A stretch of DNA of 64,000 nt from Vulgatibacter incomptus (GTDB taxonomy: Bacteria; Myxococcota; Myxococcia; Myxococcales; Vulgatibacteraceae), in assembly GCF_001263175.1 (NCBI RefSeq), contig NZ_CP012332.1:986001-1050000 (forward strand), written 5' to 3'. This document shows, piece after piece, positions 1 through 64,000 of this stretch. Under the pieces are notes generated by a model. That model ran no database searches and was not told where the DNA came from. It saw only the letters and a list, made by a program, of their open reading frames with translations. The translations under genes were made by a program, and so were the position numbers. How positions within the stretch are numbered: position 1 is the stretch's first letter; every line of letters starts with the position of its first letter.

Positions 1-285
1 GCAGAGCTGCTCGAGCCTCGAGGCGCCGGCGGATTCGGCGCGGATCGCGCGCTCGGCGTCGGCGGAGAGGGCCGGCTGCTGGAGAGCGGGCAGGAAGCGC
101 GCCTCGCACCACGGCTCGCGCAGGTGATACTGGCGCTCGAGGTTGCGCTTCACCTCGGCGGGAACGGGCTTCTCGGCGTCGAACGGCCCGCCGGGCGCGG
201 CGCGCATCAGCACGAAGCTCAAGGTGAAGATCACCAGGAGCACCGGGACGATCCCGAGGATCCGGCGCAGGAGGTAGCGGCCCAT
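1..285 (-). CDS. Peptide ABC transporter permease, OppB/DppB type (partial)
   Basis: Only the first 95 codons are visible; the rest lies beyond the left edge. The ATG is at 285, immediately after the stop of the upstream substrate-binding protein gene, so the two are surely co-transcribed. The N-terminus, MGRYLLRRILGIVPVLLVIF, gives the basic start and first membrane helix typical of OppB/DppB permeases. It is followed by the usual MRAAPGGPF stretch and a periplasmic segment. Members of this family form one half of the inner-membrane channel that imports di- and oligopeptides. The exact substrate cannot be told from this fragment. Confidence 0.9.
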   Translation of the reverse strand, partial: MGRYLLRRILGIVPVLLVIFTLSFVLMRAAPGGPFDAEKPVPAEVKRNLERQYHLREPWCEARFLPALQQPALSADAERAIRAESAGASRLEQLC

Positions 286-1947
286 CTACTTGGACTCCAG
301 CCAGATGTCGCGCAGCGGGTGGATGTCCTGGGCGTTCGGGTACCACCCCTTCACCCAGGAGCCCTGCAGCGTCTTCTGCGAGTAGAAGTAGACCGGCAGC
401 ACCGGCAGCTCGTCGACCAGGATCGCCTCGGCCTTCGCGTAGAGCTCGTAGCGCGACTTCGTGTCCAGGCGGGTGAGGGCCTCGTCGATCAGGCGGTCGT
501 ACTCGGCGTTGCTCCACCTCGCCTCGTTCATCTCCGCGCCGGTCACGAACATCGAGAGGAACGAGTAGGGATCCTGGAAGTCGCCTGTCCAGCCGGCCCG
601 GGCGATCTGGAAATAGCCCTCGGTCCGGTTGTTCATGTAGACCTTCCACTCCTGGTTCACGATCTCCACGTCGATCCCGAGCTCCTTCTTCCACATCTGC
701 TGGAGCGCCTCGGCCACCATCCGATGCCCTTCGTGGGTGTTGTAGATGAGCTCGATGGGCGGCATGCGCTTGCCTCCGGGGCCGTAGCCCGCAGCGGCGA
801 GGAGCTTGCGCGCTCCCTCCGGATCGTAGGGGTTCCCGGGAGGCGGCACGTAGCCCTCGTCCACGAAGAGGTCGGGCACCACGGTGCCGGCGGGCCGCTC
901 TCCTCCCCTCATGACGAACTTCACGATCGACTCCTTGTCGATCGACATGTCGAGGGCCTTGCGGACTCTCTTGTCCTTCAGCGCCGAGGCGGGCGAGTCG
1001 TCCCGCAGGTTGAACCAATAGAAATACGTCGTGAGATCGCGGCTCGTGCGGTAGTCGCTCCGGGTCGCCAGGTAGTCGAGATACTCCTGGGGCGGCTTGG
1101 TGTCGGAGCCGATCCAGTCGAGCTCGCCGGTGCGGTAGAGGCGCATCATCGCGTAGTTGTCGTCGGAGACGACGAACACCGCCTTGTCGAGCCTCACCTC
1201 GTCGCGTCCCCAATAGGTGAGGCTCTTGCCAAGCTCGATCTCGTAGTTGATCACCCACTTCGAGAGCACGAACGGACCGTTGGTCACGATGTGCTCGGGG
1301 CGCGTCCACTCGATGCCCCACTTCTCGACGATCTCGCGCGGGACCGGCGTGAACGGGCCGAACGAGAGCAGCTCCACGAACCACGGAATCGGCCTCTCGA
1401 GCTTCACCTCGAGGGTGCGATCGTCGAGGGCCTTCAGGCCCACCGCGTCCGCCGGCCCGATGCCGTCGGCGAAGGCCTTTCCGCCCTCGAGATCCCAGAG
1501 CAGCGCCGCGTACTGGGCGCCGGTCTCCGGGGCGAGCACGCGCTTCCACGACCACTCGAAGTCGGCCGCCGTGACGGGCCTCCCGTTCGACCACTTCGCG
1601 TCGGGGCGCAAATGAAACAAGAAGTGCTTTCCGTCTTCACTCTCCTCGTAGCGATCCGCGACGCCGGGCAGCGGCTTCAGCGTGCGCGGGTCGTAGCGCA
1701 TCAGGCCTTCGAAGAGGTTGCGCGAGACGTTGAAGCCCGGTGAGTCGTACGCTTTTCCGGGATCGATCGACTCCGGCTCGGCGCCGCCCCCCAGGTAGAA
1801 GACGTTCTCGTGGCGCGGGCGGCTCGCGGGGCCATAGGTCGCGCCGTCCCGCTTGCACGACGGCAGGAGGAGGGCGATCGACAGACACGACAGCAGGAGG
1901 CGCGGAATCAAGGTCGGTGGGTCTCGGTCGAGCGCGGCTGCGCGCAT
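286..1947 (-). CDS. Peptide ABC transporter substrate-binding lipoprotein (OppA/SBP_bac_5 family)
   Basis: The 553-aa product has the length and sequence of family-5 solute-binding proteins (OppA, DppA, NikA). It starts with a lipoprotein signal peptide ending in the lipobox LLPSC near residue 31. The mature part opens with the typical LGGGAEPESIDPGKAYDS segment, followed by FEGLMRYDPRT, LRPDAKWSNGRPVTAADF and, later, RVRKALDMSIDKESIV. It should capture peptides in the periplasm and hand them to the permease whose gene follows directly on the same strand. No clear Shine-Dalgarno precedes the ATG at 1947. A TTG 12 codons downstream is a possible alternative start and would still keep the lipobox. 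Confidence 0.95.
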   Translation of the reverse strand: MRAAALDRDPPTLIPRLLLSCLSIALLLPSCKRDGATYGPASRPRHENVFYLGGGAEPESIDPGKAYDSPGFNVSRNLFEGLMRYDPRTLKPLPGVADRYEESEDGKHFLFHLRPDAKWSNGRPVTAADFEWSWKRVLAPETGAQYAALLWDLEGGKAFADGIGPADAVGLKALDDRTLEVKLERPIPWFVELLSFGPFTPVPREIVEKWGIEWTRPEHIVTNGPFVLSKWVINYEIELGKSLTYWGRDEVRLDKAVFVVSDDNYAMMRLYRTGELDWIGSDTKPPQEYLDYLATRSDYRTSRDLTTYFYWFNLRDDSPASALKDKRVRKALDMSIDKESIVKFVMRGGERPAGTVVPDLFVDEGYVPPPGNPYDPEGARKLLAAAGYGPGGKRMPPIELIYNTHEGHRMVAEALQQMWKKELGIDVEIVNQEWKVYMNNRTEGYFQIARAGWTGDFQDPYSFLSMFVTGAEMNEARWSNAEYDRLIDEALTRLDTKSRYELYAKAEAILVDELPVLPVYFYSQKTLQGSWVKGWYPNAQDIHPLRDIWLESK

Positions 1948-1973
1948 GTGTCAAACGGTCCCGGGGTCGGCCG

Positions 1974-2189
1974 TCAACCGGCCGGGCGTGGGGAACCTTC
2001 CCGGCGGGGCGGGTGCTCGTAGAAGATCACCATGCTCAGGCAGTGATACTCCTCGTCGGACGACTGGACCACCACTCGATCGACGATCCGGAGATCGCGG
2101 TGGGTGGCGAGCCACTGGCTGACGGCCGAGCCCAGCTCTTCCCGATCTCTAGCTCGGGTCGCCGAAAACACCTTCACGCCCGTGAACAT
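1974..2189 (-). CDS. Small conserved protein of 71 aa, function unknown
   Basis: The frame is open further upstream, but the ATG at 2189 has a good ribosome-binding site (GGAGG about 8 bases before it), and the peptide from there looks like a real compact protein. It begins MFTGVKVFSATRARDREELG, with an alternating hydrophobic pattern (KVFSAT, RIVDRVVVQSS, CLSMVIFY) that suggests a small alpha/beta fold of about 58 residues and a short charged tail. There is no signal peptide or membrane segment. I recall similar short cytosolic proteins of unknown role from myxobacterial-type genomes but cannot name the family. It is divergent from the PHP gene and lies 26 bp upstream of the substrate-binding protein gene on the same strand. 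Confidence 0.7.
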   Translation of the reverse strand: MFTGVKVFSATRARDREELGSAVSQWLATHRDLRIVDRVVVQSSDEEYHCLSMVIFYEHPPRREGSPRPAG

Positions 2190-2331
2190 GGTCCCCGCTC
2201 CCTCCTTCGCCTGCCGTGCGCGAAGGGGCGGGATCTTCCCAGGCGGATCCCGGGGTGTCAAACGGACGTTGCTCCCACGACAGCCCGGCTTCGTGGTATC
2301 CGATCGCGCAATTCGCGCCGCGGAGGGTCCC

Positions 2332-3093
2332 TTGCTCATCGATCTCCATGTCCACTCCAGCCGGACCCCCGGCTGCTCGCTCGATCCGGCTGAGGCGGTG
2401 GCGCGAGCACAGGCCCTGGGCCTGGACGGGATCTGCTTCACCGACCTCGACACGCTGGGCGGCGTGGAGGAGCTCCACGCCCTCCGCGAGAAGGCGTCGA
2501 TCGCGGTGCTCGTGGGAATGGAGGCGGTCACGAACCACGGCCACTTCCTCTGCTTCTTCCCCGATCCCGCCGGCGTCAGGCCGGAGGAGGTCCTGGGCGC
2601 GGAGGCTCCGACCGCCCGCCCGGCGCGGGACGTGGTCGAGGCGGTGCTCGCGAAGGGCGGGGCGGTGGTCGCGGCCCATCCCTACGACCGCGACCTCGAG
2701 AAGCCGATGGGCGACTTCGTCTTCACCCTGCGCAGCCTCACGGCGGTCGAGGGCTACACCGGCACCCGCCGCGTCAACGTGAACGAGCTCGCGATCGAGG
2801 CGGCGGATCACCTCTCCGTGCCTTGCGTGGGCGGCAGCGGCGCGATGGCCGGCTACGACGAGATCGGCACCGCCGCCACGCTCTTCAAGGAGCCGGTGCG
2901 CGACGAAGCCGAGCTGGTGCGGGCGCTTCGGGACGGCGCCGTCTGGGCGGTCGCGGTGGGAGTCCCGCCCCGCTTCCATGGCGACGACGTCGCGGCGCGT
3001 CCTCCGCGCGAAGAGCGGGGCGGGCGCCGCCCCTGGGAACGGCGGGGCGGTCGCGGCGGCGGCCGGGGCCGCGGTGACCGTCGGGGTCGATAA
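2332..3093 (+). CDS. PHP-fold protein with incomplete metal ligands and an RG-rich tail
   Basis: I choose the TTG start at 2332 because GGAGGG lies 4 bases upstream and translation then begins MLIDLHVHSS, the canonical first PHP motif (HxH). The open frame extends to 2104, but the extra residues look non-coding. The 253-aa protein keeps HVH, GMEAV (Glu) and AAHPYDR (His). Two expected motifs are altered: the usual TDH reads FTDLDT, and the usual GSDAH reads GSGAM, so an Asp and two His metal ligands are gone. PHP proteins are usually metal-dependent phosphoesterases. This one may be weakened or have a changed role. The last 30 residues or so are an Arg/Gly-rich low-complexity tail. Confidence 0.8.
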   Translation: MLIDLHVHSSRTPGCSLDPAEAVARAQALGLDGICFTDLDTLGGVEELHALREKASIAVLVGMEAVTNHGHFLCFFPDPAGVRPEEVLGAEAPTARPARDVVEAVLAKGGAVVAAHPYDRDLEKPMGDFVFTLRSLTAVEGYTGTRRVNVNELAIEAADHLSVPCVGGSGAMAGYDEIGTAATLFKEPVRDEAELVRALRDGAVWAVAVGVPPRFHGDDVAARPPREERGGRRPWERRGGRGGGRGRGDRRGR

Positions 3094-3100
3094 CGGGATG

Positions 3101-3121
3101 AACCGGCCTGCCTGGCCGGTT
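3101..3121 (+). terminator. Hairpin after the PHP gene
   Basis: An 8-bp perfect inverted repeat (AACCGGCC / GGCCGGTT) with a 5-base loop lies 8 bases after the stop codon. No T-run follows, so it may be a weak terminator or only an mRNA end-stabilising hairpin. Confidence 0.45.
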
Positions 3122-3181
3122 GGTGCCCGGGCGATGGCAGTCGAGCCACAACGGCGCTCGGGCGCCAGCATGGAGTAGCAC

Positions 3182-3925
3182 GTGAGAAGCACACGGTTCG
3201 TTGCAGCAGCCATCCTCCTCGCCGGTTTCGTGATGGCCGGCTGTGCGAGCCACACGGCGATCCCCGATGAGGATCGCGTCCGGCTCGAGCGCGCCTTGCC
3301 GGGCCGCACCTTCTACCTTCGGCATTCGATGTACGTGGGGCCGTTCTGGTCGGATCGGCAGAAGCTCTTCGTCACCGACGTGGTCCCCGGCGAGATCCCC
3401 TGGGTCGTCAACCCGGCGGGCGTGCCGATGGAGCCGGGCGAGCCGACGGGCGTGATCCCCGCGGGCACCCGGGTGCGCCTCTCGAAGCTCGAGCTCCCCA
3501 CGGGCTTCACCGTGGCGACGCGCGACCCCTTCCTTCCCCGCTACAACCCCTGGGTCTTCCTCGAGGTCGACGGCATGCCCCGCTCGCCGGCTGCGGTGAT
3601 GGTCCTCCGGAGCGACCTCAAGTCCTTCGCCCAGGTGCAGGCCGAGCTCGACCGCTACCTCTCAGTCGACGACCTCGCGCCCATGCTGTCGAAGCTGCCC
3701 CAGGACCTCCTGCGCGCCGTGAAGGAGAAGCGGCTCGTGGAGGGGATGAGCGCGGACCTGGTGGCCGCTTCCTGGGGGTGGCCGGAGCAGCGCAGGCTCT
3801 CGCCGTCCCCCGAGGGCCGCCGCGAGGAGTGGATCTGGCCGTCGGAGCGCCGCAAGGCGGTAATCGTCGGCGATCGCCTCGTCTCCTGGGAAGGGAAGGG
3901 CGCGGCGACCTCCGTCGCCGAGTAG
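3182..3925 (+). CDS. Lipoprotein with SmpA/BamE-like C-terminal motif, function unknown
   Basis: The GTG start at 3182 gives a clean lipoprotein signal peptide, ILLAGFVMAGC, with Cys near residue 21; the product has 247 aa. The middle (about residues 40-140) is unassigned and contains a basic/hydrophobic segment after RTFYLRHSMYVGPFW. The last 60 residues resemble the small BamE/SmpA-type module: VEGMSADLVAASWGWP, then a Trp-rich strand EEWIWP, then VIVGDRLVSWEG. In that family the motif packs as a small alpha/beta domain in envelope lipoproteins. I infer an envelope location; the specific role is unknown. Confidence 0.75.
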   Translation: MRSTRFVAAAILLAGFVMAGCASHTAIPDEDRVRLERALPGRTFYLRHSMYVGPFWSDRQKLFVTDVVPGEIPWVVNPAGVPMEPGEPTGVIPAGTRVRLSKLELPTGFTVATRDPFLPRYNPWVFLEVDGMPRSPAAVMVLRSDLKSFAQVQAELDRYLSVDDLAPMLSKLPQDLLRAVKEKRLVEGMSADLVAASWGWPEQRRLSPSPEGRREEWIWPSERRKAVIVGDRLVSWEGKGAATSVAE

Positions 3926-3958
3926 TCATAGGAAGACTTCTCGTTCGATCCCGGACGC

Positions 3959-3999
3959 GCACGCCCCCAAAGGGCGTGCCTGCCCCGTGAATACGGGGC
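3959..3999. terminator. Two adjacent hairpins between lipoprotein genes
   Basis: GCACGCCC (3959-3966) pairs with GGGCGTGC (3972-3979) across a 5-base loop. Then GCCCCGT (3982-3988) pairs with ACGGGGC (3993-3999) across GAAT. They lie between two same-strand genes. No T-run follows, so the pair could be a terminator, an mRNA-stability element or a protein site. Confidence 0.4.
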
Positions 4000-4066
4000 G
4001 CACTCTGGTCGATCGAGGACGCGGACGAAACGCGTGGGCGCCGGGGCGCTCGAGAGGTCATCCAGA

Positions 4067-4678
4067 ATGCGAACGAGGTTCGACCAGAAGTGGCTGGCGG
4101 TCGCGGCGGTCATCGCCGCGGGCGCGTGTGGTTTCGGCTGCGCGAGCACGCCCAAGACGCCGGCGGACGCCGTCCAGGGCGAGCTCACCGACGCGCCCGA
4201 TTGGGTGCGCAAGGGCTGCTCCGCCTACTTCGGCGATTCGAAGGACAAGCGGATCTGCGGCGTGGGCGCTGCCGGGAGCACCCGGAACGCGGCCCTCGCG
4301 AGGACCGGGGCCATCGCCCGCGGCCGCACCGAGATCGCGCGGTCGCTCGAGGTGCAGGTCCAGGCGATGCTCAAGGACTACCAGGCCAGCACGACTGGAG
4401 GAGAGGCGTTCGGCAGCGCTGCCGCTGACGACCAGCACCTCGTCGACGTGAGCCGCCAGGTGACCGAGACCAGCCTGTCGGGCACCACCCTCGTCGACTC
4501 GTGGATCTCCAAGACGGGGACGTTCTACGCGCTCGTCGCCCTCGACGTCGAAGGCTTCAAGGACGCGGTCTCCAAGATGGAGAACCTCTCGGAGCGTGTC
4601 CGGGCCGCGGTGGTCCAGCGGGCCGACCGCGCCTTCGAGGATCTCGATCGGCAGATCGACAAGCGCCACGAGCGCTGA
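4067..4678 (+). CDS. LPP20-family lipoprotein
   Basis: The ATG at 4067 (GAGAGG about 10 bases upstream) is preferred to the upstream in-frame GTG at 4034 because it gives a proper signal peptide of about 28 residues, ending in Cys within IAAGACGFGC. The 203-aa product matches the LPP20 pattern: DAPDWV, a central ICGVGAAGS, and a long amphipathic helix with LARTGAIARGRTEIARSLE. The C-terminus is coiled-coil-like and charged (VVQRADRAFEDLDRQI). LPP20 proteins are surface or outer-membrane lipoproteins of uncertain function; the fold is often dodecin/DUF541-like. A strong hairpin directly after the stop suggests a monocistronic unit. Confidence 0.8.
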   Translation: MRTRFDQKWLAVAAVIAAGACGFGCASTPKTPADAVQGELTDAPDWVRKGCSAYFGDSKDKRICGVGAAGSTRNAALARTGAIARGRTEIARSLEVQVQAMLKDYQASTTGGEAFGSAAADDQHLVDVSRQVTETSLSGTTLVDSWISKTGTFYALVALDVEGFKDAVSKMENLSERVRAAVVQRADRAFEDLDRQIDKRHER

Positions 4679-4684
4679 AACGAG

Positions 4685-4720
4685 CACGCCGTGTGCGTCC
4701 AGGCGGGCGCACACGGCGTG
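4685..4720. terminator. Bidirectional hairpin terminator
   Basis: A 13-bp perfect inverted repeat (CACGCCGTGTGCG at 4685-4697 with its complement at 4708-4720) with a 10-base loop sits between the convergent LPP20 and M48 protease genes. A TTT within the bases following on the minus strand fits use in that direction. Confidence 0.7.
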
Positions 4721-4732
4721 TGGTAAAGATGC

Positions 4733-5650
4733 CTAGCGCGCCGGCGCAGGAGCCGGGGCGGGGCCGGGGGCCGGAGCGCCGCTTCCGCTCGGAGCGGAAG
4801 GCGCGCCGGTGGACGAGGCCGGCACCGAGGTGTTGCCGAGGAGGCGCGCCTTGATCCGGTCGAAGCCGCCGATGATCTCGGTCTTGCCGGCAGCGCCGCC
4901 CTTGGAGCGGATCGACGCCTCCAGGGTCTTCGCCCGCTCCGCCGGATCGGGGTGCGAAGCGAAGAACTGCTCGAGGGAGCTCGACTTGCCGCTCACCCGG
5001 ACCAGCTCCTGGAAGAAGCGGGGCATCGCCTTGGCGTCGTAGCCGGCGCGGATCAGGTAATCGAGGCCCTTGGTGTCCGCGTCGCGCTCCGCGTCGCGGG
5101 AGTGGCGGGACATGTAGCCCTGGGCCGCGATCCCCGAGGCGATCTGCGTGACGGTCCCGGGCTTCTTCCCGAGGGCGACGGTCGACAGCGCCTCGAGACC
5201 ATAGGCGGTGCCCAGGGACTTCGCTGCGTGTCGCTCGGTCACGTGACCGACCTCGTGCCCCAGCACCGACGCGAGCTCCGCCTCGCTACGCGCCGCGGTG
5301 ATGAGGCCCGAGTACACGTAGATGTGCCCGCCCGGCAGGGCGAAGGCGTTGATCACGCCCGGCTTGTCGATGACCGTGAAGGTGTAGCGGACGCCCTTCC
5401 GCTTGTCCCCGGACGCCGCGACGATCTTCTGACCGAGCTGGTTCACCCAGGCCTGCACCTCCGGGTCGTTCAGGACCTTCTCCTGCTTGTCCACGTCGGC
5501 GGAGAGCTGCTTGCCCAGCGAGACCTCCTCGGAGAGGGGCAGGAGCAGCTCGCCGAGGGTGCCGGTGCCCTTGTCCATGGTCTTGTTGACGGAGGCGCAG
5601 CCGGCGAGGCCCGCGGCCAGGAAGAAGAGGATCGGCAGCTTCAATCGCAT
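4733..5650 (-). CDS. M48 family metalloprotease lipoprotein (BepA/YggG-like)
   Basis: The 305-aa product starts at the ATG at 5650, which gives the signal MRLKLPILFFLAAGLAGC with a lipobox Cys. The catalytic zinc motif HEVGH is present in LGHEVGHVTERH, and the third ligand Glu lies in RDAERDADTKGL. The preceding strand FALPGGHIYVYSGLI is typical of the family. Related periplasmic M48 lipoproteins work in outer-membrane protein quality control. The final 45 residues are Pro/Ala/Ser-rich and probably unstructured. The gene is divergent from holB; its start lies 81 bp from the holB start. Confidence 0.93.
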   Translation of the reverse strand: MRLKLPILFFLAAGLAGCASVNKTMDKGTGTLGELLLPLSEEVSLGKQLSADVDKQEKVLNDPEVQAWVNQLGQKIVAASGDKRKGVRYTFTVIDKPGVINAFALPGGHIYVYSGLITAARSEAELASVLGHEVGHVTERHAAKSLGTAYGLEALSTVALGKKPGTVTQIASGIAAQGYMSRHSRDAERDADTKGLDYLIRAGYDAKAMPRFFQELVRVSGKSSSLEQFFASHPDPAERAKTLEASIRSKGGAAGKTEIIGGFDRIKARLLGNTSVPASSTGAPSAPSGSGAPAPGPAPAPAPAR

Positions 5651-5731
5651 GAATGCTCCATTCAGGCGCCTGCGGCGCCATTTCGAAACCAGGATCGTGC
5701 GGCGTTGCGGGAGCGTTCCGGCCCCCGTAGG

Positions 5732-6793
5732 ATGCCCGCCGCCTTGAACCTCTCGTCCATCTTCGGCCAGCCCCGTGCCACTTCGATGCTCCGCTCCGCG
5801 CTGGAGCGGCGGAGGATCCACCACGCCTGGCTCTTCGCCGGGCCGGAAGGGGTGGGCAAGGAGGCCGCCGCGCGGGCCTTCGCCGCCTCGCTCCTCTGCC
5901 GGGCGGGCGGGGGTGAACCGGTGGTAGAGGCGTGCGGCACCTGCCCGTCATGCCAGAAGCTCGACCGCGGGGTCCATCCCGATCTGGTGGAGATCCTCCC
6001 CGAGGCCGAGGCGGTCGCCCGCAAGCGGATCGCGCGGGAGGACCTGCCCAAGGCTCCGTCGCGGGAGCTGAAGATCGACCAGATTCGCAAGCTTCAGGCG
6101 TCCCTTTCCCTGGCGCCCCTCGAGGGCCCGCGCAGGGTCGTCGTGATGATCGGTGCGGACACCCTGAACGCCCCGGCGCAGAATGCATTTCTGAAGACGC
6201 TGGAAGAGCCCCCCACCGGCACGCACATCGTCCTCCTGGCGGATACCGCTGACGCACTCCTCCCCACCACCCGCTCCCGCTGCGTGAGGGTCCCGTTCGC
6301 CCCGCTGCCCCTCGAGCTCGTGGCCGAGAGGGTGGCCGAGCAGACCGGCGACGGCCTCGAGCGGGCCAGGCTCCGTGCGGCGCTGGCAGGGGGATCCCTC
6401 GGCGCCGCCCTCCGGATCGACGGCCCGGCCCTCGAGTCCCGCGGCCGGATCCTGGAGGCGATCGAGGCGCTGGATCCGGCGGATCTGCGCCCGCTCCTCC
6501 GCCTGGCCGAGGAGCTGGGCGGCAAGGGCCGCGAGGAGAGCGAGCTGGCACTCGACGTGGTGGCGCTCTTCTACCGGGACGCGGCCCTCGGAGCGGAGGG
6601 AGTCTCCGATGACGCCCTCGCCAACCAGGATCAGGCGGCGCTGGTCCGAGCCGCCGCGGCGCGGGGAGCGGAGGACGCCCTCCGCCGCCACCGCCTCGCC
6701 CTCCGCGCCAAAGCGGCGATCGGCCGCCACGCCATGGGGCGCCTCGCCTTCGAGCGCATGCTCCTCGGCTTCGTGATGCCGGAGGAGGCATGA
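5732..6793 (+). CDS. holB: DNA polymerase III subunit delta prime
   Basis: The 353-aa protein is a clamp-loader AAA+ subunit. From the ATG at 5732 it opens with SSIFGQPRATSMLRSALE, as delta-prime proteins do. It then has a P-loop (GPEGVGKEAAA), the zinc-binding Cys cluster (LLC, then CGTCPSC), and the conserved NAFLKTLEEPP and TRSRC (sensor 1/SRC) motifs. The open frame runs far upstream of 5732, antisense to the M48 gene, and is not coding there. Its stop overlaps the holA start (ATGA), so delta prime and delta are translationally coupled, which suits two subunits of one complex. The four-gene operon continues with metG and a HEAT-repeat gene. Confidence 0.95.
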   Translation: MPAALNLSSIFGQPRATSMLRSALERRRIHHAWLFAGPEGVGKEAAARAFAASLLCRAGGGEPVVEACGTCPSCQKLDRGVHPDLVEILPEAEAVARKRIAREDLPKAPSRELKIDQIRKLQASLSLAPLEGPRRVVVMIGADTLNAPAQNAFLKTLEEPPTGTHIVLLADTADALLPTTRSRCVRVPFAPLPLELVAERVAEQTGDGLERARLRAALAGGSLGAALRIDGPALESRGRILEAIEALDPADLRPLLRLAEELGGKGREESELALDVVALFYRDAALGAEGVSDDALANQDQAALVRAAAARGAEDALRRHRLALRAKAAIGRHAMGRLAFERMLLGFVMPEEA

Positions 6794-8058
6794 GCGGATT
6801 GGAACCGATCCTCGCCCAGGCGCGCTCCGGGAAGGCGCCGGCGATCCTCCTCTTCCACGGGGAGGAGTTCCTCGCCCGCAAGGCGGCGGAGGAGATCGTC
6901 GACCTGCTCGTGCCCGCCGGCCAGCGCGACCTGAACCTCGCCGTCCTGGAGGCGGCGGCCTCGCCAGGGGAGGTCGCGAGGGAGCTCGCCACCGTCCCCA
7001 TGTTCCGCGGGACGAAGGTGGTCTGGCTTCGGGATCCGGAGTTCCTGGCGCCGCGCAAGGCGGCCCGCGGGGACCAGCTCGCGCGCCTCCGGGAGCTCTG
7101 GGAGCAGGGCCGCCAGAAGGAGGCGGCGCGGCGGCTCCTCGCGCTGGCGCAGAAGGCCGGGATCGATCCCGCCACCGCGTCCGCAGCCCAGTGGAAGGAC
7201 GAGGCGGGCCTCGATCCCTCCGGCGCCGACCTCGAGTTCTGCAGGGACGCCGCAAACTTCGCCGCGACGGAGCAGATCCCGCCCCCCGGCACCGACACCG
7301 CGGAGCTGGACCGGCTCTTCGCCGCCGGGATCCCGGCAGGGAACCACCTGGTGGTCTCTGCGTCGGGCATCGACGGGAGGCTGGCGCTCTACAAGAAGCT
7401 CAAGGACCTGGGCGCTGAAGTCTCGTTCAAGGCCCAGGGGCGGGAGAAGCGCGACGTGGGCGAGCTCTGCCGCGAGGCGGTGGAGCCGCTGGGCAAGCGG
7501 ATCGCGCCGGCCGCGATCGCGCGCCTCGATACCCTGGTGGGCGGCGAGCAGGTCCGGCTCCTCCACGCCGAGCTGGAGAAGGTGGCGCTATACGTCGGCG
7601 AGCGGCCGACCATCGAGGCCGCCGACGTGGACGCGGTGGTCGAGGCTTCACGGGAGGTGGAGTTCCTCCTCACGAACTCCGTTGAGAAGCGCGATCTCGC
7701 CGGAGCCGTGGAGGGCCTCTCCCAGATCCTCGACGCGGGCGGCGGGCTCCCGCAGGTGGTGGCCTCCGTCGCCACCTGCGTCCGCCAGCTCCTCGCGGCC
7801 CAGGAGGCCACCCGGGCGACCGGCGGGCGAATCCCCGGCTTCGGCGCCGGAGCGAGCGCGTGGGTGGCCGCGTTCAACGACGCGGGCCTGAAGATGGGCA
7901 ACCCCAACGCGGCGAAGTTCAAGGCCGAGGCCGCCGCGCGCTTCGGGCGGGACGAGCTCCTCTGGGCCCTCATCGCCGCCGCCGACGCCGACCTTGAAGT
8001 GAAGAGCGGGGGAGGGCGCCTCGTGGTCGAGCGCCTGCTCTGGGACCTCTGCAAGTAG
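6790..8058 (+). CDS. holA: DNA polymerase III subunit delta, with extra internal segment
   Basis: Delta opens the sliding clamp within the clamp loader. The N-terminal ILLFHGEEFLARKAAEEI, the MFRGTKVVWLRD strand, the DGRLALYKKLKDLG motif and the C-terminal FLLTNSVEKRDLAGAV helices are family features. At 422 aa it is about 80 residues longer than the usual 330-345. The excess lies at about residues 84-167, between WLRDPEFL and LDRLFAAGIPAGNHLVV; it is Arg/Ala/Gln-rich, partly helical and then Pro-rich. The gene starts inside the holB stop codon (4-bp overlap), which implies a fixed expression ratio for the two subunits. Confidence 0.92.
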   Translation: MSGLEPILAQARSGKAPAILLFHGEEFLARKAAEEIVDLLVPAGQRDLNLAVLEAAASPGEVARELATVPMFRGTKVVWLRDPEFLAPRKAARGDQLARLRELWEQGRQKEAARRLLALAQKAGIDPATASAAQWKDEAGLDPSGADLEFCRDAANFAATEQIPPPGTDTAELDRLFAAGIPAGNHLVVSASGIDGRLALYKKLKDLGAEVSFKAQGREKRDVGELCREAVEPLGKRIAPAAIARLDTLVGGEQVRLLHAELEKVALYVGERPTIEAADVDAVVEASREVEFLLTNSVEKRDLAGAVEGLSQILDAGGGLPQVVASVATCVRQLLAAQEATRATGGRIPGFGAGASAWVAAFNDAGLKMGNPNAAKFKAEAAARFGRDELLWALIAAADADLEVKSGGGRLVVERLLWDLCK

Positions 8059-8142
8059 GTTTCCAGCTCCGCGGATTTGCTTTACCGCGAAGGGCGCGGT
8101 GGCTAGGTTCGCCCCTCATTCCTCTCCCAGAGGCAACGGCTC

Positions 8143-10233
8143 ATGCCCGAGAAGATCCTCGTCACCGCCGCGCTCCCGTACGCGAACGGACCCAGCCACC
8201 TCGGCCACCTCCTCGAGTACATCCAGACCGACGTCTGGGTGCGGTTCCTCAAGCTCACCGGCCGCGACGCGGTCTTCGTGTGGGCGTCGGACACCCACGG
8301 TGCTCCCATCGAGCTCAACGCGGCGAAGCACGGCGTCCCTCCCGACGAGTTCGCCGCGTCGTGGGGCGAGAAGCAGCTCCGCGACTTCCGCGACTTCCTG
8401 ATCGAGCCCGACGTCTTCTCGAGCACGAACTCGCCCGAGAACCGCAAGTGGGCGGAGGAGATCTTCCGGCGGCTCCAGGCCGGCGGCCACGTCGAGGAGC
8501 GCCCCCTCGAGCAGTGGTTCTGCGAGGTCGACCAGCGCTTCCTGCCCGACCGCTTCGTGAAGGGCACCTGCCCGAGCTGCGGCGCCGCGGACCAGTACGG
8601 CGACGTGTGCGAGGTCTGCAACAAGGCCTACGCCTCCACCGAGCTCGAGGCGCCGTACTGCGCGATCTGCCGCAACCCGCCCGTTCGCCGCACCTCCCAG
8701 CACTTCTTCTTCAAGCTCGCCCACTTCCAGGCCTTCCTGGAGGACTTCGTCTCGAAGCAGGGAACCCTCGAGCCGCAGGTCCGGAACTCCATCCGCGCCT
8801 GGCTCGAGGGCGGTCTCCAGGACTGGTGCGTCTCCCGCGACGGCCCCTACTTCGGCTTCGAGATCCCGGGCGCTCCCGGCAAGTACTTCTACGTCTGGCT
8901 CGACGCGCCCATCGGCTACCTCTCGTCGACCGAGCGCCTCGTGGGCGAGGAGCGCGCGCTCGCCGACTATTGGGCGAAGGACGCGGACAGCCGGATCGTC
9001 CACTTCATCGGCAAGGACATCGTCTACTTCCACGCGCTCTTCTGGCCCGCGATGCTGCACGGCGCCGGCCTGCGCCCGCCCAGCCGGATCCAGGTCCACG
9101 GCATGATCACCCTGGGCGGCGAGAAGCTCTCCAAGAGCCGCGGCCGCATGGTGACCGCCCGCGAGTACCTCGACGCGGGCCTCGATCCCGAGTCCCTGCG
9201 CTGGTTCTACGCCTCCAACCTCGGCGCCGCGCCCTACGACGTCCCGCTCGCCAAGGAGGAGATCAAGAACCGGGTCAACGCCGAGCTGGTGAAGACGCTG
9301 GCCAACTTCGTCTCCCGCGCGCTCTCGCCGCTCACCAAGGACTTCGGCAGCAAGCTGGCGGCGCCGTCGGACGATCCGGAGTCGACGGCGCTCTGGGCCA
9401 AGGTCCTCGAGCACTCCGCGAAGATCCACGCGTCCTACGAGGCCTTCGAGCTCCGGGACGCCACCCAGGGCCTGGTGCAGATCGGCTTCGAGGCGAACCG
9501 CTACCTCCAGGAGCGGGCGCCGTGGAGCAAGCGGAAGGCCGGAGACGAGGAGGGCGCCCACCGCGATCTCGCCCTCTGTGCCAACGTCGCGTACGCGATC
9601 GGCTGCTGGATCGCGCCGATCCTCCCGCGGGCGGCGCAGAAGCTCTCCGAGATGCTCGGAGGCGTCGCCTTCGATCCGTCCCGGCTCGTCGCCGGAGCGG
9701 GCTTCCCCCTCGCCCCCGGCCTGCAGCTCGGCAAGGCCGTCCATCTGGCCGCGCCCATCGACGACGAGAAGCTCGACGCCCTCTGGCCCGACGAGGCGCC
9801 GGCGGCGGCGGTGCTCGAGAAGGACAAGCAGAAGCCCTCTCCGGCACCCGGCGTCGAGAAGGCCGCGCCGGCGAAGGCCCCCCCAGCAAAGGCAGAGGTG
9901 CCGATCGGGATCATCGACTTCGAGGACTTCGCCAAGGTCGAGCTCCGCGTCGGGAAGGTCCTCGCCGCCGAGCGGATCCCCAAGGCGGACAAGCTCCTCA
10001 AGCTCACCGTCGATCTGGCGGAGGAAGCCCCGCGCACCATCGCCGCCGGGATCGCCGAGTACTACGACCCCGAGGCGCTGCCCGGAAAGCACGTGGTCGT
10101 CGTCGCCAACCTCGCGCCTCGGACGATCCGGGGCATCGAGAGCCGGGGCATGCTCCTGGCCGGCGGAGGCGATCAGGGGAAGGTGGTCCTGGCCGAGGTC
10201 CCCGGCGTGCCCCCCGGCTCAAGGGTGAAGTGA
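8143..10233 (+). CDS. metG: Methionyl-tRNA synthetase with C-terminal tRNA-binding domain
   Basis: This class I aminoacyl-tRNA synthetase charges tRNA-Met. Its 696 aa contain the HIGH-type motif in PYANGPSHLGHLLEY, zinc knuckles (CPSCG, CEVCN, CAIC and a neighbouring Cys) at about residues 143-185, the WLDAPIGYLSST pocket and the KMSKS-type loop GGEKLSKSRG. From about residue 560 there is an Ala/Pro/Lys linker, then a Trbp111-like OB domain (FEDFAKVELRVGKVLAAERI), which improves tRNA binding in long-form MetRS. It lies 84 bp after holA. Its TGA overlaps the ATG of the next gene by one base. Confidence 0.97.
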   Translation: MPEKILVTAALPYANGPSHLGHLLEYIQTDVWVRFLKLTGRDAVFVWASDTHGAPIELNAAKHGVPPDEFAASWGEKQLRDFRDFLIEPDVFSSTNSPENRKWAEEIFRRLQAGGHVEERPLEQWFCEVDQRFLPDRFVKGTCPSCGAADQYGDVCEVCNKAYASTELEAPYCAICRNPPVRRTSQHFFFKLAHFQAFLEDFVSKQGTLEPQVRNSIRAWLEGGLQDWCVSRDGPYFGFEIPGAPGKYFYVWLDAPIGYLSSTERLVGEERALADYWAKDADSRIVHFIGKDIVYFHALFWPAMLHGAGLRPPSRIQVHGMITLGGEKLSKSRGRMVTAREYLDAGLDPESLRWFYASNLGAAPYDVPLAKEEIKNRVNAELVKTLANFVSRALSPLTKDFGSKLAAPSDDPESTALWAKVLEHSAKIHASYEAFELRDATQGLVQIGFEANRYLQERAPWSKRKAGDEEGAHRDLALCANVAYAIGCWIAPILPRAAQKLSEMLGGVAFDPSRLVAGAGFPLAPGLQLGKAVHLAAPIDDEKLDALWPDEAPAAAVLEKDKQKPSPAPGVEKAAPAKAPPAKAEVPIGIIDFEDFAKVELRVGKVLAAERIPKADKLLKLTVDLAEEAPRTIAAGIAEYYDPEALPGKHVVVVANLAPRTIRGIESRGMLLAGGGDQGKVVLAEVPGVPPGSRVK

Positions 10234-11270
10234 TGGGGCCCTTCGCGGACGACCTCGCGAAGACGCTCGACGAGACCGGGCTCCCGCGAAAGGAGAGGGA
10301 GGCGGCCGTCGCCGATCTCGTGGAGCGCTGCAAGGAGAGCGCGGAGCTGCGCGAGCGCTTCCTCATGCGCTTCGTGCTGCTCCTCTCCGACGACGATCCC
10401 GTGATCCGCGGCTGGGCCTGTCTCGGCGTGGTCCTCTGCGACGACGAGGGGAGCCACGTGGAGCGCGTCGCCCGGCTCCTCGGCGACCCGTCTCCGGGCG
10501 TACGGCTCCAGGCGGCCCACGCCCTCGCGCCCCTGGAAGCGGAGGGCCTCCACGAGCGCTTCGTGGCCTGCCTCCAGGACCCCGACCTGCTTGTCCGGTC
10601 GACCTGCGCCGGAGCCCTCGCCTCCGCCGGCGACCTGCGCGGCGTCGACGTGCTCCTCGAGGCCGCCGGGAAGCGCCGGACCCGCCTCGACGCGCTGCTG
10701 GCCCTTCGCCCGGCGGCCCGCGACGCCTCGCGCCGCGGCCCCGTCGAGGCCCTGGCGACCCGGCTCTTCCGCGGCGTCTTCACCCGCCGCTTCGACCGCG
10801 TGGCTGCCGCCGCGCTCCTCGCCGTGACGGGAAACCGCGACGCAGGGGCCTTCCTGGTCGAGCGCGCCAGGCGCGGCGGCATGGAGCGGCCCATGGCCAT
10901 GGAGCTCTGCGGCGAGCTCCGGATCGACGGCGGCGAGGCGGTCGTGTCGTCGGTCGCGGCCGATCCCCGCGATCCCTTGCGAGGGACGGCGCTGCGGGCC
11001 CTGGCCTGCTACGGCGGTCCGGAGGCGCAGGAGCGCTGCGCCCGGGCGCTCCTCGACGAGGCCGAGGACTCCGACGTCCGCTGCGACGCCGCGGAGGGCC
11101 TCCTCCTCCTGGGCAGCGAGGACTCGAGGCAGAGCCTCGAGAAGGCTCGCGAGACGGTCGGCGACGACCGCGTCCGCCGCGTCGCCACTGCGTGCCTCGA
11201 ACTCTTCGGCCGTCCGGAGAGCGAGCTGCGCCTCTACCTGCCGCTCTCCGGCGAGGAGCTGATCTCGTAA
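10233..11270 (+). CDS. HEAT-repeat protein
   Basis: The 345-aa protein has no signal peptide and consists almost wholly of paired short helices with the HEAT/PBS-lyase pattern, for example DDDPVIRGWACLGVVLCDD, GDPSPGVRLQAAHALAPLE and QDPDLLVRSTCAGALASAG. Such alpha-solenoids bind proteins or nucleic acids; no catalytic motif is visible. The start codon overlaps the metG stop (TGATG), so it is translated with the synthetase and is the last gene of the holB-holA-metG operon. A link to translation is suggested only by this position. The same frame is open upstream through metG, but that part is an out-of-frame shadow. Confidence 0.85.
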   Translation: MGPFADDLAKTLDETGLPRKEREAAVADLVERCKESAELRERFLMRFVLLLSDDDPVIRGWACLGVVLCDDEGSHVERVARLLGDPSPGVRLQAAHALAPLEAEGLHERFVACLQDPDLLVRSTCAGALASAGDLRGVDVLLEAAGKRRTRLDALLALRPAARDASRRGPVEALATRLFRGVFTRRFDRVAAAALLAVTGNRDAGAFLVERARRGGMERPMAMELCGELRIDGGEAVVSSVAADPRDPLRGTALRALACYGGPEAQERCARALLDEAEDSDVRCDAAEGLLLLGSEDSRQSLEKARETVGDDRVRRVATACLELFGRPESELRLYLPLSGEELIS

Positions 11271-11323
11271 GGCCCTCGCGGATCGGGAGTTCGAGGCTCT
11301 GATACAATGGGTGAACCGGAGCG

Positions 11324-12769
11324 TCAGGGACGCGGCCGGCTGTCTTCTATTTCCTGCGAGGACTCGGGGCGGAGCGGGTTGGCCCAGCCGCCGCCCAGGG
11401 CCCGATAGAGCTGGATCACGCTGATCGACCGCTGCGCCCGCGCTTGGACGAGCGCGATCTGCGCGGAGAGGAGATTCGTGACGGCGAGGTTGACCTCCAC
11501 GTAGCTGGCGGTCCCGACCCGGTACTGGTCCATCGTGAGCCGCGTCTGTGTTTTGAGCGCGTCGACTTGTAGTGAGAGGCGCTCGGCGACCTCGCGCGCA
11601 CTCTGGATGCCTGCCAGGGCGTCGGCGACGTCGGCGAGGGCCTGAACCACCGCCTGCCTGTAGCTCGCCGCGGCGGCGTTTGCGGTGGCGATCGCGGCGT
11701 CGCGGTTGTCGAGCAGGCTGTCTCCGCCCAGGACGGGCGCGAGCCAGCTCGTGCTCGCGCCATAGAGCCACTCTCCCTGGCTGCCGTGGAAGAAGGTGGA
11801 GATCTCTGGGGTGAGGAGCCCGGCGAGGCCGGTGAGGTTGATCGGCGGCAGAAGCGCGGCGTCGGCGACGCCGATCTGTGCCATAGCCGACCGCAGGTTC
11901 TGCTCGAGCGTCATCACGTCGGGCCGGCGCGCGAGGAGCGTCGCGGGCAGGCCCGGTGGCACCTCGGGCAGCTCGGCCAGGTCGAGGGGAGGGCCACGGG
12001 GGATCGGCCCGGGCGGCCTCCCCAGGAGCGTCGTGATCTGGTTCTCTTTTTGCGCGAGCTGGGCGCGGAGCTGCGGAAGTAGGGCTTCCACCTGGTAGAC
12101 GAGGGACTCCGCGTTGGCCGTCTGCACCATGGTGCCGGTCCCTTCCGTCATCTGTGCGGTATAGAGCGCGAGGAGCTCTCTTCTCGAGCGGAGGGTCTCT
12201 TCGTTGAGATCGTAGAGGGCGTCGAGCTCGAGGAGCTCGACGTAGGCCTGGGCGACGTCCGCGACGAGGATCAGAATCACGCCGCGCTTCTGTTCGACGA
12301 CAGCGAGGTAGTCTGCGCTGGCTGCTTCTGCGGCGCGTCGAATCGCGCCCCAGACGTCGAGCTCCCAGCTCACGTTGATCGAAGCCGTGAACTCGTTGGT
12401 CGTCAGCGTCGGGAGCCCCGAGAAAGTGGGAACGAAGGGGATTCGCTGGCGTTGTGCGAGAGCCTGGATCGTCAAGGACGGGAGGAGGGCGTCTCGAGCT
12501 GCATGCGCCCTCGCCCTCGCCGCCGCGACCCTCTCCGTGGCCGCTCGCAGATCCCCGCTCCCCTCGAGGGCTTCCTCGATGAGCGCGCGCAGGGCGTCGT
12601 CGTGGAAGAGCTCCCACCAGGGGAGATCGGCGATGGAGGCCGCGGTCGCTCCTTCGGGCGCGTCGCGGAAGGCCTCTGTCAACGGGACCTCGGGACGCAC
12701 GTAGTTGGGGCCGACCGCACACCCCGAGACCAGGGCGCACGAGACGCAGACGAGCGCCCCCGTCCTCAT
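11324..12769 (-). CDS. RND efflux outer-membrane factor lipoprotein (OprM/NodT family)
   Basis: The 481-aa protein is the TolC-like outer-membrane channel of a tripartite pump. It has a lipoprotein signal ending in LVSGC, then the family signature AVGPNYVRPEVPLTEAFRD. The two halves each show the long helical hairpins of the family; one repeat contains RRPDVMTLEQNLRSA and the other has YRVGTASYVEVNLAVTNLL. Its ATG overlaps the end of the pump gene by 4 bp (12766-12769), making it the last gene of an adaptor-pump-channel operon. It converges with the HEAT-repeat gene. Confidence 0.95.
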   Translation of the reverse strand: MRTGALVCVSCALVSGCAVGPNYVRPEVPLTEAFRDAPEGATAASIADLPWWELFHDDALRALIEEALEGSGDLRAATERVAAARARAHAARDALLPSLTIQALAQRQRIPFVPTFSGLPTLTTNEFTASINVSWELDVWGAIRRAAEAASADYLAVVEQKRGVILILVADVAQAYVELLELDALYDLNEETLRSRRELLALYTAQMTEGTGTMVQTANAESLVYQVEALLPQLRAQLAQKENQITTLLGRPPGPIPRGPPLDLAELPEVPPGLPATLLARRPDVMTLEQNLRSAMAQIGVADAALLPPINLTGLAGLLTPEISTFFHGSQGEWLYGASTSWLAPVLGGDSLLDNRDAAIATANAAAASYRQAVVQALADVADALAGIQSAREVAERLSLQVDALKTQTRLTMDQYRVGTASYVEVNLAVTNLLSAQIALVQARAQRSISVIQLYRALGGGWANPLRPESSQEIEDSRPRP

Positions 12770-15700
12770 GGCTCTCGCTTTCTACTGCGTTGGAGCCAGA
12801 GGACGATCTGCTCGACCACGAGGTAGGCGGCCGGGACCAGGAGGAGCCCAAGGATCGTCGTGAAGATCATCCCGACGATCACCGCGGTCCCGATCTCGCG
12901 TCGCGAGAGCGAGCCCGCCCCGCTCGCGAAGGCGAGCGGAAGCACGCCCAGGATGAATGCGAGCGACGTCATCATGATGGGCCGCAACCGCAGCTGGGCT
13001 CCCGCGACCGCCGCTTCCGCCGGCGCCATGTCCTCCTTGAGCTGCCGCTCCCGGGCGAACTGCACGATCAGGATCGCGTTCTTCGCCGACAGGCCCATCA
13101 GCATGATCAGCGCGATCTGCCCGAAGACGTCGGAGGAGTACCCTCGCGAGAGCAGCCCGAGGAACGCGCCGAGCACCGCCACCGGCGTCACCAGCAGCAC
13201 GCTGAGCGGGAGGGACCAGCTCTCGTACAGGGCAGCGAGGATCAGGAAGACCATGACGATCGCGAAGATGTACGTGGGGAGCGGGCTCGGCGCCGTCGTC
13301 TCCTGGTACGAGAGATCCGACCACTCGTAGGTGACGCCTGCGGGCAGGACATCCCGCGCCACCTCCTCCAGCGCCTTGATCGCTTGCCCCGAAGAGTAGC
13401 CCGGCGCGGCGGTGCCGTTGAGCTGCGCGGCGCGAAAGAGGTTGAAGCGCATGGTGAAGTCGGGGCCCAGCATGGGGCTCGTGGACAGGAAGGTGGTGAT
13501 CGGGACCATCACGCCGTCGGAGCCGCGAACGTAGAATTGGCGCAGGTCGTCCTCGGATCGCCGGAACTCCGGCTCCGCTTGCAGGTAGACGTGCCACTCC
13601 CTCCCGAACCGGTTGAAGTCGTTTATGAAGATGCTTCCGAGGAAGGCCTGGATGGTGAGGTAGAGGGACGACAGGCTCACGCCCTCGATGAGCGCCTTCT
13701 CGCGATCGACGTTCAGCCTGATCTGTGGAACGGACGCGCTGAAGTTCGTGCGGACGGTGCTCAGCTCCGGGCGCTTGCTGGCCGCGGCGATGAAGCGGTT
13801 GGCCTGCTCCTCCAGGAACTCCGGCGTGCCGCCGGTGCGATCCTGGAGGAAGAGCGTGAAGCCTCCGCTCGTGCCCAGGCCCGGGAGCGGCGGCGGCGCG
13901 AAGCCCAGCGCGATCCCGGCCGGGATGCTGCGAAGCTCCTCGTTTGCCTTCGCGATGATCTTTTCGGCCGTCTCCTCGGAGCTCCGCTCGCCCCATGGGC
14001 GGAGGGCCACGAAGAAGAAGGCGTTGTCCGGCGTGGCCACTCTGGAGAGGAGCGAGAAGCCCACGACGCTGGTGACGTGCGCGACCCCCGGGATGCGCCC
14101 GAGGACCTTCTCTACCTGCGCGGTGGCGGTGTCGGTTCGACCGAGGGCAGCTGCCTTCGGGAGGGCGAGCTCCAGGAAGAAATAGCCCTCGTCCTCGGTC
14201 GGCACGAGGCCGGAGGGGATCGCGCGGCCGAGGCCCGCGAGGATCACGAAGACCACGGCCACCACGATGACCGAGAACCAGGCCTTTCGGAGCAGGACAC
14301 GGGTGAGCCGCACGTAGGATTCGGTGGCGCGCTCGAAGCCCCGGTGGAACGCCTGCGTGGCCCGCCCGATCGGCCCGCGCTCCGGCTTGGGAGGACGGAG
14401 CAGCATCGCGCACAGCGCCGGAGACAGGGAGAGGGCGTTGAAGGCGCTGATCAGCACCGAGATCCCGATGGTCAGGGCGAACTGGCGGTAGAGGAGGCCC
14501 GTGATCCCCGGCACGAAGGCGACCGGGATGAACACCGACGCCAGGATGAGGGCGATGCTCACCACCGGTGCCGAGACCTCCTTCACCGCCTCCAGGGTCG
14601 CCTCCCGAGGCTCGAGGCCGTCCTCGATCTTCCGGATCGTCGCCTCGACCACGACGATCGCGTCGTCCACGACCAGGCCGATGGCCAGCACCAGCCCCAG
14701 CAGGGAGATCGTGTTGACGGAGAAGTGGAGGATCGGGAAGAGCACGAAGGCCCCGATCAGCGACACCGGGACCGTCAGCATTGGGATCAGCGTGGCCCTC
14801 CAGGTCTCCAGGAAGAGGAAGACCACCGCCATCACGAGCAGCACGGCAATGAGCAGCGTTTGAAGGATCTCCCGGATCCCGTCCTTTACCGGGAGGGTCG
14901 TGTCGAGGGCGACGGTGGCTTGCACCCCTTCTGGAAACGCCTTCGTGAGCTTGGCGAGGTGCTCTTCGACCCCCTTGACGGTCGAGAGCGCGTTGGTTCC
15001 CGGCGTCTGGAAGACCCCCAGGACCGCCGAGGGCTGACCGTCGAACCGGGCTCGCTCGGTGTAGGTCACGGTGCCGAGCTCGAGCCTTGCCACGTCGGAG
15101 AGGCGAACGATCGCCCCGCCGGGCTCCGCGCGGACGACGATGTCTCCGAATTCCTCGGCCGTGACCAGCCTGCCGGGCGCGATGATCGAGAAGCTGAACG
15201 GCTGGTCGGAGGCCGCGGGCTCCCCACCGATCTGCCCGGCGGGATTGACCGTGTTCTGGGCGAGGAGCGCCTGCTGCAGATCCTGGACGGTGAGGCCGCG
15301 CGACGCCATTTTGATGGGATCCACCCAGACCCGCATCGCGTATTGGCTCGCACCGAAGTTGATGACCTGCGCCACGCCCTCGACCCGGGAGAGCTCATCG
15401 ATGACGTTGATCGTCGCGTAGTTGGCCAGGAAGGCCCCGTCGTAAGCCGCGGTGGGCGAGTGGATGGCGATCACCATCAGCGGCGACGCCGTCGTGCGCA
15501 GCACGGTGATCCCGACCGCGTTGACCTGGGCGGGGAGGAAGGGCTGCCCCTGGCTGACCCGGTTCTGCGTCAGGATCTCGTCGACGTTGGAGTCGGAGCC
15601 CACCTTGAACGTGACCCGCAGGCTCATTGACCCGTCGAGCGCGTTCGTGGACTGCATGTAGAGCATCTCCTCGACCCCGTTCACGAACTGCTCCAATGGG

Positions 15701-15888
15701 GTCGCGACCGACTTCTCGACGGTCAGCGCGTCCGCGCCGGGGTAGGTGGCGCTCACGACGATCTGCGGCGGGACGATGTCCGGGTACTCGGCGACGGGGA
15801 GCGAGAACGCGGCGACGGCCCCCACGAGCACGAAGACGATCGAGATCACGATCGCGACGATCGGCCTTCGAACGAAGAAGCGGATCAA
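12766..15888 (-). CDS. RND multidrug efflux pump, HAE1/AcrB family
   Basis: The 1,040-aa inner-membrane proton-driven exporter has the full AcrB-type layout: 12 transmembrane helices and two large periplasmic loops. The N-terminus MIRFFVRRPIVAIVISIVFV and LPVAEYPDIVPPQIVVSATY are classic HAE1 sequences. The proton-relay residues are present: the Asp pair in LAIGLVVDDAIVVVEA and the Lys in MGLSAKNAILIVQF. It is co-transcribed with the adaptor upstream (ATG overlaps its stop by 4 bp) and the outer-membrane factor downstream. No TetR- or MarR-type regulator gene is next to the operon. Likely substrates are hydrophobic toxic compounds, as known for the family. Confidence 0.97.
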   Translation of the reverse strand: MIRFFVRRPIVAIVISIVFVLVGAVAAFSLPVAEYPDIVPPQIVVSATYPGADALTVEKSVATPLEQFVNGVEEMLYMQSTNALDGSMSLRVTFKVGSDSNVDEILTQNRVSQGQPFLPAQVNAVGITVLRTTASPLMVIAIHSPTAAYDGAFLANYATINVIDELSRVEGVAQVINFGASQYAMRVWVDPIKMASRGLTVQDLQQALLAQNTVNPAGQIGGEPAASDQPFSFSIIAPGRLVTAEEFGDIVVRAEPGGAIVRLSDVARLELGTVTYTERARFDGQPSAVLGVFQTPGTNALSTVKGVEEHLAKLTKAFPEGVQATVALDTTLPVKDGIREILQTLLIAVLLVMAVVFLFLETWRATLIPMLTVPVSLIGAFVLFPILHFSVNTISLLGLVLAIGLVVDDAIVVVEATIRKIEDGLEPREATLEAVKEVSAPVVSIALILASVFIPVAFVPGITGLLYRQFALTIGISVLISAFNALSLSPALCAMLLRPPKPERGPIGRATQAFHRGFERATESYVRLTRVLLRKAWFSVIVVAVVFVILAGLGRAIPSGLVPTEDEGYFFLELALPKAAALGRTDTATAQVEKVLGRIPGVAHVTSVVGFSLLSRVATPDNAFFFVALRPWGERSSEETAEKIIAKANEELRSIPAGIALGFAPPPLPGLGTSGGFTLFLQDRTGGTPEFLEEQANRFIAAASKRPELSTVRTNFSASVPQIRLNVDREKALIEGVSLSSLYLTIQAFLGSIFINDFNRFGREWHVYLQAEPEFRRSEDDLRQFYVRGSDGVMVPITTFLSTSPMLGPDFTMRFNLFRAAQLNGTAAPGYSSGQAIKALEEVARDVLPAGVTYEWSDLSYQETTAPSPLPTYIFAIVMVFLILAALYESWSLPLSVLLVTPVAVLGAFLGLLSRGYSSDVFGQIALIMLMGLSAKNAILIVQFARERQLKEDMAPAEAAVAGAQLRLRPIMMTSLAFILGVLPLAFASGAGSLSRREIGTAVIVGMIFTTILGLLLVPAAYLVVEQIVLWLQRSRKREP

Positions 15889-17069
15889 GGCGTATGTCGG
15901 CCGGGGCCCGGTCCCCCGCCTCCCCCTGATTGGTTCGGGGCGCCCTTGGGCGGCGGGGCCTTCTTCAGGGGAGCCGCCGGCCGGGGCTGCACGGTCTCAC
16001 CGTCCTTCACCTTCTCGACGCCCTCGACCACGACCTGCTGCCCGGCCTCGAGCGGTCCGGTCACCACGACCTCGGCCCCCACCTGCGGACCCGTCTTGAC
16101 CTGAACGAAGTGGACGACGTCGTCCTCGCCGACGACCGCGATCCGCTTCAGTCCCTGCAGCTCGGAGATCGACCGCTGCTGCACCACCAGGGCGCCCTCG
16201 ATCGTCTGGAAGACGACGTGGATGCGGACCGTCTGGCCGGGCCGAAGGATGGCGTCGGCGTTGGGAAAGAACGCCTCCAGGGATAGCGTTCCCGTCGACG
16301 AGTCGATGTGCCGGTCTGCGAAGCTGACCCACCCTTCCTGCGGGGATTGCACGCCGGTCATGAGCTCCAGGCGCACGCTCCGCTTCGCTGGCGAGGTCCC
16401 GGACTGCGCCAGGTCCAGGTAGTCCCGCTCCGTGATCGGAAAGATCGCGCGGATGGGATCGATCTGGGAGACGGTGGCGAGGAGGGTGGGGGTGCCGGCG
16501 CCGACGAGGTTCCCGAGCCGCACCTGGGCCGCGCCGGCGAGGCCGACGATGGGCGAGGTCACCTTGGTATAGGAGAGGTTGAGCAGGGCCTGCGTCACCA
16601 AGGCCTCCGCCGACTTCACCGAGGCGGAAGCGCTTCGGTGTGAGGCCTGGGCGTTGTCGAGATCCTGCTTGCTCACCGCGAGGTCCTTCGCGAGGGGCTC
16701 GAGCCTTTTGGCCAGCGCGCCCGACCGCTGGCGCTCGGCCCTCGCGCTCGCGAGGGTGCCTTGCGCCTCGTGGAGCGCCGCGAGGAAGGGAGCGGGATCG
16801 ATCTGGAAGAGGAGCTGGTCCTTCTCGACGAACGTCCCCTCCTTGTAGTGCTGACCGAGGAGATAGCCCTCGACCCGCGCCCGGATCTCGACGTCGAAGT
16901 AGCCTGCGAGCGTGCCCACGTAGATCCGCTCGACCGGGACGTCCCGCTGGGCGACCGGCGCTACCAGCACCTGGACGGGCGGCGGCGGCGGCGGGGCCTT
17001 CTTCGACCCCAGCTTGCACGCCGATCCGAAGATCAGTGCCAGGCACAGCCAGGTAGCGCCGCGTCTCAC
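15885..17069 (-). CDS. RND efflux periplasmic adaptor lipoprotein (AcrA/MexA family)
   Basis: The 394-aa adaptor joins the pump to the outer-membrane channel. It begins with a lipoprotein signal (lipobox IFGSAC), a proline-rich spacer of seven Pro, then VAQRDVPVERIYVGTLAGY and the split lipoyl domain (VEGYLLGQHYKEGTFVEKDQ ... VTSPIVGLAG). The alpha-hairpin lies between at about residues 100-165. The beta-barrel and membrane-proximal regions follow (VELMTGV-like strands, IHVVFQTIEGALVVQQ). Its C-terminus is a Pro/Gly-rich tail. It is first in the operon; the promoter must lie in the 123 bp shared with the divergent tatD gene, where I see no clear operator. Confidence 0.95.
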   Translation of the reverse strand: MRRGATWLCLALIFGSACKLGSKKAPPPPPPVQVLVAPVAQRDVPVERIYVGTLAGYFDVEIRARVEGYLLGQHYKEGTFVEKDQLLFQIDPAPFLAALHEAQGTLASARAERQRSGALAKRLEPLAKDLAVSKQDLDNAQASHRSASASVKSAEALVTQALLNLSYTKVTSPIVGLAGAAQVRLGNLVGAGTPTLLATVSQIDPIRAIFPITERDYLDLAQSGTSPAKRSVRLELMTGVQSPQEGWVSFADRHIDSSTGTLSLEAFFPNADAILRPGQTVRIHVVFQTIEGALVVQQRSISELQGLKRIAVVGEDDVVHFVQVKTGPQVGAEVVVTGPLEAGQQVVVEGVEKVKDGETVQPRPAAPLKKAPPPKGAPNQSGGGGGPGPGRHTP

Positions 17070-17192
17070 GCTTCACTCCGTCCCGGGTTGGGCTCGGAAT
17101 GTTCGCGTGGGCCGCCCTTTTCGCTAGGCCCTCGCCGGGTGGAAGAGCTTCGGGCTTGCCGCTTCCAGCCGGTTGCCGGTAAGCGAGAGGCC

Positions 17193-17966
17193 ATGGATCT
17201 CATCGACTCCCACGCACACGTGGACTCGGAGAAGTACGACGGCGATCGCGACGAGGTGATCGCGAGGGCGAGGCAGAGCGGCGTCAGCCGGATCGTCGCC
17301 GTCGGGCAGTGGCAGGGGCCGGGCGACTTCGGCGGCGCCCACGCCCTCGCGAAGGCGCATCCGGGCTATTTCTTCGCCACCATCGGGATCCACCCCCACG
17401 AGGTGGCGAACGTGCCGGAGGAGGACTGGCTCGAGCTCGAGCGGCTCGCGGCGCTGCCGGAGACGATCGCGATCGGAGAGACCGGCCTCGACTATTTCTA
17501 CGAGCACTCTCCGCGCGAGGAGCAGCGCAAGTGGTTCCGCCACCAGCTGGAGCTGGCCTCCCGGCTCGGGAAGCCCGTGGTCATCCACACCCGGGACGCG
17601 GACGACGACACGTTCGAGATCCTGCGCGACATGACGCCGAAGGCCGGGGTGATCCACTGCTTCACCGGCGGCCCGGAGAGGGCCCGGGCGTATCTCGACC
17701 TCGGCCTCTATCTGTCGGTGCCCGGCGTAGTGACGTTCAAGAACGCCGAGCCCCTGCGCGAGGCGGTTCGAGCAGCGCCCTTGGACCGGCTGCTCATCGA
17801 GACCGATTGCCCCTACCTGGCGCCGATCCCCCATCGGGGCAAGCGGAACGAGCCCGCGTTCGTTCGGATCGTGGCCGAGACCATCGCCGAGCTGAAGGGG
17901 CTGCCGGTGGAGGAGGTGGCGGCTGCCACCACCTCCAACGCCATGGAGCTATTCCGCCTGGGGTAG
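17193..17966 (+). CDS. tatD: TatD-family metal-dependent hydrolase
   Basis: The 257-aa protein is a TIM-barrel metallohydrolase of the TatD/YcfH family, which includes 3'-5' DNA exonucleases. All ligand motifs are visible: SHAHVDSE (HxH), GETGLDYF (Glu), VIHTRDA (His), HCFTGG (His) and ETDCPYLAP (Asp). The ATG at 17193 follows GAGAGG closely. In many bacteria the YcfH/YabD member of this family lies next to metG; here metG is about 7 kb away, with the RND operon between them. Its 3' end overlaps the convergent HD-domain gene by 18 bp. Confidence 0.94.
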   Translation: MDLIDSHAHVDSEKYDGDRDEVIARARQSGVSRIVAVGQWQGPGDFGGAHALAKAHPGYFFATIGIHPHEVANVPEEDWLELERLAALPETIAIGETGLDYFYEHSPREEQRKWFRHQLELASRLGKPVVIHTRDADDDTFEILRDMTPKAGVIHCFTGGPERARAYLDLGLYLSVPGVVTFKNAEPLREAVRAAPLDRLLIETDCPYLAPIPHRGKRNEPAFVRIVAETIAELKGLPVEEVAAATTSNAMELFRLG

Positions 17967-19379
17967 CTCGCCGGAGCCCTCCTCGGCGGGGCGCTCCTCG
18001 GCCGGGGTCGGCCCTTCGGAGGGAGTCGGCTCCTCCCCGCCCGTGAAGGCGGAGAAGGGCTTGAAGGTGAGCTTCTCGCCGCCGGCGGCCTTCGGCGCGC
18101 CCTCGGCGCGCTTCAGGATCTTCGGGCCGCGACGCTCCTCGCCCTCGCGCAAGGGCCTCTCGCCCTCGGCCGCGACGGGCTCGGCGGCGGCGGGCTCCCG
18201 CGGCTCCCTCTCTCGCGCCTCCCTCTCACGAGGCGGACGCTCGCGGCGGGGACGCTCCGCCTGCGCGCCACCAGCGGCACGGCGAGGGCCCTCGCCGCCC
18301 TCGGGGGCGGGTTCCCGCTTCTGCTTTTCCTTCGGCTTCTCCTGGGGCGCCTCGGGGCCACCCTTGCGCTTGCCGAGGCCCTTGGCGGGGGCACCCCGCT
18401 TGCGGCCGCCCTCGGTGGGGGCCGGCGCCTTCCAGACGAGGCGCTCGTGGGCCTTCTGCGGCTCGGCCCACCGCTGGCCGGGGCTGCGCGCCATCTGCCC
18501 GAGCATGGCGTTCACCCGGCTGTCGATCTCGTCGAGAGCGTGGACCAGGAAGGCCTCGAGGGTCATCGGGAGCTTGGGCGAGCCGTACTCGAGGCGGCCG
18601 TGGTGTGCGAGCACCATGTGCACCAGGTGAAGCTCGAGCTCCTTGGGGAAGCCGGTGATCGCCCGGGCGCGCTCGGCGATCCACGTGGCCGTCATCACCA
18701 GGTGGCCGATCAGGCGCCCCTCATCCGTATATCCCGTGGCGCCCTTGTCGTAGGAGAGCTCGGAGACCTTGCCGATATCGTGGAGGAAGGCGCCCGCGAT
18801 CAGGAGATCGCGATCCGCCATCGGATACTGGTCCGCCAGGCGGCCTGCCAGCCGCACGCAGGAGAGGATGTGCTCGAGAAGACCCCCCGGGTAGGCATGG
18901 TGGATCTCCTTCGCCGCCGGCGCGCGGCGCAGCTTCGAGGCGATCCCTGGATCGTCGACGAACGAGAGGAGGAGGGCGCGGACGTGCGGATCCGAGACCC
19001 GGTGCAGCTCTCCGCGGAGCGCCTGGAACGCCCCGTCCCGCTCGGCCGCGGGGGCCTCCACGGCCGGCGCCTCGAAGGCGAAGTCGGCCGGGTCGAGCTC
19101 GGCCAGGGATTTTTCAATCTTCTCGACCGTTAGCTGCGGGCGACCCTGGAAGGAGCCGACCTGTCCACCGACCTCCACCCGATCTCCCGCCTCGAAGGCG
19201 CCCAGAACCTCGTCGGTGGTGTTCCACACCCGCGCGTCGAGCTGGCCGGTCTTGTCCTGGAGCAGGAGCTTGAGGAAGACCTTTCCATTCTTCCCGGTGG
19301 CCTGCTGCTTGCGCGCCACGAGGAAGACGCCTTCCGCTCGACGGCCCGCCTCGACGTCCTTGACCCACAGCCTGTCCAT
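17949..19379 (-). CDS. OB-fold/HD-domain protein, YhaM-type 3'-5' exoribonuclease-like
   Basis: The 476-aa protein has an N-terminal OB (tRNA-anti type) domain (about residues 5-95, with KLLLQDKTGQLDARVW and GDRVEVGGQVGSFQGRPQL), then an HD domain (about residues 150-310). The HD domain contains the YhaM-like HAYPGGLLEHILSC, the HD pair in AFLHDIGKVSELSYD and VLAHHGRLEYGSPK. This architecture is that of YhaM, a single-strand-specific RNA/DNA exonuclease. The last 165 residues or so form a highly charged Lys/Arg/Glu/Pro tail, probably disordered and possibly nucleic-acid binding; this is absent from short Firmicute YhaM. The gene is divergent from the START-domain gene. Confidence 0.9.
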   Translation of the reverse strand: MDRLWVKDVEAGRRAEGVFLVARKQQATGKNGKVFLKLLLQDKTGQLDARVWNTTDEVLGAFEAGDRVEVGGQVGSFQGRPQLTVEKIEKSLAELDPADFAFEAPAVEAPAAERDGAFQALRGELHRVSDPHVRALLLSFVDDPGIASKLRRAPAAKEIHHAYPGGLLEHILSCVRLAGRLADQYPMADRDLLIAGAFLHDIGKVSELSYDKGATGYTDEGRLIGHLVMTATWIAERARAITGFPKELELHLVHMVLAHHGRLEYGSPKLPMTLEAFLVHALDEIDSRVNAMLGQMARSPGQRWAEPQKAHERLVWKAPAPTEGGRKRGAPAKGLGKRKGGPEAPQEKPKEKQKREPAPEGGEGPRRAAGGAQAERPRRERPPREREAREREPREPAAAEPVAAEGERPLREGEERRGPKILKRAEGAPKAAGGEKLTFKPFSAFTGGEEPTPSEGPTPAEERPAEEGSGELPQAE

Positions 19380-19495
19380 TCACCGCTCCGCTCGTGGAGA
19401 AGCCGGCATGCCGTCCGCCGGCTCGCAATCGAACCGGGCAAACTAGCAGACGGCTCCCGCGGGAACAACGCGCGAGATCGCCGGCTGGAGCCACC

Positions 19496-20137
19496 ATGAA
19501 AGCGTCCCACCTGCTCCCCATCGCCCTGATCGCCCTCGCTCCCTTCGCCGCCCACGCGGCCGACGAATGGAGGATGGTCTCCGACTCCGGGGGCCTGAAG
19601 GTCTCGACCCGCGACGTGGCGGGCAGCGTCCCCGAGATGCGCGTGGAGGGGCGGATCGACGCCCCGCCCGAGCGCGTGTTGGCCGTGCTCGCCGACGTCG
19701 ACGCCTATTCCGAGACCATGCCGCACACCGAGGAATCACGCATGGTGAAGCGCGAAGGAAACACGATCTGGATGTATTCGGTCGTCGATCCGCCGCTGGC
19801 CAGCCGCCGCGACTACTGCGTGAAGATCACGCTCTCCGAGAAGGGGGACGGGATCCTCGCGACGACTTGGATCCCCGACAACGAGGTCGCCCCGCCGCAG
19901 AAGTCCGGGACGGTACGCGTGAAGGTGAACGACGGCGGCTGGACGCTCGTGCCCGCGGACGATGGCAGGGCGACCTACGCCGTCTACCGCCTGCACGTCG
20001 ATCCGGGCGGGAACCTCCCGAAGTGGATCGTGAACAAGGCGAACCGCACCTCGGTGCCGGACGCGTTCAAGGCCGTGCGCAAAGCCGCGACCTCGAAGCG
20101 CTACGAGAACGCCCTCAATCCGATGAACGCGGGGTAG
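19496..20137 (+). CDS. START/SRPBCC lipid-binding-type exported protein
   Basis: The 213-aa protein has a clear Sec signal peptide (LLPIALIALAPFAAHA), then a START-like domain covering the rest. The family pattern is evident in GGLKVSTRDV, IDAPPERVLAVLADVDAY and PLASRRDYCVK, with a final helix ending the cavity. START domains hold lipids or other hydrophobic ligands; here the domain would act in the periplasm. The ATG at 19496 follows a GGAG about 8 bases upstream. It is monocistronic, with a hairpin downstream and convergent to a small membrane-protein gene. Confidence 0.88.
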   Translation: MKASHLLPIALIALAPFAAHAADEWRMVSDSGGLKVSTRDVAGSVPEMRVEGRIDAPPERVLAVLADVDAYSETMPHTEESRMVKREGNTIWMYSVVDPPLASRRDYCVKITLSEKGDGILATTWIPDNEVAPPQKSGTVRVKVNDGGWTLVPADDGRATYAVYRLHVDPGGNLPKWIVNKANRTSVPDAFKAVRKAATSKRYENALNPMNAG

Positions 20138-20147
20138 GGGAGAGACA

Positions 20148-20173
20148 CGTCGCGCGGCCAAAGCCGCGCGACG
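20148..20173. terminator. Bidirectional hairpin between convergent genes
   Basis: An 11-bp perfect stem (CGTCGCGCGGC with its complement) and a CAAA loop begin 10 bases after the START-gene stop and end 5 bases before the stop of the minus-strand 90-aa gene. No T-run is present. Confidence 0.6.
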
Positions 20174-20178
20174 CGTCG

Positions 20179-20451
20179 TCACATCCTCGCGAGGATCGCC
20201 GCGATCGCGCCGATGACGCCGAGCAGGGCCGTCACGAGGAAGACGGTCTTGAAGCGCCGCGTGTCGTGGCGCTCGGCCCGCATCATCGAGGCGTATTCCG
20301 GCACGTCGCGCAGCCTGCGCCACCGCTGCTGATCGTCCCGGCGGATCTCGTCGTCGGGATCGAGGAACCGCTGCCGGAAGAGCATGATCACGTGAGAGCC
20401 GTCGGGCACCGTGAGCTCCTGCCCACCCTTCGAGCGGATGTGGTATTTCAC
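20179..20451 (-). CDS. Small protein with C-terminal membrane segment (90 aa), function unknown
   Basis: The GTG start at 20451 has GAGGGG about 6 bases upstream. Residues 1-65 are polar and charged, with MKYHIRSKGGQELTVPDGSH and a Tyr/Arg-rich stretch. Residues 67-88 form a single transmembrane helix (TVFLVTALLGVIGAIAAILA), so the bulk probably faces the cytoplasm. It begins 26 bp after the FAD-dependent oxidoreductase gene on the same strand and is probably its operon partner. I do not recognise a named family. Confidence 0.7.
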   Translation of the reverse strand: MKYHIRSKGGQELTVPDGSHVIMLFRQRFLDPDDEIRRDDQQRWRRLRDVPEYASMMRAERHDTRRFKTVFLVTALLGVIGAIAAILARM

Positions 20452-20477
20452 GCTCTACCCCTCACGCGCCGTATCGC

Positions 20478-22073
20478 TCACGAGCACTCTGCAGCGATGG
20501 CGTCCGCGATCCGGAGGCCGTCGACCGCAGCCGAGACGATACCGCCGGCGTAGCCGACGCCTTCCCCGCAAGGATAGAGACCCGGCGCGCTCAGCGCCTG
20601 GAAGTCGTCCCCTCGGACGATCCGCAGCGGCGCGCTCGTGCGGCCCTCGAAGGCGATCAGCGTCGCGTCCTCGGTCACGTATCCGCGCATCTTGCGGTCG
20701 AAGCCCCTGAGGGCCGTCTTCAACGTTGCCGTCACGTGGGCGGGGAGGAAGCCGGAGAGGTCGGCGTGGGTGAGGCCGGGGCGATAGGTCGTCTTTCCGG
20801 GGGCCGTCCCCAGCCTTCCGCGCAGGTAGTCGGTGAGCCGCTGGGCCGGCGCCCGGTAGCCGCCGCCGCCGAGCTCGTAGGCGACCCGCTCCCACTTGCG
20901 CTGGAACCGCAGCCCGGAGAGGGCATCGCGGCCGTGTCCGTCCCGCTCGAAGTCGTCGAGCCCCACCGCGACCACGATCCCCGAGTTGGCGAAGTGGGCG
21001 TTTCGGTACGAGTTGCTCATCCCGTTCACGCAGAGGAGCTCGGGCTCGGTGGGCGTAGGCACCACGATCCCGCCCGGGCACATGCAGAAGGAGAAGACGC
21101 CCCGGGGCTTGCCCTCGCAGATCGGGTTCTCGGCGAGTCGGTAGTCGGCCGGCGGGAGCCGGGGGTGGCCAGCCGCGTTTCCGTACTGGATCGAGTCGAT
21201 CAAGGTCTGCGGGTGCTCGGCCCGGAAGCCCACGGCGAAGGGCTTTGCCTCGAGCACGTAGCCCTGCTCGTGGAAGCTCTCGTAGAGCTCGCGGGCGGAG
21301 TTGCCCGGCGCGAGGATCACCCGGTCGGAGAGGAGCTCCGTCCCGTCGGAGAGGCGCACGCCCCGCGTCCGGCCGCTCGAGTCGCGCAGGATGTCGTCGA
21401 CCCGCGCGCCGAAGCGCACCTCGCAGCCCTGGGCCTCGAGCCACTCCCGGAGGCCGGTGACCGCGCCGGGGAGGAGGTCCGAGCCGATGTGCGGCTTGGC
21501 GTCGGTGAGGATGCCGTCGGGCGCTCCGAAGCGGGCAAAGGTCTCGATCACCTTCCGCACCGCCGGGTGCGTGACGCGGGTGGTGAGCTTCCCGTCGGTG
21601 TACGCGCCTGCGCCGCCCTCGCCGAAGTTCATGTTCGACTCGGGGTCGAGGCGGCCCTCGCGGCCCATCACGGCGACGTCGCGCCGGCGCGGGCTAATCG
21701 GCTTGCCGCGCTCGAGGAGCAGGGTGGGGATCTGCCGCTCCATCAGGCCCAGGGCGGCAAAGAGGCCGGCGGGGCCAGTGCCTACGACGATGGGCCGCAC
21801 CTCCGGTCGCCTGGCGACCTTGGGAGGAGGCGGATCGTCCGGCGAGAGCTGGACGTCGCCGCCGAGGACGACGTCGGTGCCGTCGGGCACCTCTACGTCC
21901 ACCACGAAGAGGAAACGGGGGTGGCCCTTCTTGCGACAGTCGAGCGACTTGCGCACCACGCGGGGAGCGCCGACGAGACCCGGAGGGAGCTGCGCCGTGG
22001 ACGCCGCCCGTTCGTGGAGAAGGGTCTCGTCCTCGTCGAGCCAGAGGGAGAGGTTGCTGATTCGAAGCCGCAT
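20478..22073 (-). CDS. FAD-dependent oxidoreductase (COG2509-type, uncharacterised dehydrogenase)
   Basis: The 531-aa protein is a predicted cytosolic flavoprotein. An N-terminal ferredoxin-like domain (residues 1-90, RKSLDCRKKGHPRFLFVVDV) precedes the dinucleotide-binding motif VVGTGPAGLFAALGL at about residue 98. Later motifs are FGEGGAGAYTDGKLTTRV, ILAPGNSARELYE and a C-terminal LYPCGEGVGYAGGI that closes the FAD site. This is the pattern of the widespread COG2509 family, whose substrate is not established. The ATG at 22073 is chosen because the N-terminal domain begins there. A 67-aa gene lies 92 bp upstream and a 90-aa gene 26 bp downstream, probably one unit. Confidence 0.9.
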   Translation of the reverse strand: MRLRISNLSLWLDEDETLLHERAASTAQLPPGLVGAPRVVRKSLDCRKKGHPRFLFVVDVEVPDGTDVVLGGDVQLSPDDPPPPKVARRPEVRPIVVGTGPAGLFAALGLMERQIPTLLLERGKPISPRRRDVAVMGREGRLDPESNMNFGEGGAGAYTDGKLTTRVTHPAVRKVIETFARFGAPDGILTDAKPHIGSDLLPGAVTGLREWLEAQGCEVRFGARVDDILRDSSGRTRGVRLSDGTELLSDRVILAPGNSARELYESFHEQGYVLEAKPFAVGFRAEHPQTLIDSIQYGNAAGHPRLPPADYRLAENPICEGKPRGVFSFCMCPGGIVVPTPTEPELLCVNGMSNSYRNAHFANSGIVVAVGLDDFERDGHGRDALSGLRFQRKWERVAYELGGGGYRAPAQRLTDYLRGRLGTAPGKTTYRPGLTHADLSGFLPAHVTATLKTALRGFDRKMRGYVTEDATLIAFEGRTSAPLRIVRGDDFQALSAPGLYPCGEGVGYAGGIVSAAVDGLRIADAIAAECS

Positions 22074-22165
22074 ACCGCCTACCGAACAGAGGAAGGCGGG
22101 CGTTATATCCGAAAAGGAGCGAAGGCGAGCGGGGACGGGCGATTCGGAGCGCCCGGGCCGTCTCC

Positions 22166-22369
22166 TCAGGCCTCGGGGTCGGTGTCCTCGCCCCTGAGCT
22201 CCTGCGTGACCAGCTCGAGGAGCTCGCTGGACGCCGCGAGGATCTCCCGGGGCGCGAAGCCTGCGTCGCGGAGCTCGCGGTAGAACGAGCGGGCGAGGAT
22301 CTTGGGGCCATTGGCTCCGGAGAGCCTCAAGCCGTTCCTCTTCGCTTCGACCATCTTCTCGGGGACCAT
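22166..22369 (-). CDS. Small helical protein of 67 aa, function unknown
   Basis: The ATG at 22369 has AAGGAG 8 bases upstream, which decides the start. The short protein reads as two or three helices: VEAKRNGLRLSGANGPKIL, ARSFYRELRDAGF, then PREILAASSELLELVTQEL, ending in an acidic tail. It resembles small conserved proteins of myxobacterial-type genomes that I cannot name. It is transcribed towards the FAD oxidoreductase gene and may share its transcript; the shared upstream region also serves gap on the other strand. Confidence 0.65.
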   Translation of the reverse strand: MVPEKMVEAKRNGLRLSGANGPKILARSFYRELRDAGFAPREILAASSELLELVTQELRGEDTDPEA

Positions 22370-22602
22370 CGCGTCGGCTCCTTGGCCTGGGGGGCGGCCT
22401 GTTGATCGTCGGGGCGAAGGTCGCCCACGGTACCCAATGGATCGGTGGTGCCGGGGCCGGTAGCAAGTTCGGGGCCAATATTCCCCATTCTTGGCAACCT
22501 GAGTAATTTCAGCGGCTTGTCTAGCCATGGCCACCCCGGACGGAGGGCGTGGTGCGTCCTCCTCTGCGCAGCCCGGGCTGCGAAGCGCCTGCGGGGGCGC
22601 GA

Positions 22603-22625
22603 ATGGGAGTGCGCAGTACTCCCAT
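22603..22625. promoter_or_regulatory. Inverted repeat upstream of the gap promoter
   Basis: ATGGGAGT (22603-22610) and ACTCCCAT (22618-22625) form a perfect 8-bp dyad separated by 7 bases. The dyad is centred about 70 bp upstream of the predicted -35 element, a plausible operator or activator site. Confidence 0.4.
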
Positions 22626-22684
22626 GTCCGACGGGAGCGATCGATCCTTCCCAGGCCAGGCGATCGCGCGTGCAATGGTTGTCC

Positions 22685-22713
22685 TTGACCGCAAGGGGTC
22701 CCGCACCTATGTA
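22685..22713 (+). promoter_or_regulatory. Predicted sigma-70 promoter of gap-pgk-tpiA
   Basis: TTGACC (22685-22690), a 17-base spacer and TATGTA (22708-22713) closely fit the -35/-10 consensus. Transcription would begin near 22720, leaving a leader of about 70 bases before the gap ATG. Confidence 0.6.
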
Positions 22714-22790
22714 CGCGCCCTCGGCAGGTATCGTCTGCGAGGGAGCGCCGCGGTGGTGCGGCGCCATTCTTTGCGAAAGGTAGGCGAGCG

Positions 22791-23792
22791 ATGAAGTTTG
22801 CCATCAATGGCTTCGGTCGAATCGGCCGCTGCGTGCTGCGGGCAGCGCTGGCGCGCAACGAGAAGGACGTCGAGATCGTCGGAATCAACGACCTCGACTC
22901 CCCCGCGACCCTCGCCCACCTGTTCAAGTACGACTCGGTCCACGGGATCTTCCCCGGCGAGGTGAAGGCCACCGAGCGCTCGATCGTGATCGACGGCAAG
23001 GAGATCCCCATCTCGGCCATCCGCGAGCCCGAGAAGCTCCCCTGGAAGGAGCTCGGCGTCGAGACGGTGTTCGAGTGCACCGGGCGTTTCACCGACCGTG
23101 AGGCCGCCGCGAAGCACCAGACCGCCGGCGCCCGGAAGGTGCTCATTTCGGCCCCCGCCAAGAACCCGGACATCACCCTCTGCTACGGGATCAATCACGA
23201 CCAGTACGATCCCGCCAAGCACCACATCTTCTCGAACGCCTCCTGCACCACGAACTGCCTCGCGCCGGTGGTCAAGGTGCTCCTCGAGACCTTCGGCGTG
23301 GAGCGTGGCCTGATGACCACGGTCCACAGCTACACCAACGACCAGAGCATCCTCGACCTGCCGCACAAGGATCTGCGCCGCGCCCGCGCCGCCGCGGTCT
23401 CGATGATCCCGACCTCCACCGGCGCAGCCAAGGCCGTGGGCGAGGTGATCCCGCAGCTCAAGGGCAAGCTCACCGGCATGTCCGTGCGCGTGCCCACGCC
23501 CAACGTCTCCCTCGTGGACTTCACCGCGGTGCTCACGAAGAAGGCCACCGTCGACGAAGTGAACGCAGCGATGAAGAAGGCCGCGGAAGGGTCGCTCAAG
23601 GGCGTGCTCCACTACTCCGAGGAGCCCCTCGTCTCCGTCGACTACAACCACTCGCCGTGGTCCTCGACGGTCGACGCGCTCTCGACCATGGTGATCGACG
23701 ACATGGTCAAGGTGCTGGCCTGGTACGACAACGAGTGGGGCTTCTCGAACCGCATGGTCGACGTCGCCCGCATGATCGCGACCAAGGGCTAG
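22791..23792 (+). CDS. gap: Glyceraldehyde-3-phosphate dehydrogenase
   Basis: This NAD-dependent glycolytic enzyme converts glyceraldehyde-3-phosphate to 1,3-bisphosphoglycerate. The 333-aa product has the normal family length. It shows the Rossmann start [18 protein letters not shown], the catalytic Cys in [11 protein letters not shown], the STGAAKAVG loop, and the C-terminal [15 protein letters not shown]. Residues after the first nucleotide-binding strand ([16 protein letters not shown]) include the Asp that usually goes with NAD rather than NADP preference. It is the first gene of a gap-pgk-tpiA operon that encodes three linked steps of lower glycolysis or gluconeogenesis. Confidence 0.98.
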
Positions 23793-23890
23793 ATTTTCAG
23801 GAAATCCGGGCGAACTCCGTTCGCCCGTCGAAACGCGAGCGGGAAGGCGGCGAATGCCCCTCCCGCTCGTTCCACGTTGGAGGAAGGTCC

Positions 23891-25075
23891 ATGGCCATCC
23901 GAACCCTCGACGAGCTGGCCCTTGCCGGCAAGCGCGTCTTCATCCGAGTCGATTTCAACGTTCCCCTCGAGGGGGGCGCCGTGTCCGACGACACCCGGAT
24001 CCGGGCAGCGCTGCCGACGATCCGCTACGCCCTCGATCAGGGCGCGAAGGTGATCCTCGCCTCCCACCTCGGGCGCCCGAAGGGCAAGGTCGAGCCGAAG
24101 TACTCGATGCTGCCCGTGGGGGAGCGCCTCCGCGAGCTGCTGCGTGACGTGGAGGTGGTCGTCGCCGACGAGTGCGTGGGCGAGGGCGTCGCCAAGGTGG
24201 TGCATGGCCTCGAGGACGGTCAGGTGCTCCTCCTCGAGAACCTGCGCTTCCATCCGGAGGAGGAGGCGAACGACGAGGACTTCGCCAGGAACCTCGCCGC
24301 CAACGCCGACGTCTGGGTGAACGACGCCTTCGGAGCGGCCCATCGGGCTCACGCCTCCACCACCGGGATGGCCAGGTTCGTGAAGGAGCGGGCGGCCGGC
24401 TTCCTCATGAAGAAGGAGCTCGACTACCTGGGCAACGCCCTCACCAGGCCCGACCGCCCGTTCGTCGCGATCCTCGGCGGCGCGAAGGTCTCGGACAAGA
24501 TCAAGGTGATCGAGAGCCTGATCCCCAGGGTGGACGCGCTCCTCATCGGCGGCGCCATGGCCTACACCTTCCTCGCCGCCCAGGAGATCCCGGTGGGCAG
24601 GAGCCTCGTCGAGAAGGACAAGATCGACCTGGCGGGCCATCTCCTGGAGGCGGCCGAGCGCAAGGGCAAGCAGCTCCTCCTCCCGCTCGATCACATCTGC
24701 GCGAAGGAGATCAAGGCGGGGGCCGAGCGCATCGAGGTGAGGGAGAAGGCGATCCCCGACGGCCTCATGGGCCTGGACATCGGCCCGAAGACGGTCGCGC
24801 TCTATCGCGAGAAAATCCGCATCGCGAAGACCGTGCTCTGGAACGGCCCGATGGGTCTCTTCGAGATCCCCGAGTTCTCGACGGGCACCTTCGCGATCGC
24901 CGAGGCCCTGGCCACGAGCGAGGCGACGTCGATCGTCGGGGGAGGCGACAGCGCCGCGGCCGTGGAGAAGGCGGGCCTCGCCGACAGGATGAGCCACGTC
25001 TCGACCGGCGGCGGCGCGTCGCTCGAGTTCCTCGAGGGGCGGGAGCTCCCGGGCGTGAAGGCGCTGGAGGTCTGA
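23891..25075 (+). CDS. pgk: Phosphoglycerate kinase
   Basis: The 394-aa enzyme transfers phosphate between 1,3-bisphosphoglycerate and ADP. The ATG at 23891 has GGAGGAAGG just upstream. Family motifs are [13 protein letters not shown] in form (here [16 protein letters not shown]), [49 protein letters not shown], and the ATP-site loop [14 protein letters not shown]. It lies 98 bp after gap and one base before the tpiA start, so it is the middle gene of the operon. Confidence 0.98.
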
Positions 25076-25076
25076 G

Positions 25077-25844
25077 ATGGCGCTTCGAAACAAGTTCGTC
25101 GCCGGCAACTGGAAGATGCACCTCTCCGTGGCGGAGGGCGTCGCCCTGGTCACCGAGCTTCGCGCGCTCCTCGACGGCGTCGCCGGCGTCCGAGTCGCGG
25201 TGGCTCCGGCGTTCACGGCGATCCACCCGGTGGCCGATGCGCTCCGGGGAAGCCTGGTCGAAATCGGTGGCCAGAACGTCCATTGGGAGAAGCAGGGCGC
25301 GTTCACGGGCGAGGTCAGCCCGGAGATGCTCGTCGAGGCCGGCGCCACCTGCGCGATCGTCGGCCACTCGGAGCGTCGCCAGCTCTTCGGCGAGACCGAC
25401 GAGGGCGTGCGCAAGCGGGCACGTGCAGCCCTCGACGCGGGCCTGACGCCGATCGTCTGCGTCGGCGAGACCCTGGCCGAGCGGGACGCAGGGCGTACGT
25501 TGGAGGTCGTCGGGGCGCAGGTGAGGGCGGGCCTCGAGGGGTTCGACGCCAACGACCTCGCGAAGCTCGCGATCGCCTACGAGCCCGTCTGGGCCATCGG
25601 CACCGGCAGGACGGCCACCTCGGCTCAGGCCCAGGAGGTTCACGCCGCGATCCGGGCCATCCTTCGAGAGCTCGTCGGCGACGCCGCCGATTGCGTCCCG
25701 ATCCAGTACGGCGGTAGCGTGAAGCCGGAGAACGCGGCCGAGCTGATGGCCCAGCCGGACGTCGACGGCGCGCTCGTCGGCGGCGCATCGCTCTCGGCGG
25801 CGTCCTTCGCCGCGATCGTGCGGGCCGCCCGCGACGCGGTTTGA
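25077..25844 (+). CDS. tpiA: Triosephosphate isomerase
   Basis: The 255-aa TIM barrel interconverts dihydroxyacetone phosphate and glyceraldehyde-3-phosphate. It has AGNWKMH (catalytic Lys), [11 protein letters not shown] (catalytic His), the active-site Glu loop [11 protein letters not shown] and the phosphate-binding [13 protein letters not shown]. It starts one base after the pgk stop, so the two are translationally coupled. A strong intrinsic terminator follows 81 bases after the stop and ends the glycolytic operon. No secG follows directly; secG is found 27 kb further on, beyond the giant lipoprotein genes. Confidence 0.98.
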
Positions 25845-25901
25845 GGCGCCGGGCCGGCCATCCGGTCGGATGCCCGTAGGTTTGAGTTTCATTTGAATAT
25901 T

Positions 25902-25959
25902 GGAGACGAAGGTCTCCTTCTAACGGCCCCGGGCGCTTCACGAGCTCCCGGGGCTTTTT
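25902..25959 (+). terminator. Terminator of the gap-pgk-tpiA operon
   Basis: A strong rho-independent terminator: GCCCCGGG (25926-25933), a 13-base loop, CCCGGGGC (25947-25954), then five T. A smaller hairpin (GGAGAC / GTCTCC with a 4-base loop, 25902-25917) lies just before it. Confidence 0.9.
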
Positions 25960-26199
25960 CGTGGCCGAAGCTCCGGGCCGACGTGCGCCCGCGAGGCGCA
26001 AATTCAAAGGACTATTCGCGCTCCCATATGATTGGAGCGCCGAAGATTTGGGTGCAGAAACTACGGCGATAAACAATTATATACCATCGTAAAATCAGTC
26101 ATTCGTCCCATTGCGTGGTTGTTTCGAATCTGATTGGATTGGTTTCCAGATGTTCAGAGACCCCCGAGATTCGAACGGTTGTCCTGCAGCGAGGTGGCG
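25960..26199 (+). promoter_or_regulatory. AT-rich leader and presumed promoter of giant lipoprotein gene 1
   Basis: After the tpiA terminator the base composition drops sharply to AT-rich for about 150 bases, unlike any nearby region. It contains an inverted repeat GCGCTCC (26018-26024) / GGAGCGC (26034-26040) and TATATA and TAAAAT hexamers (26078-26095) as possible -10 elements. None has a good -35 at standard spacing. GAGGTG at 26191 is the ribosome-binding site. Confidence 0.5.
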
Positions 26200-29100
26200 A
26201 TGATGTCCAAGCCGTGGTTCGCACGTAGTCTTGCCCTGGCCGTGCTCGCGGTCTCCGCCTGTGGCGGAAAACCCGACCTGAAAACCGTCGCGGATGGCGT
26301 GGAGATCGTCACGCTCGCGGCGAATCCTCCAACCGTCGCCGCAGGCGGACGCGTCGAAATCTCGTGGAAGACCCAGAACGCCGAGCATGTGGCGCTCGCG
26401 GCGAATGGCGCGCCGGTCGATCTCGCCGGTGCGCAGGCAGCGGACGGCAAGGTCTCGGTAGTGGTCGACGCCGAGACGGTGTTCGCCCTGGCCGCCACCG
26501 GGAAGACGCCGAGCGACGTCAAGACCCGCTCGGTCACGGTGCAGCTCGCCGGTGCTGGCGACCCGAGGATCGTCTCCTTCGCGGCGGACCCCGCCCTGGT
26601 GGACGAGGGCCAGAAGACGACTCTCACCTGGAGGACGGAGGGCGCCGAGACGATCCGCATCCTGGACGGCGCGCTGAACGTTGTCGACCTGGGCGGAGCG
26701 GCCGCGCCCGAGGGATCGGTGCAGGTCGCCGTTCCGGCCTCGACCACGTTCCGCCTCGTCGCGGAGAGCGGGACGAAGAAGGCCGAGGCCACCGCGTCGG
26801 TGAGGGTGAAAGGCACGCCCGTCGCGACGCTCACCGTCACCCCCGCGCGGATCGTCCACGGCGGATCCTCGACGCTGAGCTGGGAAGCGCAGGACGCCGC
26901 GTCGATCGAGATCGTCGACGATGAAGGCCAGACGGTCGTGGACAGCAGCACCCAGCTCACCGGCACCTTCGTGGTATCGCCCTCCTTCACCACGAGCTAC
27001 CGCCTCACCGCCGTGAACGGCTCGAAGCAGAGCGTCGCCAGCGCCGTCGTCGAGGTCGAGCCGAAGATCACCTCGTTCCTCGTGGACGATTCGTCACCGG
27101 CGGGCATCGGCGCGCCCAAGTCCCTCTCCTGGGAAGTCGGCGGCGCCCGCGAGGTGGAGGTCTCGAATCTCTCGGGCGTGACACAGACCTTCATCGGCAT
27201 GGCGGCGGCTCGTGGGACGGCGACGCTGCCGATGGGCTCCGACGGACGGTTCGAGCTGGTCGCGCGAAGCGGCTCCCTCGAGGCCCGGAAAGAGGTCTCG
27301 GCTGCGATCCTGCTCGAGCCCCGGATTGGAAGCTTCGCCGCGGAGCGGTCCACGCTGACGATCGGCGCCGACGGCCTGGCCACGGCGGTCCTGTCCTGGT
27401 CCGGCGTGGAGCGGGCCAGCCGGCTTCACCTCGTGGGCGAGACGGTGGGCGAGATCGCCGTCGACGGCAGCGCGGGCTCGGTCGAGGTCGCGCTCGAGGC
27501 CGACGAGAGCTTCACCCTCACCGCATCGAACGACTCGGGCGAGGTCAGCGCGAGCGCGACGGTGCGGCTCGTGCCGGCGGCGGCCATCGGCAGCTTCACG
27601 GCCCAGCCGGGACGGGTCGGGGCAGGGGAGTCGTTCGCGGTCTCCTGGACCACGACCGCCGCCACCTCGATCGAGCTCAGGCAGAACGGGGTCCTCGTTA
27701 CGACCGACGACGGCTCGCTCTCCTCGGGAACGGCCCATCTCGTCGCCGCCGTCGATTCCACGATCGAGCTTCGCGCGTTCAACGATGCGGGCGACTTCGC
27801 CACGCGAACGCTCTCCGTCTCCGTGGGCGCGCCGATGAACGGCGCCTTCTCCGCGACCCCGGCCCGGCTCTGGGTCGGCGGGACCGCGACCCTCGCCTGG
27901 AGGAACCTCGGTGGAACCTCGCTCTCCGTGAAGCGGGGCGGCGTGGAGATCTTCTCGACGGCCGACCTCGCTCGGATCGCCGAAGGCTCGCACACCGTCA
28001 TCGTCGACACCGCCGGGTCCACCACCTTTACCCTCGAGGTGAGGAACGGGGCCTCGCAGACCACGACCACCAGCGCCACCGTCGACGCCGGGACCGGCCC
28101 GCGGATCGCGTCGTTCTCCGTGGGACCCGCTCAGCTCCTGGCCGGCACCAACGTCAATATCTCGTGGCAGGCCAGCGACGATCCCAACGGCGTCGCGCCC
28201 GTGCTCTCGCTCGTGGACAATCGCGGTGGCACCTACACGATCCCCGCAGGCAGCTCCCGCGCGGGTTCGCTCCAGGCCCCCTTGAGCCAGGTCGGGGACT
28301 ACACCTTCACCCTGACCGCCAGCACGCCGAGCGCGGGCTCAACGCCGGTGAGCCAGTCGAAGACGGTCACGGTCGTCGGCATGCCCGCCGCGACGCTGGT
28401 CGCGACTCCGACGGTCTTCGACCAGGAGGTAGCGCCTTCGGTGACCCTGTCGTGGACGTCGTCGAACGCGGCCTCGCTGGTGCTCTACCAGCTCGATGCC
28501 GCCGGGGCCCCGATCACGCCGCCGCTCCAGACCGTCCCCGCGGCCAATCGAGCCAGCGGCAGCATGCCGGTGGTCCCGACCCGCGCCACCACCTACCGCA
28601 TCGTGGCCACCAACGCCCTCGGCAACTCGGTGAGCCCCGAGGCGACGGTCACCCTCGCGCCGACCCAGATCCTGACCTTCACTGCCACGGCGCCCACCTA
28701 TCCCGCGCCTCCGGCGCCGCCTACGGTGGCGGTCGTCGCCGGCGATCCGGCGACCCTCGCATGGACCACCAAGCGGGCCACGCGGGTCGAGCTCGATGTC
28801 GCCAGCGGTCTCCTCCTCAATCCTTCGACCAAGCCCTACGTCGACATCACGACCCTGGGCTCGACGCCGCTGCCCGTCTCGGTGGTTCCCGGCTTTGCCA
28901 CTGCGGCCGACGAGGGCTACGCGGATCTCGCATTCCCCGCCGGCTTCTCCTTCCCGTTCGGCGGGGTCGATCGGGCCTCCATTCGCGTCTTCACGAACGG
29001 CGTGGCGAGCTTCGATCTCTCTCCGCTGGCCAGCAGCACCAACACCTATACGAGCTCGGCGCTCGGTCCCGACTCGGCCAAGACCTGGGTCCACCTGGCT

Positions 29101-32100
29101 CCCTTCTGGGACGACCTCGTGATCGCCGACGCGGCCACCGGGATCCAGTGGCTGGGCGGATCGGACGCGGCCTCGGGGCTGCGCTACTTGATCGTCCAGT
29201 GGAAGGACGCGTTCTTCTTCAGCACGTCTGGCGTCAGCCTGAACTTCCAGATGGTGCTCTTCGAGGACGGAACGCACGAGTACCGATACGGCGCGATGAA
29301 CGGAGGCTCGTCCAACCAGACCCGAGCCAACGGGAGCCAGGCCGCCATCGGTACGCGGGTCAGCGGCACGGTCTTCAAGATGCTCAACGACACCGCCCGC
29401 GTCGAGGTTCCCGGCGGAATGGCGAACCGGTCCCTCGCCTTGAGCTATCCGCCTTCCCTGGACGTGAACGGGAGCTTCTCCTGGGTTCCGATGGGCGGGT
29501 CCGGAGTCGTGACCCGTACGGCCACGCTCACCGCACGAGGCAACTCGACCGCGACCTCGACCGTGACGGTCGCGGTGCATCCGCGCGCGACCGTCGCCGC
29601 GACGCCGCCCGCGCGTGAAGTGCTCCGCGGCGAGAGCTTCACGCTCGCCTGGACCAGCACGAACGCGACCGCGCTGGTGGTTCGCGATCAGTCGGGCGCG
29701 GCGCGCTGCACGGCGATCGGCGCCCAGATCGCCTCGGGCTCTTGTGTGCTGAGTGAGGCGACCGCCGGACGCCACGCCTACACGATCCGGGCGACCGGCG
29801 CCCTGGGCCACACCGTGGATCGCGTGGTCGATGTCCCCGTCTACCTCCCCTTCGGGATCGAGACCTTCGCTGTCAGCGCGCCTTCGATCGACTACGGAGG
29901 CAGCGTCACCCTCAACTGGGAGACGGGTGGCTCGAGCTCGATGACACTGACCGCGAACGGCGTCTCCATCGATCTGACCGGCAAGAGCCCGGCGGCCGAC
30001 AGCCTCGTGCACGCGCCGCAGAAGACGACGACCTACGTGCTCACCATCGAGGCCTCCGACGGTCGCACGCGCCAGGAGTCCCGCACCGTGACGGTCCGCA
30101 CCGTCGACCTCGGCGTCGTGGCGTCCGCCGACAACGTCATTCCCGGTACACCGGTCACGCTGACCTGGACGGGCACGTCCCTCGTGCCCGGCGCGGACGT
30201 GACCATCCTCGCCCCGACGCCGATGGTCCCCGTCACCTCGGCTTTCGTGGATATCAGCGCCGATCCGACCGCGACCCGGATCATCGCCCCGAACCCCAAC
30301 ACCGACGACCTCTGGGGGAGCGTGGACCTGCGGACCGCGGCGCCTGGCTTCGTCTTCCCCTACTTCGGCGAGAGGTACGAGAAGCTCCGGGTCGGGATCA
30401 AGGGGGTCATCTCCTTCGATTCCACGCTCACGGGGGGCTATTTCTACAACAACTTCACGATGCCGAAGGCCGACGTCGGATCCAACCTGTACAGCCGCGT
30501 CGCCCTGGCTCCGTATTGGGGCGACAGCCGCACGCGAGCGGTGGGAACCGATACCGGAGTCGTCACCAAGTTCGTCTCGGGCGGCTCCGGTCCGGATCAT
30601 TTCATCGTCCAGTTCCATCACCTCAAGATGGACGGGACCGGAAATGACACCGTGGACGTGAGCTTCCAGGTCGTCCTCTTCGCGGACGGCTCGTTCGAGT
30701 ACCGATACGGCGCGATGGGACCCGTGAGCAACGCGAGCGCACAGGGCGGAGCCAAGACCATCGGTTATCAGATGCCGGGCGCTCTCATGGGCTACACGGT
30801 CTTCTACGGGGGTCCGTTCACCTCGAGTCCGGCCGCCGCTCTGGCGTTCCCGGGCGGGATCTCGAACAAGGCCTTCCGTTGGGAGCCCGTGGACCCCGGT
30901 ACGACCAGCATCGTGGTCCAGCCGTCGGCGACCACGGACTACACCATCTGCGCGATCGTCGACGGACACCGGGAGTGCAGGACGGTAACGGTCCACGCCG
31001 ACTTCGTCATCGACTCGTTCGCGACGAGCTCGGCGACGATCAACCGGGGTCAGACGGTGGACCTCACCTGGGCCACGAAGGGCGCGGAGGCCCTCTCGCT
31101 GAAGGCCAACGGCGTCGAGATCGCGAACGGGTCGACCGTCGCCATGACCGCGGGGAGCCTGACGGTCGCGCCGACCACGACCACGACCTACGTGCTCGAG
31201 CTCCGGAACAACTTCCTCAACCGGACGATCACCTCGACCAAGACCGTGACGGTGAAGCAGTTCTCGGTCGGCCTGCAGGCCTCGGCGTCGAACGTGGTTC
31301 CGGGTGGTCCGGTCACGCTCTCGTGGACGGCGGGCATGTTCTCGGGAGACTCGATGGCCTTGACCACGCCGATGGCCGAGGTGACGTCGCCCTTCGTGGA
31401 TATCTCCGGGCAGCCCGGCGCTACCCAGATCATCGGCGCCGGTGCGGACACCACCATGGCCGATCTCCCCTTCGTCGGCGGGTTCACGTTCAATTATCTG
31501 GGGACCCCGTACAGCGGGGTGCGCGTGTCGACCGACGGCTTCCTGACCTTCGACGGAAGCGCGACCACGTCCTCGTCCAACTCCACGCTGCCGAGCTCGA
31601 GCAACAAGAAGGTGCACCTGGCGGCGTTCTGGAAGGACCTGCACACCCGCACGAACGGACGGGTCCATGCCCTCGCCACCCCGACCGAGGTCATCGTGCA
31701 GTGGAGCCGGATCAGCATGTACACCGGCTCCAGCGCGGCGGAGCACGACCTGAACTTCCAGATCGCGCTCCGGTCCGACGGCTCCTTCGAGTACCGATAC
31801 GGGACCATGGCGGGCCTCTCCGGTACGAACACCTCGTCGAGCTGCTACCCGAGCACCTGCGCGAACGAGGCCAACGCCTCCTCCGCCACCATCGGCTACC
31901 AGGATCCGACCGGCGTGGCCGGATACCTGCTCTACATGGGCGGCACGAGCAACTCGGCGAGCAACTTCCCCTTCGCGGGTGGCCTCTCGAACCGCTCGTT
32001 CCGGTTCACGCCGTCGGCCGGCTCCGGCTCCGTGGTCGTGAATCCAGGGGACACGACGGGTTACCGGATCTGCGCGATCTCGGGGACGTTCATCGAGTGC

Positions 32101-34353
32101 TCGGATCTCGTGACGGTCACGTCGGAGTGGAAGATCGTCTCCTTCGATTCGAACGCGACCCAGGTGGACGTGGGGCAGCCGGTCACGCTCTCCTGGGTAA
32201 CCACGGGCGGCGACGGCGTGCGTGTGACCGCGACTGCCGGAACCACGACGACACCGCTCGACGTGTCCAGCGCGGGCGTCTCGTCGGGTAGCGTCACGGC
32301 GTACCCGACCCAGACGACGACCTATACCTTCGAGCTCCGCTCCATGGGTCGAGGCAAGACCACGACGAAGTCCGTGACGGTCCGCACCGTCGGCGTCACG
32401 CTCGACGCGTCGACCACGACCGCTCTGCCGGGAGAGCCGGTGACCCTCACCTGGGATGTCAGCGGTCTCGACGGTGGGACACCGACGATGAGCTCCAACA
32501 TCGTGGCGCTTTCGGAGGTGACCACCGCCTACGAGGACGTCACCACCTTCGGAGGCACGTTGGTGACGGGCCTCGGGCTCGGCGCGTCGACGACCAACGG
32601 TCCCAACGCCACGGTCGCGTTCCCTGCCGGGTTCGCCTTCCCGTACTTCGGACAGAACTACGACCGGATCCGGGTCGGCAACCAGGGTGTCCTCTCGTTC
32701 GATACCTCCCTGGACGGCTACCGCTTTTCGAACTTCCAGTTCCCGTCGACCGACTCGAACGGGATCAAGGTCCACCTCGCGCCGTTCTGGGGTGACGTCC
32801 AGACCGCCGCGTCCGGGAGCGCCTCGCATCCGGACGGTGGCGTCTACACCAAGTTCGTCCAGGTCCCTGGAGGCGTCGACTACTTCATCATCCAGTACCA
32901 CCACCACCGGATCTACAGCGCTGCCGACGGCACGACCGACCTGAACTTCCAGGTCGTGCTCTTCAAGGATGGGACGGTGGAGTACCGCTACGCGGACATG
33001 CTCCCGCTCACCGGAAACAACCCCGTCCTGGGTGGGGCGAAGACGGTCGGCATCCAGAGGCCGGGCGGCGGCTGGGGACTCAACCTCCACTACGGCGGCG
33101 CCTACACCAGCACGCCGACGGCGAGTACGACGTATCCCGGCGGCTTCGCTCATCGCTCGTTCCGATTCGAGCCGCTGACCTCCTCGACCGGATCGCGGAC
33201 CGTCATTATGAACCAGACCACGACGTACTACGTCTGCGGTGGACAGAGCGGATACTCGGAGTGCAAGGAGGTCACGATCGTCGTTCCTTCGGCCGGCGCC
33301 TCGGCGATCACCGAGCTCATGCTGGATCCGGACGGCGGCCCCGGCGGACAGTGGTTCAAGGTCCGGAACCTCGACAGTCGTCCGCAGAACCTCGAAGGCT
33401 GGGAGCTGGTCTCCAACGCCGGAAGCTTCACGATCGGCTCGCCTCTCGTGATCCCGGCGGGCGGCTTCGCGACCTTCGCCGCGTCCTCCGCGGTCGGGTT
33501 CACCCCGAGCGCCATCTACGGCAACAGCCTCGCCCTCAGTCCGGCGGGTGACAGCCTCGCGCTGAAGGCCGGAACGAGGGTGATCGCCTCAGTCACCTGG
33601 GGCTCCTCCTGGACGATCCCCCACGGGACCACGCTCGTCCTCGACCCCAGCTACCAGAAGCGCGGGACGGTCTCCAACGACGCCGCCAACCGGTGGTGCG
33701 CCGGGACCGCAGAAGGGTCGCCCGGATCCCTCGGCAGGGGGTGCAGGTTCACCACCTACGACGTGGACCTCGCCTCGGCGGCTCCGGTGATCGACATCTC
33801 GACGATCGGCGCCCCGGTCCCAGGGATCACCGGCTACCTCACGAAGGGTGACGTCAGCCTGAGCTTCCCGTTCCCGTTCTTCGGCGGGAGCTCCTCCACC
33901 CTGGGCGTGAGCTCGAACGGCTTCGTCACCATGGCCGGCGGCCTGGCCGCTTCGTATTTCACGAACGCCTCGCTGCCGTCGACGTCCCTCCCGGCGAGCC
34001 TCGGGATCGTCGCCGGCTTCTGGACCGATCTGAACTTCGTCACCGGTCAGAGCTGGGCCAAGTACGCCGAGGTCACCCGGGGTACCAATCGAGTCGCGGT
34101 CTTCCATTGGTACCGGTGGAAGCCCAACAGCTCGAGCACCGGCGCCTACGTCTCCGTCCAGATCCAGCTTTGGGACAACGGCGACATCGTCACGCACCAG
34201 GTGGAGTCGTCCGGTGACACCACATATACGAAGGGAAGCTCGGCGACGATCGGGATCCAGGCGCCGGGGACTTCGAGCCCGGCCACGCTCCTGTACTCGT
34301 ACAACACGGCCTCGGTGGAGGCGGGTACCGTCATCCACTACCTCAAGAAGTAG
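26200..34353 (+). CDS. Giant Ig-like/nidogen-like/lamin-tail lipoprotein, copy 1
   Basis: The 2,717-aa predicted lipoprotein has signal MMSKPWFARSLALAVLAVSA, then Cys-Gly-Gly. The start at 26200 aligns with copy 2; the next ATG at 26203 is equally possible. About 17 Ig-like domains of 80-95 residues follow, each with a strand like VTLSWTT and an end like TTTYTLTA. Domains at about 825, 1303, 1688 and 2064 appear split: after the first half comes a beta module of about 200 residues (FPYFG, VGNQGVLSFD, HLAPFWGDVQT, NFQVVLFKDG, EYRYG), then the Ig half resumes. These inserts resemble nidogen (NIDO) modules. A lamin-tail domain (about 2369-2514, ITELMLDP, LEGWELVS) and a fifth, different nidogen-like module end the protein. 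Probably cell-surface or matrix; function unknown. Confidence 0.88.
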   Translation: MMSKPWFARSLALAVLAVSACGGKPDLKTVADGVEIVTLAANPPTVAAGGRVEISWKTQNAEHVALAANGAPVDLAGAQAADGKVSVVVDAETVFALAATGKTPSDVKTRSVTVQLAGAGDPRIVSFAADPALVDEGQKTTLTWRTEGAETIRILDGALNVVDLGGAAAPEGSVQVAVPASTTFRLVAESGTKKAEATASVRVKGTPVATLTVTPARIVHGGSSTLSWEAQDAASIEIVDDEGQTVVDSSTQLTGTFVVSPSFTTSYRLTAVNGSKQSVASAVVEVEPKITSFLVDDSSPAGIGAPKSLSWEVGGAREVEVSNLSGVTQTFIGMAAARGTATLPMGSDGRFELVARSGSLEARKEVSAAILLEPRIGSFAAERSTLTIGADGLATAVLSWSGVERASRLHLVGETVGEIAVDGSAGSVEVALEADESFTLTASNDSGEVSASATVRLVPAAAIGSFTAQPGRVGAGESFAVSWTTTAATSIELRQNGVLVTTDDGSLSSGTAHLVAAVDSTIELRAFNDAGDFATRTLSVSVGAPMNGAFSATPARLWVGGTATLAWRNLGGTSLSVKRGGVEIFSTADLARIAEGSHTVIVDTAGSTTFTLEVRNGASQTTTTSATVDAGTGPRIASFSVGPAQLLAGTNVNISWQASDDPNGVAPVLSLVDNRGGTYTIPAGSSRAGSLQAPLSQVGDYTFTLTASTPSAGSTPVSQSKTVTVVGMPAATLVATPTVFDQEVAPSVTLSWTSSNAASLVLYQLDAAGAPITPPLQTVPAANRASGSMPVVPTRATTYRIVATNALGNSVSPEATVTLAPTQILTFTATAPTYPAPPAPPTVAVVAGDPATLAWTTKRATRVELDVASGLLLNPSTKPYVDITTLGSTPLPVSVVPGFATAADEGYADLAFPAGFSFPFGGVDRASIRVFTNGVASFDLSPLASSTNTYTSSALGPDSAKTWVHLAPFWDDLVIADAATGIQWLGGSDAASGLRYLIVQWKDAFFFSTSGVSLNFQMVLFEDGTHEYRYGAMNGGSSNQTRANGSQAAIGTRVSGTVFKMLNDTARVEVPGGMANRSLALSYPPSLDVNGSFSWVPMGGSGVVTRTATLTARGNSTATSTVTVAVHPRATVAATPPAREVLRGESFTLAWTSTNATALVVRDQSGAARCTAIGAQIASGSCVLSEATAGRHAYTIRATGALGHTVDRVVDVPVYLPFGIETFAVSAPSIDYGGSVTLNWETGGSSSMTLTANGVSIDLTGKSPAADSLVHAPQKTTTYVLTIEASDGRTRQESRTVTVRTVDLGVVASADNVIPGTPVTLTWTGTSLVPGADVTILAPTPMVPVTSAFVDISADPTATRIIAPNPNTDDLWGSVDLRTAAPGFVFPYFGERYEKLRVGIKGVISFDSTLTGGYFYNNFTMPKADVGSNLYSRVALAPYWGDSRTRAVGTDTGVVTKFVSGGSGPDHFIVQFHHLKMDGTGNDTVDVSFQVVLFADGSFEYRYGAMGPVSNASAQGGAKTIGYQMPGALMGYTVFYGGPFTSSPAAALAFPGGISNKAFRWEPVDPGTTSIVVQPSATTDYTICAIVDGHRECRTVTVHADFVIDSFATSSATINRGQTVDLTWATKGAEALSLKANGVEIANGSTVAMTAGSLTVAPTTTTTYVLELRNNFLNRTITSTKTVTVKQFSVGLQASASNVVPGGPVTLSWTAGMFSGDSMALTTPMAEVTSPFVDISGQPGATQIIGAGADTTMADLPFVGGFTFNYLGTPYSGVRVSTDGFLTFDGSATTSSSNSTLPSSSNKKVHLAAFWKDLHTRTNGRVHALATPTEVIVQWSRISMYTGSSAAEHDLNFQIALRSDGSFEYRYGTMAGLSGTNTSSSCYPSTCANEANASSATIGYQDPTGVAGYLLYMGGTSNSASNFPFAGGLSNRSFRFTPSAGSGSVVVNPGDTTGYRICAISGTFIECSDLVTVTSEWKIVSFDSNATQVDVGQPVTLSWVTTGGDGVRVTATAGTTTTPLDVSSAGVSSGSVTAYPTQTTTYTFELRSMGRGKTTTKSVTVRTVGVTLDASTTTALPGEPVTLTWDVSGLDGGTPTMSSNIVALSEVTTAYEDVTTFGGTLVTGLGLGASTTNGPNATVAFPAGFAFPYFGQNYDRIRVGNQGVLSFDTSLDGYRFSNFQFPSTDSNGIKVHLAPFWGDVQTAASGSASHPDGGVYTKFVQVPGGVDYFIIQYHHHRIYSAADGTTDLNFQVVLFKDGTVEYRYADMLPLTGNNPVLGGAKTVGIQRPGGGWGLNLHYGGAYTSTPTASTTYPGGFAHRSFRFEPLTSSTGSRTVIMNQTTTYYVCGGQSGYSECKEVTIVVPSAGASAITELMLDPDGGPGGQWFKVRNLDSRPQNLEGWELVSNAGSFTIGSPLVIPAGGFATFAASSAVGFTPSAIYGNSLALSPAGDSLALKAGTRVIASVTWGSSWTIPHGTTLVLDPSYQKRGTVSNDAANRWCAGTAEGSPGSLGRGCRFTTYDVDLASAAPVIDISTIGAPVPGITGYLTKGDVSLSFPFPFFGGSSSTLGVSSNGFVTMAGGLAASYFTNASLPSTSLPASLGIVAGFWTDLNFVTGQSWAKYAEVTRGTNRVAVFHWYRWKPNSSSTGAYVSVQIQLWDNGDIVTHQVESSGDTTYTKGSSATIGIQAPGTSSPATLLYSYNTASVEAGTVIHYLKK

Positions 34354-34379
34354 CCGGTCGAATTGAAGATGGGGCGAAC

Positions 34380-34427
34380 GGGCCCCCTGGCGCGAGCAGG
34401 TCTCGGGCCAGGGGGCCCTTCGTTTTT
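34380..34427 (+). terminator. Terminator of giant gene 1
   Basis: GGGCCCCCTGGC (34380-34391) and its perfect complement (34407-34418) form a 12-bp stem, followed by TTCGTTTTT. It begins 27 bases after the stop codon. Confidence 0.88.
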
Positions 34428-34634
34428 GAAGCGGCTGTCAGGATTTTCCATTTCGCGCGCCGCAGAACTTGCAAGCCATCGAGATCTCGATGGATTCGAA
34501 TGCATGAAACTTTCTGTGTTGCGTGAAGTTATCTGTGTTTCAAATCTTGTTGCGCGTTGAGACCGGGTCTGCTCGGATTCGCTGCTCTGAAGTGGATTCT
34601 TGGTTTTTTGAATTGTCTCGCAACGAGGTCGGAG
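34428..34634 (+). promoter_or_regulatory. Leader and presumed promoter region of giant gene 2
   Basis: This AT-richer stretch holds two direct repeats TCTGTGTT (34513-34520 and 34532-34539, start-to-start 19 bp, about two helical turns) nested between TGAAAC (34505-34510) and GTTTCA (34537-34542). Such an arrangement could bind a dimeric regulator. GAGG at 34625 and GGAG at 34631 precede the ATG. No clear -35/-10 pair was found. Confidence 0.45.
34476..34493. promoter_or_regulatory. Perfect 18-bp palindrome upstream of giant gene 2
   Basis: CCATCGAGATCTCGATGG is self-complementary over all 18 bases with no loop, so it is more likely a protein-binding site than a transcript hairpin. It lies 142 bp upstream of the start codon. 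Confidence 0.4.
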
Positions 34635-37600
34635 ATGACGTCGAAGTCCTGGTTTGCAGGTTTTCTGGTCGTGGCGGCGTTGGCCGCCTCGGCATGTGGG
34701 GGTGGCGGTAAGGACCCCGTGAAATCCACGGCGGAGCGCGTGGAGATCGTCGATCTGATCGCGACACCCGAGCGTGTGGAGGCTGGCGCCAGCGTCGAGG
34801 TCTCTTGGAAGACGAAGCACGCCGAGTCCGTCGCGCTCACGGCCAACGGCGCGCCCGTCGAGCTCGGTGATTCGTCGGCCGAGGGCGGCGCGGTCTCCGT
34901 CGTGGTCGAGGCCGAGACGGTCTTCGAGCTCACCGCCACCGGCAAGGAGGCGGACGACGTCGCGACCCATCGGGTCACGGTGAAGCTCCTCGGCGACCAG
35001 CCGGAGATCCTCTCGTTCACGGCCAATCCCAGCGAGGTGGAGCAGGGGGATCAGACGACGATCTCCTGGAAGACCCACGGCGCCGACACCATTCGCCTCC
35101 TCGACGGCGCGCTGAACGACGTGGATGTCGGCGGGCAGCCGGCGGCAGAGGGCTCCGTGACGGTGCAGGTCTCCACCTCGACGACCTACAAGCTCGTGGC
35201 TTTGAAGGGCGAGGAGTCTGCCGAGGCGACCGTGGTCGTGAAGGTGAAGGGTGCGCCCACCGCGACCCTGACCGGCCCGGCGCAGATCGACCATGGCCAG
35301 TCGGCGACCCTTCGGTGGGAGGCCACGGACGCGGACTCGGTCTCGATCGTCGACGACGAGGATCGGATCGTCGTCGCGAGCACCACCGAGTTCAGCGGCT
35401 CCATCGTCGTCTCTCCGTCCTTCACCACAACCTATCGACTCGTCGCAGTCGGCAACGGCAAACAGGCCATCGCGTCCGCCATGGTCGCGGTGAAGCCCGT
35501 CATCACCACCTTCGAAGCCACCGACTCCGCGCCTGTCGCCGTCGGAGCGCCGAAGTCGCTGGTCTGGGCAGTGGGCGGGGCCCGCGAGGTCGAGATCTCC
35601 AACCTCTCCGGTGAGACGTCGACCTTCACGGGAGACGAAGCGGTGCAGGGTGCCGACTCGATGCCCGTTGGCGTGGATGGGAGGTTCCGTCTCGTGGCTC
35701 GCAGCGGCGCCCTCGAGACCAGCCGGGAGCTCACCGTCGAGATCCTCACCACTCCGGCGATCAGCAGCTTCGAGGCGGCGCGTCCGATCCTGACCGTCGA
35801 CGCCGAAGGCCGCGCCACCGCCACCCTCACGTGGTCCGGCGTGGCGGGCGCGACGCGGCTGCGGCTCGACGGCGAGGGCATCGGCTCCATCGACATCGGC
35901 GATCAGGGCCTCCAGGGAGGCTCCGTGGACGTGGTGCTCGAGGCCGACGAGACCTTCACCCTCACGGCGTCGAACGACTCGGGCGACGTGGCCGCAACCG
36001 CGACGGTACGCCTCGTCCCCGAAGCGACGATCGTCGCCTTCGGTGCCGCGCCGGTACGGGTGGGGGCCGGGGAGCCTTTCGTCCTCTCGTGGGTCACCGC
36101 CGGCGCCGTCTCGATCGAGCTACTCCGGGGCGGCGAGCTCGTCCCGACCGAGGTCGACGCGGTCGCCTCGGGTGAGGTGGAGCTGCAGATCGCCTCGGAT
36201 TCGGCATTCGAGCTCCGCGCGTACAACGGGGCGGGCGACTTCGCCTCGAGCGTGCTCGCGGTCACCGTCGGCGCACCTGTGAACACCTCGTTCACCGCGA
36301 CGCCGGACCACCTCTGGGTGGGTGAAACGGCCATTCTCGCTTGGCAGAACCTCGGCGGGACCTCGCTCTCCGTGAAGCGGGGCAGCGTCGAGCTCTGCGC
36401 CACCACTGTACTCGCCGAGGTCGCCGACGGCACCTGCCTCGCCACCCTCGACCAGGAGGGGAGAGCCACCTTCACTCTCGAGGTGATCAACGGGGCAGGG
36501 CAGAGGACCTCTGCGTCCGTCACCGTCGAGGCCGGGACGGGCCCGCGGATCGCGTCGTTCTCAGTCGGGCCTGCGCAGCTCCTCGTCGGCACGAACGCGA
36601 CGATCTCGTGGACCACGACGGACGATCCCGACGGAACCACGCCGACCCTCGCCCTGGTGGACGATCGCGGCGGAAGCTATTCGATCCCGGAGGGAAGCGA
36701 GCACCAGGGATCGCTACCGGCCGTCCTCGCCGAGGTAGGTGACTACACCTTCACGCTCACCGCGAGCACGCCGAGCCTTGCCTCCACCCCCGTGAGCCAG
36801 TCGAAGACGGTGACCGTCGTCGGCCTTCCGGCCGCCACCCTGGTGGCATCGCCGGTGGTCTTCGACACCGACGTCGCCGACCACGTGACGCTCTCGTGGA
36901 CCTCTGCGAACGCCGCGTCGCTGGTCCTCTACCAGCTCGACGGCAGCGGGAATCCGATCACGCCGGCGCTCCTCACGGTTGCCGCAGGCGACCGGTCTGC
37001 CGGCAGCTTCCCCGTCGTGCCGGCCCGCGCAACGACCTATCGGATCGTGGCGACCAACGCCCTGGGCAACTCGGCGCAGGCCGAGGCCTCGGTGACCATC
37101 GCGCCGCCCGAAATCCTGAGCTTCACCGCGGAGCCCCTCGAAGTTGTCGCGGGCGACCAGGTGACGTTCGAGTGGACCACCAAGATGGCCACGGGCACTT
37201 CGCTCAGCGTGTTCGAATCCGGGCTCACGTTCGGCGAGTCGGAGGATTCCTACGTCGATATCAAGGCCAACGGCGGGACGTTCCTTCCCCTCTGGCAGTG
37301 CAACAGCACCTTCGAAACCAACGACCAGGGGTGCGCGACGCTCTCCTTCCCGTCCGGGTTCACCTTCCCCTTCGGCGGCGCGGATCGCAAGGCGATGGTC
37401 GTCTATGTGAACGGTGTGGTGAGCTTCGACCTGGCCCGGACCGGCAACAGCTATTCGACCACCACTTTCCCCACGACGAGCTCGACCTACCACTACGCCC
37501 ATCTCGCGCCCTTCTGGGTCGATCTGAGGTTCCTGCCCCCCTCCACCGTCGGCGACATCTGGTACAAGCTCGGCTCGGATGACCGGGGCCGGTATCTCAT

Positions 37601-40600
37601 CGTCCAGTGGAACCACGTAGCGTTCACGAACCAGTTGGGCGACCTGAACTTCGAGATCGTCCTCCGGGAGACCGGCGAGTTCGAATACCGGTACGGCTCG
37701 ATGACGGACGCCTCCCGGGCGAACGGCTCGACCGCGACGATCGGCTACCAGACGCCGAATCAGTCCCGCTACCATGTGATCAGCCGCCTCAGCAACGTCC
37801 CGGGCGGCCTCGCGAATCGAAGCTTCCGATACTCGGCCCTTCCGAGCTTCGAGGCGAACGACAGCTACGTGTGGACACCATCGGTGCCCGGCCAGAGGAC
37901 GGTCACCCTCACGGCGTTCGGGGCCGGGATCGCCACGGCCAGCGTCGACGTCACGATCCATCCGCGGGCCACGCTCGCCGTGACGGCGCCGTCGGGCGAG
38001 GTCCTCGAAGGCGAGGACTTCTCGCTCGGCTGGACCTCCTCGAACGCCTCGGCGGTCGAGGTGCTCGACGAGAGCGGCGCGATCCGGTGTACCGCCGCCG
38101 GCGACGCGATCGCGTCGGGGCGCTGCGTGCTGAGCGAGGCGGTCGAAGGCGTCTACGAGTACACCGTTCGTGCGACCGGAGCGCTCGGGAGCGAGGTGGA
38201 GCGGGTCGTCTCGGTCCAGGTCTACCACCGCTTCGAGATCGAGGAGTTCACGGTAAGTGAATCGGAGGTCGACTACGGCACACCCGTCACCTTGACCTGG
38301 GTGTCCGTCGGCGCCTCGGAGGTGACGCTGACGGCGAACGGGGTCGGGCTCGATCTCGGAGGCAAGAGCGTCGACGGCGACAGCATCGCCCACACGCCGG
38401 CGCGGCAAACCGTCTACAAGATCACCTTCTCGGCGGCCGATGGACGCACGCGCGAAGCGACCCGCTCCGTGACCGTCCGCACCTTCTCCGACTTCGACCT
38501 GACGGCGTCCTCGGACGATGTCGCGCCGGGTACGCCGGTCACGTTGAGCTGGTCCGGAGCCTCGCTCGTGCCCGGCCAGGACGTGACCTTCCTCGCGGCG
38601 GCGCCGATGGTGCCCGTCACCTCGGCCTACGTGGACATCAGCGCCGATCCTGGCGCGACCCGGATCATCGCGGCGAACGTGACGAGCGACGATACCTGGG
38701 CGACCGTCAATCTTGCGACGGCAGCCCCCGGTTTCACGTTCCCCTACTTCGGCGGGACCTACGACAAGCTCCGGGTTGGCATCAAGGGGATCGTCTCCTT
38801 CGACACCACGCTCACCGGTAGCACCTACTACCACAACCAGCGTCTCCCGAAGGCCGACGACTCCGAGGGCCGGTACGGCCAGGTCGCGCTGGCCGCGTAC
38901 TGGGGCGATCTGCAGACCCGCACCAACGGCGGGGTCTTCACCAAGTTCGTGCGGGGCTCGGACGGCCCCGACGCCTTCATCATCCAGTATCACCACATGA
39001 CCGTCTGGTCGGCGACCACCGCGGACATCAACCTCCAGATCGTCCTGTACGCGGATGGCTCCATGGAATACCGCTATGGGAGCTTCAGCAACACCGACGC
39101 GGGTCACACCAACAGCACCCAGGGAGCCGCCAAGACCATCGGTTACCAGATGCCCGGTGGCATGATCGGTTACACGGTCCATTACGGCGGAGTGTGGACG
39201 AGCTCTCCCCCCGCCTCCGGAATCTTCCCCGCCGGGATCTCGAACAAGGCCTTCCGTTGGGAGCCGATGGACCCCGGGACGACCAGCATCGTGGTTCAGC
39301 CGTCTGAGACCACCGACTACACCGTCTGCGCGATCGTCGACGGATACCGGGAGTGCAGAACGGTCACTGTCCGGGCCGACTTCTCCATCGACTCGTTCAC
39401 GACGAGCTCGGCAGGCATCGACCGGGGTCAAACGGTGGACCTCACCTGGGCCACGAAGGGCGGGGATGCGCTCTCTCTGAAGGCCAACGGCGTCGAGATC
39501 GCCAACGAGACCGACGTCGCCATGGCAGCGGGGAGCCTGACGCACACGCCGACCGCTACCACGACGTATGTCCTGGAGCTCCGAAACGACTACCTCCAGC
39601 GCACGATCACCTCGACGAAGACCGTCACCGTGACGCAGTTCGAGCTTTCGCTGACGGCGTCCGCGCCGTCCGTCGACCCGGGCGGATCGGTGACGCTCTC
39701 GTGGACTGCCGACATGTTCGCGGGCGAGCCGGTGGCGCTGACCACGCCCATGACTGAGGTCCTGCCGCCCTTCGTGGACATCTCCACGACCGGCGCTACC
39801 GAGATCATCGGCGCCAGTTCGGACTCCACCATGGCCGACGTTGCGTTCGCCGACGGGTTCACGTTCAACTACCTCGGGAAGCCGTACAGCGCGGTGCGCG
39901 TGTCGACCGACGGCTTCCTGACCTTCGATGCCACCGCCACCACGGCTGCGAGCAACTCCACGCTGCCGAGCACGGGCAACAAGAAGGTGCACCTGGCGCC
40001 GTTCTGGAAGGACCTCCACACCCGTACGAACGGAAGAGTCTACGCCCTCGCCACCGCAACGCAGGTCGTCGTCCAGTGGAGCCACATCAGCATGAACGCC
40101 GGCTCCACGGCCACGGCGGAGCATGACCTGAACTTCCAGGTCGTGCTCGGGGCCGACGGCTCCTTCGAGTACCGCTACGGGACGATGGCCGGTCTCACGG
40201 CGCCGAACACGTCGTCGAACTGCTACCCGACCACCTGCCTGAACGAGGCGAACGCTTCGTCGGCCACCATCGGCTACCAGGAACCGACCGGCGTCGCGGG
40301 ATCGCTGCTCTACATGGGCGGCACGAGCAACTCGGCGAACAACTTCCCCTTCGCGGGAGGCCTGTCGAACCGCTCGTTCCGGTTCACGCCGTTCGCCGGT
40401 TCCGGCTCCGTGGTCGTGAATCCAGGGGACACGACGGGTTACCGGATCTGCGCGATCTCGGGGACCTTCATCGAGTGCACGGATCTCGTGACGGTCACGT
40501 CGGAGTGGAAGATCCTCTCCTTCGGCGCGAGCGCGTCGGTGGTGGAGCCCGGCCAGCCGGTCACGCTCTCCTGGGCGACCGTGGGCGGTGACGACATCCG

Positions 40601-42725
40601 CTTGAGCGCAACGGTAGGGACCACGGTGACGCCGTTGGACGTGTCCGGTCAGGCGGTGGGGTCGGGCAGCTTCTCCGCCACCCCGACCGCGAAGACCACG
40701 TACACCTTCGAGCTCCGGTCGATGGGCCGGATCAAGACCGCGACCCGGACCGTGGAGACCCGCAACGTCGCCGTGTCCCTCTCCGCGTCGACCACGACCG
40801 CTCTGCCGGGCGAGCCGGTGACCCTGACCTGGGACGTCACCTCCCTCGGCGGAGGGACGCCGGCGATGAGCTCCAACATCGTCGTGTCGGAGGTGGCCTC
40901 TGCCTACGAGGACATCACGACCTCGGGAGGGACGCTGCTGCAGAACCTCGGCCTGGGCGCCTCGACCAGCACGGGATACGCCACCGTGGACTTCTCCGCG
41001 GTCGGATTCAGCTTCCCGTACTTCGGTCAGATCTACGACCGGATCAAGGTGGGCAACCAGGGCATTCTCTCGTTCGACACCACCCTGGACGGCTACCGCT
41101 GGTCGAACTACTCGCTCCCCTCGACGGACACGAACGGGATCAAGGTCCACTTCGCGCCGTTCTGGGGTGACGTCCAGACCGCGGCGGCGGGGAGCGCGGC
41201 GCATCCGGACGGCGGCGTCTATGCCAAGTTCGTCTCGGAGCCCGGGACCGTCGATCACTACATCATCCAGTACCACCACCACCGGATCTACTCGGCCACA
41301 GACGGCGCCACCGACCTGAACTTCCAGGTGGTGCTCTTCGCCGACGGCGCGGTGGAGTACCGCTACGGGGACATGCTCCCGCTCACCGGGAACAACCCGG
41401 TCCTGGGCGGCTCGAAGACGATCGGCTTCCAGAAGCCGGGCGGCGGCTGGGGCTACAACGTCCACTACGGCAACTCCTCGACCACCACCTACCCCGGCGG
41501 CTTCGGTCACCGCTCGTTCCGGTACGAGCCGATGGATCCGAGCGGCTCGCGGACCGTCACCGCAAGCAAGACCACGACGTACAATCTCTGTGCCACCGAG
41601 GCCGGATACACGGAGTGCAAGGAGGTCACGGTCGTCGTTCCGGTGGCGGGTTCCGCGGCGATCACCGAGCTCATGCTGGACCCTGCGGGCGGCCCCGCGG
41701 CACGGTGGTTCCAAATCCGCAACCTCGAGAAGACTCCGATCGACCTCGAGGGCTGGGAGATCGTCTCCGGCGAGGGATCCCACGTGATCGCGGCGCCAGT
41801 TGTCGTCCCCGGCGGCGGCTTCGCCACCTTCGCTGCCTCCGGCGCGGCAGGCTTCACGCCCAACGTCACGTGGGGCAGCGACCTCGCGCTCGATCCGGCC
41901 GGTGGCAGCGTGGCGCTGAAGGCCGGCTCCTCGGTTGTCGCCTCCGTCACCTGGGGCCCGACCTGGACGATCCCTCACGGGATCACGCTCATCCTCGACC
42001 CCAGCTATCACGAGAAGGGCGCGGTCTCGAACGACGCCTTCTCGCGCTGGTGCCGCGGGACTGCGTCTGGTTCGCCGGGCTCGCTCGGCAAGGGCTGCAG
42101 GTTCCAGGGCTACGATCTCGATCTCGGCCAGCCCGTTCCCTTCATCGACATCCGGCAGACCGGCGTCACGGTGGATTCGATGAAGGCCAACGGCGTGAGG
42201 ACCACCGTAGACCTTCCGTTCTCCATGCCGATCTTCGGCACGAGCGCCAACCGCATCATCGTGAGCTCGACCGGCTGGATTTCCTTCAATGCCAGCCAAA
42301 CGCTGACGGGAGGTCACTACTTCGCGCCGACCGCACTCCCTCGTCCGTCGACTGACACGCCGGAGGGCCCGATCTTCGCCGCCTTCTGGGACGACCTCGG
42401 CTGCAGCCAGACTGGCGCATGGGACTGGCAGTACGAGCACCGGACGCTAGGAGCGAACCAGGTCACGATCCTGCAGTGGAACAACTACGCCCGCTGCAGC
42501 AACACCGGCGGCACGACATTCCAGGTCCAGCTCTCGTCGAACGGCGACATGGCCGTGGTCTTCCGCGACATCGTGGCCGCCGCGGGCAGCTCGGCATGGG
42601 ACGTGTACAACGGGAGCAACGCCTGGATCGGCCTCGAGGGGCCGGATCGGACCCAGCCGATTACGGCGCTCTACAAGACGGTGAAGCCGCTCGCGGGTCG
42701 CTCGTTCCGCTTCATCAAGAGGTAG
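34635..42725 (+). CDS. Giant Ig-like/nidogen-like/lamin-tail lipoprotein, copy 2
   Basis: The 2,696-aa paralog of copy 1 has its own signal peptide MTSKSWFAGFLVVAALAASA before the lipid-modified Cys. Ig-like domains run from about residue 30. Split Ig domains with nidogen-like inserts begin at about 826, 1287, 1669 and 2045. The lamin-tail domain is at about 2341-2489 (ITELMLDP, IDLEGWEIVS). The closing half of the last three split domains has paired Cys (YTVCAIVDGYRECRTV, YRICAISGTFIECTD, YNLCATEAGYTECKE), placed to bridge adjacent strands. The C-terminal module (about 2502-2696, LPFSMPIFGTSANRI, AAFWDDLGC, TILQWNNYARCSNTGG) is shared with copy 3 but not copy 1. The ATG at 34635 is preceded by GAGG and GGAG. 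Confidence 0.88.
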   Translation: MTSKSWFAGFLVVAALAASACGGGGKDPVKSTAERVEIVDLIATPERVEAGASVEVSWKTKHAESVALTANGAPVELGDSSAEGGAVSVVVEAETVFELTATGKEADDVATHRVTVKLLGDQPEILSFTANPSEVEQGDQTTISWKTHGADTIRLLDGALNDVDVGGQPAAEGSVTVQVSTSTTYKLVALKGEESAEATVVVKVKGAPTATLTGPAQIDHGQSATLRWEATDADSVSIVDDEDRIVVASTTEFSGSIVVSPSFTTTYRLVAVGNGKQAIASAMVAVKPVITTFEATDSAPVAVGAPKSLVWAVGGAREVEISNLSGETSTFTGDEAVQGADSMPVGVDGRFRLVARSGALETSRELTVEILTTPAISSFEAARPILTVDAEGRATATLTWSGVAGATRLRLDGEGIGSIDIGDQGLQGGSVDVVLEADETFTLTASNDSGDVAATATVRLVPEATIVAFGAAPVRVGAGEPFVLSWVTAGAVSIELLRGGELVPTEVDAVASGEVELQIASDSAFELRAYNGAGDFASSVLAVTVGAPVNTSFTATPDHLWVGETAILAWQNLGGTSLSVKRGSVELCATTVLAEVADGTCLATLDQEGRATFTLEVINGAGQRTSASVTVEAGTGPRIASFSVGPAQLLVGTNATISWTTTDDPDGTTPTLALVDDRGGSYSIPEGSEHQGSLPAVLAEVGDYTFTLTASTPSLASTPVSQSKTVTVVGLPAATLVASPVVFDTDVADHVTLSWTSANAASLVLYQLDGSGNPITPALLTVAAGDRSAGSFPVVPARATTYRIVATNALGNSAQAEASVTIAPPEILSFTAEPLEVVAGDQVTFEWTTKMATGTSLSVFESGLTFGESEDSYVDIKANGGTFLPLWQCNSTFETNDQGCATLSFPSGFTFPFGGADRKAMVVYVNGVVSFDLARTGNSYSTTTFPTTSSTYHYAHLAPFWVDLRFLPPSTVGDIWYKLGSDDRGRYLIVQWNHVAFTNQLGDLNFEIVLRETGEFEYRYGSMTDASRANGSTATIGYQTPNQSRYHVISRLSNVPGGLANRSFRYSALPSFEANDSYVWTPSVPGQRTVTLTAFGAGIATASVDVTIHPRATLAVTAPSGEVLEGEDFSLGWTSSNASAVEVLDESGAIRCTAAGDAIASGRCVLSEAVEGVYEYTVRATGALGSEVERVVSVQVYHRFEIEEFTVSESEVDYGTPVTLTWVSVGASEVTLTANGVGLDLGGKSVDGDSIAHTPARQTVYKITFSAADGRTREATRSVTVRTFSDFDLTASSDDVAPGTPVTLSWSGASLVPGQDVTFLAAAPMVPVTSAYVDISADPGATRIIAANVTSDDTWATVNLATAAPGFTFPYFGGTYDKLRVGIKGIVSFDTTLTGSTYYHNQRLPKADDSEGRYGQVALAAYWGDLQTRTNGGVFTKFVRGSDGPDAFIIQYHHMTVWSATTADINLQIVLYADGSMEYRYGSFSNTDAGHTNSTQGAAKTIGYQMPGGMIGYTVHYGGVWTSSPPASGIFPAGISNKAFRWEPMDPGTTSIVVQPSETTDYTVCAIVDGYRECRTVTVRADFSIDSFTTSSAGIDRGQTVDLTWATKGGDALSLKANGVEIANETDVAMAAGSLTHTPTATTTYVLELRNDYLQRTITSTKTVTVTQFELSLTASAPSVDPGGSVTLSWTADMFAGEPVALTTPMTEVLPPFVDISTTGATEIIGASSDSTMADVAFADGFTFNYLGKPYSAVRVSTDGFLTFDATATTAASNSTLPSTGNKKVHLAPFWKDLHTRTNGRVYALATATQVVVQWSHISMNAGSTATAEHDLNFQVVLGADGSFEYRYGTMAGLTAPNTSSNCYPTTCLNEANASSATIGYQEPTGVAGSLLYMGGTSNSANNFPFAGGLSNRSFRFTPFAGSGSVVVNPGDTTGYRICAISGTFIECTDLVTVTSEWKILSFGASASVVEPGQPVTLSWATVGGDDIRLSATVGTTVTPLDVSGQAVGSGSFSATPTAKTTYTFELRSMGRIKTATRTVETRNVAVSLSASTTTALPGEPVTLTWDVTSLGGGTPAMSSNIVVSEVASAYEDITTSGGTLLQNLGLGASTSTGYATVDFSAVGFSFPYFGQIYDRIKVGNQGILSFDTTLDGYRWSNYSLPSTDTNGIKVHFAPFWGDVQTAAAGSAAHPDGGVYAKFVSEPGTVDHYIIQYHHHRIYSATDGATDLNFQVVLFADGAVEYRYGDMLPLTGNNPVLGGSKTIGFQKPGGGWGYNVHYGNSSTTTYPGGFGHRSFRYEPMDPSGSRTVTASKTTTYNLCATEAGYTECKEVTVVVPVAGSAAITELMLDPAGGPAARWFQIRNLEKTPIDLEGWEIVSGEGSHVIAAPVVVPGGGFATFAASGAAGFTPNVTWGSDLALDPAGGSVALKAGSSVVASVTWGPTWTIPHGITLILDPSYHEKGAVSNDAFSRWCRGTASGSPGSLGKGCRFQGYDLDLGQPVPFIDIRQTGVTVDSMKANGVRTTVDLPFSMPIFGTSANRIIVSSTGWISFNASQTLTGGHYFAPTALPRPSTDTPEGPIFAAFWDDLGCSQTGAWDWQYEHRTLGANQVTILQWNNYARCSNTGGTTFQVQLSSNGDMAVVFRDIVAAAGSSAWDVYNGSNAWIGLEGPDRTQPITALYKTVKPLAGRSFRFIKR

Positions 42726-42752
42726 GGATCGTTCACGAGTGACGCTCGAAAC

Positions 42753-42793
42753 GAGGGCGCGAGATCCCTGGGTCTCGCGCCCTCTTGCGTTTT
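42753..42793 (+). terminator. Terminator of giant gene 2
   Basis: GAGGGCGCGAGA (42753-42764) pairs perfectly with 42773-42784, and TTGCGTTTT follows. The arm sequence is almost the same as that of the hairpin after giant gene 3, so the terminator belongs to the duplicated unit. Confidence 0.85.
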
Positions 42794-43084
42794 GACCTCG
42801 GCACGATCACCGGAAGCGGATCCGCTCGTCGGGTGGCGGGGAAGGGGGCGAATGAAAAATTGGATTAGAAACGGAGGCGCCACCGGTACAACTTTCTTGC
42901 ACGTTGCCGGTCGGCCAAGACCGTGAATTCGCGCGGCAATCAGATTGAGGTCCGAAATTCAATATGCTTCTAAAGCAAAACGTTTGCCATGGATCTGTTG
43001 CAGTCCTGCCGATTCCCTGCTTGATTCGTCCTCCTCACGCACCCCCGGTTTCGCAGTCTGGTCTCAAGAACGAGGTAGGCGCAG
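42794..43084 (+). promoter_or_regulatory. Leader and presumed promoter region of giant gene 3
   Basis: This region is again AT-rich in its central part. It contains the hyphenated palindrome GCAAA-ACG-TTTGC (42975-42987) and ACCGG/CCGGT arms about 20 bases apart near 42890. GAGGTAGG lies about 5-10 bases before the start codon. No clear -35/-10 pair was recognised, and it does not visibly share the palindrome found before copy 2. Confidence 0.4.
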
Positions 43085-46000
43085 ATGTTGAAGATCTGGC
43101 GTACGAGTTGTCTTGCCCTGATGGCGCTCGCCGTCTCGGCCTGTGGAAGCAAGGACACGGGTCAGGCGCAGGAGCCTGGCGATGTCGAGATCGTCGCTTT
43201 CGTCGCGCGCCCGGACCGAGTCGAGGCGGGCGGTAGCGTTGAGGTCTCCTGGGAGACGACGAACGCCGACCGCCTCTCGCTGACCGCCAACGGCGGTGAC
43301 GTGCAGCTCGGCGCAGCCGCCATCCAGGCGGGCTCCGTCTCGGTGGTCGTCGACGTTGAAACCACCTTCGAGCTGACGGCCACGGGGAAGAAGGATGGCG
43401 ACGTCAAGACTGCCACCGCCACCGTAAAGATCCTCGGAGACGCGATCGAGATCCTCTCGTTCACCGCGAACCCGACCGAGGTGGAGGAGGGGAAGGAAAC
43501 GACGCTCTCCTGGAAGACCCACGGCGCGGAAGCGATCCGTATCGTTGACGGCGCACTCAACGAGGTGGACCTCGGCGGCCAGGCGGCGCCGGAGGGCTCC
43601 GTGAAGGTGGCCGTCGCAAGCTCGACGACCTTCAAGCTCGTGGCGTCGAAGGGCGAGGAGAAGGCGGAGGCGACCGTCACGGTGAAGGTGAAGGGTTCTC
43701 CCGTCGCCAACCTGAGCGCCGATCCGGCGAGGATCGTCCACGGCAGCACCTCGACCCTGACGTGGCAGACGGAGGACGCCGTGTCGGTCGCGATCGTGGA
43801 CGAGGAGGACCGGCCCGTCTTCGAGAGCAGCACGCAGCTCAGCGGGACCTTCGAAGTGACGCCCTCGTTCACCACGACCTACCGGCTCACCGCGATCGGC
43901 GCCACGAAGCAGGCCGTCGCTTCTGCGTTCGTCGAGGTGGCGCCGAAGATCGTCTCCTTCGCTCCGGTGGATCCCTCCGCCGCCGGGGTCGGCTCTCTCA
44001 AGGCTCTCACCTGGGTGGTAGGCGGCGCCCGCGAGGTCGAGGTCTCGAACCTCGCCGGTGTGGCCCAGACCTTCACCGGTGACGAAGCCGCGCAGGGATC
44101 CGTCTCGCTGCCCATGAGCGCGGACGGCAAGTTCAAGCTGGTGGCCCGGAGCGGAACCCTCGAGGCGTCGAGCGAGCTGACGATCGACATCATGCTCGAA
44201 CCGGTGATCGGCAGCTTCGAGGCTGCGCGCCCGGTGCTCACGATCGGCGACGACGGACAGGCGACGGCGGTGCTCTCGTGGTCGGGCGTCGAGCGGGCGA
44301 TCGGGCTTCGGCTGGTCGGCGAGAACCTCGGCGAGATCGCCATTGGCGGTGACGCCCTCGTCTCTGGCTCGGTGGAGGTGGTGCTCCAGGCCGACGAGAC
44401 CTTCACTCTCATGGCTTCGAACGAATCCGGCGACGTTGCCGCCACCGCCGCGGTTCGGCTCGTTCCTGCGGCGGCGATCGAGTCCCTGGCCGCGCTTCCG
44501 GGCAGGGTTGGGGTAGGGGAGGCCTTTACTGTCTCGTGGGCGACCACCGGCGCCACCTCGATCCAGCTCAGGCAGGACGGTGCGGTCGTCGCGACCGCCG
44601 ACGATGCGGTCGCCGCTGGCGCGGTCGAGCTCGTTGCCGCCACCAACTCGGCGATCGAGCTCCGGGCGTTCAACGACGCGGGCGACTTCGTCTCGAGGAC
44701 CCTCACCGTCACAGTCGGGGCTCCAACGAACACCTCCTTCACCGCGACTCCGAATCGCGTCTGGGTCGGCGGGACCGCCACCCTCGCCTGGCAGAACCTG
44801 GGCGGCACGTCGCTCTCCCTGAAGCGGAGTGGGGAGGAGATCTTCGCGACGACCGATCTCACGCGGATCGCCGACGGCTCCTACCTCGCCACGATCGAGA
44901 CGGCCGGCTCCTCCACCTTTACCCTCGAGGTGGTAAACGGCGCATCGCAGCGCACGACCGCGTCCATCGTCGTCGACGCAGGGACCGGTCCGCGGATCGC
45001 GGCGTTCTCGGTCGGGCCCGCGCAGCTCCTGGTCGACACGAATGCCACGATCTCGTGGCAGACCACCGACGATCCGGACGGGGCCACGCCCGTCCTCTCT
45101 CTGACGGACGACCGGGGTGGTACCTACCCGATTGCCGCCGGAAGCGAGCACGCCGGGTCGCTCCAGCGTGCGCTGGGCCAGGTCGGCTCGTACACCTTCA
45201 CGCTCACCGCGAGCACGCCGAGCGCGGGTTCCACGCCGGTGAGTGAGACGCGTTCGGTCACGGTTGTCGGAGTCCCCGCGGCGACGCTGGTGGCGACGCC
45301 GCAGGTCTTCGACACCACGGTGGCGCCCACCGTGACGCTCTCGTGGACCTCGGCAAACGCCGAGTCGCTTCTGCTCTACCAGCTCGATGGCAGCGGCGCG
45401 CCCGTCACGCCCGCGCTCCTCACGGTTCCCAGGAGCGATCGCGCCAGCGGCAGCTTCCAGGTCGTTCCGGCCCGGGCTACCACCTATCGGATCGTGGCGA
45501 CCAACGCCCTCGGCACCTCGGTCTCGGCCGACGCGAGCGTGACGATCGCTCCGCCCGAGATCCTCAGCTTCACCGCGACTCCCGTCGAGGTCCTCGTGGG
45601 CGATGGAGTGACGCTCGAGTGGACCACCAAGATGGCCTCTGGCGTTTCGCTGAGCGTTCTCCCCGGCGGGCTCGTCTTCTCGGAGACCTCGGCGCCGTAC
45701 ATCGACGTCCAGGCGGCAGGCGGCACCAAGCACGACCTGACCCAGACCTGGAGCACCCTCACGACCAACGACGAGGGGTTCGACATCTTGACGTTCCCGG
45801 GCACCTTCAGGTTCCCGTTCGGCGGTCAGACCTACAACCGCATCATGATCTACGCGAACGGGATCGCCAGCTTCGATTTCGGCCGCACCGGAACGATATC
45901 GAGCTTCAGCAACACCAACTTCCCTTCGGGGACGACGAGCCCCTGGGCGCACATCGCGCCGTTCTGGGACGATCTCTTCTTCCCCAACAGCGCGACGAAT

Positions 46001-49000
46001 GGAAACGTCTACTACCTCCTGAGCTCGGACGCGGAGGGAGAGTTCCTCGCCATCCAGTGGAAGGGCATCACCAACGCCGCCGCCGGAACGGACAATCTCA
46101 ACTTCGAGATCCTCCTGAGGCCAGACGGGACGTTCGAATACCGCTACGGTCCGTGGATCCGGGGCGGGGCGTCGCAGGGCTGGGTCGACGGCAACAGCGC
46201 GACCATCGGGTACCAGTTCCCGGATCAGAGCGGGTATCACGTCTTCAGCAAAGACACCGCGGTGCCCGGCGGCCTCGGGGGCCGGAGTTTCCGCTACTCG
46301 CCGCCTCCCTCCCTCTCGCCGAACGACAGCTACGTCTGGACTCCGGCCGGCGCTGGCAGCAAGACCGTCACCCTGACCGCTCGGGGAGAGGGGACCGCGA
46401 CGGCGACCGTGGACGTCATCGTCCATCCGAGGGCCACGCTCTCGGTGACGGCACCCTCTGGCGAGGTGCTGAGGGACACGAATTTCACCCTCTCGTGGAC
46501 CTCTACCAACGCCACCTCCGTCGAGGTGGTCGACTCGTCCGGCACGGTCCGGTGCTCGGCGGCCTCCAGCCAGATCGCGTCCGGCTCTTGCGTGCTCTCG
46601 GAGGCGACGGTCGGGGAGCACCAGTACACCGTCCGGGCCGCGGGGGCGCTCGAGTCCGTGGTGGAGCGCGTGGTCCGGATCATCGTGTACCCGCCCTTCG
46701 AGCTCGTCGACTTCACCGTGAGTGGCACCCAGCTCGAATACGGAGCCGTTGTCACCCTCGCCTGGGAGACGAGCGGCGCGACCTCGATCACCTTGTCCGC
46801 GAACGGCGTCGAGCTCGACCTCACGGGCAAGGACATCGACGGCGACTCGTTGATCCACGTCCCTCAGCGGCCGACCACCTACGTCCTCGCGATCGAGGCC
46901 GCCGACGGTCGCATCCGGACGGCGACGAAGACGGTCACGGTGCGGACGCTGGACCTCTCCGTCGACCCGGTCGCTGCCGACGTGTCGCCCGGGACCCCGG
47001 TGACGTTGAGCTGGACGGCGACTTCCTTGTCGGGCGGGACCGCACGCGTCTACGCGCCGTCGCCGATGGAGGACGTCACGTCGTCGACTGCGTTCGAGGA
47101 CATCAGCTCGATGCCTGGTGTGGCGACGCTGATCGCGGGTGGATTGGACACCACGACCGTCACGGTCGACTTCGGAGGCCGCTTCTCGTTCCCGTTCTTC
47201 GGTCAGCGCCGCACGGCTGCTCGCGTCTCGACAGACGGCGTGATCTCGTTCGATACCGCCTCGACGGCCTTTTTCACCAGCAACCAGCCGATCCCCAACG
47301 ACGGTACCTCCAACCGGCTGGCCCACCTCGCCGCGTTTTGGGATGATCTCCACACTCGGACGAGCGGACGGGTCCACAGTCTGCGGATCGACGACGATAC
47401 CTACGTCGTCCAGTGGACCCATTTGAGCCCCTTCGCGGGCTCGTCGAACACGAACCAGTACGACCTCAACTTCCAGGTTGTCCTCCACTCGGACGGCACC
47501 TTCGAGTACCGATACGGAACCATGGCGGCGCCGGCCAGCACCTCGTCCAGCTGCTTCCCCTCTACCTGTGTGAACGAGGCGAACGGATCCAGCGCGACGA
47601 TCGGATACCAGGACCCGACCGGGCTGATGGGCCACCAGCTCCACTTCGGCGGTACCTCCGGCGCGGCGGGCAACCCGACCTTCCCTGGGGGCATCGCCAA
47701 CCGTGCGTTCCGCTACCAGCCTGCCGCCGGCGTCGGGACGACGACCATCGTTCCGGCCAAGACCGGCGACTACACGATCTGCGCCGAGGTCGACGGTTAC
47801 ATGTCTTGCCAGACGGTCCATGTGACCGCCGACTTCGAGATCTCGTCCTTCGTGACGAGCGCAGCGAACGTCAACCGGGGCCAGTCCGTTGACCTCTCGT
47901 GGACCACGAAGGGCGGGGATGAGCTCACCATCAAGGCAAACGGTACCGTGATTGCCGACGGGACGACCGTCGGCATCTCGGCGGGCGTCCTCCCGCTCGT
48001 TCCGACGGAGACGACGACCTACGTGCTCGAGCTCAAGAACCGGTTCCTCAACCGGACCGTCACCTCTTCGAAGACCGTCACGGTGAAGCAGTTCGGGCTC
48101 TCGGTCGGGGCGTCGGAGGCGTCCGTCAATCCAGGTGGGGCGGTCACGATCTCCTGGAACGCTGACATGTACTCCGGCGGGAACTACGCGCTGACCACTC
48201 CGATGACCGAGGTGGCGTCGGCGTTCGTGGACCTCTCTGCGGATTCCGCTCTTCAGCCGATCATCGGCGCTGGTGCGGACTCCACCATGGCCAACGTCCC
48301 CTTCGTCGGCGGGTTCACGTTCAATTATCTGGGGACCCCGTACAGCGCGGTGCGCGTTTCGACCGACGGCTTCCTGACGTTCGACTCCAGCGCCACCACG
48401 ACCTCGAGCAACTCCACGCTGCCCAGCTCGAGCAACAAGAAGGTGCACCTGGCGGCGTTCTGGAAGGACCTGCATACCCGTACGAACGGAAGGGTCTACG
48501 CCCTCGCCACCGCGACGGAAGTCATCGTCCAGTGGAGCCACATCAGCATGTTCTCCGGCTCCAGCGCGGCGGAGCACGACCTGAACTTCCAGGTGGTTCT
48601 CCACGCCGACGGCTCCTTCGAGTATCGCTACGGAACCATGGCCGGGCTGGCCGCCCCGAACGTCTCGACGAGCTGCTTCCCGAACACCTGCGAGAACGAA
48701 GCGAACGCCTCGTCCGCCACCATCGGCTACCAGGATCCGACGGGAGTGGCCGGCTACCTGCACTACATGGGCGGTACGAGCAACTCCGCCAGCAACTTCC
48801 CGTTCGCGGGAGGCCTCTCGAACCGCTCGTTCCAGTTCTCGCCGTTCAATGGTTCGGGCTCGGTGGTCGTGAATCCCGCGGATACGACGAGCTACCGGAT
48901 CTGCGCGATCTCGGGCGCCTTCATCGAGTGCACCGACGTGATCACGGTCCAGTCGGAGTGGAAGATCGTCTCCTTCGGAGCGAGCACGGCGTTGGTGGAG

Positions 49001-51172
49001 CCCGGTCAGCCCGTCACGCTCTCGTGGGAGACCACCGGCGGTGACGACATCCGCCTGAGCGCCACCACGGGGGCAGCGACCCGGCAGTTCGACGTGTCGG
49101 GCCTCTCCATGTCCTCCGATACCTACACGGACAACCTCCCCGGGCACACGACCTACAACTTCGAGCTGTGGTCGATGGGCCGGGTCAAGAGAGCGACGAA
49201 GTCCGTCGTGGCGCGAAACGTGAGCGTCGGACTCCAGGCGTCGCCGACCACGGTCGGCGCTGGCCAGCCGGTGACGCTCTCGTGGGACGCCGCCTCGAAC
49301 ACCGGAGATGCGCCCGCCCTGACGGGCAACTTCCTCGTCTCGGAGGTGAGCTCACCCTACGAGGACATCACGACATCGGGCGGAACGCTGCTGTCCGAGC
49401 TCGGACTCGGCGTGTTGACGACCAGCGGTCCCTACGCAATCGTCGACTTCTCCGCTAACGGTTTCACCTTCCCGTACTTCGGCGGCCGGTTCACCCGGCT
49501 CAAGGTCGGCAACCAAGGCGTTCTCTCGTTTGACGAAACCTTGTCCGGCTCCCGCTCGAGCAACCTCCAGCTCCCGACCACCGATACGAACGGGGTCAAG
49601 GTCCAGTTCGCTCCGTTCTGGGGCGACGTCCAGACCGCGGCGGCTGGTAGCACGGCCCATCCGGATGGCGGCGTCTACGCGAAGTTCGTCTCGGAGCCCG
49701 GCGGAATCGACCACTACATCATCCAGTACCACCATCACCGGATTGGCAGCGCCGCCGACGGCGCCACCGATCTGAACTTCCAGGTGGTCTACTTCGCGGA
49801 CGGCGCAGTGGAATACCGTTACGGAGACATGCTCCCGCTCACCGGAAACAACAGCGTTCTGGGCGGTTCGAAGACCATCGGCTTCCAGAGGCCCGGTGGC
49901 GGCTGGGGCCATAACATCCACTTCGGCTCGAGCTCGACCACCACCTTCGCCGGCGGTTTCGGACATCGGTCGTTCCGCTTCGAGCCCCTCGAGTCGACCG
50001 GCTCCAGGCTCGTGACCCCGACCAAGACTACGACCTACAACCTGTGCGCGACCGTGTCTGGTTACACGGAATGCAAGGAGGTCACGATCTTCGTCCACGA
50101 CGTCGGGTCCGTGGTGATCACCGAGCTCATGATCGATCCGGCGGGCGGTTCGACGGCGCAGTGGTTCGAGATCCAGAACCTGAACTCGATCCCGATCGAC
50201 CTCGATCGCTGGGTGATCGAGACCTCCAGCGGATCCCACGTGATCCAGGGACCGGTCGTGATTCCCGCGTTTGGCTTCGCGACCCTCGCCGCCTCTCCCA
50301 GCGTCGGGTTCACACCGAGCTACGTCTACGGCAATGGCGTCGCCCTCGCCGTGGGAGGTGATACGCTCCGGGTCAAGGCGTTTGGGTTCGCGACGGTGGC
50401 CTCCGTGACGTGGGACTCCTCCTGGTCGATTCCGTCGGGCTCGAGCCTGGGCCTCGATGGGAGCTATCTGGTCCGAGGCGTCCTCAACAACAATCCGGCC
50501 CAGTGGTGCACGGGGCCGGCTACTCCCGGAACGGCGGCAGTGGGCTGCCGCTTCACGGACTACAGCCTGAACCGATATGCGACGGTGCCGTTCATCGACA
50601 TCCGGGCGACCGGAACCACGGTCAGCGCGATGCGGGACGACTCAGGCAAAACCGGCCTCACGCTCCCGTTCTCCATGCCGATCTTCGGTTCGTCCACGAG
50701 CCAGATCTGGGTGGATGCAAACGGCTGGGTCTCGTTCGCTCCTACCCAGCCCTCGACGTCTCATTTCGCGCCGGACGCCCTTCCGCGGACGAGCACCGCC
50801 ACGCCCGCCGGTCCGCTGTTCGCCGCGTTCTATGACGACCTCGGCTGCACGCAGAGCGTTGGAACTTGGGACTGGCAGTACGAGCACCGCGTGATCGGCT
50901 CGAACCAGGTCACGATCCTGCAGTGGAACAACTTCAATCGCTGCAGCAACACCGGCGGGACGACGTTCCAGATTCAGCTCTCGTCCAACGGCGACATGGC
51001 GGTGGTCTTCGGCAACATCGTGGCGGCCGCGGGCACCTCGGCCTGGAACATCTACAACGGTTCGAGCGCGTGGATCGGCCTGGAGGGACCGGATCGGACG
51101 CGGCCCATCACGGCGCTCTACAAGACCGTCGAGCCGCTCTCCGGCAGGGCCTTCCAGTTCACCAAGAAGTAG
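43085..51172 (+). CDS. Giant Ig-like/nidogen-like/lamin-tail lipoprotein, copy 3
   Basis: The 2,695-aa third paralog has signal MLKIWRTSCLALMALAVSA before the lipobox Cys (followed by Gly-Ser-Lys). The layout follows the others: Ig-like domains, split Ig/nidogen-like units at about 826, 1290, 1670 and 2045, lamin-tail domain at about 2344-2476 (ITELMIDP, IDLDRWVIET), and a C-terminal module at about 2503-2695 of the copy-2 type. The second insert (about 1336-1544) is not the type found there in copies 1 and 2. It carries SSCFPSTCVNEANGSSATIG and the VSTDGVISFD strand, like the third insert of all copies. No catalytic residues are apparent. Probably a surface or matrix lipoprotein. Confidence 0.88.
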   Translation: MLKIWRTSCLALMALAVSACGSKDTGQAQEPGDVEIVAFVARPDRVEAGGSVEVSWETTNADRLSLTANGGDVQLGAAAIQAGSVSVVVDVETTFELTATGKKDGDVKTATATVKILGDAIEILSFTANPTEVEEGKETTLSWKTHGAEAIRIVDGALNEVDLGGQAAPEGSVKVAVASSTTFKLVASKGEEKAEATVTVKVKGSPVANLSADPARIVHGSTSTLTWQTEDAVSVAIVDEEDRPVFESSTQLSGTFEVTPSFTTTYRLTAIGATKQAVASAFVEVAPKIVSFAPVDPSAAGVGSLKALTWVVGGAREVEVSNLAGVAQTFTGDEAAQGSVSLPMSADGKFKLVARSGTLEASSELTIDIMLEPVIGSFEAARPVLTIGDDGQATAVLSWSGVERAIGLRLVGENLGEIAIGGDALVSGSVEVVLQADETFTLMASNESGDVAATAAVRLVPAAAIESLAALPGRVGVGEAFTVSWATTGATSIQLRQDGAVVATADDAVAAGAVELVAATNSAIELRAFNDAGDFVSRTLTVTVGAPTNTSFTATPNRVWVGGTATLAWQNLGGTSLSLKRSGEEIFATTDLTRIADGSYLATIETAGSSTFTLEVVNGASQRTTASIVVDAGTGPRIAAFSVGPAQLLVDTNATISWQTTDDPDGATPVLSLTDDRGGTYPIAAGSEHAGSLQRALGQVGSYTFTLTASTPSAGSTPVSETRSVTVVGVPAATLVATPQVFDTTVAPTVTLSWTSANAESLLLYQLDGSGAPVTPALLTVPRSDRASGSFQVVPARATTYRIVATNALGTSVSADASVTIAPPEILSFTATPVEVLVGDGVTLEWTTKMASGVSLSVLPGGLVFSETSAPYIDVQAAGGTKHDLTQTWSTLTTNDEGFDILTFPGTFRFPFGGQTYNRIMIYANGIASFDFGRTGTISSFSNTNFPSGTTSPWAHIAPFWDDLFFPNSATNGNVYYLLSSDAEGEFLAIQWKGITNAAAGTDNLNFEILLRPDGTFEYRYGPWIRGGASQGWVDGNSATIGYQFPDQSGYHVFSKDTAVPGGLGGRSFRYSPPPSLSPNDSYVWTPAGAGSKTVTLTARGEGTATATVDVIVHPRATLSVTAPSGEVLRDTNFTLSWTSTNATSVEVVDSSGTVRCSAASSQIASGSCVLSEATVGEHQYTVRAAGALESVVERVVRIIVYPPFELVDFTVSGTQLEYGAVVTLAWETSGATSITLSANGVELDLTGKDIDGDSLIHVPQRPTTYVLAIEAADGRIRTATKTVTVRTLDLSVDPVAADVSPGTPVTLSWTATSLSGGTARVYAPSPMEDVTSSTAFEDISSMPGVATLIAGGLDTTTVTVDFGGRFSFPFFGQRRTAARVSTDGVISFDTASTAFFTSNQPIPNDGTSNRLAHLAAFWDDLHTRTSGRVHSLRIDDDTYVVQWTHLSPFAGSSNTNQYDLNFQVVLHSDGTFEYRYGTMAAPASTSSSCFPSTCVNEANGSSATIGYQDPTGLMGHQLHFGGTSGAAGNPTFPGGIANRAFRYQPAAGVGTTTIVPAKTGDYTICAEVDGYMSCQTVHVTADFEISSFVTSAANVNRGQSVDLSWTTKGGDELTIKANGTVIADGTTVGISAGVLPLVPTETTTYVLELKNRFLNRTVTSSKTVTVKQFGLSVGASEASVNPGGAVTISWNADMYSGGNYALTTPMTEVASAFVDLSADSALQPIIGAGADSTMANVPFVGGFTFNYLGTPYSAVRVSTDGFLTFDSSATTTSSNSTLPSSSNKKVHLAAFWKDLHTRTNGRVYALATATEVIVQWSHISMFSGSSAAEHDLNFQVVLHADGSFEYRYGTMAGLAAPNVSTSCFPNTCENEANASSATIGYQDPTGVAGYLHYMGGTSNSASNFPFAGGLSNRSFQFSPFNGSGSVVVNPADTTSYRICAISGAFIECTDVITVQSEWKIVSFGASTALVEPGQPVTLSWETTGGDDIRLSATTGAATRQFDVSGLSMSSDTYTDNLPGHTTYNFELWSMGRVKRATKSVVARNVSVGLQASPTTVGAGQPVTLSWDAASNTGDAPALTGNFLVSEVSSPYEDITTSGGTLLSELGLGVLTTSGPYAIVDFSANGFTFPYFGGRFTRLKVGNQGVLSFDETLSGSRSSNLQLPTTDTNGVKVQFAPFWGDVQTAAAGSTAHPDGGVYAKFVSEPGGIDHYIIQYHHHRIGSAADGATDLNFQVVYFADGAVEYRYGDMLPLTGNNSVLGGSKTIGFQRPGGGWGHNIHFGSSSTTTFAGGFGHRSFRFEPLESTGSRLVTPTKTTTYNLCATVSGYTECKEVTIFVHDVGSVVITELMIDPAGGSTAQWFEIQNLNSIPIDLDRWVIETSSGSHVIQGPVVIPAFGFATLAASPSVGFTPSYVYGNGVALAVGGDTLRVKAFGFATVASVTWDSSWSIPSGSSLGLDGSYLVRGVLNNNPAQWCTGPATPGTAAVGCRFTDYSLNRYATVPFIDIRATGTTVSAMRDDSGKTGLTLPFSMPIFGSSTSQIWVDANGWVSFAPTQPSTSHFAPDALPRTSTATPAGPLFAAFYDDLGCTQSVGTWDWQYEHRVIGSNQVTILQWNNFNRCSNTGGTTFQIQLSSNGDMAVVFGNIVAAAGTSAWNIYNGSSAWIGLEGPDRTRPITALYKTVEPLSGRAFQFTKK

Positions 51173-51197
51173 CGACGGTCGTCACCCGACCGAAAGC

Positions 51198-51229
51198 GAG
51201 GGCGCGGGATCTCCGGATCCCGCGCCCTC
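51198..51229. terminator. Hairpin after giant gene 3
   Basis: A 13-bp perfect stem (51198-51210 with 51217-51229) has a 6-base loop and no T-run. It lies between convergent genes and may end both transcripts. Confidence 0.65.
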
Positions 51230-51252
51230 GCGCGCTTCCCGGAGATCGGTGC

Positions 51253-52725
51253 TCAGGTGGTCGATCGCGCGCCGAGCTGCTTCTTGAGCACTTTCCCCAT
51301 GGCATTGCGGGGCAGATCCGGGACAATTTCCACCTGTCGCGGCCGCTTATGCGGAGCGAGCAGGCTCGCGACGTGGCTCGAGAGCTCCTCGGGCGAGGGC
51401 GGCTCGCCGGGGGCCGGCACGACGAAGGCCACGATCCGCTCGCCGAGGTCGTCGTCGGGGCTGCCTATGACCGCCGCCTCTCGAACGCCCGGATGCTCGA
51501 GGAGGGCCGCCTCGACCTCGCCGGCGCCGACCTTGTAGCCGCCGGTCTTGATGAGGTCGGTGGCCCTCCTCCCTACGATCCGCACGTAGCCGTCCGCCGA
51601 GCGGGTGGCGAGGTCCCCGGTGAGGAAGAAGCCGTCCTCATCGACGACGGCGGCGGTGGCGTCGGGACGGTTGAGGTAGCCGGCGAAGACGTTGGGGCCG
51701 CGCACGGCCACCTCGCCGATGGCGGTCTCGTCGCCGTCTGGCAGCGGGCGGCGATCGTCGTCCACCAGCTTGAGCTCGACTCCGTCCACCGGCGGGCCGA
51801 CGGTGCCGGGCCTGCGTTCGCCGTCGTGACGGATGGCGCAATTGATCAGGGTCTCGGTGAGGCCGTAGCGCTCGACGATCCGCTGTCCCAGGAGGCCGGC
51901 GAGCCGCTCGTGCTCCCGCACCGGGAGCGCCGCGGAGCCGGAGACGAGGAGCCGGGCAGCGGCGAGGCGCGTTCTGTCGGCGGCGTGGGCCTCCAGGTGC
52001 TCGGCGAGGCGGTGGTACATCGTCGGCACCGCGAAGAGCATCGAGCCGCCGCCCGGTCCGAAGGCCTCGCAGACGGCCTGCGGGGAGAAGCGGGGCAGGA
52101 GGAGGAGCTCCGAGCCCGCCCGCAGGCTCCCGAAGAGGCCCAGGACGAGGCCGTGGACGTGGAAGAGGGGCAGGGCGTGCACCAGCGTGTCGGCGCCGCT
52201 CCAGGCCCATGCCGCGGCGAGACCGTCGAGGTTCGAGGCGGCGTTCCCGTGGGTGAGGATGGCGCCCTTGGGCGCGCCGGTGGTGCCGGAGGTGTAGAGG
52301 ACGAGGAGGGGCGCGTCGGGGCCGACCTCGGCGAAGGAGGCGCGGCGGGGGCCCGCGGTGACGATGGCCTCGATGCGGGGCCCGCCGTCGGGGATCCGGC
52401 CCTCGAAGGCCTCCGGGTGGTCGGCGAGGATCCGCTTGGGAGCGGCGTCGGCGAGGATGTGGGCGAGCTCCCGCTCTCCGAGGGCCGGGTTGAGCGGCAC
52501 GGTCACCAGGCCCGCGACGGCGTTGCCGACGATCGCTGCGGCCGTCGCCGCCGAGGGCGTGGCCCAGACCGCGACCCGGTCGCCGGGGCGCAGCGAGTCG
52601 GCCAGGAGCCGGGCGGCGGAGGCCTCGGCGGCCCGGAGGAGGTCGTGGTAGGAGAGGCGGTCGTCGCCGATGCGCAGGGCCGTGCGGGCCGCGCGTCCGA
52701 GGTTGCCGGGCAGGAGGGGGTGCAT
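51253..52725 (-). CDS. AMP-forming acyl-CoA ligase, malonyl-CoA synthetase (MatB)-like
   Basis: The 490-aa ANL-superfamily enzyme activates an acid as acyl-AMP and then forms the CoA thioester. It has the P-loop YTSGTTGAPKGAILTHGN, the PLFHVHGL motif characteristic of the malonyl-CoA synthetase group, VSGSAALP, VERYGLTET, the hinge TGDLATRSADGYVRIVGR, and the catalytic Lys in RNAMGKVLKKQLG. The ATG at 52725 gives a family-like N-terminus; an ATG at 52761 would add 12 residues. Malonate or methylmalonate is a reasonable guess, but the substrate is not proven. It is divergent from secG. Confidence 0.88.
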   Translation of the reverse strand: MHPLLPGNLGRAARTALRIGDDRLSYHDLLRAAEASAARLLADSLRPGDRVAVWATPSAATAAAIVGNAVAGLVTVPLNPALGERELAHILADAAPKRILADHPEAFEGRIPDGGPRIEAIVTAGPRRASFAEVGPDAPLLVLYTSGTTGAPKGAILTHGNAASNLDGLAAAWAWSGADTLVHALPLFHVHGLVLGLFGSLRAGSELLLLPRFSPQAVCEAFGPGGGSMLFAVPTMYHRLAEHLEAHAADRTRLAAARLLVSGSAALPVREHERLAGLLGQRIVERYGLTETLINCAIRHDGERRPGTVGPPVDGVELKLVDDDRRPLPDGDETAIGEVAVRGPNVFAGYLNRPDATAAVVDEDGFFLTGDLATRSADGYVRIVGRRATDLIKTGGYKVGAGEVEAALLEHPGVREAAVIGSPDDDLGERIVAFVVPAPGEPPSPEELSSHVASLLAPHKRPRQVEIVPDLPRNAMGKVLKKQLGARSTT

Positions 52726-52752
52726 GGCGCCGAGCCTATCCCCGTCCCCCGG

Positions 52753-52794
52753 GAATTTCATCGCCGGGCGGGAATGTCCCCAGGGGTGAAATTC
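52753..52794. promoter_or_regulatory. Inverted repeat in the divergent ligase/secG promoter region
   Basis: GAATTTCA (52753-52760) and TGAAATTC (52787-52794) form a perfect 8-bp dyad with 26 bases between them, directly upstream of the ligase start at 52725. It could be a regulator site for the ligase gene. Confidence 0.35.
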
Positions 52795-52902
52795 ACCGGT
52801 GGCTACGCGGGTTGCGATGCCGGGTGAGGCTGTGTTAGCCTGCCGCGCTTTTCCAAAACTTCCGATCACCAGCCAACGCTTGGCGAAACCCAGAAACGGT
52901 CC

Positions 52903-53292
52903 ATGGAACTCGCAATCCAGATCCTCCACGTGCTCGTCTGCGTCTTCCTCGTCCTCACGATCCTGCTGCAGGCGGGCAAGGGCGCCAGCATCGGCGCGGC
53001 CTTCGGCGGCGCTGGTAGCCAGACGGTCTTCGGCGGCCGTGGCGCCCAGACGTTCCTGAGCAAGCTCACCACCACCGCGGCGGCGATCTTCTTCCTGACC
53101 TCGCTGACCCTCTCGCACCTCTCGGGTGGCGAGGGCCGGTCGGTGGTCCAGGGCGAGCACGCCCCGGTGACGGCTCCCGCCGCTGCCGACGTGGCCGCTC
53201 CGGATGCCGCGCCCGCCGCCGAGCAGCAGCCTGCCGAGGCCGCCCCCGCGGCGCCCGCGCCGGACGCCCAGCAGGCTCCCGCCGCCGAGTAA
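52903..53292 (+). CDS. secG: Preprotein translocase subunit SecG
   Basis: SecG assists the SecYE channel. The N-terminal 75 residues give the normal SecG: helix one (AIQILHVLVCVFLVLTILLQ), the conserved GKGASIGAAFGGAGSQTVFG loop, then helix two (AAAIFFLTSLTLSHL). The last 50 residues are an Ala/Pro/Glu-rich tail with no predicted structure, often seen in high-GC delta-proteobacterial SecG. Total length is 129 aa. The tRNA-Leu gene follows 138 bp later with its own promoter. Confidence 0.95.
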   Translation: MELAIQILHVLVCVFLVLTILLQAGKGASIGAAFGGAGSQTVFGGRGAQTFLSKLTTTAAAIFFLTSLTLSHLSGGEGRSVVQGEHAPVTAPAAADVAAPDAAPAAEQQPAEAAPAAPAPDAQQAPAAE

Positions 53293-53346
53293 TCGGGGCG
53301 ATCCGGATGACCGCGCAGGTCGGAAGCGAATCTTCCAAAAAAGTAC

Positions 53347-53375
53347 TTGCGCGGCATCGGGGGGCACTGTAAACA
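53347..53375 (+). promoter_or_regulatory. Predicted promoter of tRNA-Leu
   Basis: TTGCGC (53347-53352), a 17-base spacer and TAAACA (53370-53375) fit a sigma-70 promoter. A run of six A lies just upstream, as in UP elements of stable-RNA promoters. The tRNA begins about 50 bases after the expected start site. Confidence 0.6.
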
Positions 53376-53430
53376 GCCTCCCACTCGCGGCCGGGAAGGC
53401 CTTCCGGACGCGGGTCGCAAAAGCGAATAT

Positions 53431-53515
53431 GCCCAGGTGGTGAAATTGGTAGACACACCATCTTGAGGGGGTGGCGCCGCGAGGCATGCGAGTTCGAGTC
53501 TCGCCCTGGGCACCA
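53431..53515 (+). tRNA. tRNA-Leu (anticodon GAG)
   Basis: The 85-base sequence folds as a class II tRNA. The acceptor stem is GCCCAGG / CCTGGGC, and the D-loop is AATTGGTAGAC. The anticodon loop TTGAGGG is closed by CCATC / GGTGG, placing GAG at positions 34-36. There is a long variable arm and a T-arm GCGAG-TTCGAGT-CTCGC. The 3' ACCA is encoded. It reads CTC and CTT codons, of which CTC is very heavily used here. Confidence 0.96.
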
Positions 53516-53517
53516 AA

Positions 53518-53555
53518 AGAGAGGGGAACCCGACTACGGTCAGGTTCCCCTCTCT
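53518..53555 (+). terminator. Terminator of tRNA-Leu
   Basis: A 13-bp perfect stem (AGAGAGGGGAACC at 53518-53530 with 53543-53555) and a 12-base loop begin 3 bases after the tRNA; GCGTTTCTG follows. Confidence 0.8.
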
Positions 53556-53750
53556 GCGTTTCTGCGCAGGGATTGCACGGGCTCCGGGGCGCTCGATCGC
53601 ACCGACCCGGGGCGGCCGGCAGATTCCTCCCCTTCGATCGTCACCCAAGCGATGATTCGGGTAGAGCGCCGAGCGCTCGGCGGCCTTATAGGTTGTCCTC
53701 CACTCGCTCGCGCGAGGCTCCCTGGAGAGCATGCGAAGCTAGGAGACGCC

Positions 53751-54641
53751 GTGATCGAATCCGCAGAGGCGACGTCCGTCCAGAACCGAATCCAGGTCTT
53801 CGACACTGTCCTTCGGGAGATCGTCTGGGAGACGCCGGACACGGTCACCCTCATGCTCGATCCCGGCGACCATCCCAGGAACTACCTGGCGGGTCAGTTC
53901 GTCTCGATCGACCCTGCCCAGTTCCGGGAGCTCCGCCAGCAGATCGCCTACTTCGAGCACGCGAAGGGCAGGCGGGAGGCGGTCCGGGCCTACTCGATGG
54001 CCTCGACACCAGACGAGCCCCTCCTCGCGATCACGATCAAGGAGGAGACGTTCATCCCCGGCTCCACGGAGTATCCGCCGCTCCTCTCTCCCTTCCTGGT
54101 GCACGGCCTCCAGCTCGGGCGGACGATCACGGTGAAGGGCTACAGCGGCTTCTTCGCCGTGGGCCCGGACCTCGCCGAGCGGACCCGGCACCTGGTGCAC
54201 GTGGTCGCCGGCTCCGGCGTGGTGCCCAACTTCGCGATGGCCAAGTGGGTTTTCGCCCACCAGCCGGAGGTCCAGCAGACCTTCGTCTATTCGAACAAGA
54301 CCTGGTCGGAGGTGATCTTCGCCCGGGAGCTGGCCGAGCTGGAGCGGGCCTCTGGCGGCAGGCTCCGGGTGGTGCACTGCCTGACCCGCGAGCCCTCGGC
54401 GCCTGCCGAGTCGCCGTGCGCCCGGCTGGGGCGGATCAACCGCGAGGTGCTGGCGGACGCGATCCCGGAGCCAGGGAACTGCCTGGTCTACGCCTGCGGC
54501 CCCGCGATCACGCGGTGGGACAAGAAGGCCGCCCGCGACCGTGGTGAGGAGCCGGCTCCGCGCTTCATCGAGACGGTGAAGGCGGTCCTGGCGGAGCTAG
54601 GCGTCCCCCGGACGGCGGTCCACACCGAGGCGTACGGCTGA
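53751..54641 (+). CDS. FNR-type flavin oxidoreductase (ferredoxin-NAD(P) reductase-like)
   Basis: I choose the GTG at 53751 because AGGAG lies 5 bases upstream; the longer open frame would run back into the tRNA gene. The 296-aa protein has an FAD-binding barrel with YLAGQFVSID and the FAD motif RAYSMAS. The NAD(P) domain has VAGSGVVPNFAMAKW and the terminal YACGPAI. No 2Fe-2S domain is present, so it would need a separate ferredoxin or partner oxygenase. Related reductases feed electrons to hydroxylases and desaturases. It is followed on the same strand by a long acyl-CoA dehydrogenase gene, but 182 bp apart, so a functional link is only possible. Confidence 0.85.
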   Translation: MIESAEATSVQNRIQVFDTVLREIVWETPDTVTLMLDPGDHPRNYLAGQFVSIDPAQFRELRQQIAYFEHAKGRREAVRAYSMASTPDEPLLAITIKEETFIPGSTEYPPLLSPFLVHGLQLGRTITVKGYSGFFAVGPDLAERTRHLVHVVAGSGVVPNFAMAKWVFAHQPEVQQTFVYSNKTWSEVIFARELAELERASGGRLRVVHCLTREPSAPAESPCARLGRINREVLADAIPEPGNCLVYACGPAITRWDKKAARDRGEEPAPRFIETVKAVLAELGVPRTAVHTEAYG

Positions 54642-54823
54642 CGCGAAGACTCGGCGGCAGGGGAGATCGCCGCTCGAGGGCCCGCCCGGCCGCCAGCATC
54701 GCTACGTTCGATGGCCTCCGCTCGGGTGGCGCCCGAACGTCGGGCGGTTATCTCTCCAGGGCCGGATCGCCTATGATGCGTTGCGTTATCCGCAGCCATC
54801 CGTAGCCAGGAGGACAGCCCGAC

Positions 54824-56758
54824 ATGGCCAACGACTCTTCGAACTTCTTCCGAGACAACGAGGACCTCCTCTTCCAGTTCCGCAATGGGCTGAAGTGGAA
54901 GGAGATCGTCGAGCTCACGGAGAACGGCTTCACGCTCCCCGACGGCCCGAAGGATCTCGAGGAGGCCCTCGGCTTCTACGAGACGGTGATGGAGGCGACG
55001 GGAGAGTTCGTCGCGAAGGAGATCGCGCCCCGCGCGAATCGCATCGACGCCAAGGGGACCCGCCTGGAGAGCGGCGAGGTGGTCTTCTCGCAGGAGCTGA
55101 ACGACGTCTTCGGCGGGATGAAGGAGCTGGGTCTCTTCGGCCTTTCCGCTCCCCGCGAGCTCGGCGGCTCGAACGCGCCGCTCGCCCTCTACTTCGTGGC
55201 GAACGAGCTCATCGCACGGGGCGACGTCTCCGCGATGACCCACTACGGCTTCCACGGCGGCGTGGCGACCTCGCTCTACGTCTATTCGATCCGCGAGGGC
55301 TCGGCGAAGTTCGAGGACGGCCGGCTGGTGAAGACCCGCTGGGACGAGGCGATCCGCCGGATCTCCGCCGGCGACGACTTCGGCTGCATGGTGCTCACCG
55401 AGCCCGGCGCCGGCTCCGACCTCGGCGTGATCCGGACCAAGGCCGTGGAGCGCGGCGGCAAGTGGTACCTCACCGGCGAGAAGATCTTCATCACCTCCGG
55501 GCACGGTCAGTACCAGCTCGTGCTGGCGCGGTCTGAGGACGAGAAGGACGCGCCCGGCCTCAAGGGACTCTCCCTGTTCCTGGTGCCGCGGATCCTCGAG
55601 AAGAACGGCGACCGGATCCACAACGTGCGGATCACGAAGGTGGAGGAGAAGCTCGGCCACCACGGCTCCGCCACCTGCTCCCTCGAGTACGACGAGTCGG
55701 AGGGCGAGCTGATCGGCGAGCGAGGGCAGGGCTTCGAGCTGATGCTCGTGCTGATGAACTCGGCGCGGATCGGCGTCTCCGTGGAGGCGATCGGCAACGC
55801 CGAGGCGGCGTACCGGATGGCGAAGGCCTACGCCTCCGAGCGGTCCACCATGGGCAAGCCGATCGATCGCCACGAGCTGATCGCGGAGAAGCTCGTCGAC
55901 ATGGGGACCTGGATCCCGGCGATGCGGGCGTTCGCCTTCGAGGCGATCTCCGCGGTCGAGATCTCGCAGCGGCTGGATCTGAAGCTGCGGACCGAGCCGC
56001 CCACGGATCCCGAGGAGCTGGCCGCGATGAAGGCGCGCCAGTCGCGCCTCGCGAAGCGTGCCCGCAGGCTCACGCCGCTGCTCAAGTACGTCACCAGCGA
56101 GAAGTCCGTGGAGATCGCCCGGGACGCGATGCAGATATTCGGCGGCATGGGCTACATCGACGAGACCGGCGTGCACAAGCTGCTGCGCGACGCGCTGGTG
56201 ATGCCCGTCTACGAGGGCACGTCGCAGATCCAGGCCCTGATGGCGACCAAGGATCACCTGCTCTGGGCGGCCCGCGATCCCGCAGGCTTCTTGCGGCGCG
56301 GGGCGCGGGCGCGGCTCCTCGCGCGCACGGCCCAGACCCAGCTGCTGCGCGACGTGAACAAGGCCGAGGCCACGGTCTACCGGGCCACCGAGACCATCAT
56401 GCTCCGGATCTTCGGCCAGAAGGTGAAGGCGGAGTGGGAGGGCGGTCTCGTCGGCAGGGATCCGGCGGCGTGGGGCCGCTACCTCAAGAAGCGCTTCCTG
56501 CGGCAGTGGGACGCCAAGTCCGACTTCTCCCAGGGCCTCCTCCACGCCGAGCGGCTCACCCGCATGCTCGCCGACGTGGCGATGGGCAAGGTGCTGGCGA
56601 AGCAGGCGCAGAAGTTCCCGGAGCGGGAGGCCCTCGCCAAGCGGTTCGTGAACCGGATGCTCCTGCGGGTCGACGCCACGGCGAAGGAGATCGAGCACAT
56701 GGACGACAGCGTCCTCGAGGCGATCGCCGCCCTCGAGGGGAGCGCCCGGTCCGAGTGA
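54824..56758 (+). CDS. Long-form acyl-CoA dehydrogenase
   Basis: The 644-aa FAD enzyme would introduce an alpha-beta double bond into an acyl-CoA. It has the N-terminal helical domain, the FAD/substrate motif VLTEPGAGSDLGVIRT, GLSLFLVPR, and the C-terminal helical domain with ARDAMQIFGGMGYIDETG and VYEGTSQIQALMATKD (the Glu being in the usual catalytic place). An extra C-terminal region of about 150 residues resembles that of the long FadE/DmdC-like group, roughly 600 aa, rather than the common 380-aa type. AGGAGG lies 10 bases before the ATG. Role: probably fatty-acid or branched-chain degradation; substrate unknown. Confidence 0.92.
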   Translation: MANDSSNFFRDNEDLLFQFRNGLKWKEIVELTENGFTLPDGPKDLEEALGFYETVMEATGEFVAKEIAPRANRIDAKGTRLESGEVVFSQELNDVFGGMKELGLFGLSAPRELGGSNAPLALYFVANELIARGDVSAMTHYGFHGGVATSLYVYSIREGSAKFEDGRLVKTRWDEAIRRISAGDDFGCMVLTEPGAGSDLGVIRTKAVERGGKWYLTGEKIFITSGHGQYQLVLARSEDEKDAPGLKGLSLFLVPRILEKNGDRIHNVRITKVEEKLGHHGSATCSLEYDESEGELIGERGQGFELMLVLMNSARIGVSVEAIGNAEAAYRMAKAYASERSTMGKPIDRHELIAEKLVDMGTWIPAMRAFAFEAISAVEISQRLDLKLRTEPPTDPEELAAMKARQSRLAKRARRLTPLLKYVTSEKSVEIARDAMQIFGGMGYIDETGVHKLLRDALVMPVYEGTSQIQALMATKDHLLWAARDPAGFLRRGARARLLARTAQTQLLRDVNKAEATVYRATETIMLRIFGQKVKAEWEGGLVGRDPAAWGRYLKKRFLRQWDAKSDFSQGLLHAERLTRMLADVAMGKVLAKQAQKFPEREALAKRFVNRMLLRVDATAKEIEHMDDSVLEAIAALEGSARSE

Positions 56759-56870
56759 CGCGAGGGTCCCGTTCCAGCCACCGGAAAACGATGGGTGGCT
56801 GGTCCTCCGCGGGAGCGCGGAACGTCGTCCGCGCACCCGAGACGGGACCGTAGCGAGGAGGCTCACGCCG

Positions 56871-57668
56871 TTGCTGCATTCCGAAGGACAGGATCGCTCG
56901 TTCGCGTCCAACGCCATCCTCGCCATCGCGCTCGCGTGCGTGGCGGGGATCGTGAATGCGGCCGGCTTCTTCGCGGTGGGGGCCTATACCTCCCACGTCA
57001 CGGGGAACGTCAGCCAGGTCGGCGACGAGCTGGCGAGGGGGCGCCCCGGCACCGCGCTGGCCGCGCTCTCGCTGGTGCTCTTCTTCCTCCTCGGCGTGAT
57101 GGCGGCGGCGGCCTTCGTCCAGGGGGCGAGCCGCCTCGGCAGGGCACGCTACGCCGCAGCGCTGATCACCGAGGCGGCGGTGCTGACCGCCTTCACCGCG
57201 ATCAGCGCCTTCACATCCGGCCGCCCCGAGTGGCTGCATCTGCTCCTCACCGGGATGCTCTGCTTCTCGATGGGGATGCAGAACGCGCTCGTCACCCGGC
57301 TCTCCGGCGCCGTGATCCGGACCACGCACCTCACGGGGATCGCCACCGACCTCGGCATCGAGCTGGTCTCGCTCGTCTCCTGGATCCGGGAGAGGGCGAG
57401 CGAGGCGTCGAGCCATGGAGTCGCTGCGTTCCTCCGGGATCTCTGGCGCCATCCGGAGCTCCGGAAGCTCTGGCTGCACGCCTCGATCTTCGTCGCCTTC
57501 CTGGGCGGGGCGATCATCGGCCCGATGCTCTATCTGCGGCATGGCCACGTGGCGATGCTGCTCCCCGGCTCGATCATCCTGGGGCTCGTGATCCTCGACC
57601 TCTCCGGGCGCGTGCAGGCCAGGCCGGCGAAGGCCCGCGCAGCCGAGGTGGTCGCGCCACAGGAGTAG
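56871..57668 (+). CDS. DUF1275 (YoaK-type) integral membrane protein
   Basis: The TTG start has GAGGAGG 9 bases upstream. The 265-aa protein has six or so membrane helices. The family signature lies in the first two, VAGIVNAAGFFAVGAYTSHV followed by TGN, with a matching second-half GMQNALVTRLSGAVIRTTH-type segment. A cytoplasmic loop (about residues 170-200) is rich in Arg and Glu. DUF1275 proteins are widespread and uncharacterised; transport has been suggested for the family. It lies about 110 bp after the acyl-CoA dehydrogenase gene and just before the ABC exporter gene. Confidence 0.88.
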   Translation: MLHSEGQDRSFASNAILAIALACVAGIVNAAGFFAVGAYTSHVTGNVSQVGDELARGRPGTALAALSLVLFFLLGVMAAAAFVQGASRLGRARYAAALITEAAVLTAFTAISAFTSGRPEWLHLLLTGMLCFSMGMQNALVTRLSGAVIRTTHLTGIATDLGIELVSLVSWIRERASEASSHGVAAFLRDLWRHPELRKLWLHASIFVAFLGGAIIGPMLYLRHGHVAMLLPGSIILGLVILDLSGRVQARPAKARAAEVVAPQE

Positions 57669-57765
57669 AAGTCCGCTGCGGGAACGCCATGGGCGCCCTC
57701 GACCTCGCGACCGAAATGTCCGCTCCTGGTTGCCTGCGCGGCCCGTTCTTGCGAAAACCCGCCTC

Positions 57766-59544
57766 GTGAACGCCACCGACTCGCGCCTCGTCGACCTCGT
57801 CCGCCCGTATCGCCTGCGGGTCGCGGCGGCGATCGGCTGCGCGGCGCTCGCCGCCGCCGGCATGGGTGGCTACGCGTTCCTGGCCGGGCCTGCGCTTCGT
57901 GCGCTCGTGCAGGGCGACTCCCTCGACGTGGGCCCGATGCTCTCGAAGCTCCTGCCCGCTGGCGCCGTCGCGGCCTTGTCGAGCGGGATCCTCGGCTCGC
58001 TCCCCTTCCTCCTCGTGGCGGCGGGCCTCGTGAAGGCTGCAGCGTCCGCGGGCTTCAACGTGCTTTTGCCCGGCGCCGTCGCGGAGGCCGCGGCGGACCT
58101 GCGCAAGCTCGTCTTCGCAAGGTTGCTCCGGGCCGATCCGGGCTTCTTCCAGACCCATCCAACGGGCGACCTCGTGTCGCGCTTCACCGGCGACATCGCC
58201 GCGGCGGAGGGCGCCGCCGGCGAGGTGGCGGTCACGCTGGTGCGGGATCTCTCGCAAGCGGTCGCGCTCGTCGTCGTCTGCGCGATCATCGACGTCCGCC
58301 TCATGGTGGCCGCCGTCGTCGTCGTGCCCGGTACCCTGGTGCCCGTGCGGCGATTCGGCGAGAGGCTGCGCCGCATCGGCAAGGAGCAGCACGAGGCGCA
58401 GGGAGAGGTCGCTCGGCGCGCCGAGCAGGCGATCACGGGGCACCGGATCGTCCAGGCCTACGGCGGCGAGGCCCACGAGGGCCGACGCTTCGCCGCCGCC
58501 AGCGAGCGGCTCCTCGGGGTGATGCGGCGCTCGCTCCTCGTGCGGGGCGCCTTCACGCCGTTCATGGAGATCTTGGGCGTGGTGGGGCTCGCCGCCGCCA
58601 TCGCCTGGGCGGGCCGCGCGGTGGTCTCCGGCGAGCTGCCCCCCGAGGCCGTGGTCTCCTTCGCGGCGGCGGCGCTCATGCTCTACCAGCCGCTCAAGGC
58701 CCTCGGAAACCTGGGCCAGCAGCTCGCCCAGCTCCGCGCCGCCGTGGGCCGCGCCTTCGAGCTCCTCGACGCGCCGGACGCGGTGCACGACGCGCCTGAC
58801 GCCATCGAGCTCCCGTCGCCCAGCGAGGTCCGCCTCGAGGGCGTGAGCGTCCGCTACGGCGAGAGGGACGTGCTCCGCGACGTGAGCCTCGTCTTCCGGG
58901 CTGGCGAGACCGTGGCGCTGGTGGGCGAGAGCGGGGCGGGGAAGAGCACGATCGCGGGCCTCCTCTTGCGCTTCGTCGAGCCCTCTGCCGGGCGGGTGTC
59001 CTTCGACGGCGTCGACCTCCGACGCGGGACCCTGCGCTCGCTCCGCTCTCACGTGGGTTACGTCCCCCAGGACACCATCGTCTTCGCAGACACCGTGCGC
59101 GCGAACCTCTCATGCGGCGCCCCCGTCTCCGACGAGGCGATGCGCCTCGCCGCCACCGAGGCCAACGCGCACCTCTGGATCGACCGTCTCCCCGGCGGTC
59201 TCGACGGCGAGCTCGCCCAGGGCGGCGGCAACCTCTCCGGCGGCGAGCGCCAGCGGCTCGGGATCGCCCGCGCCCTCGCGCGGCAGGCCCGGGTCCTCGT
59301 CCTCGACGAGGCGACCAGCGCGCTGGACGCCGAGAACGACGCGCTCCTCCAGGAGGCGTTCTCCCGGGCGATGGCGGGCGACCGGATCGGGATCGTCATC
59401 AGCCACCGGCTCGCGTCGGTGCGCGGCGTCGATCGCGTGGTGGTCCTAGAGCAGGGCCGGGTGGTCGAGGAGGGGACGCCGGACGAGCTCCTGCGCGCAG
59501 GCGGCCGCTTCGCCCGGCTCTGGGAGCTCCAGGCCGCCGCATGA
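57766..59544 (+). CDS. ABC exporter, fused membrane and ATPase domains (MsbA-like)
   Basis: The start is uncertain: the GTG at 57766 gives 592 aa with a family-like N-terminus, and an in-frame TTG at 57730 would add 12 residues; neither has a good ribosome-binding site. Six membrane helices occupy about residues 1-320. The ATPase has Walker A GESGAGKST, Q-loop YVPQDTIVF, signature NLSGGERQRLG, Walker B VLVLDEATSALD and the switch His in ISHRLASV. Such homodimeric half-transporters export lipids, lipid A or drugs; the loop FFQTHPTGDLVSRFTGD is typical of the MsbA group. The lipid A flippase role is inferred, not shown. Confidence 0.92.
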   Translation: MNATDSRLVDLVRPYRLRVAAAIGCAALAAAGMGGYAFLAGPALRALVQGDSLDVGPMLSKLLPAGAVAALSSGILGSLPFLLVAAGLVKAAASAGFNVLLPGAVAEAAADLRKLVFARLLRADPGFFQTHPTGDLVSRFTGDIAAAEGAAGEVAVTLVRDLSQAVALVVVCAIIDVRLMVAAVVVVPGTLVPVRRFGERLRRIGKEQHEAQGEVARRAEQAITGHRIVQAYGGEAHEGRRFAAASERLLGVMRRSLLVRGAFTPFMEILGVVGLAAAIAWAGRAVVSGELPPEAVVSFAAAALMLYQPLKALGNLGQQLAQLRAAVGRAFELLDAPDAVHDAPDAIELPSPSEVRLEGVSVRYGERDVLRDVSLVFRAGETVALVGESGAGKSTIAGLLLRFVEPSAGRVSFDGVDLRRGTLRSLRSHVGYVPQDTIVFADTVRANLSCGAPVSDEAMRLAATEANAHLWIDRLPGGLDGELAQGGGNLSGGERQRLGIARALARQARVLVLDEATSALDAENDALLQEAFSRAMAGDRIGIVISHRLASVRGVDRVVVLEQGRVVEEGTPDELLRAGGRFARLWELQAAA

Positions 59545-59577
59545 CCTCGCCCGGCCTGCGCGTGTATCAGGGCGAGG
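59545..59577. terminator. Hairpin between convergent ABC and CBS genes
   Basis: CCTCGCCC (59545-59552) pairs with GGGCGAGG (59570-59577) over a 17-base loop. It starts directly after the ABC stop codon and overlaps the last codons of the CBS gene; probably serves both directions. Confidence 0.5.
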
Positions 59578-60415
59578 GCTGGGCGGGGGCGGTCTCGGCG
59601 CCCTCGGCGCGGACGTGGTCGCGCAGCCAGACGAGCACGTCGACGTAGGAGAGGATTCCGACGAGGCGATCGTCCTCGTCGAGGACGGGGAGGGCGCCGA
59701 TCCGTTCGTCGGTGAAGACGTCGACCACGTCCATCAGGCGGGACCTCGCCCGGACGATGACCGGATCGGGGACCATCGCGTTGGTGACGACGTCGTCGAG
59801 GCGCGACTGCTCGACGGAGGTCCAGTCGAGGAAGTCGGTGCCGAAGGCCGAGCGGAGGTCGCGCTCGGAGAGCATGCCGACGAGCTTCTGGTCCGCGTCG
59901 ATCACGGGGAGGTGGCGGAACCCGCCCTCGAGCAGGGCGCCGGCGGCCTCTCCCAAGGTGGCGTCCGTGTCGATGGTGATGGGATCGGGGGTCATCACGC
60001 GGGCGACGGGGACGGAGGAGAGGTCCCTCACCGGCATGGCGGTCCCTGCCACGGCGGAGAGGACGTCGCTGTCGGTGACGATGCCCTGGAGCACGCCCTC
60101 CGCGTCGGTGACGGGGACGGAATGGACCTTGTGCTTGCGCATCAGCTCGGCCGCCTCCTCGACGCGGGCCTCGCCTGCGATGGTGATGGGCGGCCGGTGC
60201 ATTACGTCGTAGACGGGGATCAGCCGGGGATTGCCCGGGCGGCTCGCCTGCTCGACGAGGTCCATCCGCGAGAGCATGCCGACCACGCGCTGGTGGGCGT
60301 CCACCACGGGAATGTGGCGGAAGCGCCGGAACCGCATGAGGTCGGAGGAGAGGCCGAGCTCGTCCCACTCCCGCACGGTGACGACGTTCTTGGTCATCAG
60401 TTCGGCGATCCGCAT
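59567..60415 (-). CDS. Four-CBS-domain protein
   Basis: The 282-aa protein consists of four CBS motifs (two Bateman modules) with no other domain. Each shows the pattern of MTKNVVTVRE / HIPVVDAHQRVVGMLSRMDL, then MHRPPITI / VPVTDAEGVLQGIVTDSDV, VMTPDPITI / HLPVIDADQKLVGMLSERDL, and VPDPVIVRA / ALPVLDEDDRLVGILSYVDV. CBS modules bind adenine nucleotides and act as energy or ion sensors. As a stand-alone protein it probably regulates a partner not identified here. The gene is divergent from the HAD-fold gene. Confidence 0.92.
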   Translation of the reverse strand: MRIAELMTKNVVTVREWDELGLSSDLMRFRRFRHIPVVDAHQRVVGMLSRMDLVEQASRPGNPRLIPVYDVMHRPPITIAGEARVEEAAELMRKHKVHSVPVTDAEGVLQGIVTDSDVLSAVAGTAMPVRDLSSVPVARVMTPDPITIDTDATLGEAAGALLEGGFRHLPVIDADQKLVGMLSERDLRSAFGTDFLDWTSVEQSRLDDVVTNAMVPDPVIVRARSRLMDVVDVFTDERIGALPVLDEDDRLVGILSYVDVLVWLRDHVRAEGAETAPAQPSP

Positions 60416-60589
60416 TCTCGAGCGCCTCCTTCGGTGTAGAAACTAATGCGTGTAGCGCCCCTCGAAAGGGGGACCCGGTCGGGCCCTCGGTTTCCGGCAA
60501 TCGGCCGCCTGCCCGATTGCGCTCGGGCCGATCGGGCCCTGAAGCATCGAGCCCGGATGGACTCCGGGCGCCCCTTGGTTGGAGACACC

Positions 60590-61324
60590 ATGCTGTTCCC
60601 CGCACCGCCCGCATCCGATCGCCTGGTCCTGCCCCGGGTCCTGGAGACTGCTCGTCGCCTGGGATCCTCCGGCCTCGCGGTCTTCGACCTCGACTCGACC
60701 CTCCTCGACAACAAGCCCCGGCAGGCCCGGATCCTCCAGGAGTACGGCGAAGCGGTTGGCGTGGCGGCGCTGGCCCGTTCGACGCTCGCCCATTGGGGCT
60801 CGAGCTGGGACATGGAGGGCGCCATGCGCGCGGCGGGTCTGCAGGCCGCGGAGATCGAGCGGCACCTGGAGGCTGCAATGCGCTTCTGGGAGGAGCGCTT
60901 CTTCACCAGTTCGTACTGTGCGTACGACGAGCCGACACCAGGTGGGCCCGCGTTCGCCGGCATGCTCCGCGAGGCCGGGACCCGGATCGCGTACTGCACC
61001 GGGAGGCCGGAGCTCATGAGGGAGGGGACGGTCGTGTCCTTCGTCCGCATGGGGATCCCGCCGCCGGAGGCCGGGAGCGTCGTCCTGGTGATGAAGCCCT
61101 CGATGGCCATGCGGGATGACGACTTCAAGCGCCGGGCCCACGAGGAGCTCCGGGCGCTCGGCGAGGTCTTCGCGGCCTTCGACAACGAGCCCACGCACAT
61201 CAACGACTACCGGCTATCGTTTCCGGAGGCCCACGTCGTCCACCTCGCCACCGACCACTCGGGCCGCGAGGTCGAGGTCCTGGCGGGGATCCCGAGGATC
61301 CGCGACTTCGTCTTGCCGGGCTGA
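60590..61324 (+). CDS. HAD-superfamily hydrolase
   Basis: The ATG at 60590 (GGAG 5 bases before) gives 244 aa. HAD motif I is FDLDSTLLDN (nucleophile Asp and acid/base Asp), motif II is YCTGRPE (Thr), motif III is the Lys in VMKPSMAM, and motif IV is FDNEPTHIND (acidic residues). A helical cap lies between motifs I and II (about residues 45-125). The substrate, presumably a phosphorylated small molecule or nucleotide, cannot be read from the sequence. Confidence 0.88.
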   Translation: MLFPAPPASDRLVLPRVLETARRLGSSGLAVFDLDSTLLDNKPRQARILQEYGEAVGVAALARSTLAHWGSSWDMEGAMRAAGLQAAEIERHLEAAMRFWEERFFTSSYCAYDEPTPGGPAFAGMLREAGTRIAYCTGRPELMREGTVVSFVRMGIPPPEAGSVVLVMKPSMAMRDDDFKRRAHEELRALGEVFAAFDNEPTHINDYRLSFPEAHVVHLATDHSGREVEVLAGIPRIRDFVLPG

Positions 61325-61458
61325 GCCGAGCCCGCACCTTCGACTTTCCGCCGGGGGTCTCTCCGTCACACCCGGCGTGTCGGTCCCTTGTGGTATCCCA
61401 CCGTGAATGAGCGCGGCAGGACTTGCGTCCAAGTGCCGCCGCTCGATCGAGGGATCCC

Positions 61459-64000
61459 ATGTGTCACAAGCGTAGTCTCCTCCTCCTGGCGCTGGGCCTC
61501 CTCGGCCTGGTCGCCGGCTCCTGCTCGTGCAACGAACCGGAGGGCAGCCGAATCACGCCGCAGGCTGAGGAAGCATCCCGCAAGCTCGAGCCGCTCCCCG
61601 AAGCGCCGCATCTGGAGGTCGCCCAGGAGCCGGTGCCCGGGAGCGCCGGCGACCTTGCGGTGGTCGCGGTTCGCCCGCTGGGGGCCTCGCCGGTCGACGC
61701 GCGCCCGACGATCACCTTCTCCAAGCCCATGGTGGCGGTGGGCGGGGTGCAGGAGGAGGCGAAGCTCGCCGCTCCCGCCACGATCGAGCCGCCGATCCCG
61801 GGAACCTGGCGCTGGCTGGGCTCCGCCAGCGTCGAGCTCGTCCCGGAGAAGCCCATCCCGTTTTCGACCCGCTATTCGGTCACGATCCCCGCCGGGATCC
61901 GCGCGCTCGACGGATCGGCACTCGCAGAGGGGCGCACCTGGGAGTTCGAGACCCCGAAGCCGGAGGTGCAGCGGATCGAGCCGGCGAGCGACTTCAAATG
62001 GCTCGGGTCGTCGCCGACGTTCTCGCTGACCTTGAACCAGCCGGTGGCGAACCTCGCGGAGGCGGTGAGGCTCGAGCTCGAGGGCGGGCGGACGGTGGCG
62101 CTCAAGCTCGTCTCGGAGAAGCGGCTCGACGAGCTGCGCCGGGAGCGCGCGGACCGGGGCACCGGTGAGAGGTCGGGCTCGGCTCCCGCTGTCGAGGATC
62201 GGCGGATTCGCTACGAGCTCGCGCCGGTGGAGTCGCTCCCGCTGGATCGCCCCGTGTCCCTCGTCGTCGCCGGGAGCCTCCGCGGGTCCGAAGGGCCCCT
62301 GACCCTCGGCGCCGATGCGACGTATGCGTACCGGACCCATGGCGGGATGCGGATCACGGGCGCGGAGTCGTGCTTCTGGAAGGGGGACCGCTGCCCCTAC
62401 GGCCCGCTGGTCCTCTCCACCTCGAACCTCGCCAAGGTCGACGGGCTGAAGGAGAGGCTCTCAATTGAGCCGGCGGTCGAGATCGAGTGGGACTCCGTCG
62501 ACGCCCGGATCCCCGACACCTGGGAGCGTCGTGAGTCGCCGGTGATCATTGTGCCCGGGGGCTTCCGGCCCGGAACCACGTACGTGGTCCGGGTGAAGGA
62601 CGGCCTGGAGGACGCGTTCGGGCAGAAGGCCGGCGCCTTCGAGGCGCGGATCACGCTGGACGATCGGCAGCCGTCGTTCGACGTGGGCTCGACCCTGGCC
62701 CTCATCGAGATGGCGGGGGACGGCACCCTCCCGATCGAGTCGGTGAACCTGGAACGCGTCGACGCCGACCTCTGGCGCGTCACGCCGTCGGAGCTCGCCA
62801 AGCTGCTGCGGAGCCACTCGCTCCCGAAGTCGCCGGCGACCCGGCGGGAGACGGTCGACGTCCGGGCGACGAAGAATCGGACGAAGTGGACGCCGCTGGA
62901 TGTGCGGAAGGCGTTCCCGCCCGGCGCGAAGACGGGCCTCTTCGCGGCCTCCTTCCGCGCGCCCGGGCTCTCGGACTCCTATCCCCGGCGTGTCTTCGGC
63001 CAGGTCACCGACTTCGCCGTGCATGCGAAGCTCGGCCCCGCCAGCGGCCTCGTCTGGGTGACCCGGCTGTCGTCCAGCGCCTCGGTGCCGAACGCCTCCC
63101 TCGCGCTCTACGACAAGGACGGCGTGAAGCGGTGGCAGGGCGCCACCGACGAGGAGGGGATCGCGAAGGTGCCCGGCCTCGCGACACTCCTCGAGGCCCA
63201 GAGCTCCTGGGAAGGGCGCCTCGCCCTGATCTCCGCCGAGAAGGACGGTGAGCTCGGCGTCACCTGGTCCGACTGGGACGATGGCCTGGGCCCCTGGGCC
63301 TTCGGCCTCCCCTCCGACTGGGAGGGGAAGGAGCCGGTGTCTCTGGGGATGGTCTTCCCGGAGCGGGGGATCTACCGCCCGGGCGACACCGTCCACCTCA
63401 AGGGGCTGGTTCGCTTCCGCAAGGTGGGCGCTCTCGGCACGCCCGCGAAGGGCTCGAAGCTCACGCTCCGTGTGACGAACCCACGGGGCGACGAGCTCCT
63501 CTCGCGGGAGGTGACGCTCTCGTCTTTCGGCACCTTCGCCACCGACATGGAGCTCGGGAAGGACGTTCCGCTGGGGAGCTTCGGCGTCGTCGCCGAGGGG
63601 CAGATCGACGGGCAGACCCTGTCGTACGGCGGGTCGTTCCGGGTCGAGGAGTATCGCGCGCCCCAGTTCCGGGTGGACGCGTCCGTGGAGCGGAAGAACG
63701 CGCTGGCGGGGGAGCCGCTCAAGGCGAGCGTCCTCTCCCGCTACCTCTTCGGCGGCGCGATGGCGGATGCCAAGGTCCGATGGAGCCTGGTGCGCCGGCC
63801 GGAGTTCTTCGCGCCGCCGGGCAACGAGGGCTTCGACTTCGGCTCCCAGGTCTGGTGGTGGGACGACGAGCGTCCCGTGCCTTCCACCGAGGTGATGGGG
63901 AGCGGGGAGGCGCGCACGGCGAGCCACGGGGAGCTGGCGATCGACCTCGGTACGCCGCAGACTCCGGGTGAGAAGACATACGACTATACGCTCGAGGCAG
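61459..64000 (+). CDS. Bacterial alpha-2-macroglobulin-like lipoprotein (partial, 3' end beyond window)
   Basis: The first 847 codons are visible and uninterrupted to the right edge. GAGGG precedes the ATG. The signal peptide MCHKRSLLLLALGLLGLVAG ends at a Cys (SCSC follows, so either Cys could be lipid-modified). N-terminal Ig-like MG-type domains contain RPTITFSKPMVAVGG and ASVELVPEKPIPF. The diagnostic macroglobulin segment ERGIYRPGDTVHLKGLVR is at about residues 635-652, followed by the YGGSFRVEEYRAPQFRV-type domain. Bacterial macroglobulins trap attacking proteases in the periplasm, often paired with PBP1C. The thioester (CxEQ) region and any neighbouring pbpC lie outside the window. Confidence 0.9.
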   Translation, partial: MCHKRSLLLLALGLLGLVAGSCSCNEPEGSRITPQAEEASRKLEPLPEAPHLEVAQEPVPGSAGDLAVVAVRPLGASPVDARPTITFSKPMVAVGGVQEEAKLAAPATIEPPIPGTWRWLGSASVELVPEKPIPFSTRYSVTIPAGIRALDGSALAEGRTWEFETPKPEVQRIEPASDFKWLGSSPTFSLTLNQPVANLAEAVRLELEGGRTVALKLVSEKRLDELRRERADRGTGERSGSAPAVEDRRIRYELAPVESLPLDRPVSLVVAGSLRGSEGPLTLGADATYAYRTHGGMRITGAESCFWKGDRCPYGPLVLSTSNLAKVDGLKERLSIEPAVEIEWDSVDARIPDTWERRESPVIIVPGGFRPGTTYVVRVKDGLEDAFGQKAGAFEARITLDDRQPSFDVGSTLALIEMAGDGTLPIESVNLERVDADLWRVTPSELAKLLRSHSLPKSPATRRETVDVRATKNRTKWTPLDVRKAFPPGAKTGLFAASFRAPGLSDSYPRRVFGQVTDFAVHAKLGPASGLVWVTRLSSSASVPNASLALYDKDGVKRWQGATDEEGIAKVPGLATLLEAQSSWEGRLALISAEKDGELGVTWSDWDDGLGPWAFGLPSDWEGKEPVSLGMVFPERGIYRPGDTVHLKGLVRFRKVGALGTPAKGSKLTLRVTNPRGDELLSREVTLSSFGTFATDMELGKDVPLGSFGVVAEGQIDGQTLSYGGSFRVEEYRAPQFRVDASVERKNALAGEPLKASVLSRYLFGGAMADAKVRWSLVRRPEFFAPPGNEGFDFGSQVWWWDDERPVPSTEVMGSGEARTASHGELAIDLGTPQTPGEKTYDYTLEA

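Follow-up and report, generated by a model that had tools for sequence, protein, structure and literature searches.

Three consecutive genes on one strand of DNA from the soil myxobacterium Vulgatibacter incomptus, here designated A, B and C, encode giant lipoproteins in which tandem immunoglobulin (Ig)-like domains are combined with nidogen-like (NIDO-like) modules and a lamin-tail-like domain (LTD). We regard these proteins, with a probability of roughly 0.55, as outer-membrane-anchored modular stalks for attachment or contact; their location, lipidation, fibre shape and adhesive role are all inferred.

The three genes and their surroundings

Within the window, i.e., the whole stretch of 64,000 nucleotides that was analysed, gene A occupies positions 26200–34353 (2,717 aa, 280 kDa), gene B positions 34635–42725 (2,696 aa) and gene C positions 43085–51172 (2,695 aa), all as intact open reading frames on the forward strand, separated by 281 nt (A–B) and 359 nt (B–C). 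The first-pass annotation had reported three consecutive same-strand giant genes with lipoprotein signals, and both points were confirmed. A signal peptide followed by a lipobox was found in all three proteins (VSAC in A and C, ASAC in B), and the lipobox cysteine (C21 in A and B, C20 in C) agreed with the PROSITE-type pattern. The +2 residue is glycine in each protein, and sorting to the outer membrane is therefore predicted by the Lol rule of Escherichia coli.

Pairwise identity was 63% (A/B), 59% (A/C) and 63% (B/C) at the protein level, and 71%, 68% and 70%, respectively, at the DNA level. Repeats this large can be misassembled, and several family genes lie at contig ends in the draft genome of another genus of the same family (G001). 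However, the copies are only 68–71% identical in DNA, their longest identical run is 65 nt and the host assembly is a single contig of 4,350,553 bp, which contradicts the suspicion that the trio is an assembly artefact or a collapsed or expanded repeat; we consider this explanation extremely improbable. An assembly duplicate was excluded by the divergence among the copies at both the protein and the DNA level. A, B and C are old paralogues. Their whole-gene dN/dS values are about 0.41–0.50, and purifying selection is indicated. Long open reading frames were also observed opposite the trio on the reverse strand (28339–33153, 1,604 aa; 36714–42440, 1,908 aa; 43064–49147, 2,027 aa); these are to be expected where G or C fills roughly 90% of third positions, and they were not counted as genes.

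Each gene had been credited with its own terminator-like hairpin. Hairpins on the forward strand do follow A (34370–34432, −46.0 kcal/mol, z −5.9), B (42745–42796, −33.6 kcal/mol, z −6.6) and C (51190–51245, −40.5 kcal/mol, z −4.3), and those 3' of A and B carry a short T-rich tail; the strong hairpin after C has no T run and is therefore weaker as a terminator. Comparison of the upstream leaders of the three genes revealed no significant similarity.

The trio lies downstream of gap, pgk and tpiA (22791–25844, forward strand) and is followed by an AMP-binding gene (51253–52800, reverse strand), secG (52903–53292, forward strand) and tRNA-Leu (GAG) (53431–53515, forward strand). The block gap-pgk-tpiA-secG-tRNA-Leu(GAG), with secG directly after tpiA, is intact in G001 and also, over the part that was read (which starts at the end of gap), in a genome of family f10 in the same class (G163). 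Between 25844 and 53515 of the window, the trio and the AMP-binding gene split tpiA from secG. In G001, a family gene that begins immediately downstream of tRNA-Leu is cut off by the contig end; a second contig begins inside a family gene and continues with the genes found on the right-hand side of the window. These G001 genes thus share the neighbourhood of the trio but lie at a different point in it. A mobile-element origin of the trio was considered because of the adjoining tRNA-Leu, but no integrase was found among the flanking genes examined.

Domain architecture

In A, the order is lipobox, Ig1–9, Ig10(N1), Ig11–12, Ig13(N2), Ig14, Ig15(N3), Ig16, Ig17(N4), LTD and N5, in which N1–N5 are NIDO-like modules and parentheses denote a module inside an Ig-like domain. 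Each protein therefore has about 17 Ig-like domains, four inserted NIDO-like modules, an LTD-like domain and, at its end, a fifth NIDO-like module. The claim that domain order matches among the three proteins held throughout the chain, except that A ends in another type of terminal module than B and C. Ig and NIDO profiles were built from the trio proteins themselves, the Ig profile being trained on these repeats; they identified nine full Ig-like domains at the start of each protein, further full ones interspersed with the modules, and NIDO-like modules numbering five per protein. By alignment, 13 full tandem Ig-like repeats of about 85 residues, of beta-sandwich type, were counted per protein in addition to the split ones.

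All modules are encoded on the forward strand. N1 lies at 28825–29457 in A, 37245–37844 in B and 45689–46315 in C, and N2 at 30235–30900, 38619–39281 and 47084–47734, respectively, with the N2 of C resembling that of G001, unlike those of A and B. N3 (31384–32022, 39762–40400 and 48215–48853) is the best kept module among the three proteins (79–82% aa identity) and is followed by N4 (32521–33192, 40896–41546 and 49349–49999). The C-terminal region consists in A of the LTD (33289–33741) and an N5 (33742–34350) of a type also found in G001, and in B (41646–42722) and C (50096–51169) of an LTD-like domain and the B/C form of N5. Differences among A, B and C are strong in N1 and N5; N5 of A is 34% identical to that of B or C, and the B and C modules share 69%.

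The only confident Pfam families in the trio were NIDO (PF06119, in A) and LTD (PF00932), the latter above the 34.3-bit cut-off in A (35.4 bits), just under it in B (33.5 bits) and under it in C (28.7 bits). NIDO matched 13 of the 15 isolated modules (best E 7.1e-08), the best stretch being confined to roughly the first quarter of the profile. Against a 25-bit cut-off, whole A scored 55.6 bits and its N3 alone 30.8 bits; whole B and C gave no NIDO match, and most of their isolated modules matched at E ≤ 1. A curated Pfam Ig family was reached for neither A nor C, the Pfam search returned no MIDAS/VWA or RTX match, and NCBIfam, Rfam and PDB sequence searches with the trio gave no match. Beyond the common module match, the NIDO modules here are nested in Ig-like domains of bacterial lipoproteins, and the LTD, which precedes the terminal module, is not accompanied by a nuclease or other enzyme domain.

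The NIDO-like modules are read as inserts within Ig-like domains because Ig matches are split around many of them, the part before the module reaching to about profile position 38 and the part after it resuming near position 44, and because an alignment of nine Ig-Ig(NIDO) units breaks at the same point. Such splitting was seen at Ig13, Ig15 and Ig17, pooled over the three genes, and at the first module in the related proteins P0005, L051 and L061. The half-Ig matches are individually weak (E 5e-08 to 0.6), the strongest second half being that of the paralogue P0005 (E 5e-06), and second halves went undetected at Ig10 in all three proteins, after N2 in B and C, and after N4 in A. When modelled with AlphaFold2, a single Ig-Ig(NIDO) unit was all-beta (mean pLDDT 77, pTM 0.71), with pLDDT mostly above 90 in the first Ig-like domain. 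In Foldseek, the matches at probability 1.00 were Ig/FnIII tandem modules (CbhA, titin Z1Z2) over parts of the model; whole-model TM-scores were poor (0.14–0.22), with no good whole match. The C-terminal model was unreliable (pLDDT 54.6). In N3 plus the second half of Ig15 (Ig15b) of A (31384–32127), we also observed a close cysteine pair within N3 (C1882/C1887) and another in the split Ig (C1958/C1967), and both may form disulfides.

Evolution within the trio and sets of three in other genomes

Segment trees with AU tests, in which a G001 protein served as outgroup, gave conflicting sister pairs: A and C in Ig1–9 (alternatives p = 0.03 and 0.02, only just significant), A and B in Ig13–N2 (p < 0.001) and in LTD (p about 0.01), and B and C in N5 (p about 1e-5); silent sites by themselves did not show these three sister relationships (p = 0.36). 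In A and B, the N2 units cluster with the N4 units (support 99/98), as would result from a past copying of N4 into N2 in both genes. In Ig15 plus N3, 57% of the four-fold silent sites are identical across the three genes, compared with 21–44% elsewhere (p = 1.6e-5); the 65-nt identical run of A and B lies at the end of this tract, and A/B dS is 0.04 in Ig15b. From the conflicting trees, the grouping of N2 with N4 and the excess of identical silent sites, we read the trio genes as mosaics formed by module exchange, with gene conversion in N3. Diversification among the copies is supported by the conflicting trees, with one tract homogenised, whereas two suggestions of the first-pass annotation did not gain support: phase-like diversity, as a search of the trio returned no homopolymer of 7 or more, no SSR or microsatellite and no tandem array of note (one trivial 12-bp repeat), and plain redundancy, given the old divergence and the strong differences in N1 and N5. 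No invertible element or shuffling recombinase was found among the flanking genes run against Pfam. The number of Ig-Ig(NIDO) units after Ig11 also varies, being three in the trio, two in the 2,303-aa protein of G001 and one in a 1,910-aa paralogue from that same genome; therefore, units have been gained or lost within genes.

The family extends well beyond the trio. V. incomptus itself has at least four further paralogue loci, near 1.91, 1.94, 3.14 and 3.87 Mb, and the Ig-Ig(NIDO) unit matched at 1e-8 in 66 of 195 genomes of the phylum, V. incomptus included. Family genes are dispersed in G001, whose best homologue lies away from the tRNA-Leu neighbourhood and adjoins genes of poly(A)-polymerase type and F420-type oxidoreductase. 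One short paralogue with four Ig-like repeats (L058, G000:C1:1936000-1948000, about 5726–6931, reverse strand) may be a decayed family member, the wider match containing a TAA. Open frames of about 1,360–1,380 aa with a related NIDO-like module were also observed in Bacteroidales MAGs (L064, L065 and L067).

The first-pass annotation knew of no described parallel to the layout and proposed looking for the trio in related genomes; tandem trios of Ig/NIDO lipoproteins do exist in other Myxococcota. G163 has three tandem genes (1,905, 1,941 and 2,024 aa) that form a clade of their own (100/100), separate from the A/B/C clade (100/100), and the two trios therefore arose independently. Family f4 has seven complete loci with tandem arrays of exactly three genes, whose lipoproteins are about 1,100 aa long with five Ig and two NIDO; only 87–144 nt separate a stop codon from the first Ig codon of the following gene, a span that already contains the signal peptide. 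At an eighth f4 locus (L089, G116:C169:87000-106900), two trios follow one another and seem to have been duplicated together: gene 1 pairs with gene 4 and gene 2 with gene 5, and genes 3 and 6 are both placed with the position-3 members. Members group by position in the array across genera, with the minimum possible number of changes (2). The f4 trio thus seems to be ancestral and to have been retained, probably as an operon, the branches for positions 2 and 3 being weak (53/46 and 65/84). The array loci had been picked for multiple matches and are not a basis for the frequency of trios. Of the array proteins inspected from other genomes, only one fails to match a lipobox pattern. In all-against-all BLAST for a conserved partner gene near the arrays, no neighbour was common to more than three loci, mostly of f4 genomes.

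Possible function and relation to known systems

In the mechanism that we favour, each protein would be exported by Sec, lipidated at the lipobox cysteine and, given +2 glycine, sorted to the outer membrane. The chain of about 17 Ig-like domains would reach out from this anchor as a long stalk, bearing NIDO-like modules as side heads within Ig10, Ig13, Ig15 and Ig17 and ending in a tip composed of the lamin-tail-like domain and a NIDO-like module. The three genes would provide three versions of one fibre, differing in N1, N2 and the tip, with diversity kept by module-wise exchange and N3 partly homogenised. The likeliest job would be attachment, in cell–cell, cell–matrix or cell–substrate contact; no neighbour gene that names a function is conserved near the arrays.

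A different proposal, which we consider possible but distinctly less likely, is that A, B and C are subunits of one hetero-oligomeric fibre or coat, with three being functionally required. The seven f4 arrays of exactly three tight genes, the double trio of the eighth, the grouping of f4 members by position and the independent set of exactly three in G163 are all consistent with it. Against it, the trio genes form no obvious operon, being separated by intervals of 281 and 359 nt that contain terminator-like hairpins, A, B and C were duplicated within their own lineage and family genes are dispersed in G001; moreover, the position 2 and 3 branches of f4 are weak, and the array loci were preselected for several matches. 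Similarly tentative is the broader idea of three-part surface fibres in Myxococcota, made of position-specific Ig/NIDO lipoproteins, encoded as an operon in f4, re-invented as giant trios in Vulgatibacter and f10, and assembled into a hetero-trimeric organelle of contact or attachment.

That the repertoire serves recognition or kin discrimination, with variable modules matching partner cells as does TraA in Myxococcus, seems to us improbable: N1 and N5 are variable among the copies as opposed to about 80% identity in N3, and the segments have mosaic histories, but no toxin, immunity or traB-like gene was found among the flanking genes examined, and no hypervariable tract in a comparison that covers one strain. 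Slightly less probable still are periplasmic or envelope-spanning structural lipoproteins (spacers or scaffold) in place of surface adhesins. Ig arrays can also act as structural spacers, and the lipobox is accompanied by neither a type 1 secretion system (T1SS) gene nor another known surface-export partner among the flanking genes examined; on the other hand, about 17 Ig-like domains plus NIDO, if extended, would reach about 60–70 nm (taking an Ig domain as about 4 nm long), which exceeds the width of a periplasm.

The stalks that we propose have several known counterparts. The Mobiluncus 51-Ig adhesin and the RTX adhesins use other anchors or secretion routes than a lipobox. Together with SiiE, they are giant Ig-repeat adhesins (PMC10619420, PMC6272769, PMC7493085), which resemble the trio in having long chains of Ig-like or beta-sandwich domains extending from the cell surface; SiiE is reported to be secreted by T1SS (PMC6272769). 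The trio differs from them in its lipobox, nested NIDO, tandem threes and lack of a T1SS gene among the flanking genes examined, and from RTX/T1SS giant adhesins in having no RTX match and in being flanked by gap-pgk-tpiA, AMP-binding and secG genes. The MIDAS-family adhesins of Bdellovibrio (PMC11003981) are likewise an adhesin family of a bacterial predator; that paper mentions neither NIDO nor Ig-like domains, and the trio has no MIDAS/VWA match. TraA/TraB outer-membrane exchange (PMC5562445, PMC3325183) involves contact-dependent surface proteins of myxobacteria, with a variable domain in TraA; no TraA-like family was matched in the trio, and the likeness is one of idea only. A search on nidogen-like/NIDO and bacteria, with most subscription papers outside its range, yielded animal papers as judged by title or abstract, and no description of an Ig/NIDO lipoprotein family was found in the literature searched, an absence that is no proof of novelty. 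As far as found, the trio represents Ig-repeat, adhesin-like lipoproteins, a known kind, in which the nested NIDO and recurrent threes are seemingly undescribed.

Myxobacterial contact biology, such as swarming, predation and kin recognition, has been studied mostly in Myxococcus. The widespread and seemingly unstudied family reported here provides a concrete, testable list of candidate adhesins, and the V. incomptus trio may be taken as a natural example of how giant paralogues exchange modules.

Follow-up and report, generated by a model that had tools for sequence, protein, structure and literature searches.

Three giant genes, termed G1, G2 and G3, are found in tandem on the forward strand of the window, which is the whole stretch of 64,000 nucleotides that was analysed. 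The genes are tandem DNA repeats in register, with a spacing of ~8.4 kb and 60-89% identity per 300-base stretch. The tandem likely stems from local gene duplication, and its region (26134-51172) is a likely trouble spot for draft assemblies; the genome that carries it consists of one contig of 4,350,553 bases. Additional paralogues are present elsewhere in the genome. The genes and their C-terminal features are:

26134..34353, + strand: G1, giant open reading frame, 2739 amino acids as listed; the start is likely the ATG of residue 23 or 24
33304..33603, + strand: lamin tail domain (LTD, PF00932) of G1, above cut-off
33790..34350, + strand: fifth module of G1, C-terminal, not nested
34557..42725, + strand: G2, paralogue of G1, 2722 amino acids as listed, same architecture
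42138..42722, + strand: terminal module of G2, not nested
43085..51172, + strand: G3, paralogue of G1, 2695 amino acids, same architecture
50588..51169, + strand: terminal module of G3, not nested

The order of domains is the same in the three proteins. A lipoprotein-like N-terminus is followed by about nine Ig-like domains, four nested units (N1 to N4), the LTD and a terminal module. Two intact Ig domains separate N1 from N2, and one each separates N2 from N3 and N3 from N4. Read by eye, the N-termini of G1, G2 and G3 display a hydrophobic stretch that closes in SAC-G, which by the lipobox rule reads as a lipoprotein signal. The proteins are probably lipid-anchored and exposed, and we hold surface exposure itself to be quite likely. 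The LTD (PF00932, cut-off 34.3 bits) scores 41.7, 36.6 and 35.6 bits in G1, G2 and G3 in a search of the genome, all above the cut-off; in the protein scan G1 (35.3 bits) passes, and G2 (33.5) and G3 (28.7) fall below. An NCBIfam search returned no family, and the Pfam scan of G1-G3 listed no vWA family.

The glycolysis genes gap, pgk and tpi are situated at 22791-25844, and the giant genes start a few hundred bases downstream. None of the neighbouring genes of G1-G3 hints at a function. A relative at another locus (L001) has different neighbours, with four neighbouring open reading frames that lead to a TPP enzyme and a tRNA nucleotidyltransferase-like protein. A search of phage DNA with one stretch of 1401 bases gave no match.

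The nested units and their module

The first-pass annotation had described four Ig-like domains in each giant protein that are broken off, continued by a nidogen-like module of about 200 residues and then resumed. This is confirmed by the translations of G1-G3, where 12 such units are visible, four in each protein. The annotation had placed the feature at 28672-33300; that interval covers G1 alone, and the units of G2 and G3 lie outside it. A unit consists of an Ig-like start of 43-57 residues, a module of 197-217 residues and an Ig-like end of 36-46 residues. The module is recognizable in the nested units by the motifs FPYFG, HLAPFWGD, FQVVLF.DG and EYRYG. The units are:

28663..29583, + strand: G1 N1, module ~28834-29445 with an Ig half on each side; the weakest case
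30103..31002, + strand: G1 N2, N half 30103-30237, module 30238-30888, C half 30889-31002 with a Cys pair; part of the first AlphaFold2 model
31261..32127, + strand: G1 N3, module ~31390-32013
32389..33285, + strand: G1 N4, module ~32524-33174; the match of the C half is misplaced
37104..37964, + strand: G2 N1, module ~37248-37838
38484..39380, + strand: G2 N2, module ~38622-39266
39639..40505, + strand: G2 N3, module ~39768-40391
40767..41645, + strand: G2 N4, module ~40899-41531
45551..46429, + strand: G3 N1, module ~45695-46303; second AlphaFold2 model
46949..47833, + strand: G3 N2, module ~47087-47722; no match of the C half in the single-sequence search
48092..48958, + strand: G3 N3, module ~48221-48844
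49220..50095, + strand: G3 N4, module ~49352-49987

Likeness of the module to the NIDO family (PF06119, a profile of 186 positions with a Pfam gathering cut-off of 25 bits) varies between units. Four of the 12 exceed the cut-off (27.6-31.8 bits), six fall below it (13.6-20.8 bits) and two have no match at E 0.1. The whole-protein Pfam scan gave NIDO with 55.4 bits in G1 and listed no NIDO match for G2 and G3. As the best stretches cover parts of the profile (positions 2-59 in nine units and 80-116 in one), the module is termed nidogen-like.

Modules are also found outside Ig domains. The terminal module of each giant protein comes after the lamin tail domain and has no Ig halves; one of these three matches PF06119, below the cut-off. 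In other families of the order, modules stand beside different kinds of domains, with no recognised Ig halves. Two adjacent genes of the same genome (L029, G000:C1:4237500-4247500) encode one module each near the N-terminus, also devoid of recognised Ig halves; the module is followed by repeats that we take to resemble CARDB and putative-Ig domains. These two proteins end in a glycine-rich tail with a hydrophobic stretch and arginines. To judge from such sequences, the module is independent of Ig halves.

Predicted reconstitution of one Ig domain from two flanks

An Ig profile was built from 12 intact Ig domains of G1-G3, with borders set by hand and the nested domains excluded. It matches the N half in all 12 units (i-E 1.7e-7 to 9.7e-4). 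The C half is matched in place in 10 of the 12 (i-E 0.04-1.6), with no match significant singly; of the exceptions, G3 N2 has no match and the match of G1 N4 falls within the module. Equally weak matches to the profile occur within modules of G2, at residues 947-981 (i-E 0.52) and 1777-1802 (i-E 2.6).

When the flanks are joined without the module, the Ig score rises by 5.2-14.2 bits over the better single half in every unit. Shuffles of the last 60 residues, 60 per unit at the same step size, served as the null and gave mean gains of 2.5-4.2 bits. The gain was reached by none of the 60 shuffles in seven units; it was reached in G1 N1 (18 of 60), G3 N2 (13), G2 N3 (9), G1 N4 (5) and G2 N4 (1). 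The joined match of G1 N1 does not use the C half, as the best joined match spans columns 9-43 alone. A smaller run, with a null of coarser step and 15 shuffles, left nine of the 12 units unreached. The gains of all 12 units add up to 107.3 bits; the shuffles total 40.8 bits on average and 52.9 bits at most, and none of the 60 attains the observed sum.

Profiles of 24 units with hand-set borders (the 12 of the window, three that belong to two further proteins encoded in its genome, and nine found at loci in a single genome of the same family) were compared with the intact Ig profile by hhalign. The joined flanks match with an E of 1.4e-15. The N halves alone occupy Ig columns 2-38 (E 5.9e-11), the C halves alone columns 48-88 (E 2.1e-6), and the module alone does not match (E 0.12). 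Complementary Ig halves are thus found for the units taken together, but not for every one of them. A break point that recurs 12 times over the three proteins, as had been claimed, holds in this sense: since the halves align to complementary Ig columns, the break, for the set, sits at the same place, between strand C and strand E.

An AlphaFold-type prediction had been proposed as a check on the nesting, and two units were modelled with AlphaFold2 from an input alignment of 16 rows from two genomes. The models were judged from secondary structure, confidence and the first and last aligned residues. In both, the flanks are predicted as strands that follow one another as they do in an intact Ig domain; in neither do they form separate domains or part of the nidogen-like fold, the outcome named beforehand as contrary to nesting.

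The first model covers an intact Ig domain, G1 N2 and a further intact Ig domain (window 29851-31260; mean pLDDT 90.9, pTM 0.82). Strands of the intact domain are predicted at residues 2-8, 12-14, 19-26, 30-35, 49-54, 60-67 and 73-83. Those of the nested domain are at 85-91, 102-110 and 118-120, followed by the module at ~130-346 and then by strands at 353-356, 362-370 and 373-382. The flank strands correspond to A, B and C before the module and to E, F and G after it. Solved three-domain tandems of Ig or FN3 domains (titin, NCAM, fibronectin) align with 225-248 residues over approximately residues 1..470 of the model at 10-16 A rmsd, a value that is expected as the chains are bent.

The second model is of G3 N1 alone, the most divergent class (window 45551-46429; mean pLDDT 84.6, pTM 0.79). 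For all 50 chains listed, the aligned range extends from residue 1-6 to residue 290-293, with 73-81 residues aligned. The best match is 1l0q_A 304..384 (Z 9.8, 2.3 A, 77 residues, model 1..293). The same segment of 5no8_A, 257..336, matches both an intact Ig domain (model 3..84, Z 10.0, 2.0 A) and the split one (model 3..293, Z 8.8, 2.3 A). A Z of 8 is reached by 18 of 996 chains for this model, a figure to be read with the aligner's notes, by which a best Z of 7-8 is common for models that have no match. Structurally, the host Ig domain is best matched by an archaeal surface-layer protein. Foldseek returned no match of the nested unit at E 0.001 or better, and sequence searches of the PDB gave no credible relative (with G1 alone, a single match at E 0.21; with the profile, one at E 0.88).

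In the two of the 12 units that were modelled, both halves are therefore predicted to form one beta-sandwich. The claim of a nested rather than serial arrangement is upheld at the level of prediction, by the AlphaFold2 models together with solved Ig-like domains that align to both ends at once. With the profile comparisons, the architecture of Ig halves around a module is considered very probable.

The C half carries a C-x8-C pair in nine of the 12 units of the window, namely N2-N4 of G1, G2 and G3 (e.g. 30889-31002), and a Cys pair is also found in the C half of seven of 12 relatives. The three N1 units of G1-G3 do not have it. The nine intact domains Iga, Igb and Igc are devoid of cysteine, and the three Igz domains have two, located elsewhere. 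In the first model the cysteines, at positions 367 and 376, are on strands F and G of a predicted F-G hairpin, where a disulphide across the hairpin is plausible.

Relatives and the history of the units

Among paralogues and relatives, the number of nested units per protein ranges from 1 to 4. Several relatives stop directly after the returning C half: L028 (1028 amino acids), L035 (1042 amino acids) and L063 (a frame of 1083 amino acids). The split gene L036 (G001:C22) also stops after the returning Ig half. This relative is split over two frames by a TAG stop and represents either a decayed gene or an assembly error.

Modules are diverse, with a mean p-distance of 0.63. Over 24 units, divergence of the module and divergence of the flanks are correlated (Mantel r 0.625; maximum of 2000 permutations 0.312). 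The differences in unit number and the correlated divergence fit, as sequence patterns, with a duplication of whole units in which host halves and module would be inherited together. A tree was made of 39 modules, those of L002, of the f4 proteins described below and of one of the three L065 proteins being set aside. The six terminal modules group together (96/90), and neither the first nor the later nested modules form one group each. One single insertion event is not established by the tree, as two later-nested modules of G145 group with terminal, non-nested ones (97/93).

Alignment searches found matches in at least 50 of 147 genomes of the class and in at least 73 of 195 genomes of the phylum, which include the 147; up to 16 candidates per genome were scored in the class and up to 12 in the phylum, and the distribution is a lower bound. 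Among the matches listed, both Ig halves are covered (query ~2-10 to 282-295) only in G000 and G001, of the own family, and in G145 and G146, of one other family of the class.

Genomes of f4, a further family of the class (L066-L070), carry clustered genes with open frames of ~1,090-1,430 amino acids that display Ig domains and two modules; by eye, a lamin-tail-like sequence is situated between both modules. Flanks were compared in 11 of the 12 f4 proteins (five genomes), L070_-_9194 being set aside. The N flanks resemble Ig domains (E 5.4e-5 against nested units, 4.9e-4 against intact Ig), and the C flanks of the 11 proteins have no recognised Ig likeness (E 0.52-0.77).

Proposed architecture and known systems

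The reading that best explains the data as a whole, and which we regard as fairly likely, is that of nested Ig units in a lipid-anchored, adhesin-like chain that displays its modules sideways. The chain would leave an Ig-like beta-sandwich after strand C, form a complete nidogen-like module of ~200 residues and return to complete the sandwich with strands E, F and G. Nested Ig domains in the outer half of the chain are spaced by one or two intact ones, and the lamin-tail domain and the non-nested module follow at the end; to judge from the lipobox-like N-terminus, the chain may be anchored in the outer membrane. The Ig chain would be a stalk, and the modules sticking out from it may serve as a series of sites for contact with a partner cell, matrix or prey. 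This display or contact role is inferred from the kinds of domains and from the pilus proteins RrgA and GBS104; we give an adhesion or matrix role somewhat less than an even chance.

A pull on the chain would be carried by strands A and G of the host Ig domain and would bypass the inserted module. The earlier suggestion of a stiff rod is possible. It can also be proposed, tentatively and with rather low probability, that the proteins are force-shielded multivalent stalks: modules would be nested in load-bearing Ig domains, many of which have paired cysteines (C-x8-C or C-x10-C) across their predicted F-G hairpin, and with tension along the Ig chain they would stay folded and branch off at near-regular steps. 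If true, this would represent a repeated, branched adhesin architecture.

Nesting has been weighed against a serial arrangement, whereby the flanks either add strands to an enlarged nidogen-like domain or form two small domains of their own, with an incidental likeness to Ig. The short C halves (36-46 residues each in the window units) have weak single-sequence Ig matches, and AlphaFold2 can favour familiar folds, both of which suit such a reading. However, the profile of each half matches complementary Ig columns, the two models have the Ig strand order, solved single domains are matched from both ends, and modules without recognised Ig flanks exist; on these grounds a serial arrangement is judged very improbable. 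A domain swap has a still fainter likelihood. Here the N half of one unit would complete the C half of another unit or molecule, so that units interlock in a chain or fibre. Split domains can swap, several units per chain offer partners, and prediction of one unit as a single chain is blind to the exchange, but there are relatives with one nested unit, e.g. L028 and L035, in which a swap within the chain is impossible because each has a single unit. The predicted strand order and the structural matches also describe a sandwich closed within one unit, and the swap is judged unlikely on both counts.

A further alternative keeps the nested architecture but regards the modules as spacers or as parts of a coat or matrix that have no specific partner; the proteins would then form a surface coat and not an adhesin. 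We find this rather unlikely. The three similar tandem paralogues and the additional paralogues in the genome, the diversity of the modules, and the archaeal surface-layer protein as best structural match of the host Ig domain are in its favour. Insertion into a stalk domain would be a costly way to make a spacer, which is an argument only, and the inserted domain of RrgA is the proposed binding domain (PMC7893114); neither point is decisive. The same review states that direct evidence for collagen binding by the inserted RrgA domain is lacking (PMC7893114).

If the chain is nested as proposed, a full module sits in almost every other Ig domain of its outer half, which suggests insertion as a repeated design for branched surface proteins. 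The 1 to 4 nested units of paralogues and relatives offer a natural series for the effects of nesting on mechanics and avidity, and serial domain annotation would misread such proteins.

Several known systems share parts of this design. NIDO, the family of nidogen, tectorin, MUC4 and others, is matched by 10 of the 12 nested units, four of them over the Pfam cut-off; in animal proteins it is a serial domain, unlike the nested modules here. The MG6 domain of complement C3 and the alpha-2-macroglobulins is a beta-sandwich split by inserted parts, but inserts and protein type differ from those of G1-G3. GhpA of Aureispira, a giant Ig-rich bacterial surface protein, has Ig-like domains in a very long chain, as in G1-G3, and fragments of it also turn up as structural matches of the host Ig domain in the second model. 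Repeated nesting with a nidogen-like insert, or nested bacterial modules, was not found in the open-licence papers searched. A precedent is found in RrgA and GBS104, where a vWA-type domain, D3, interrupts the sequence and the two regions that flank it fold back to form the Ig-like D1 and D2 (PMC7893114). As in the giant proteins, it is the chain of split Ig-like domains in a surface protein that takes up the module (PMC7893114). RrgA and GBS104 have one vWA insert at the tip of a sortase-anchored pilus protein, whereas G1-G3 carry four nidogen-like inserts per chain, with intact Ig domains between them, in lipoprotein-like proteins. Insertion into Ig domains is thus already known, with a single insert in RrgA and GBS104, and the repeated nidogen-like form represents a new variation.
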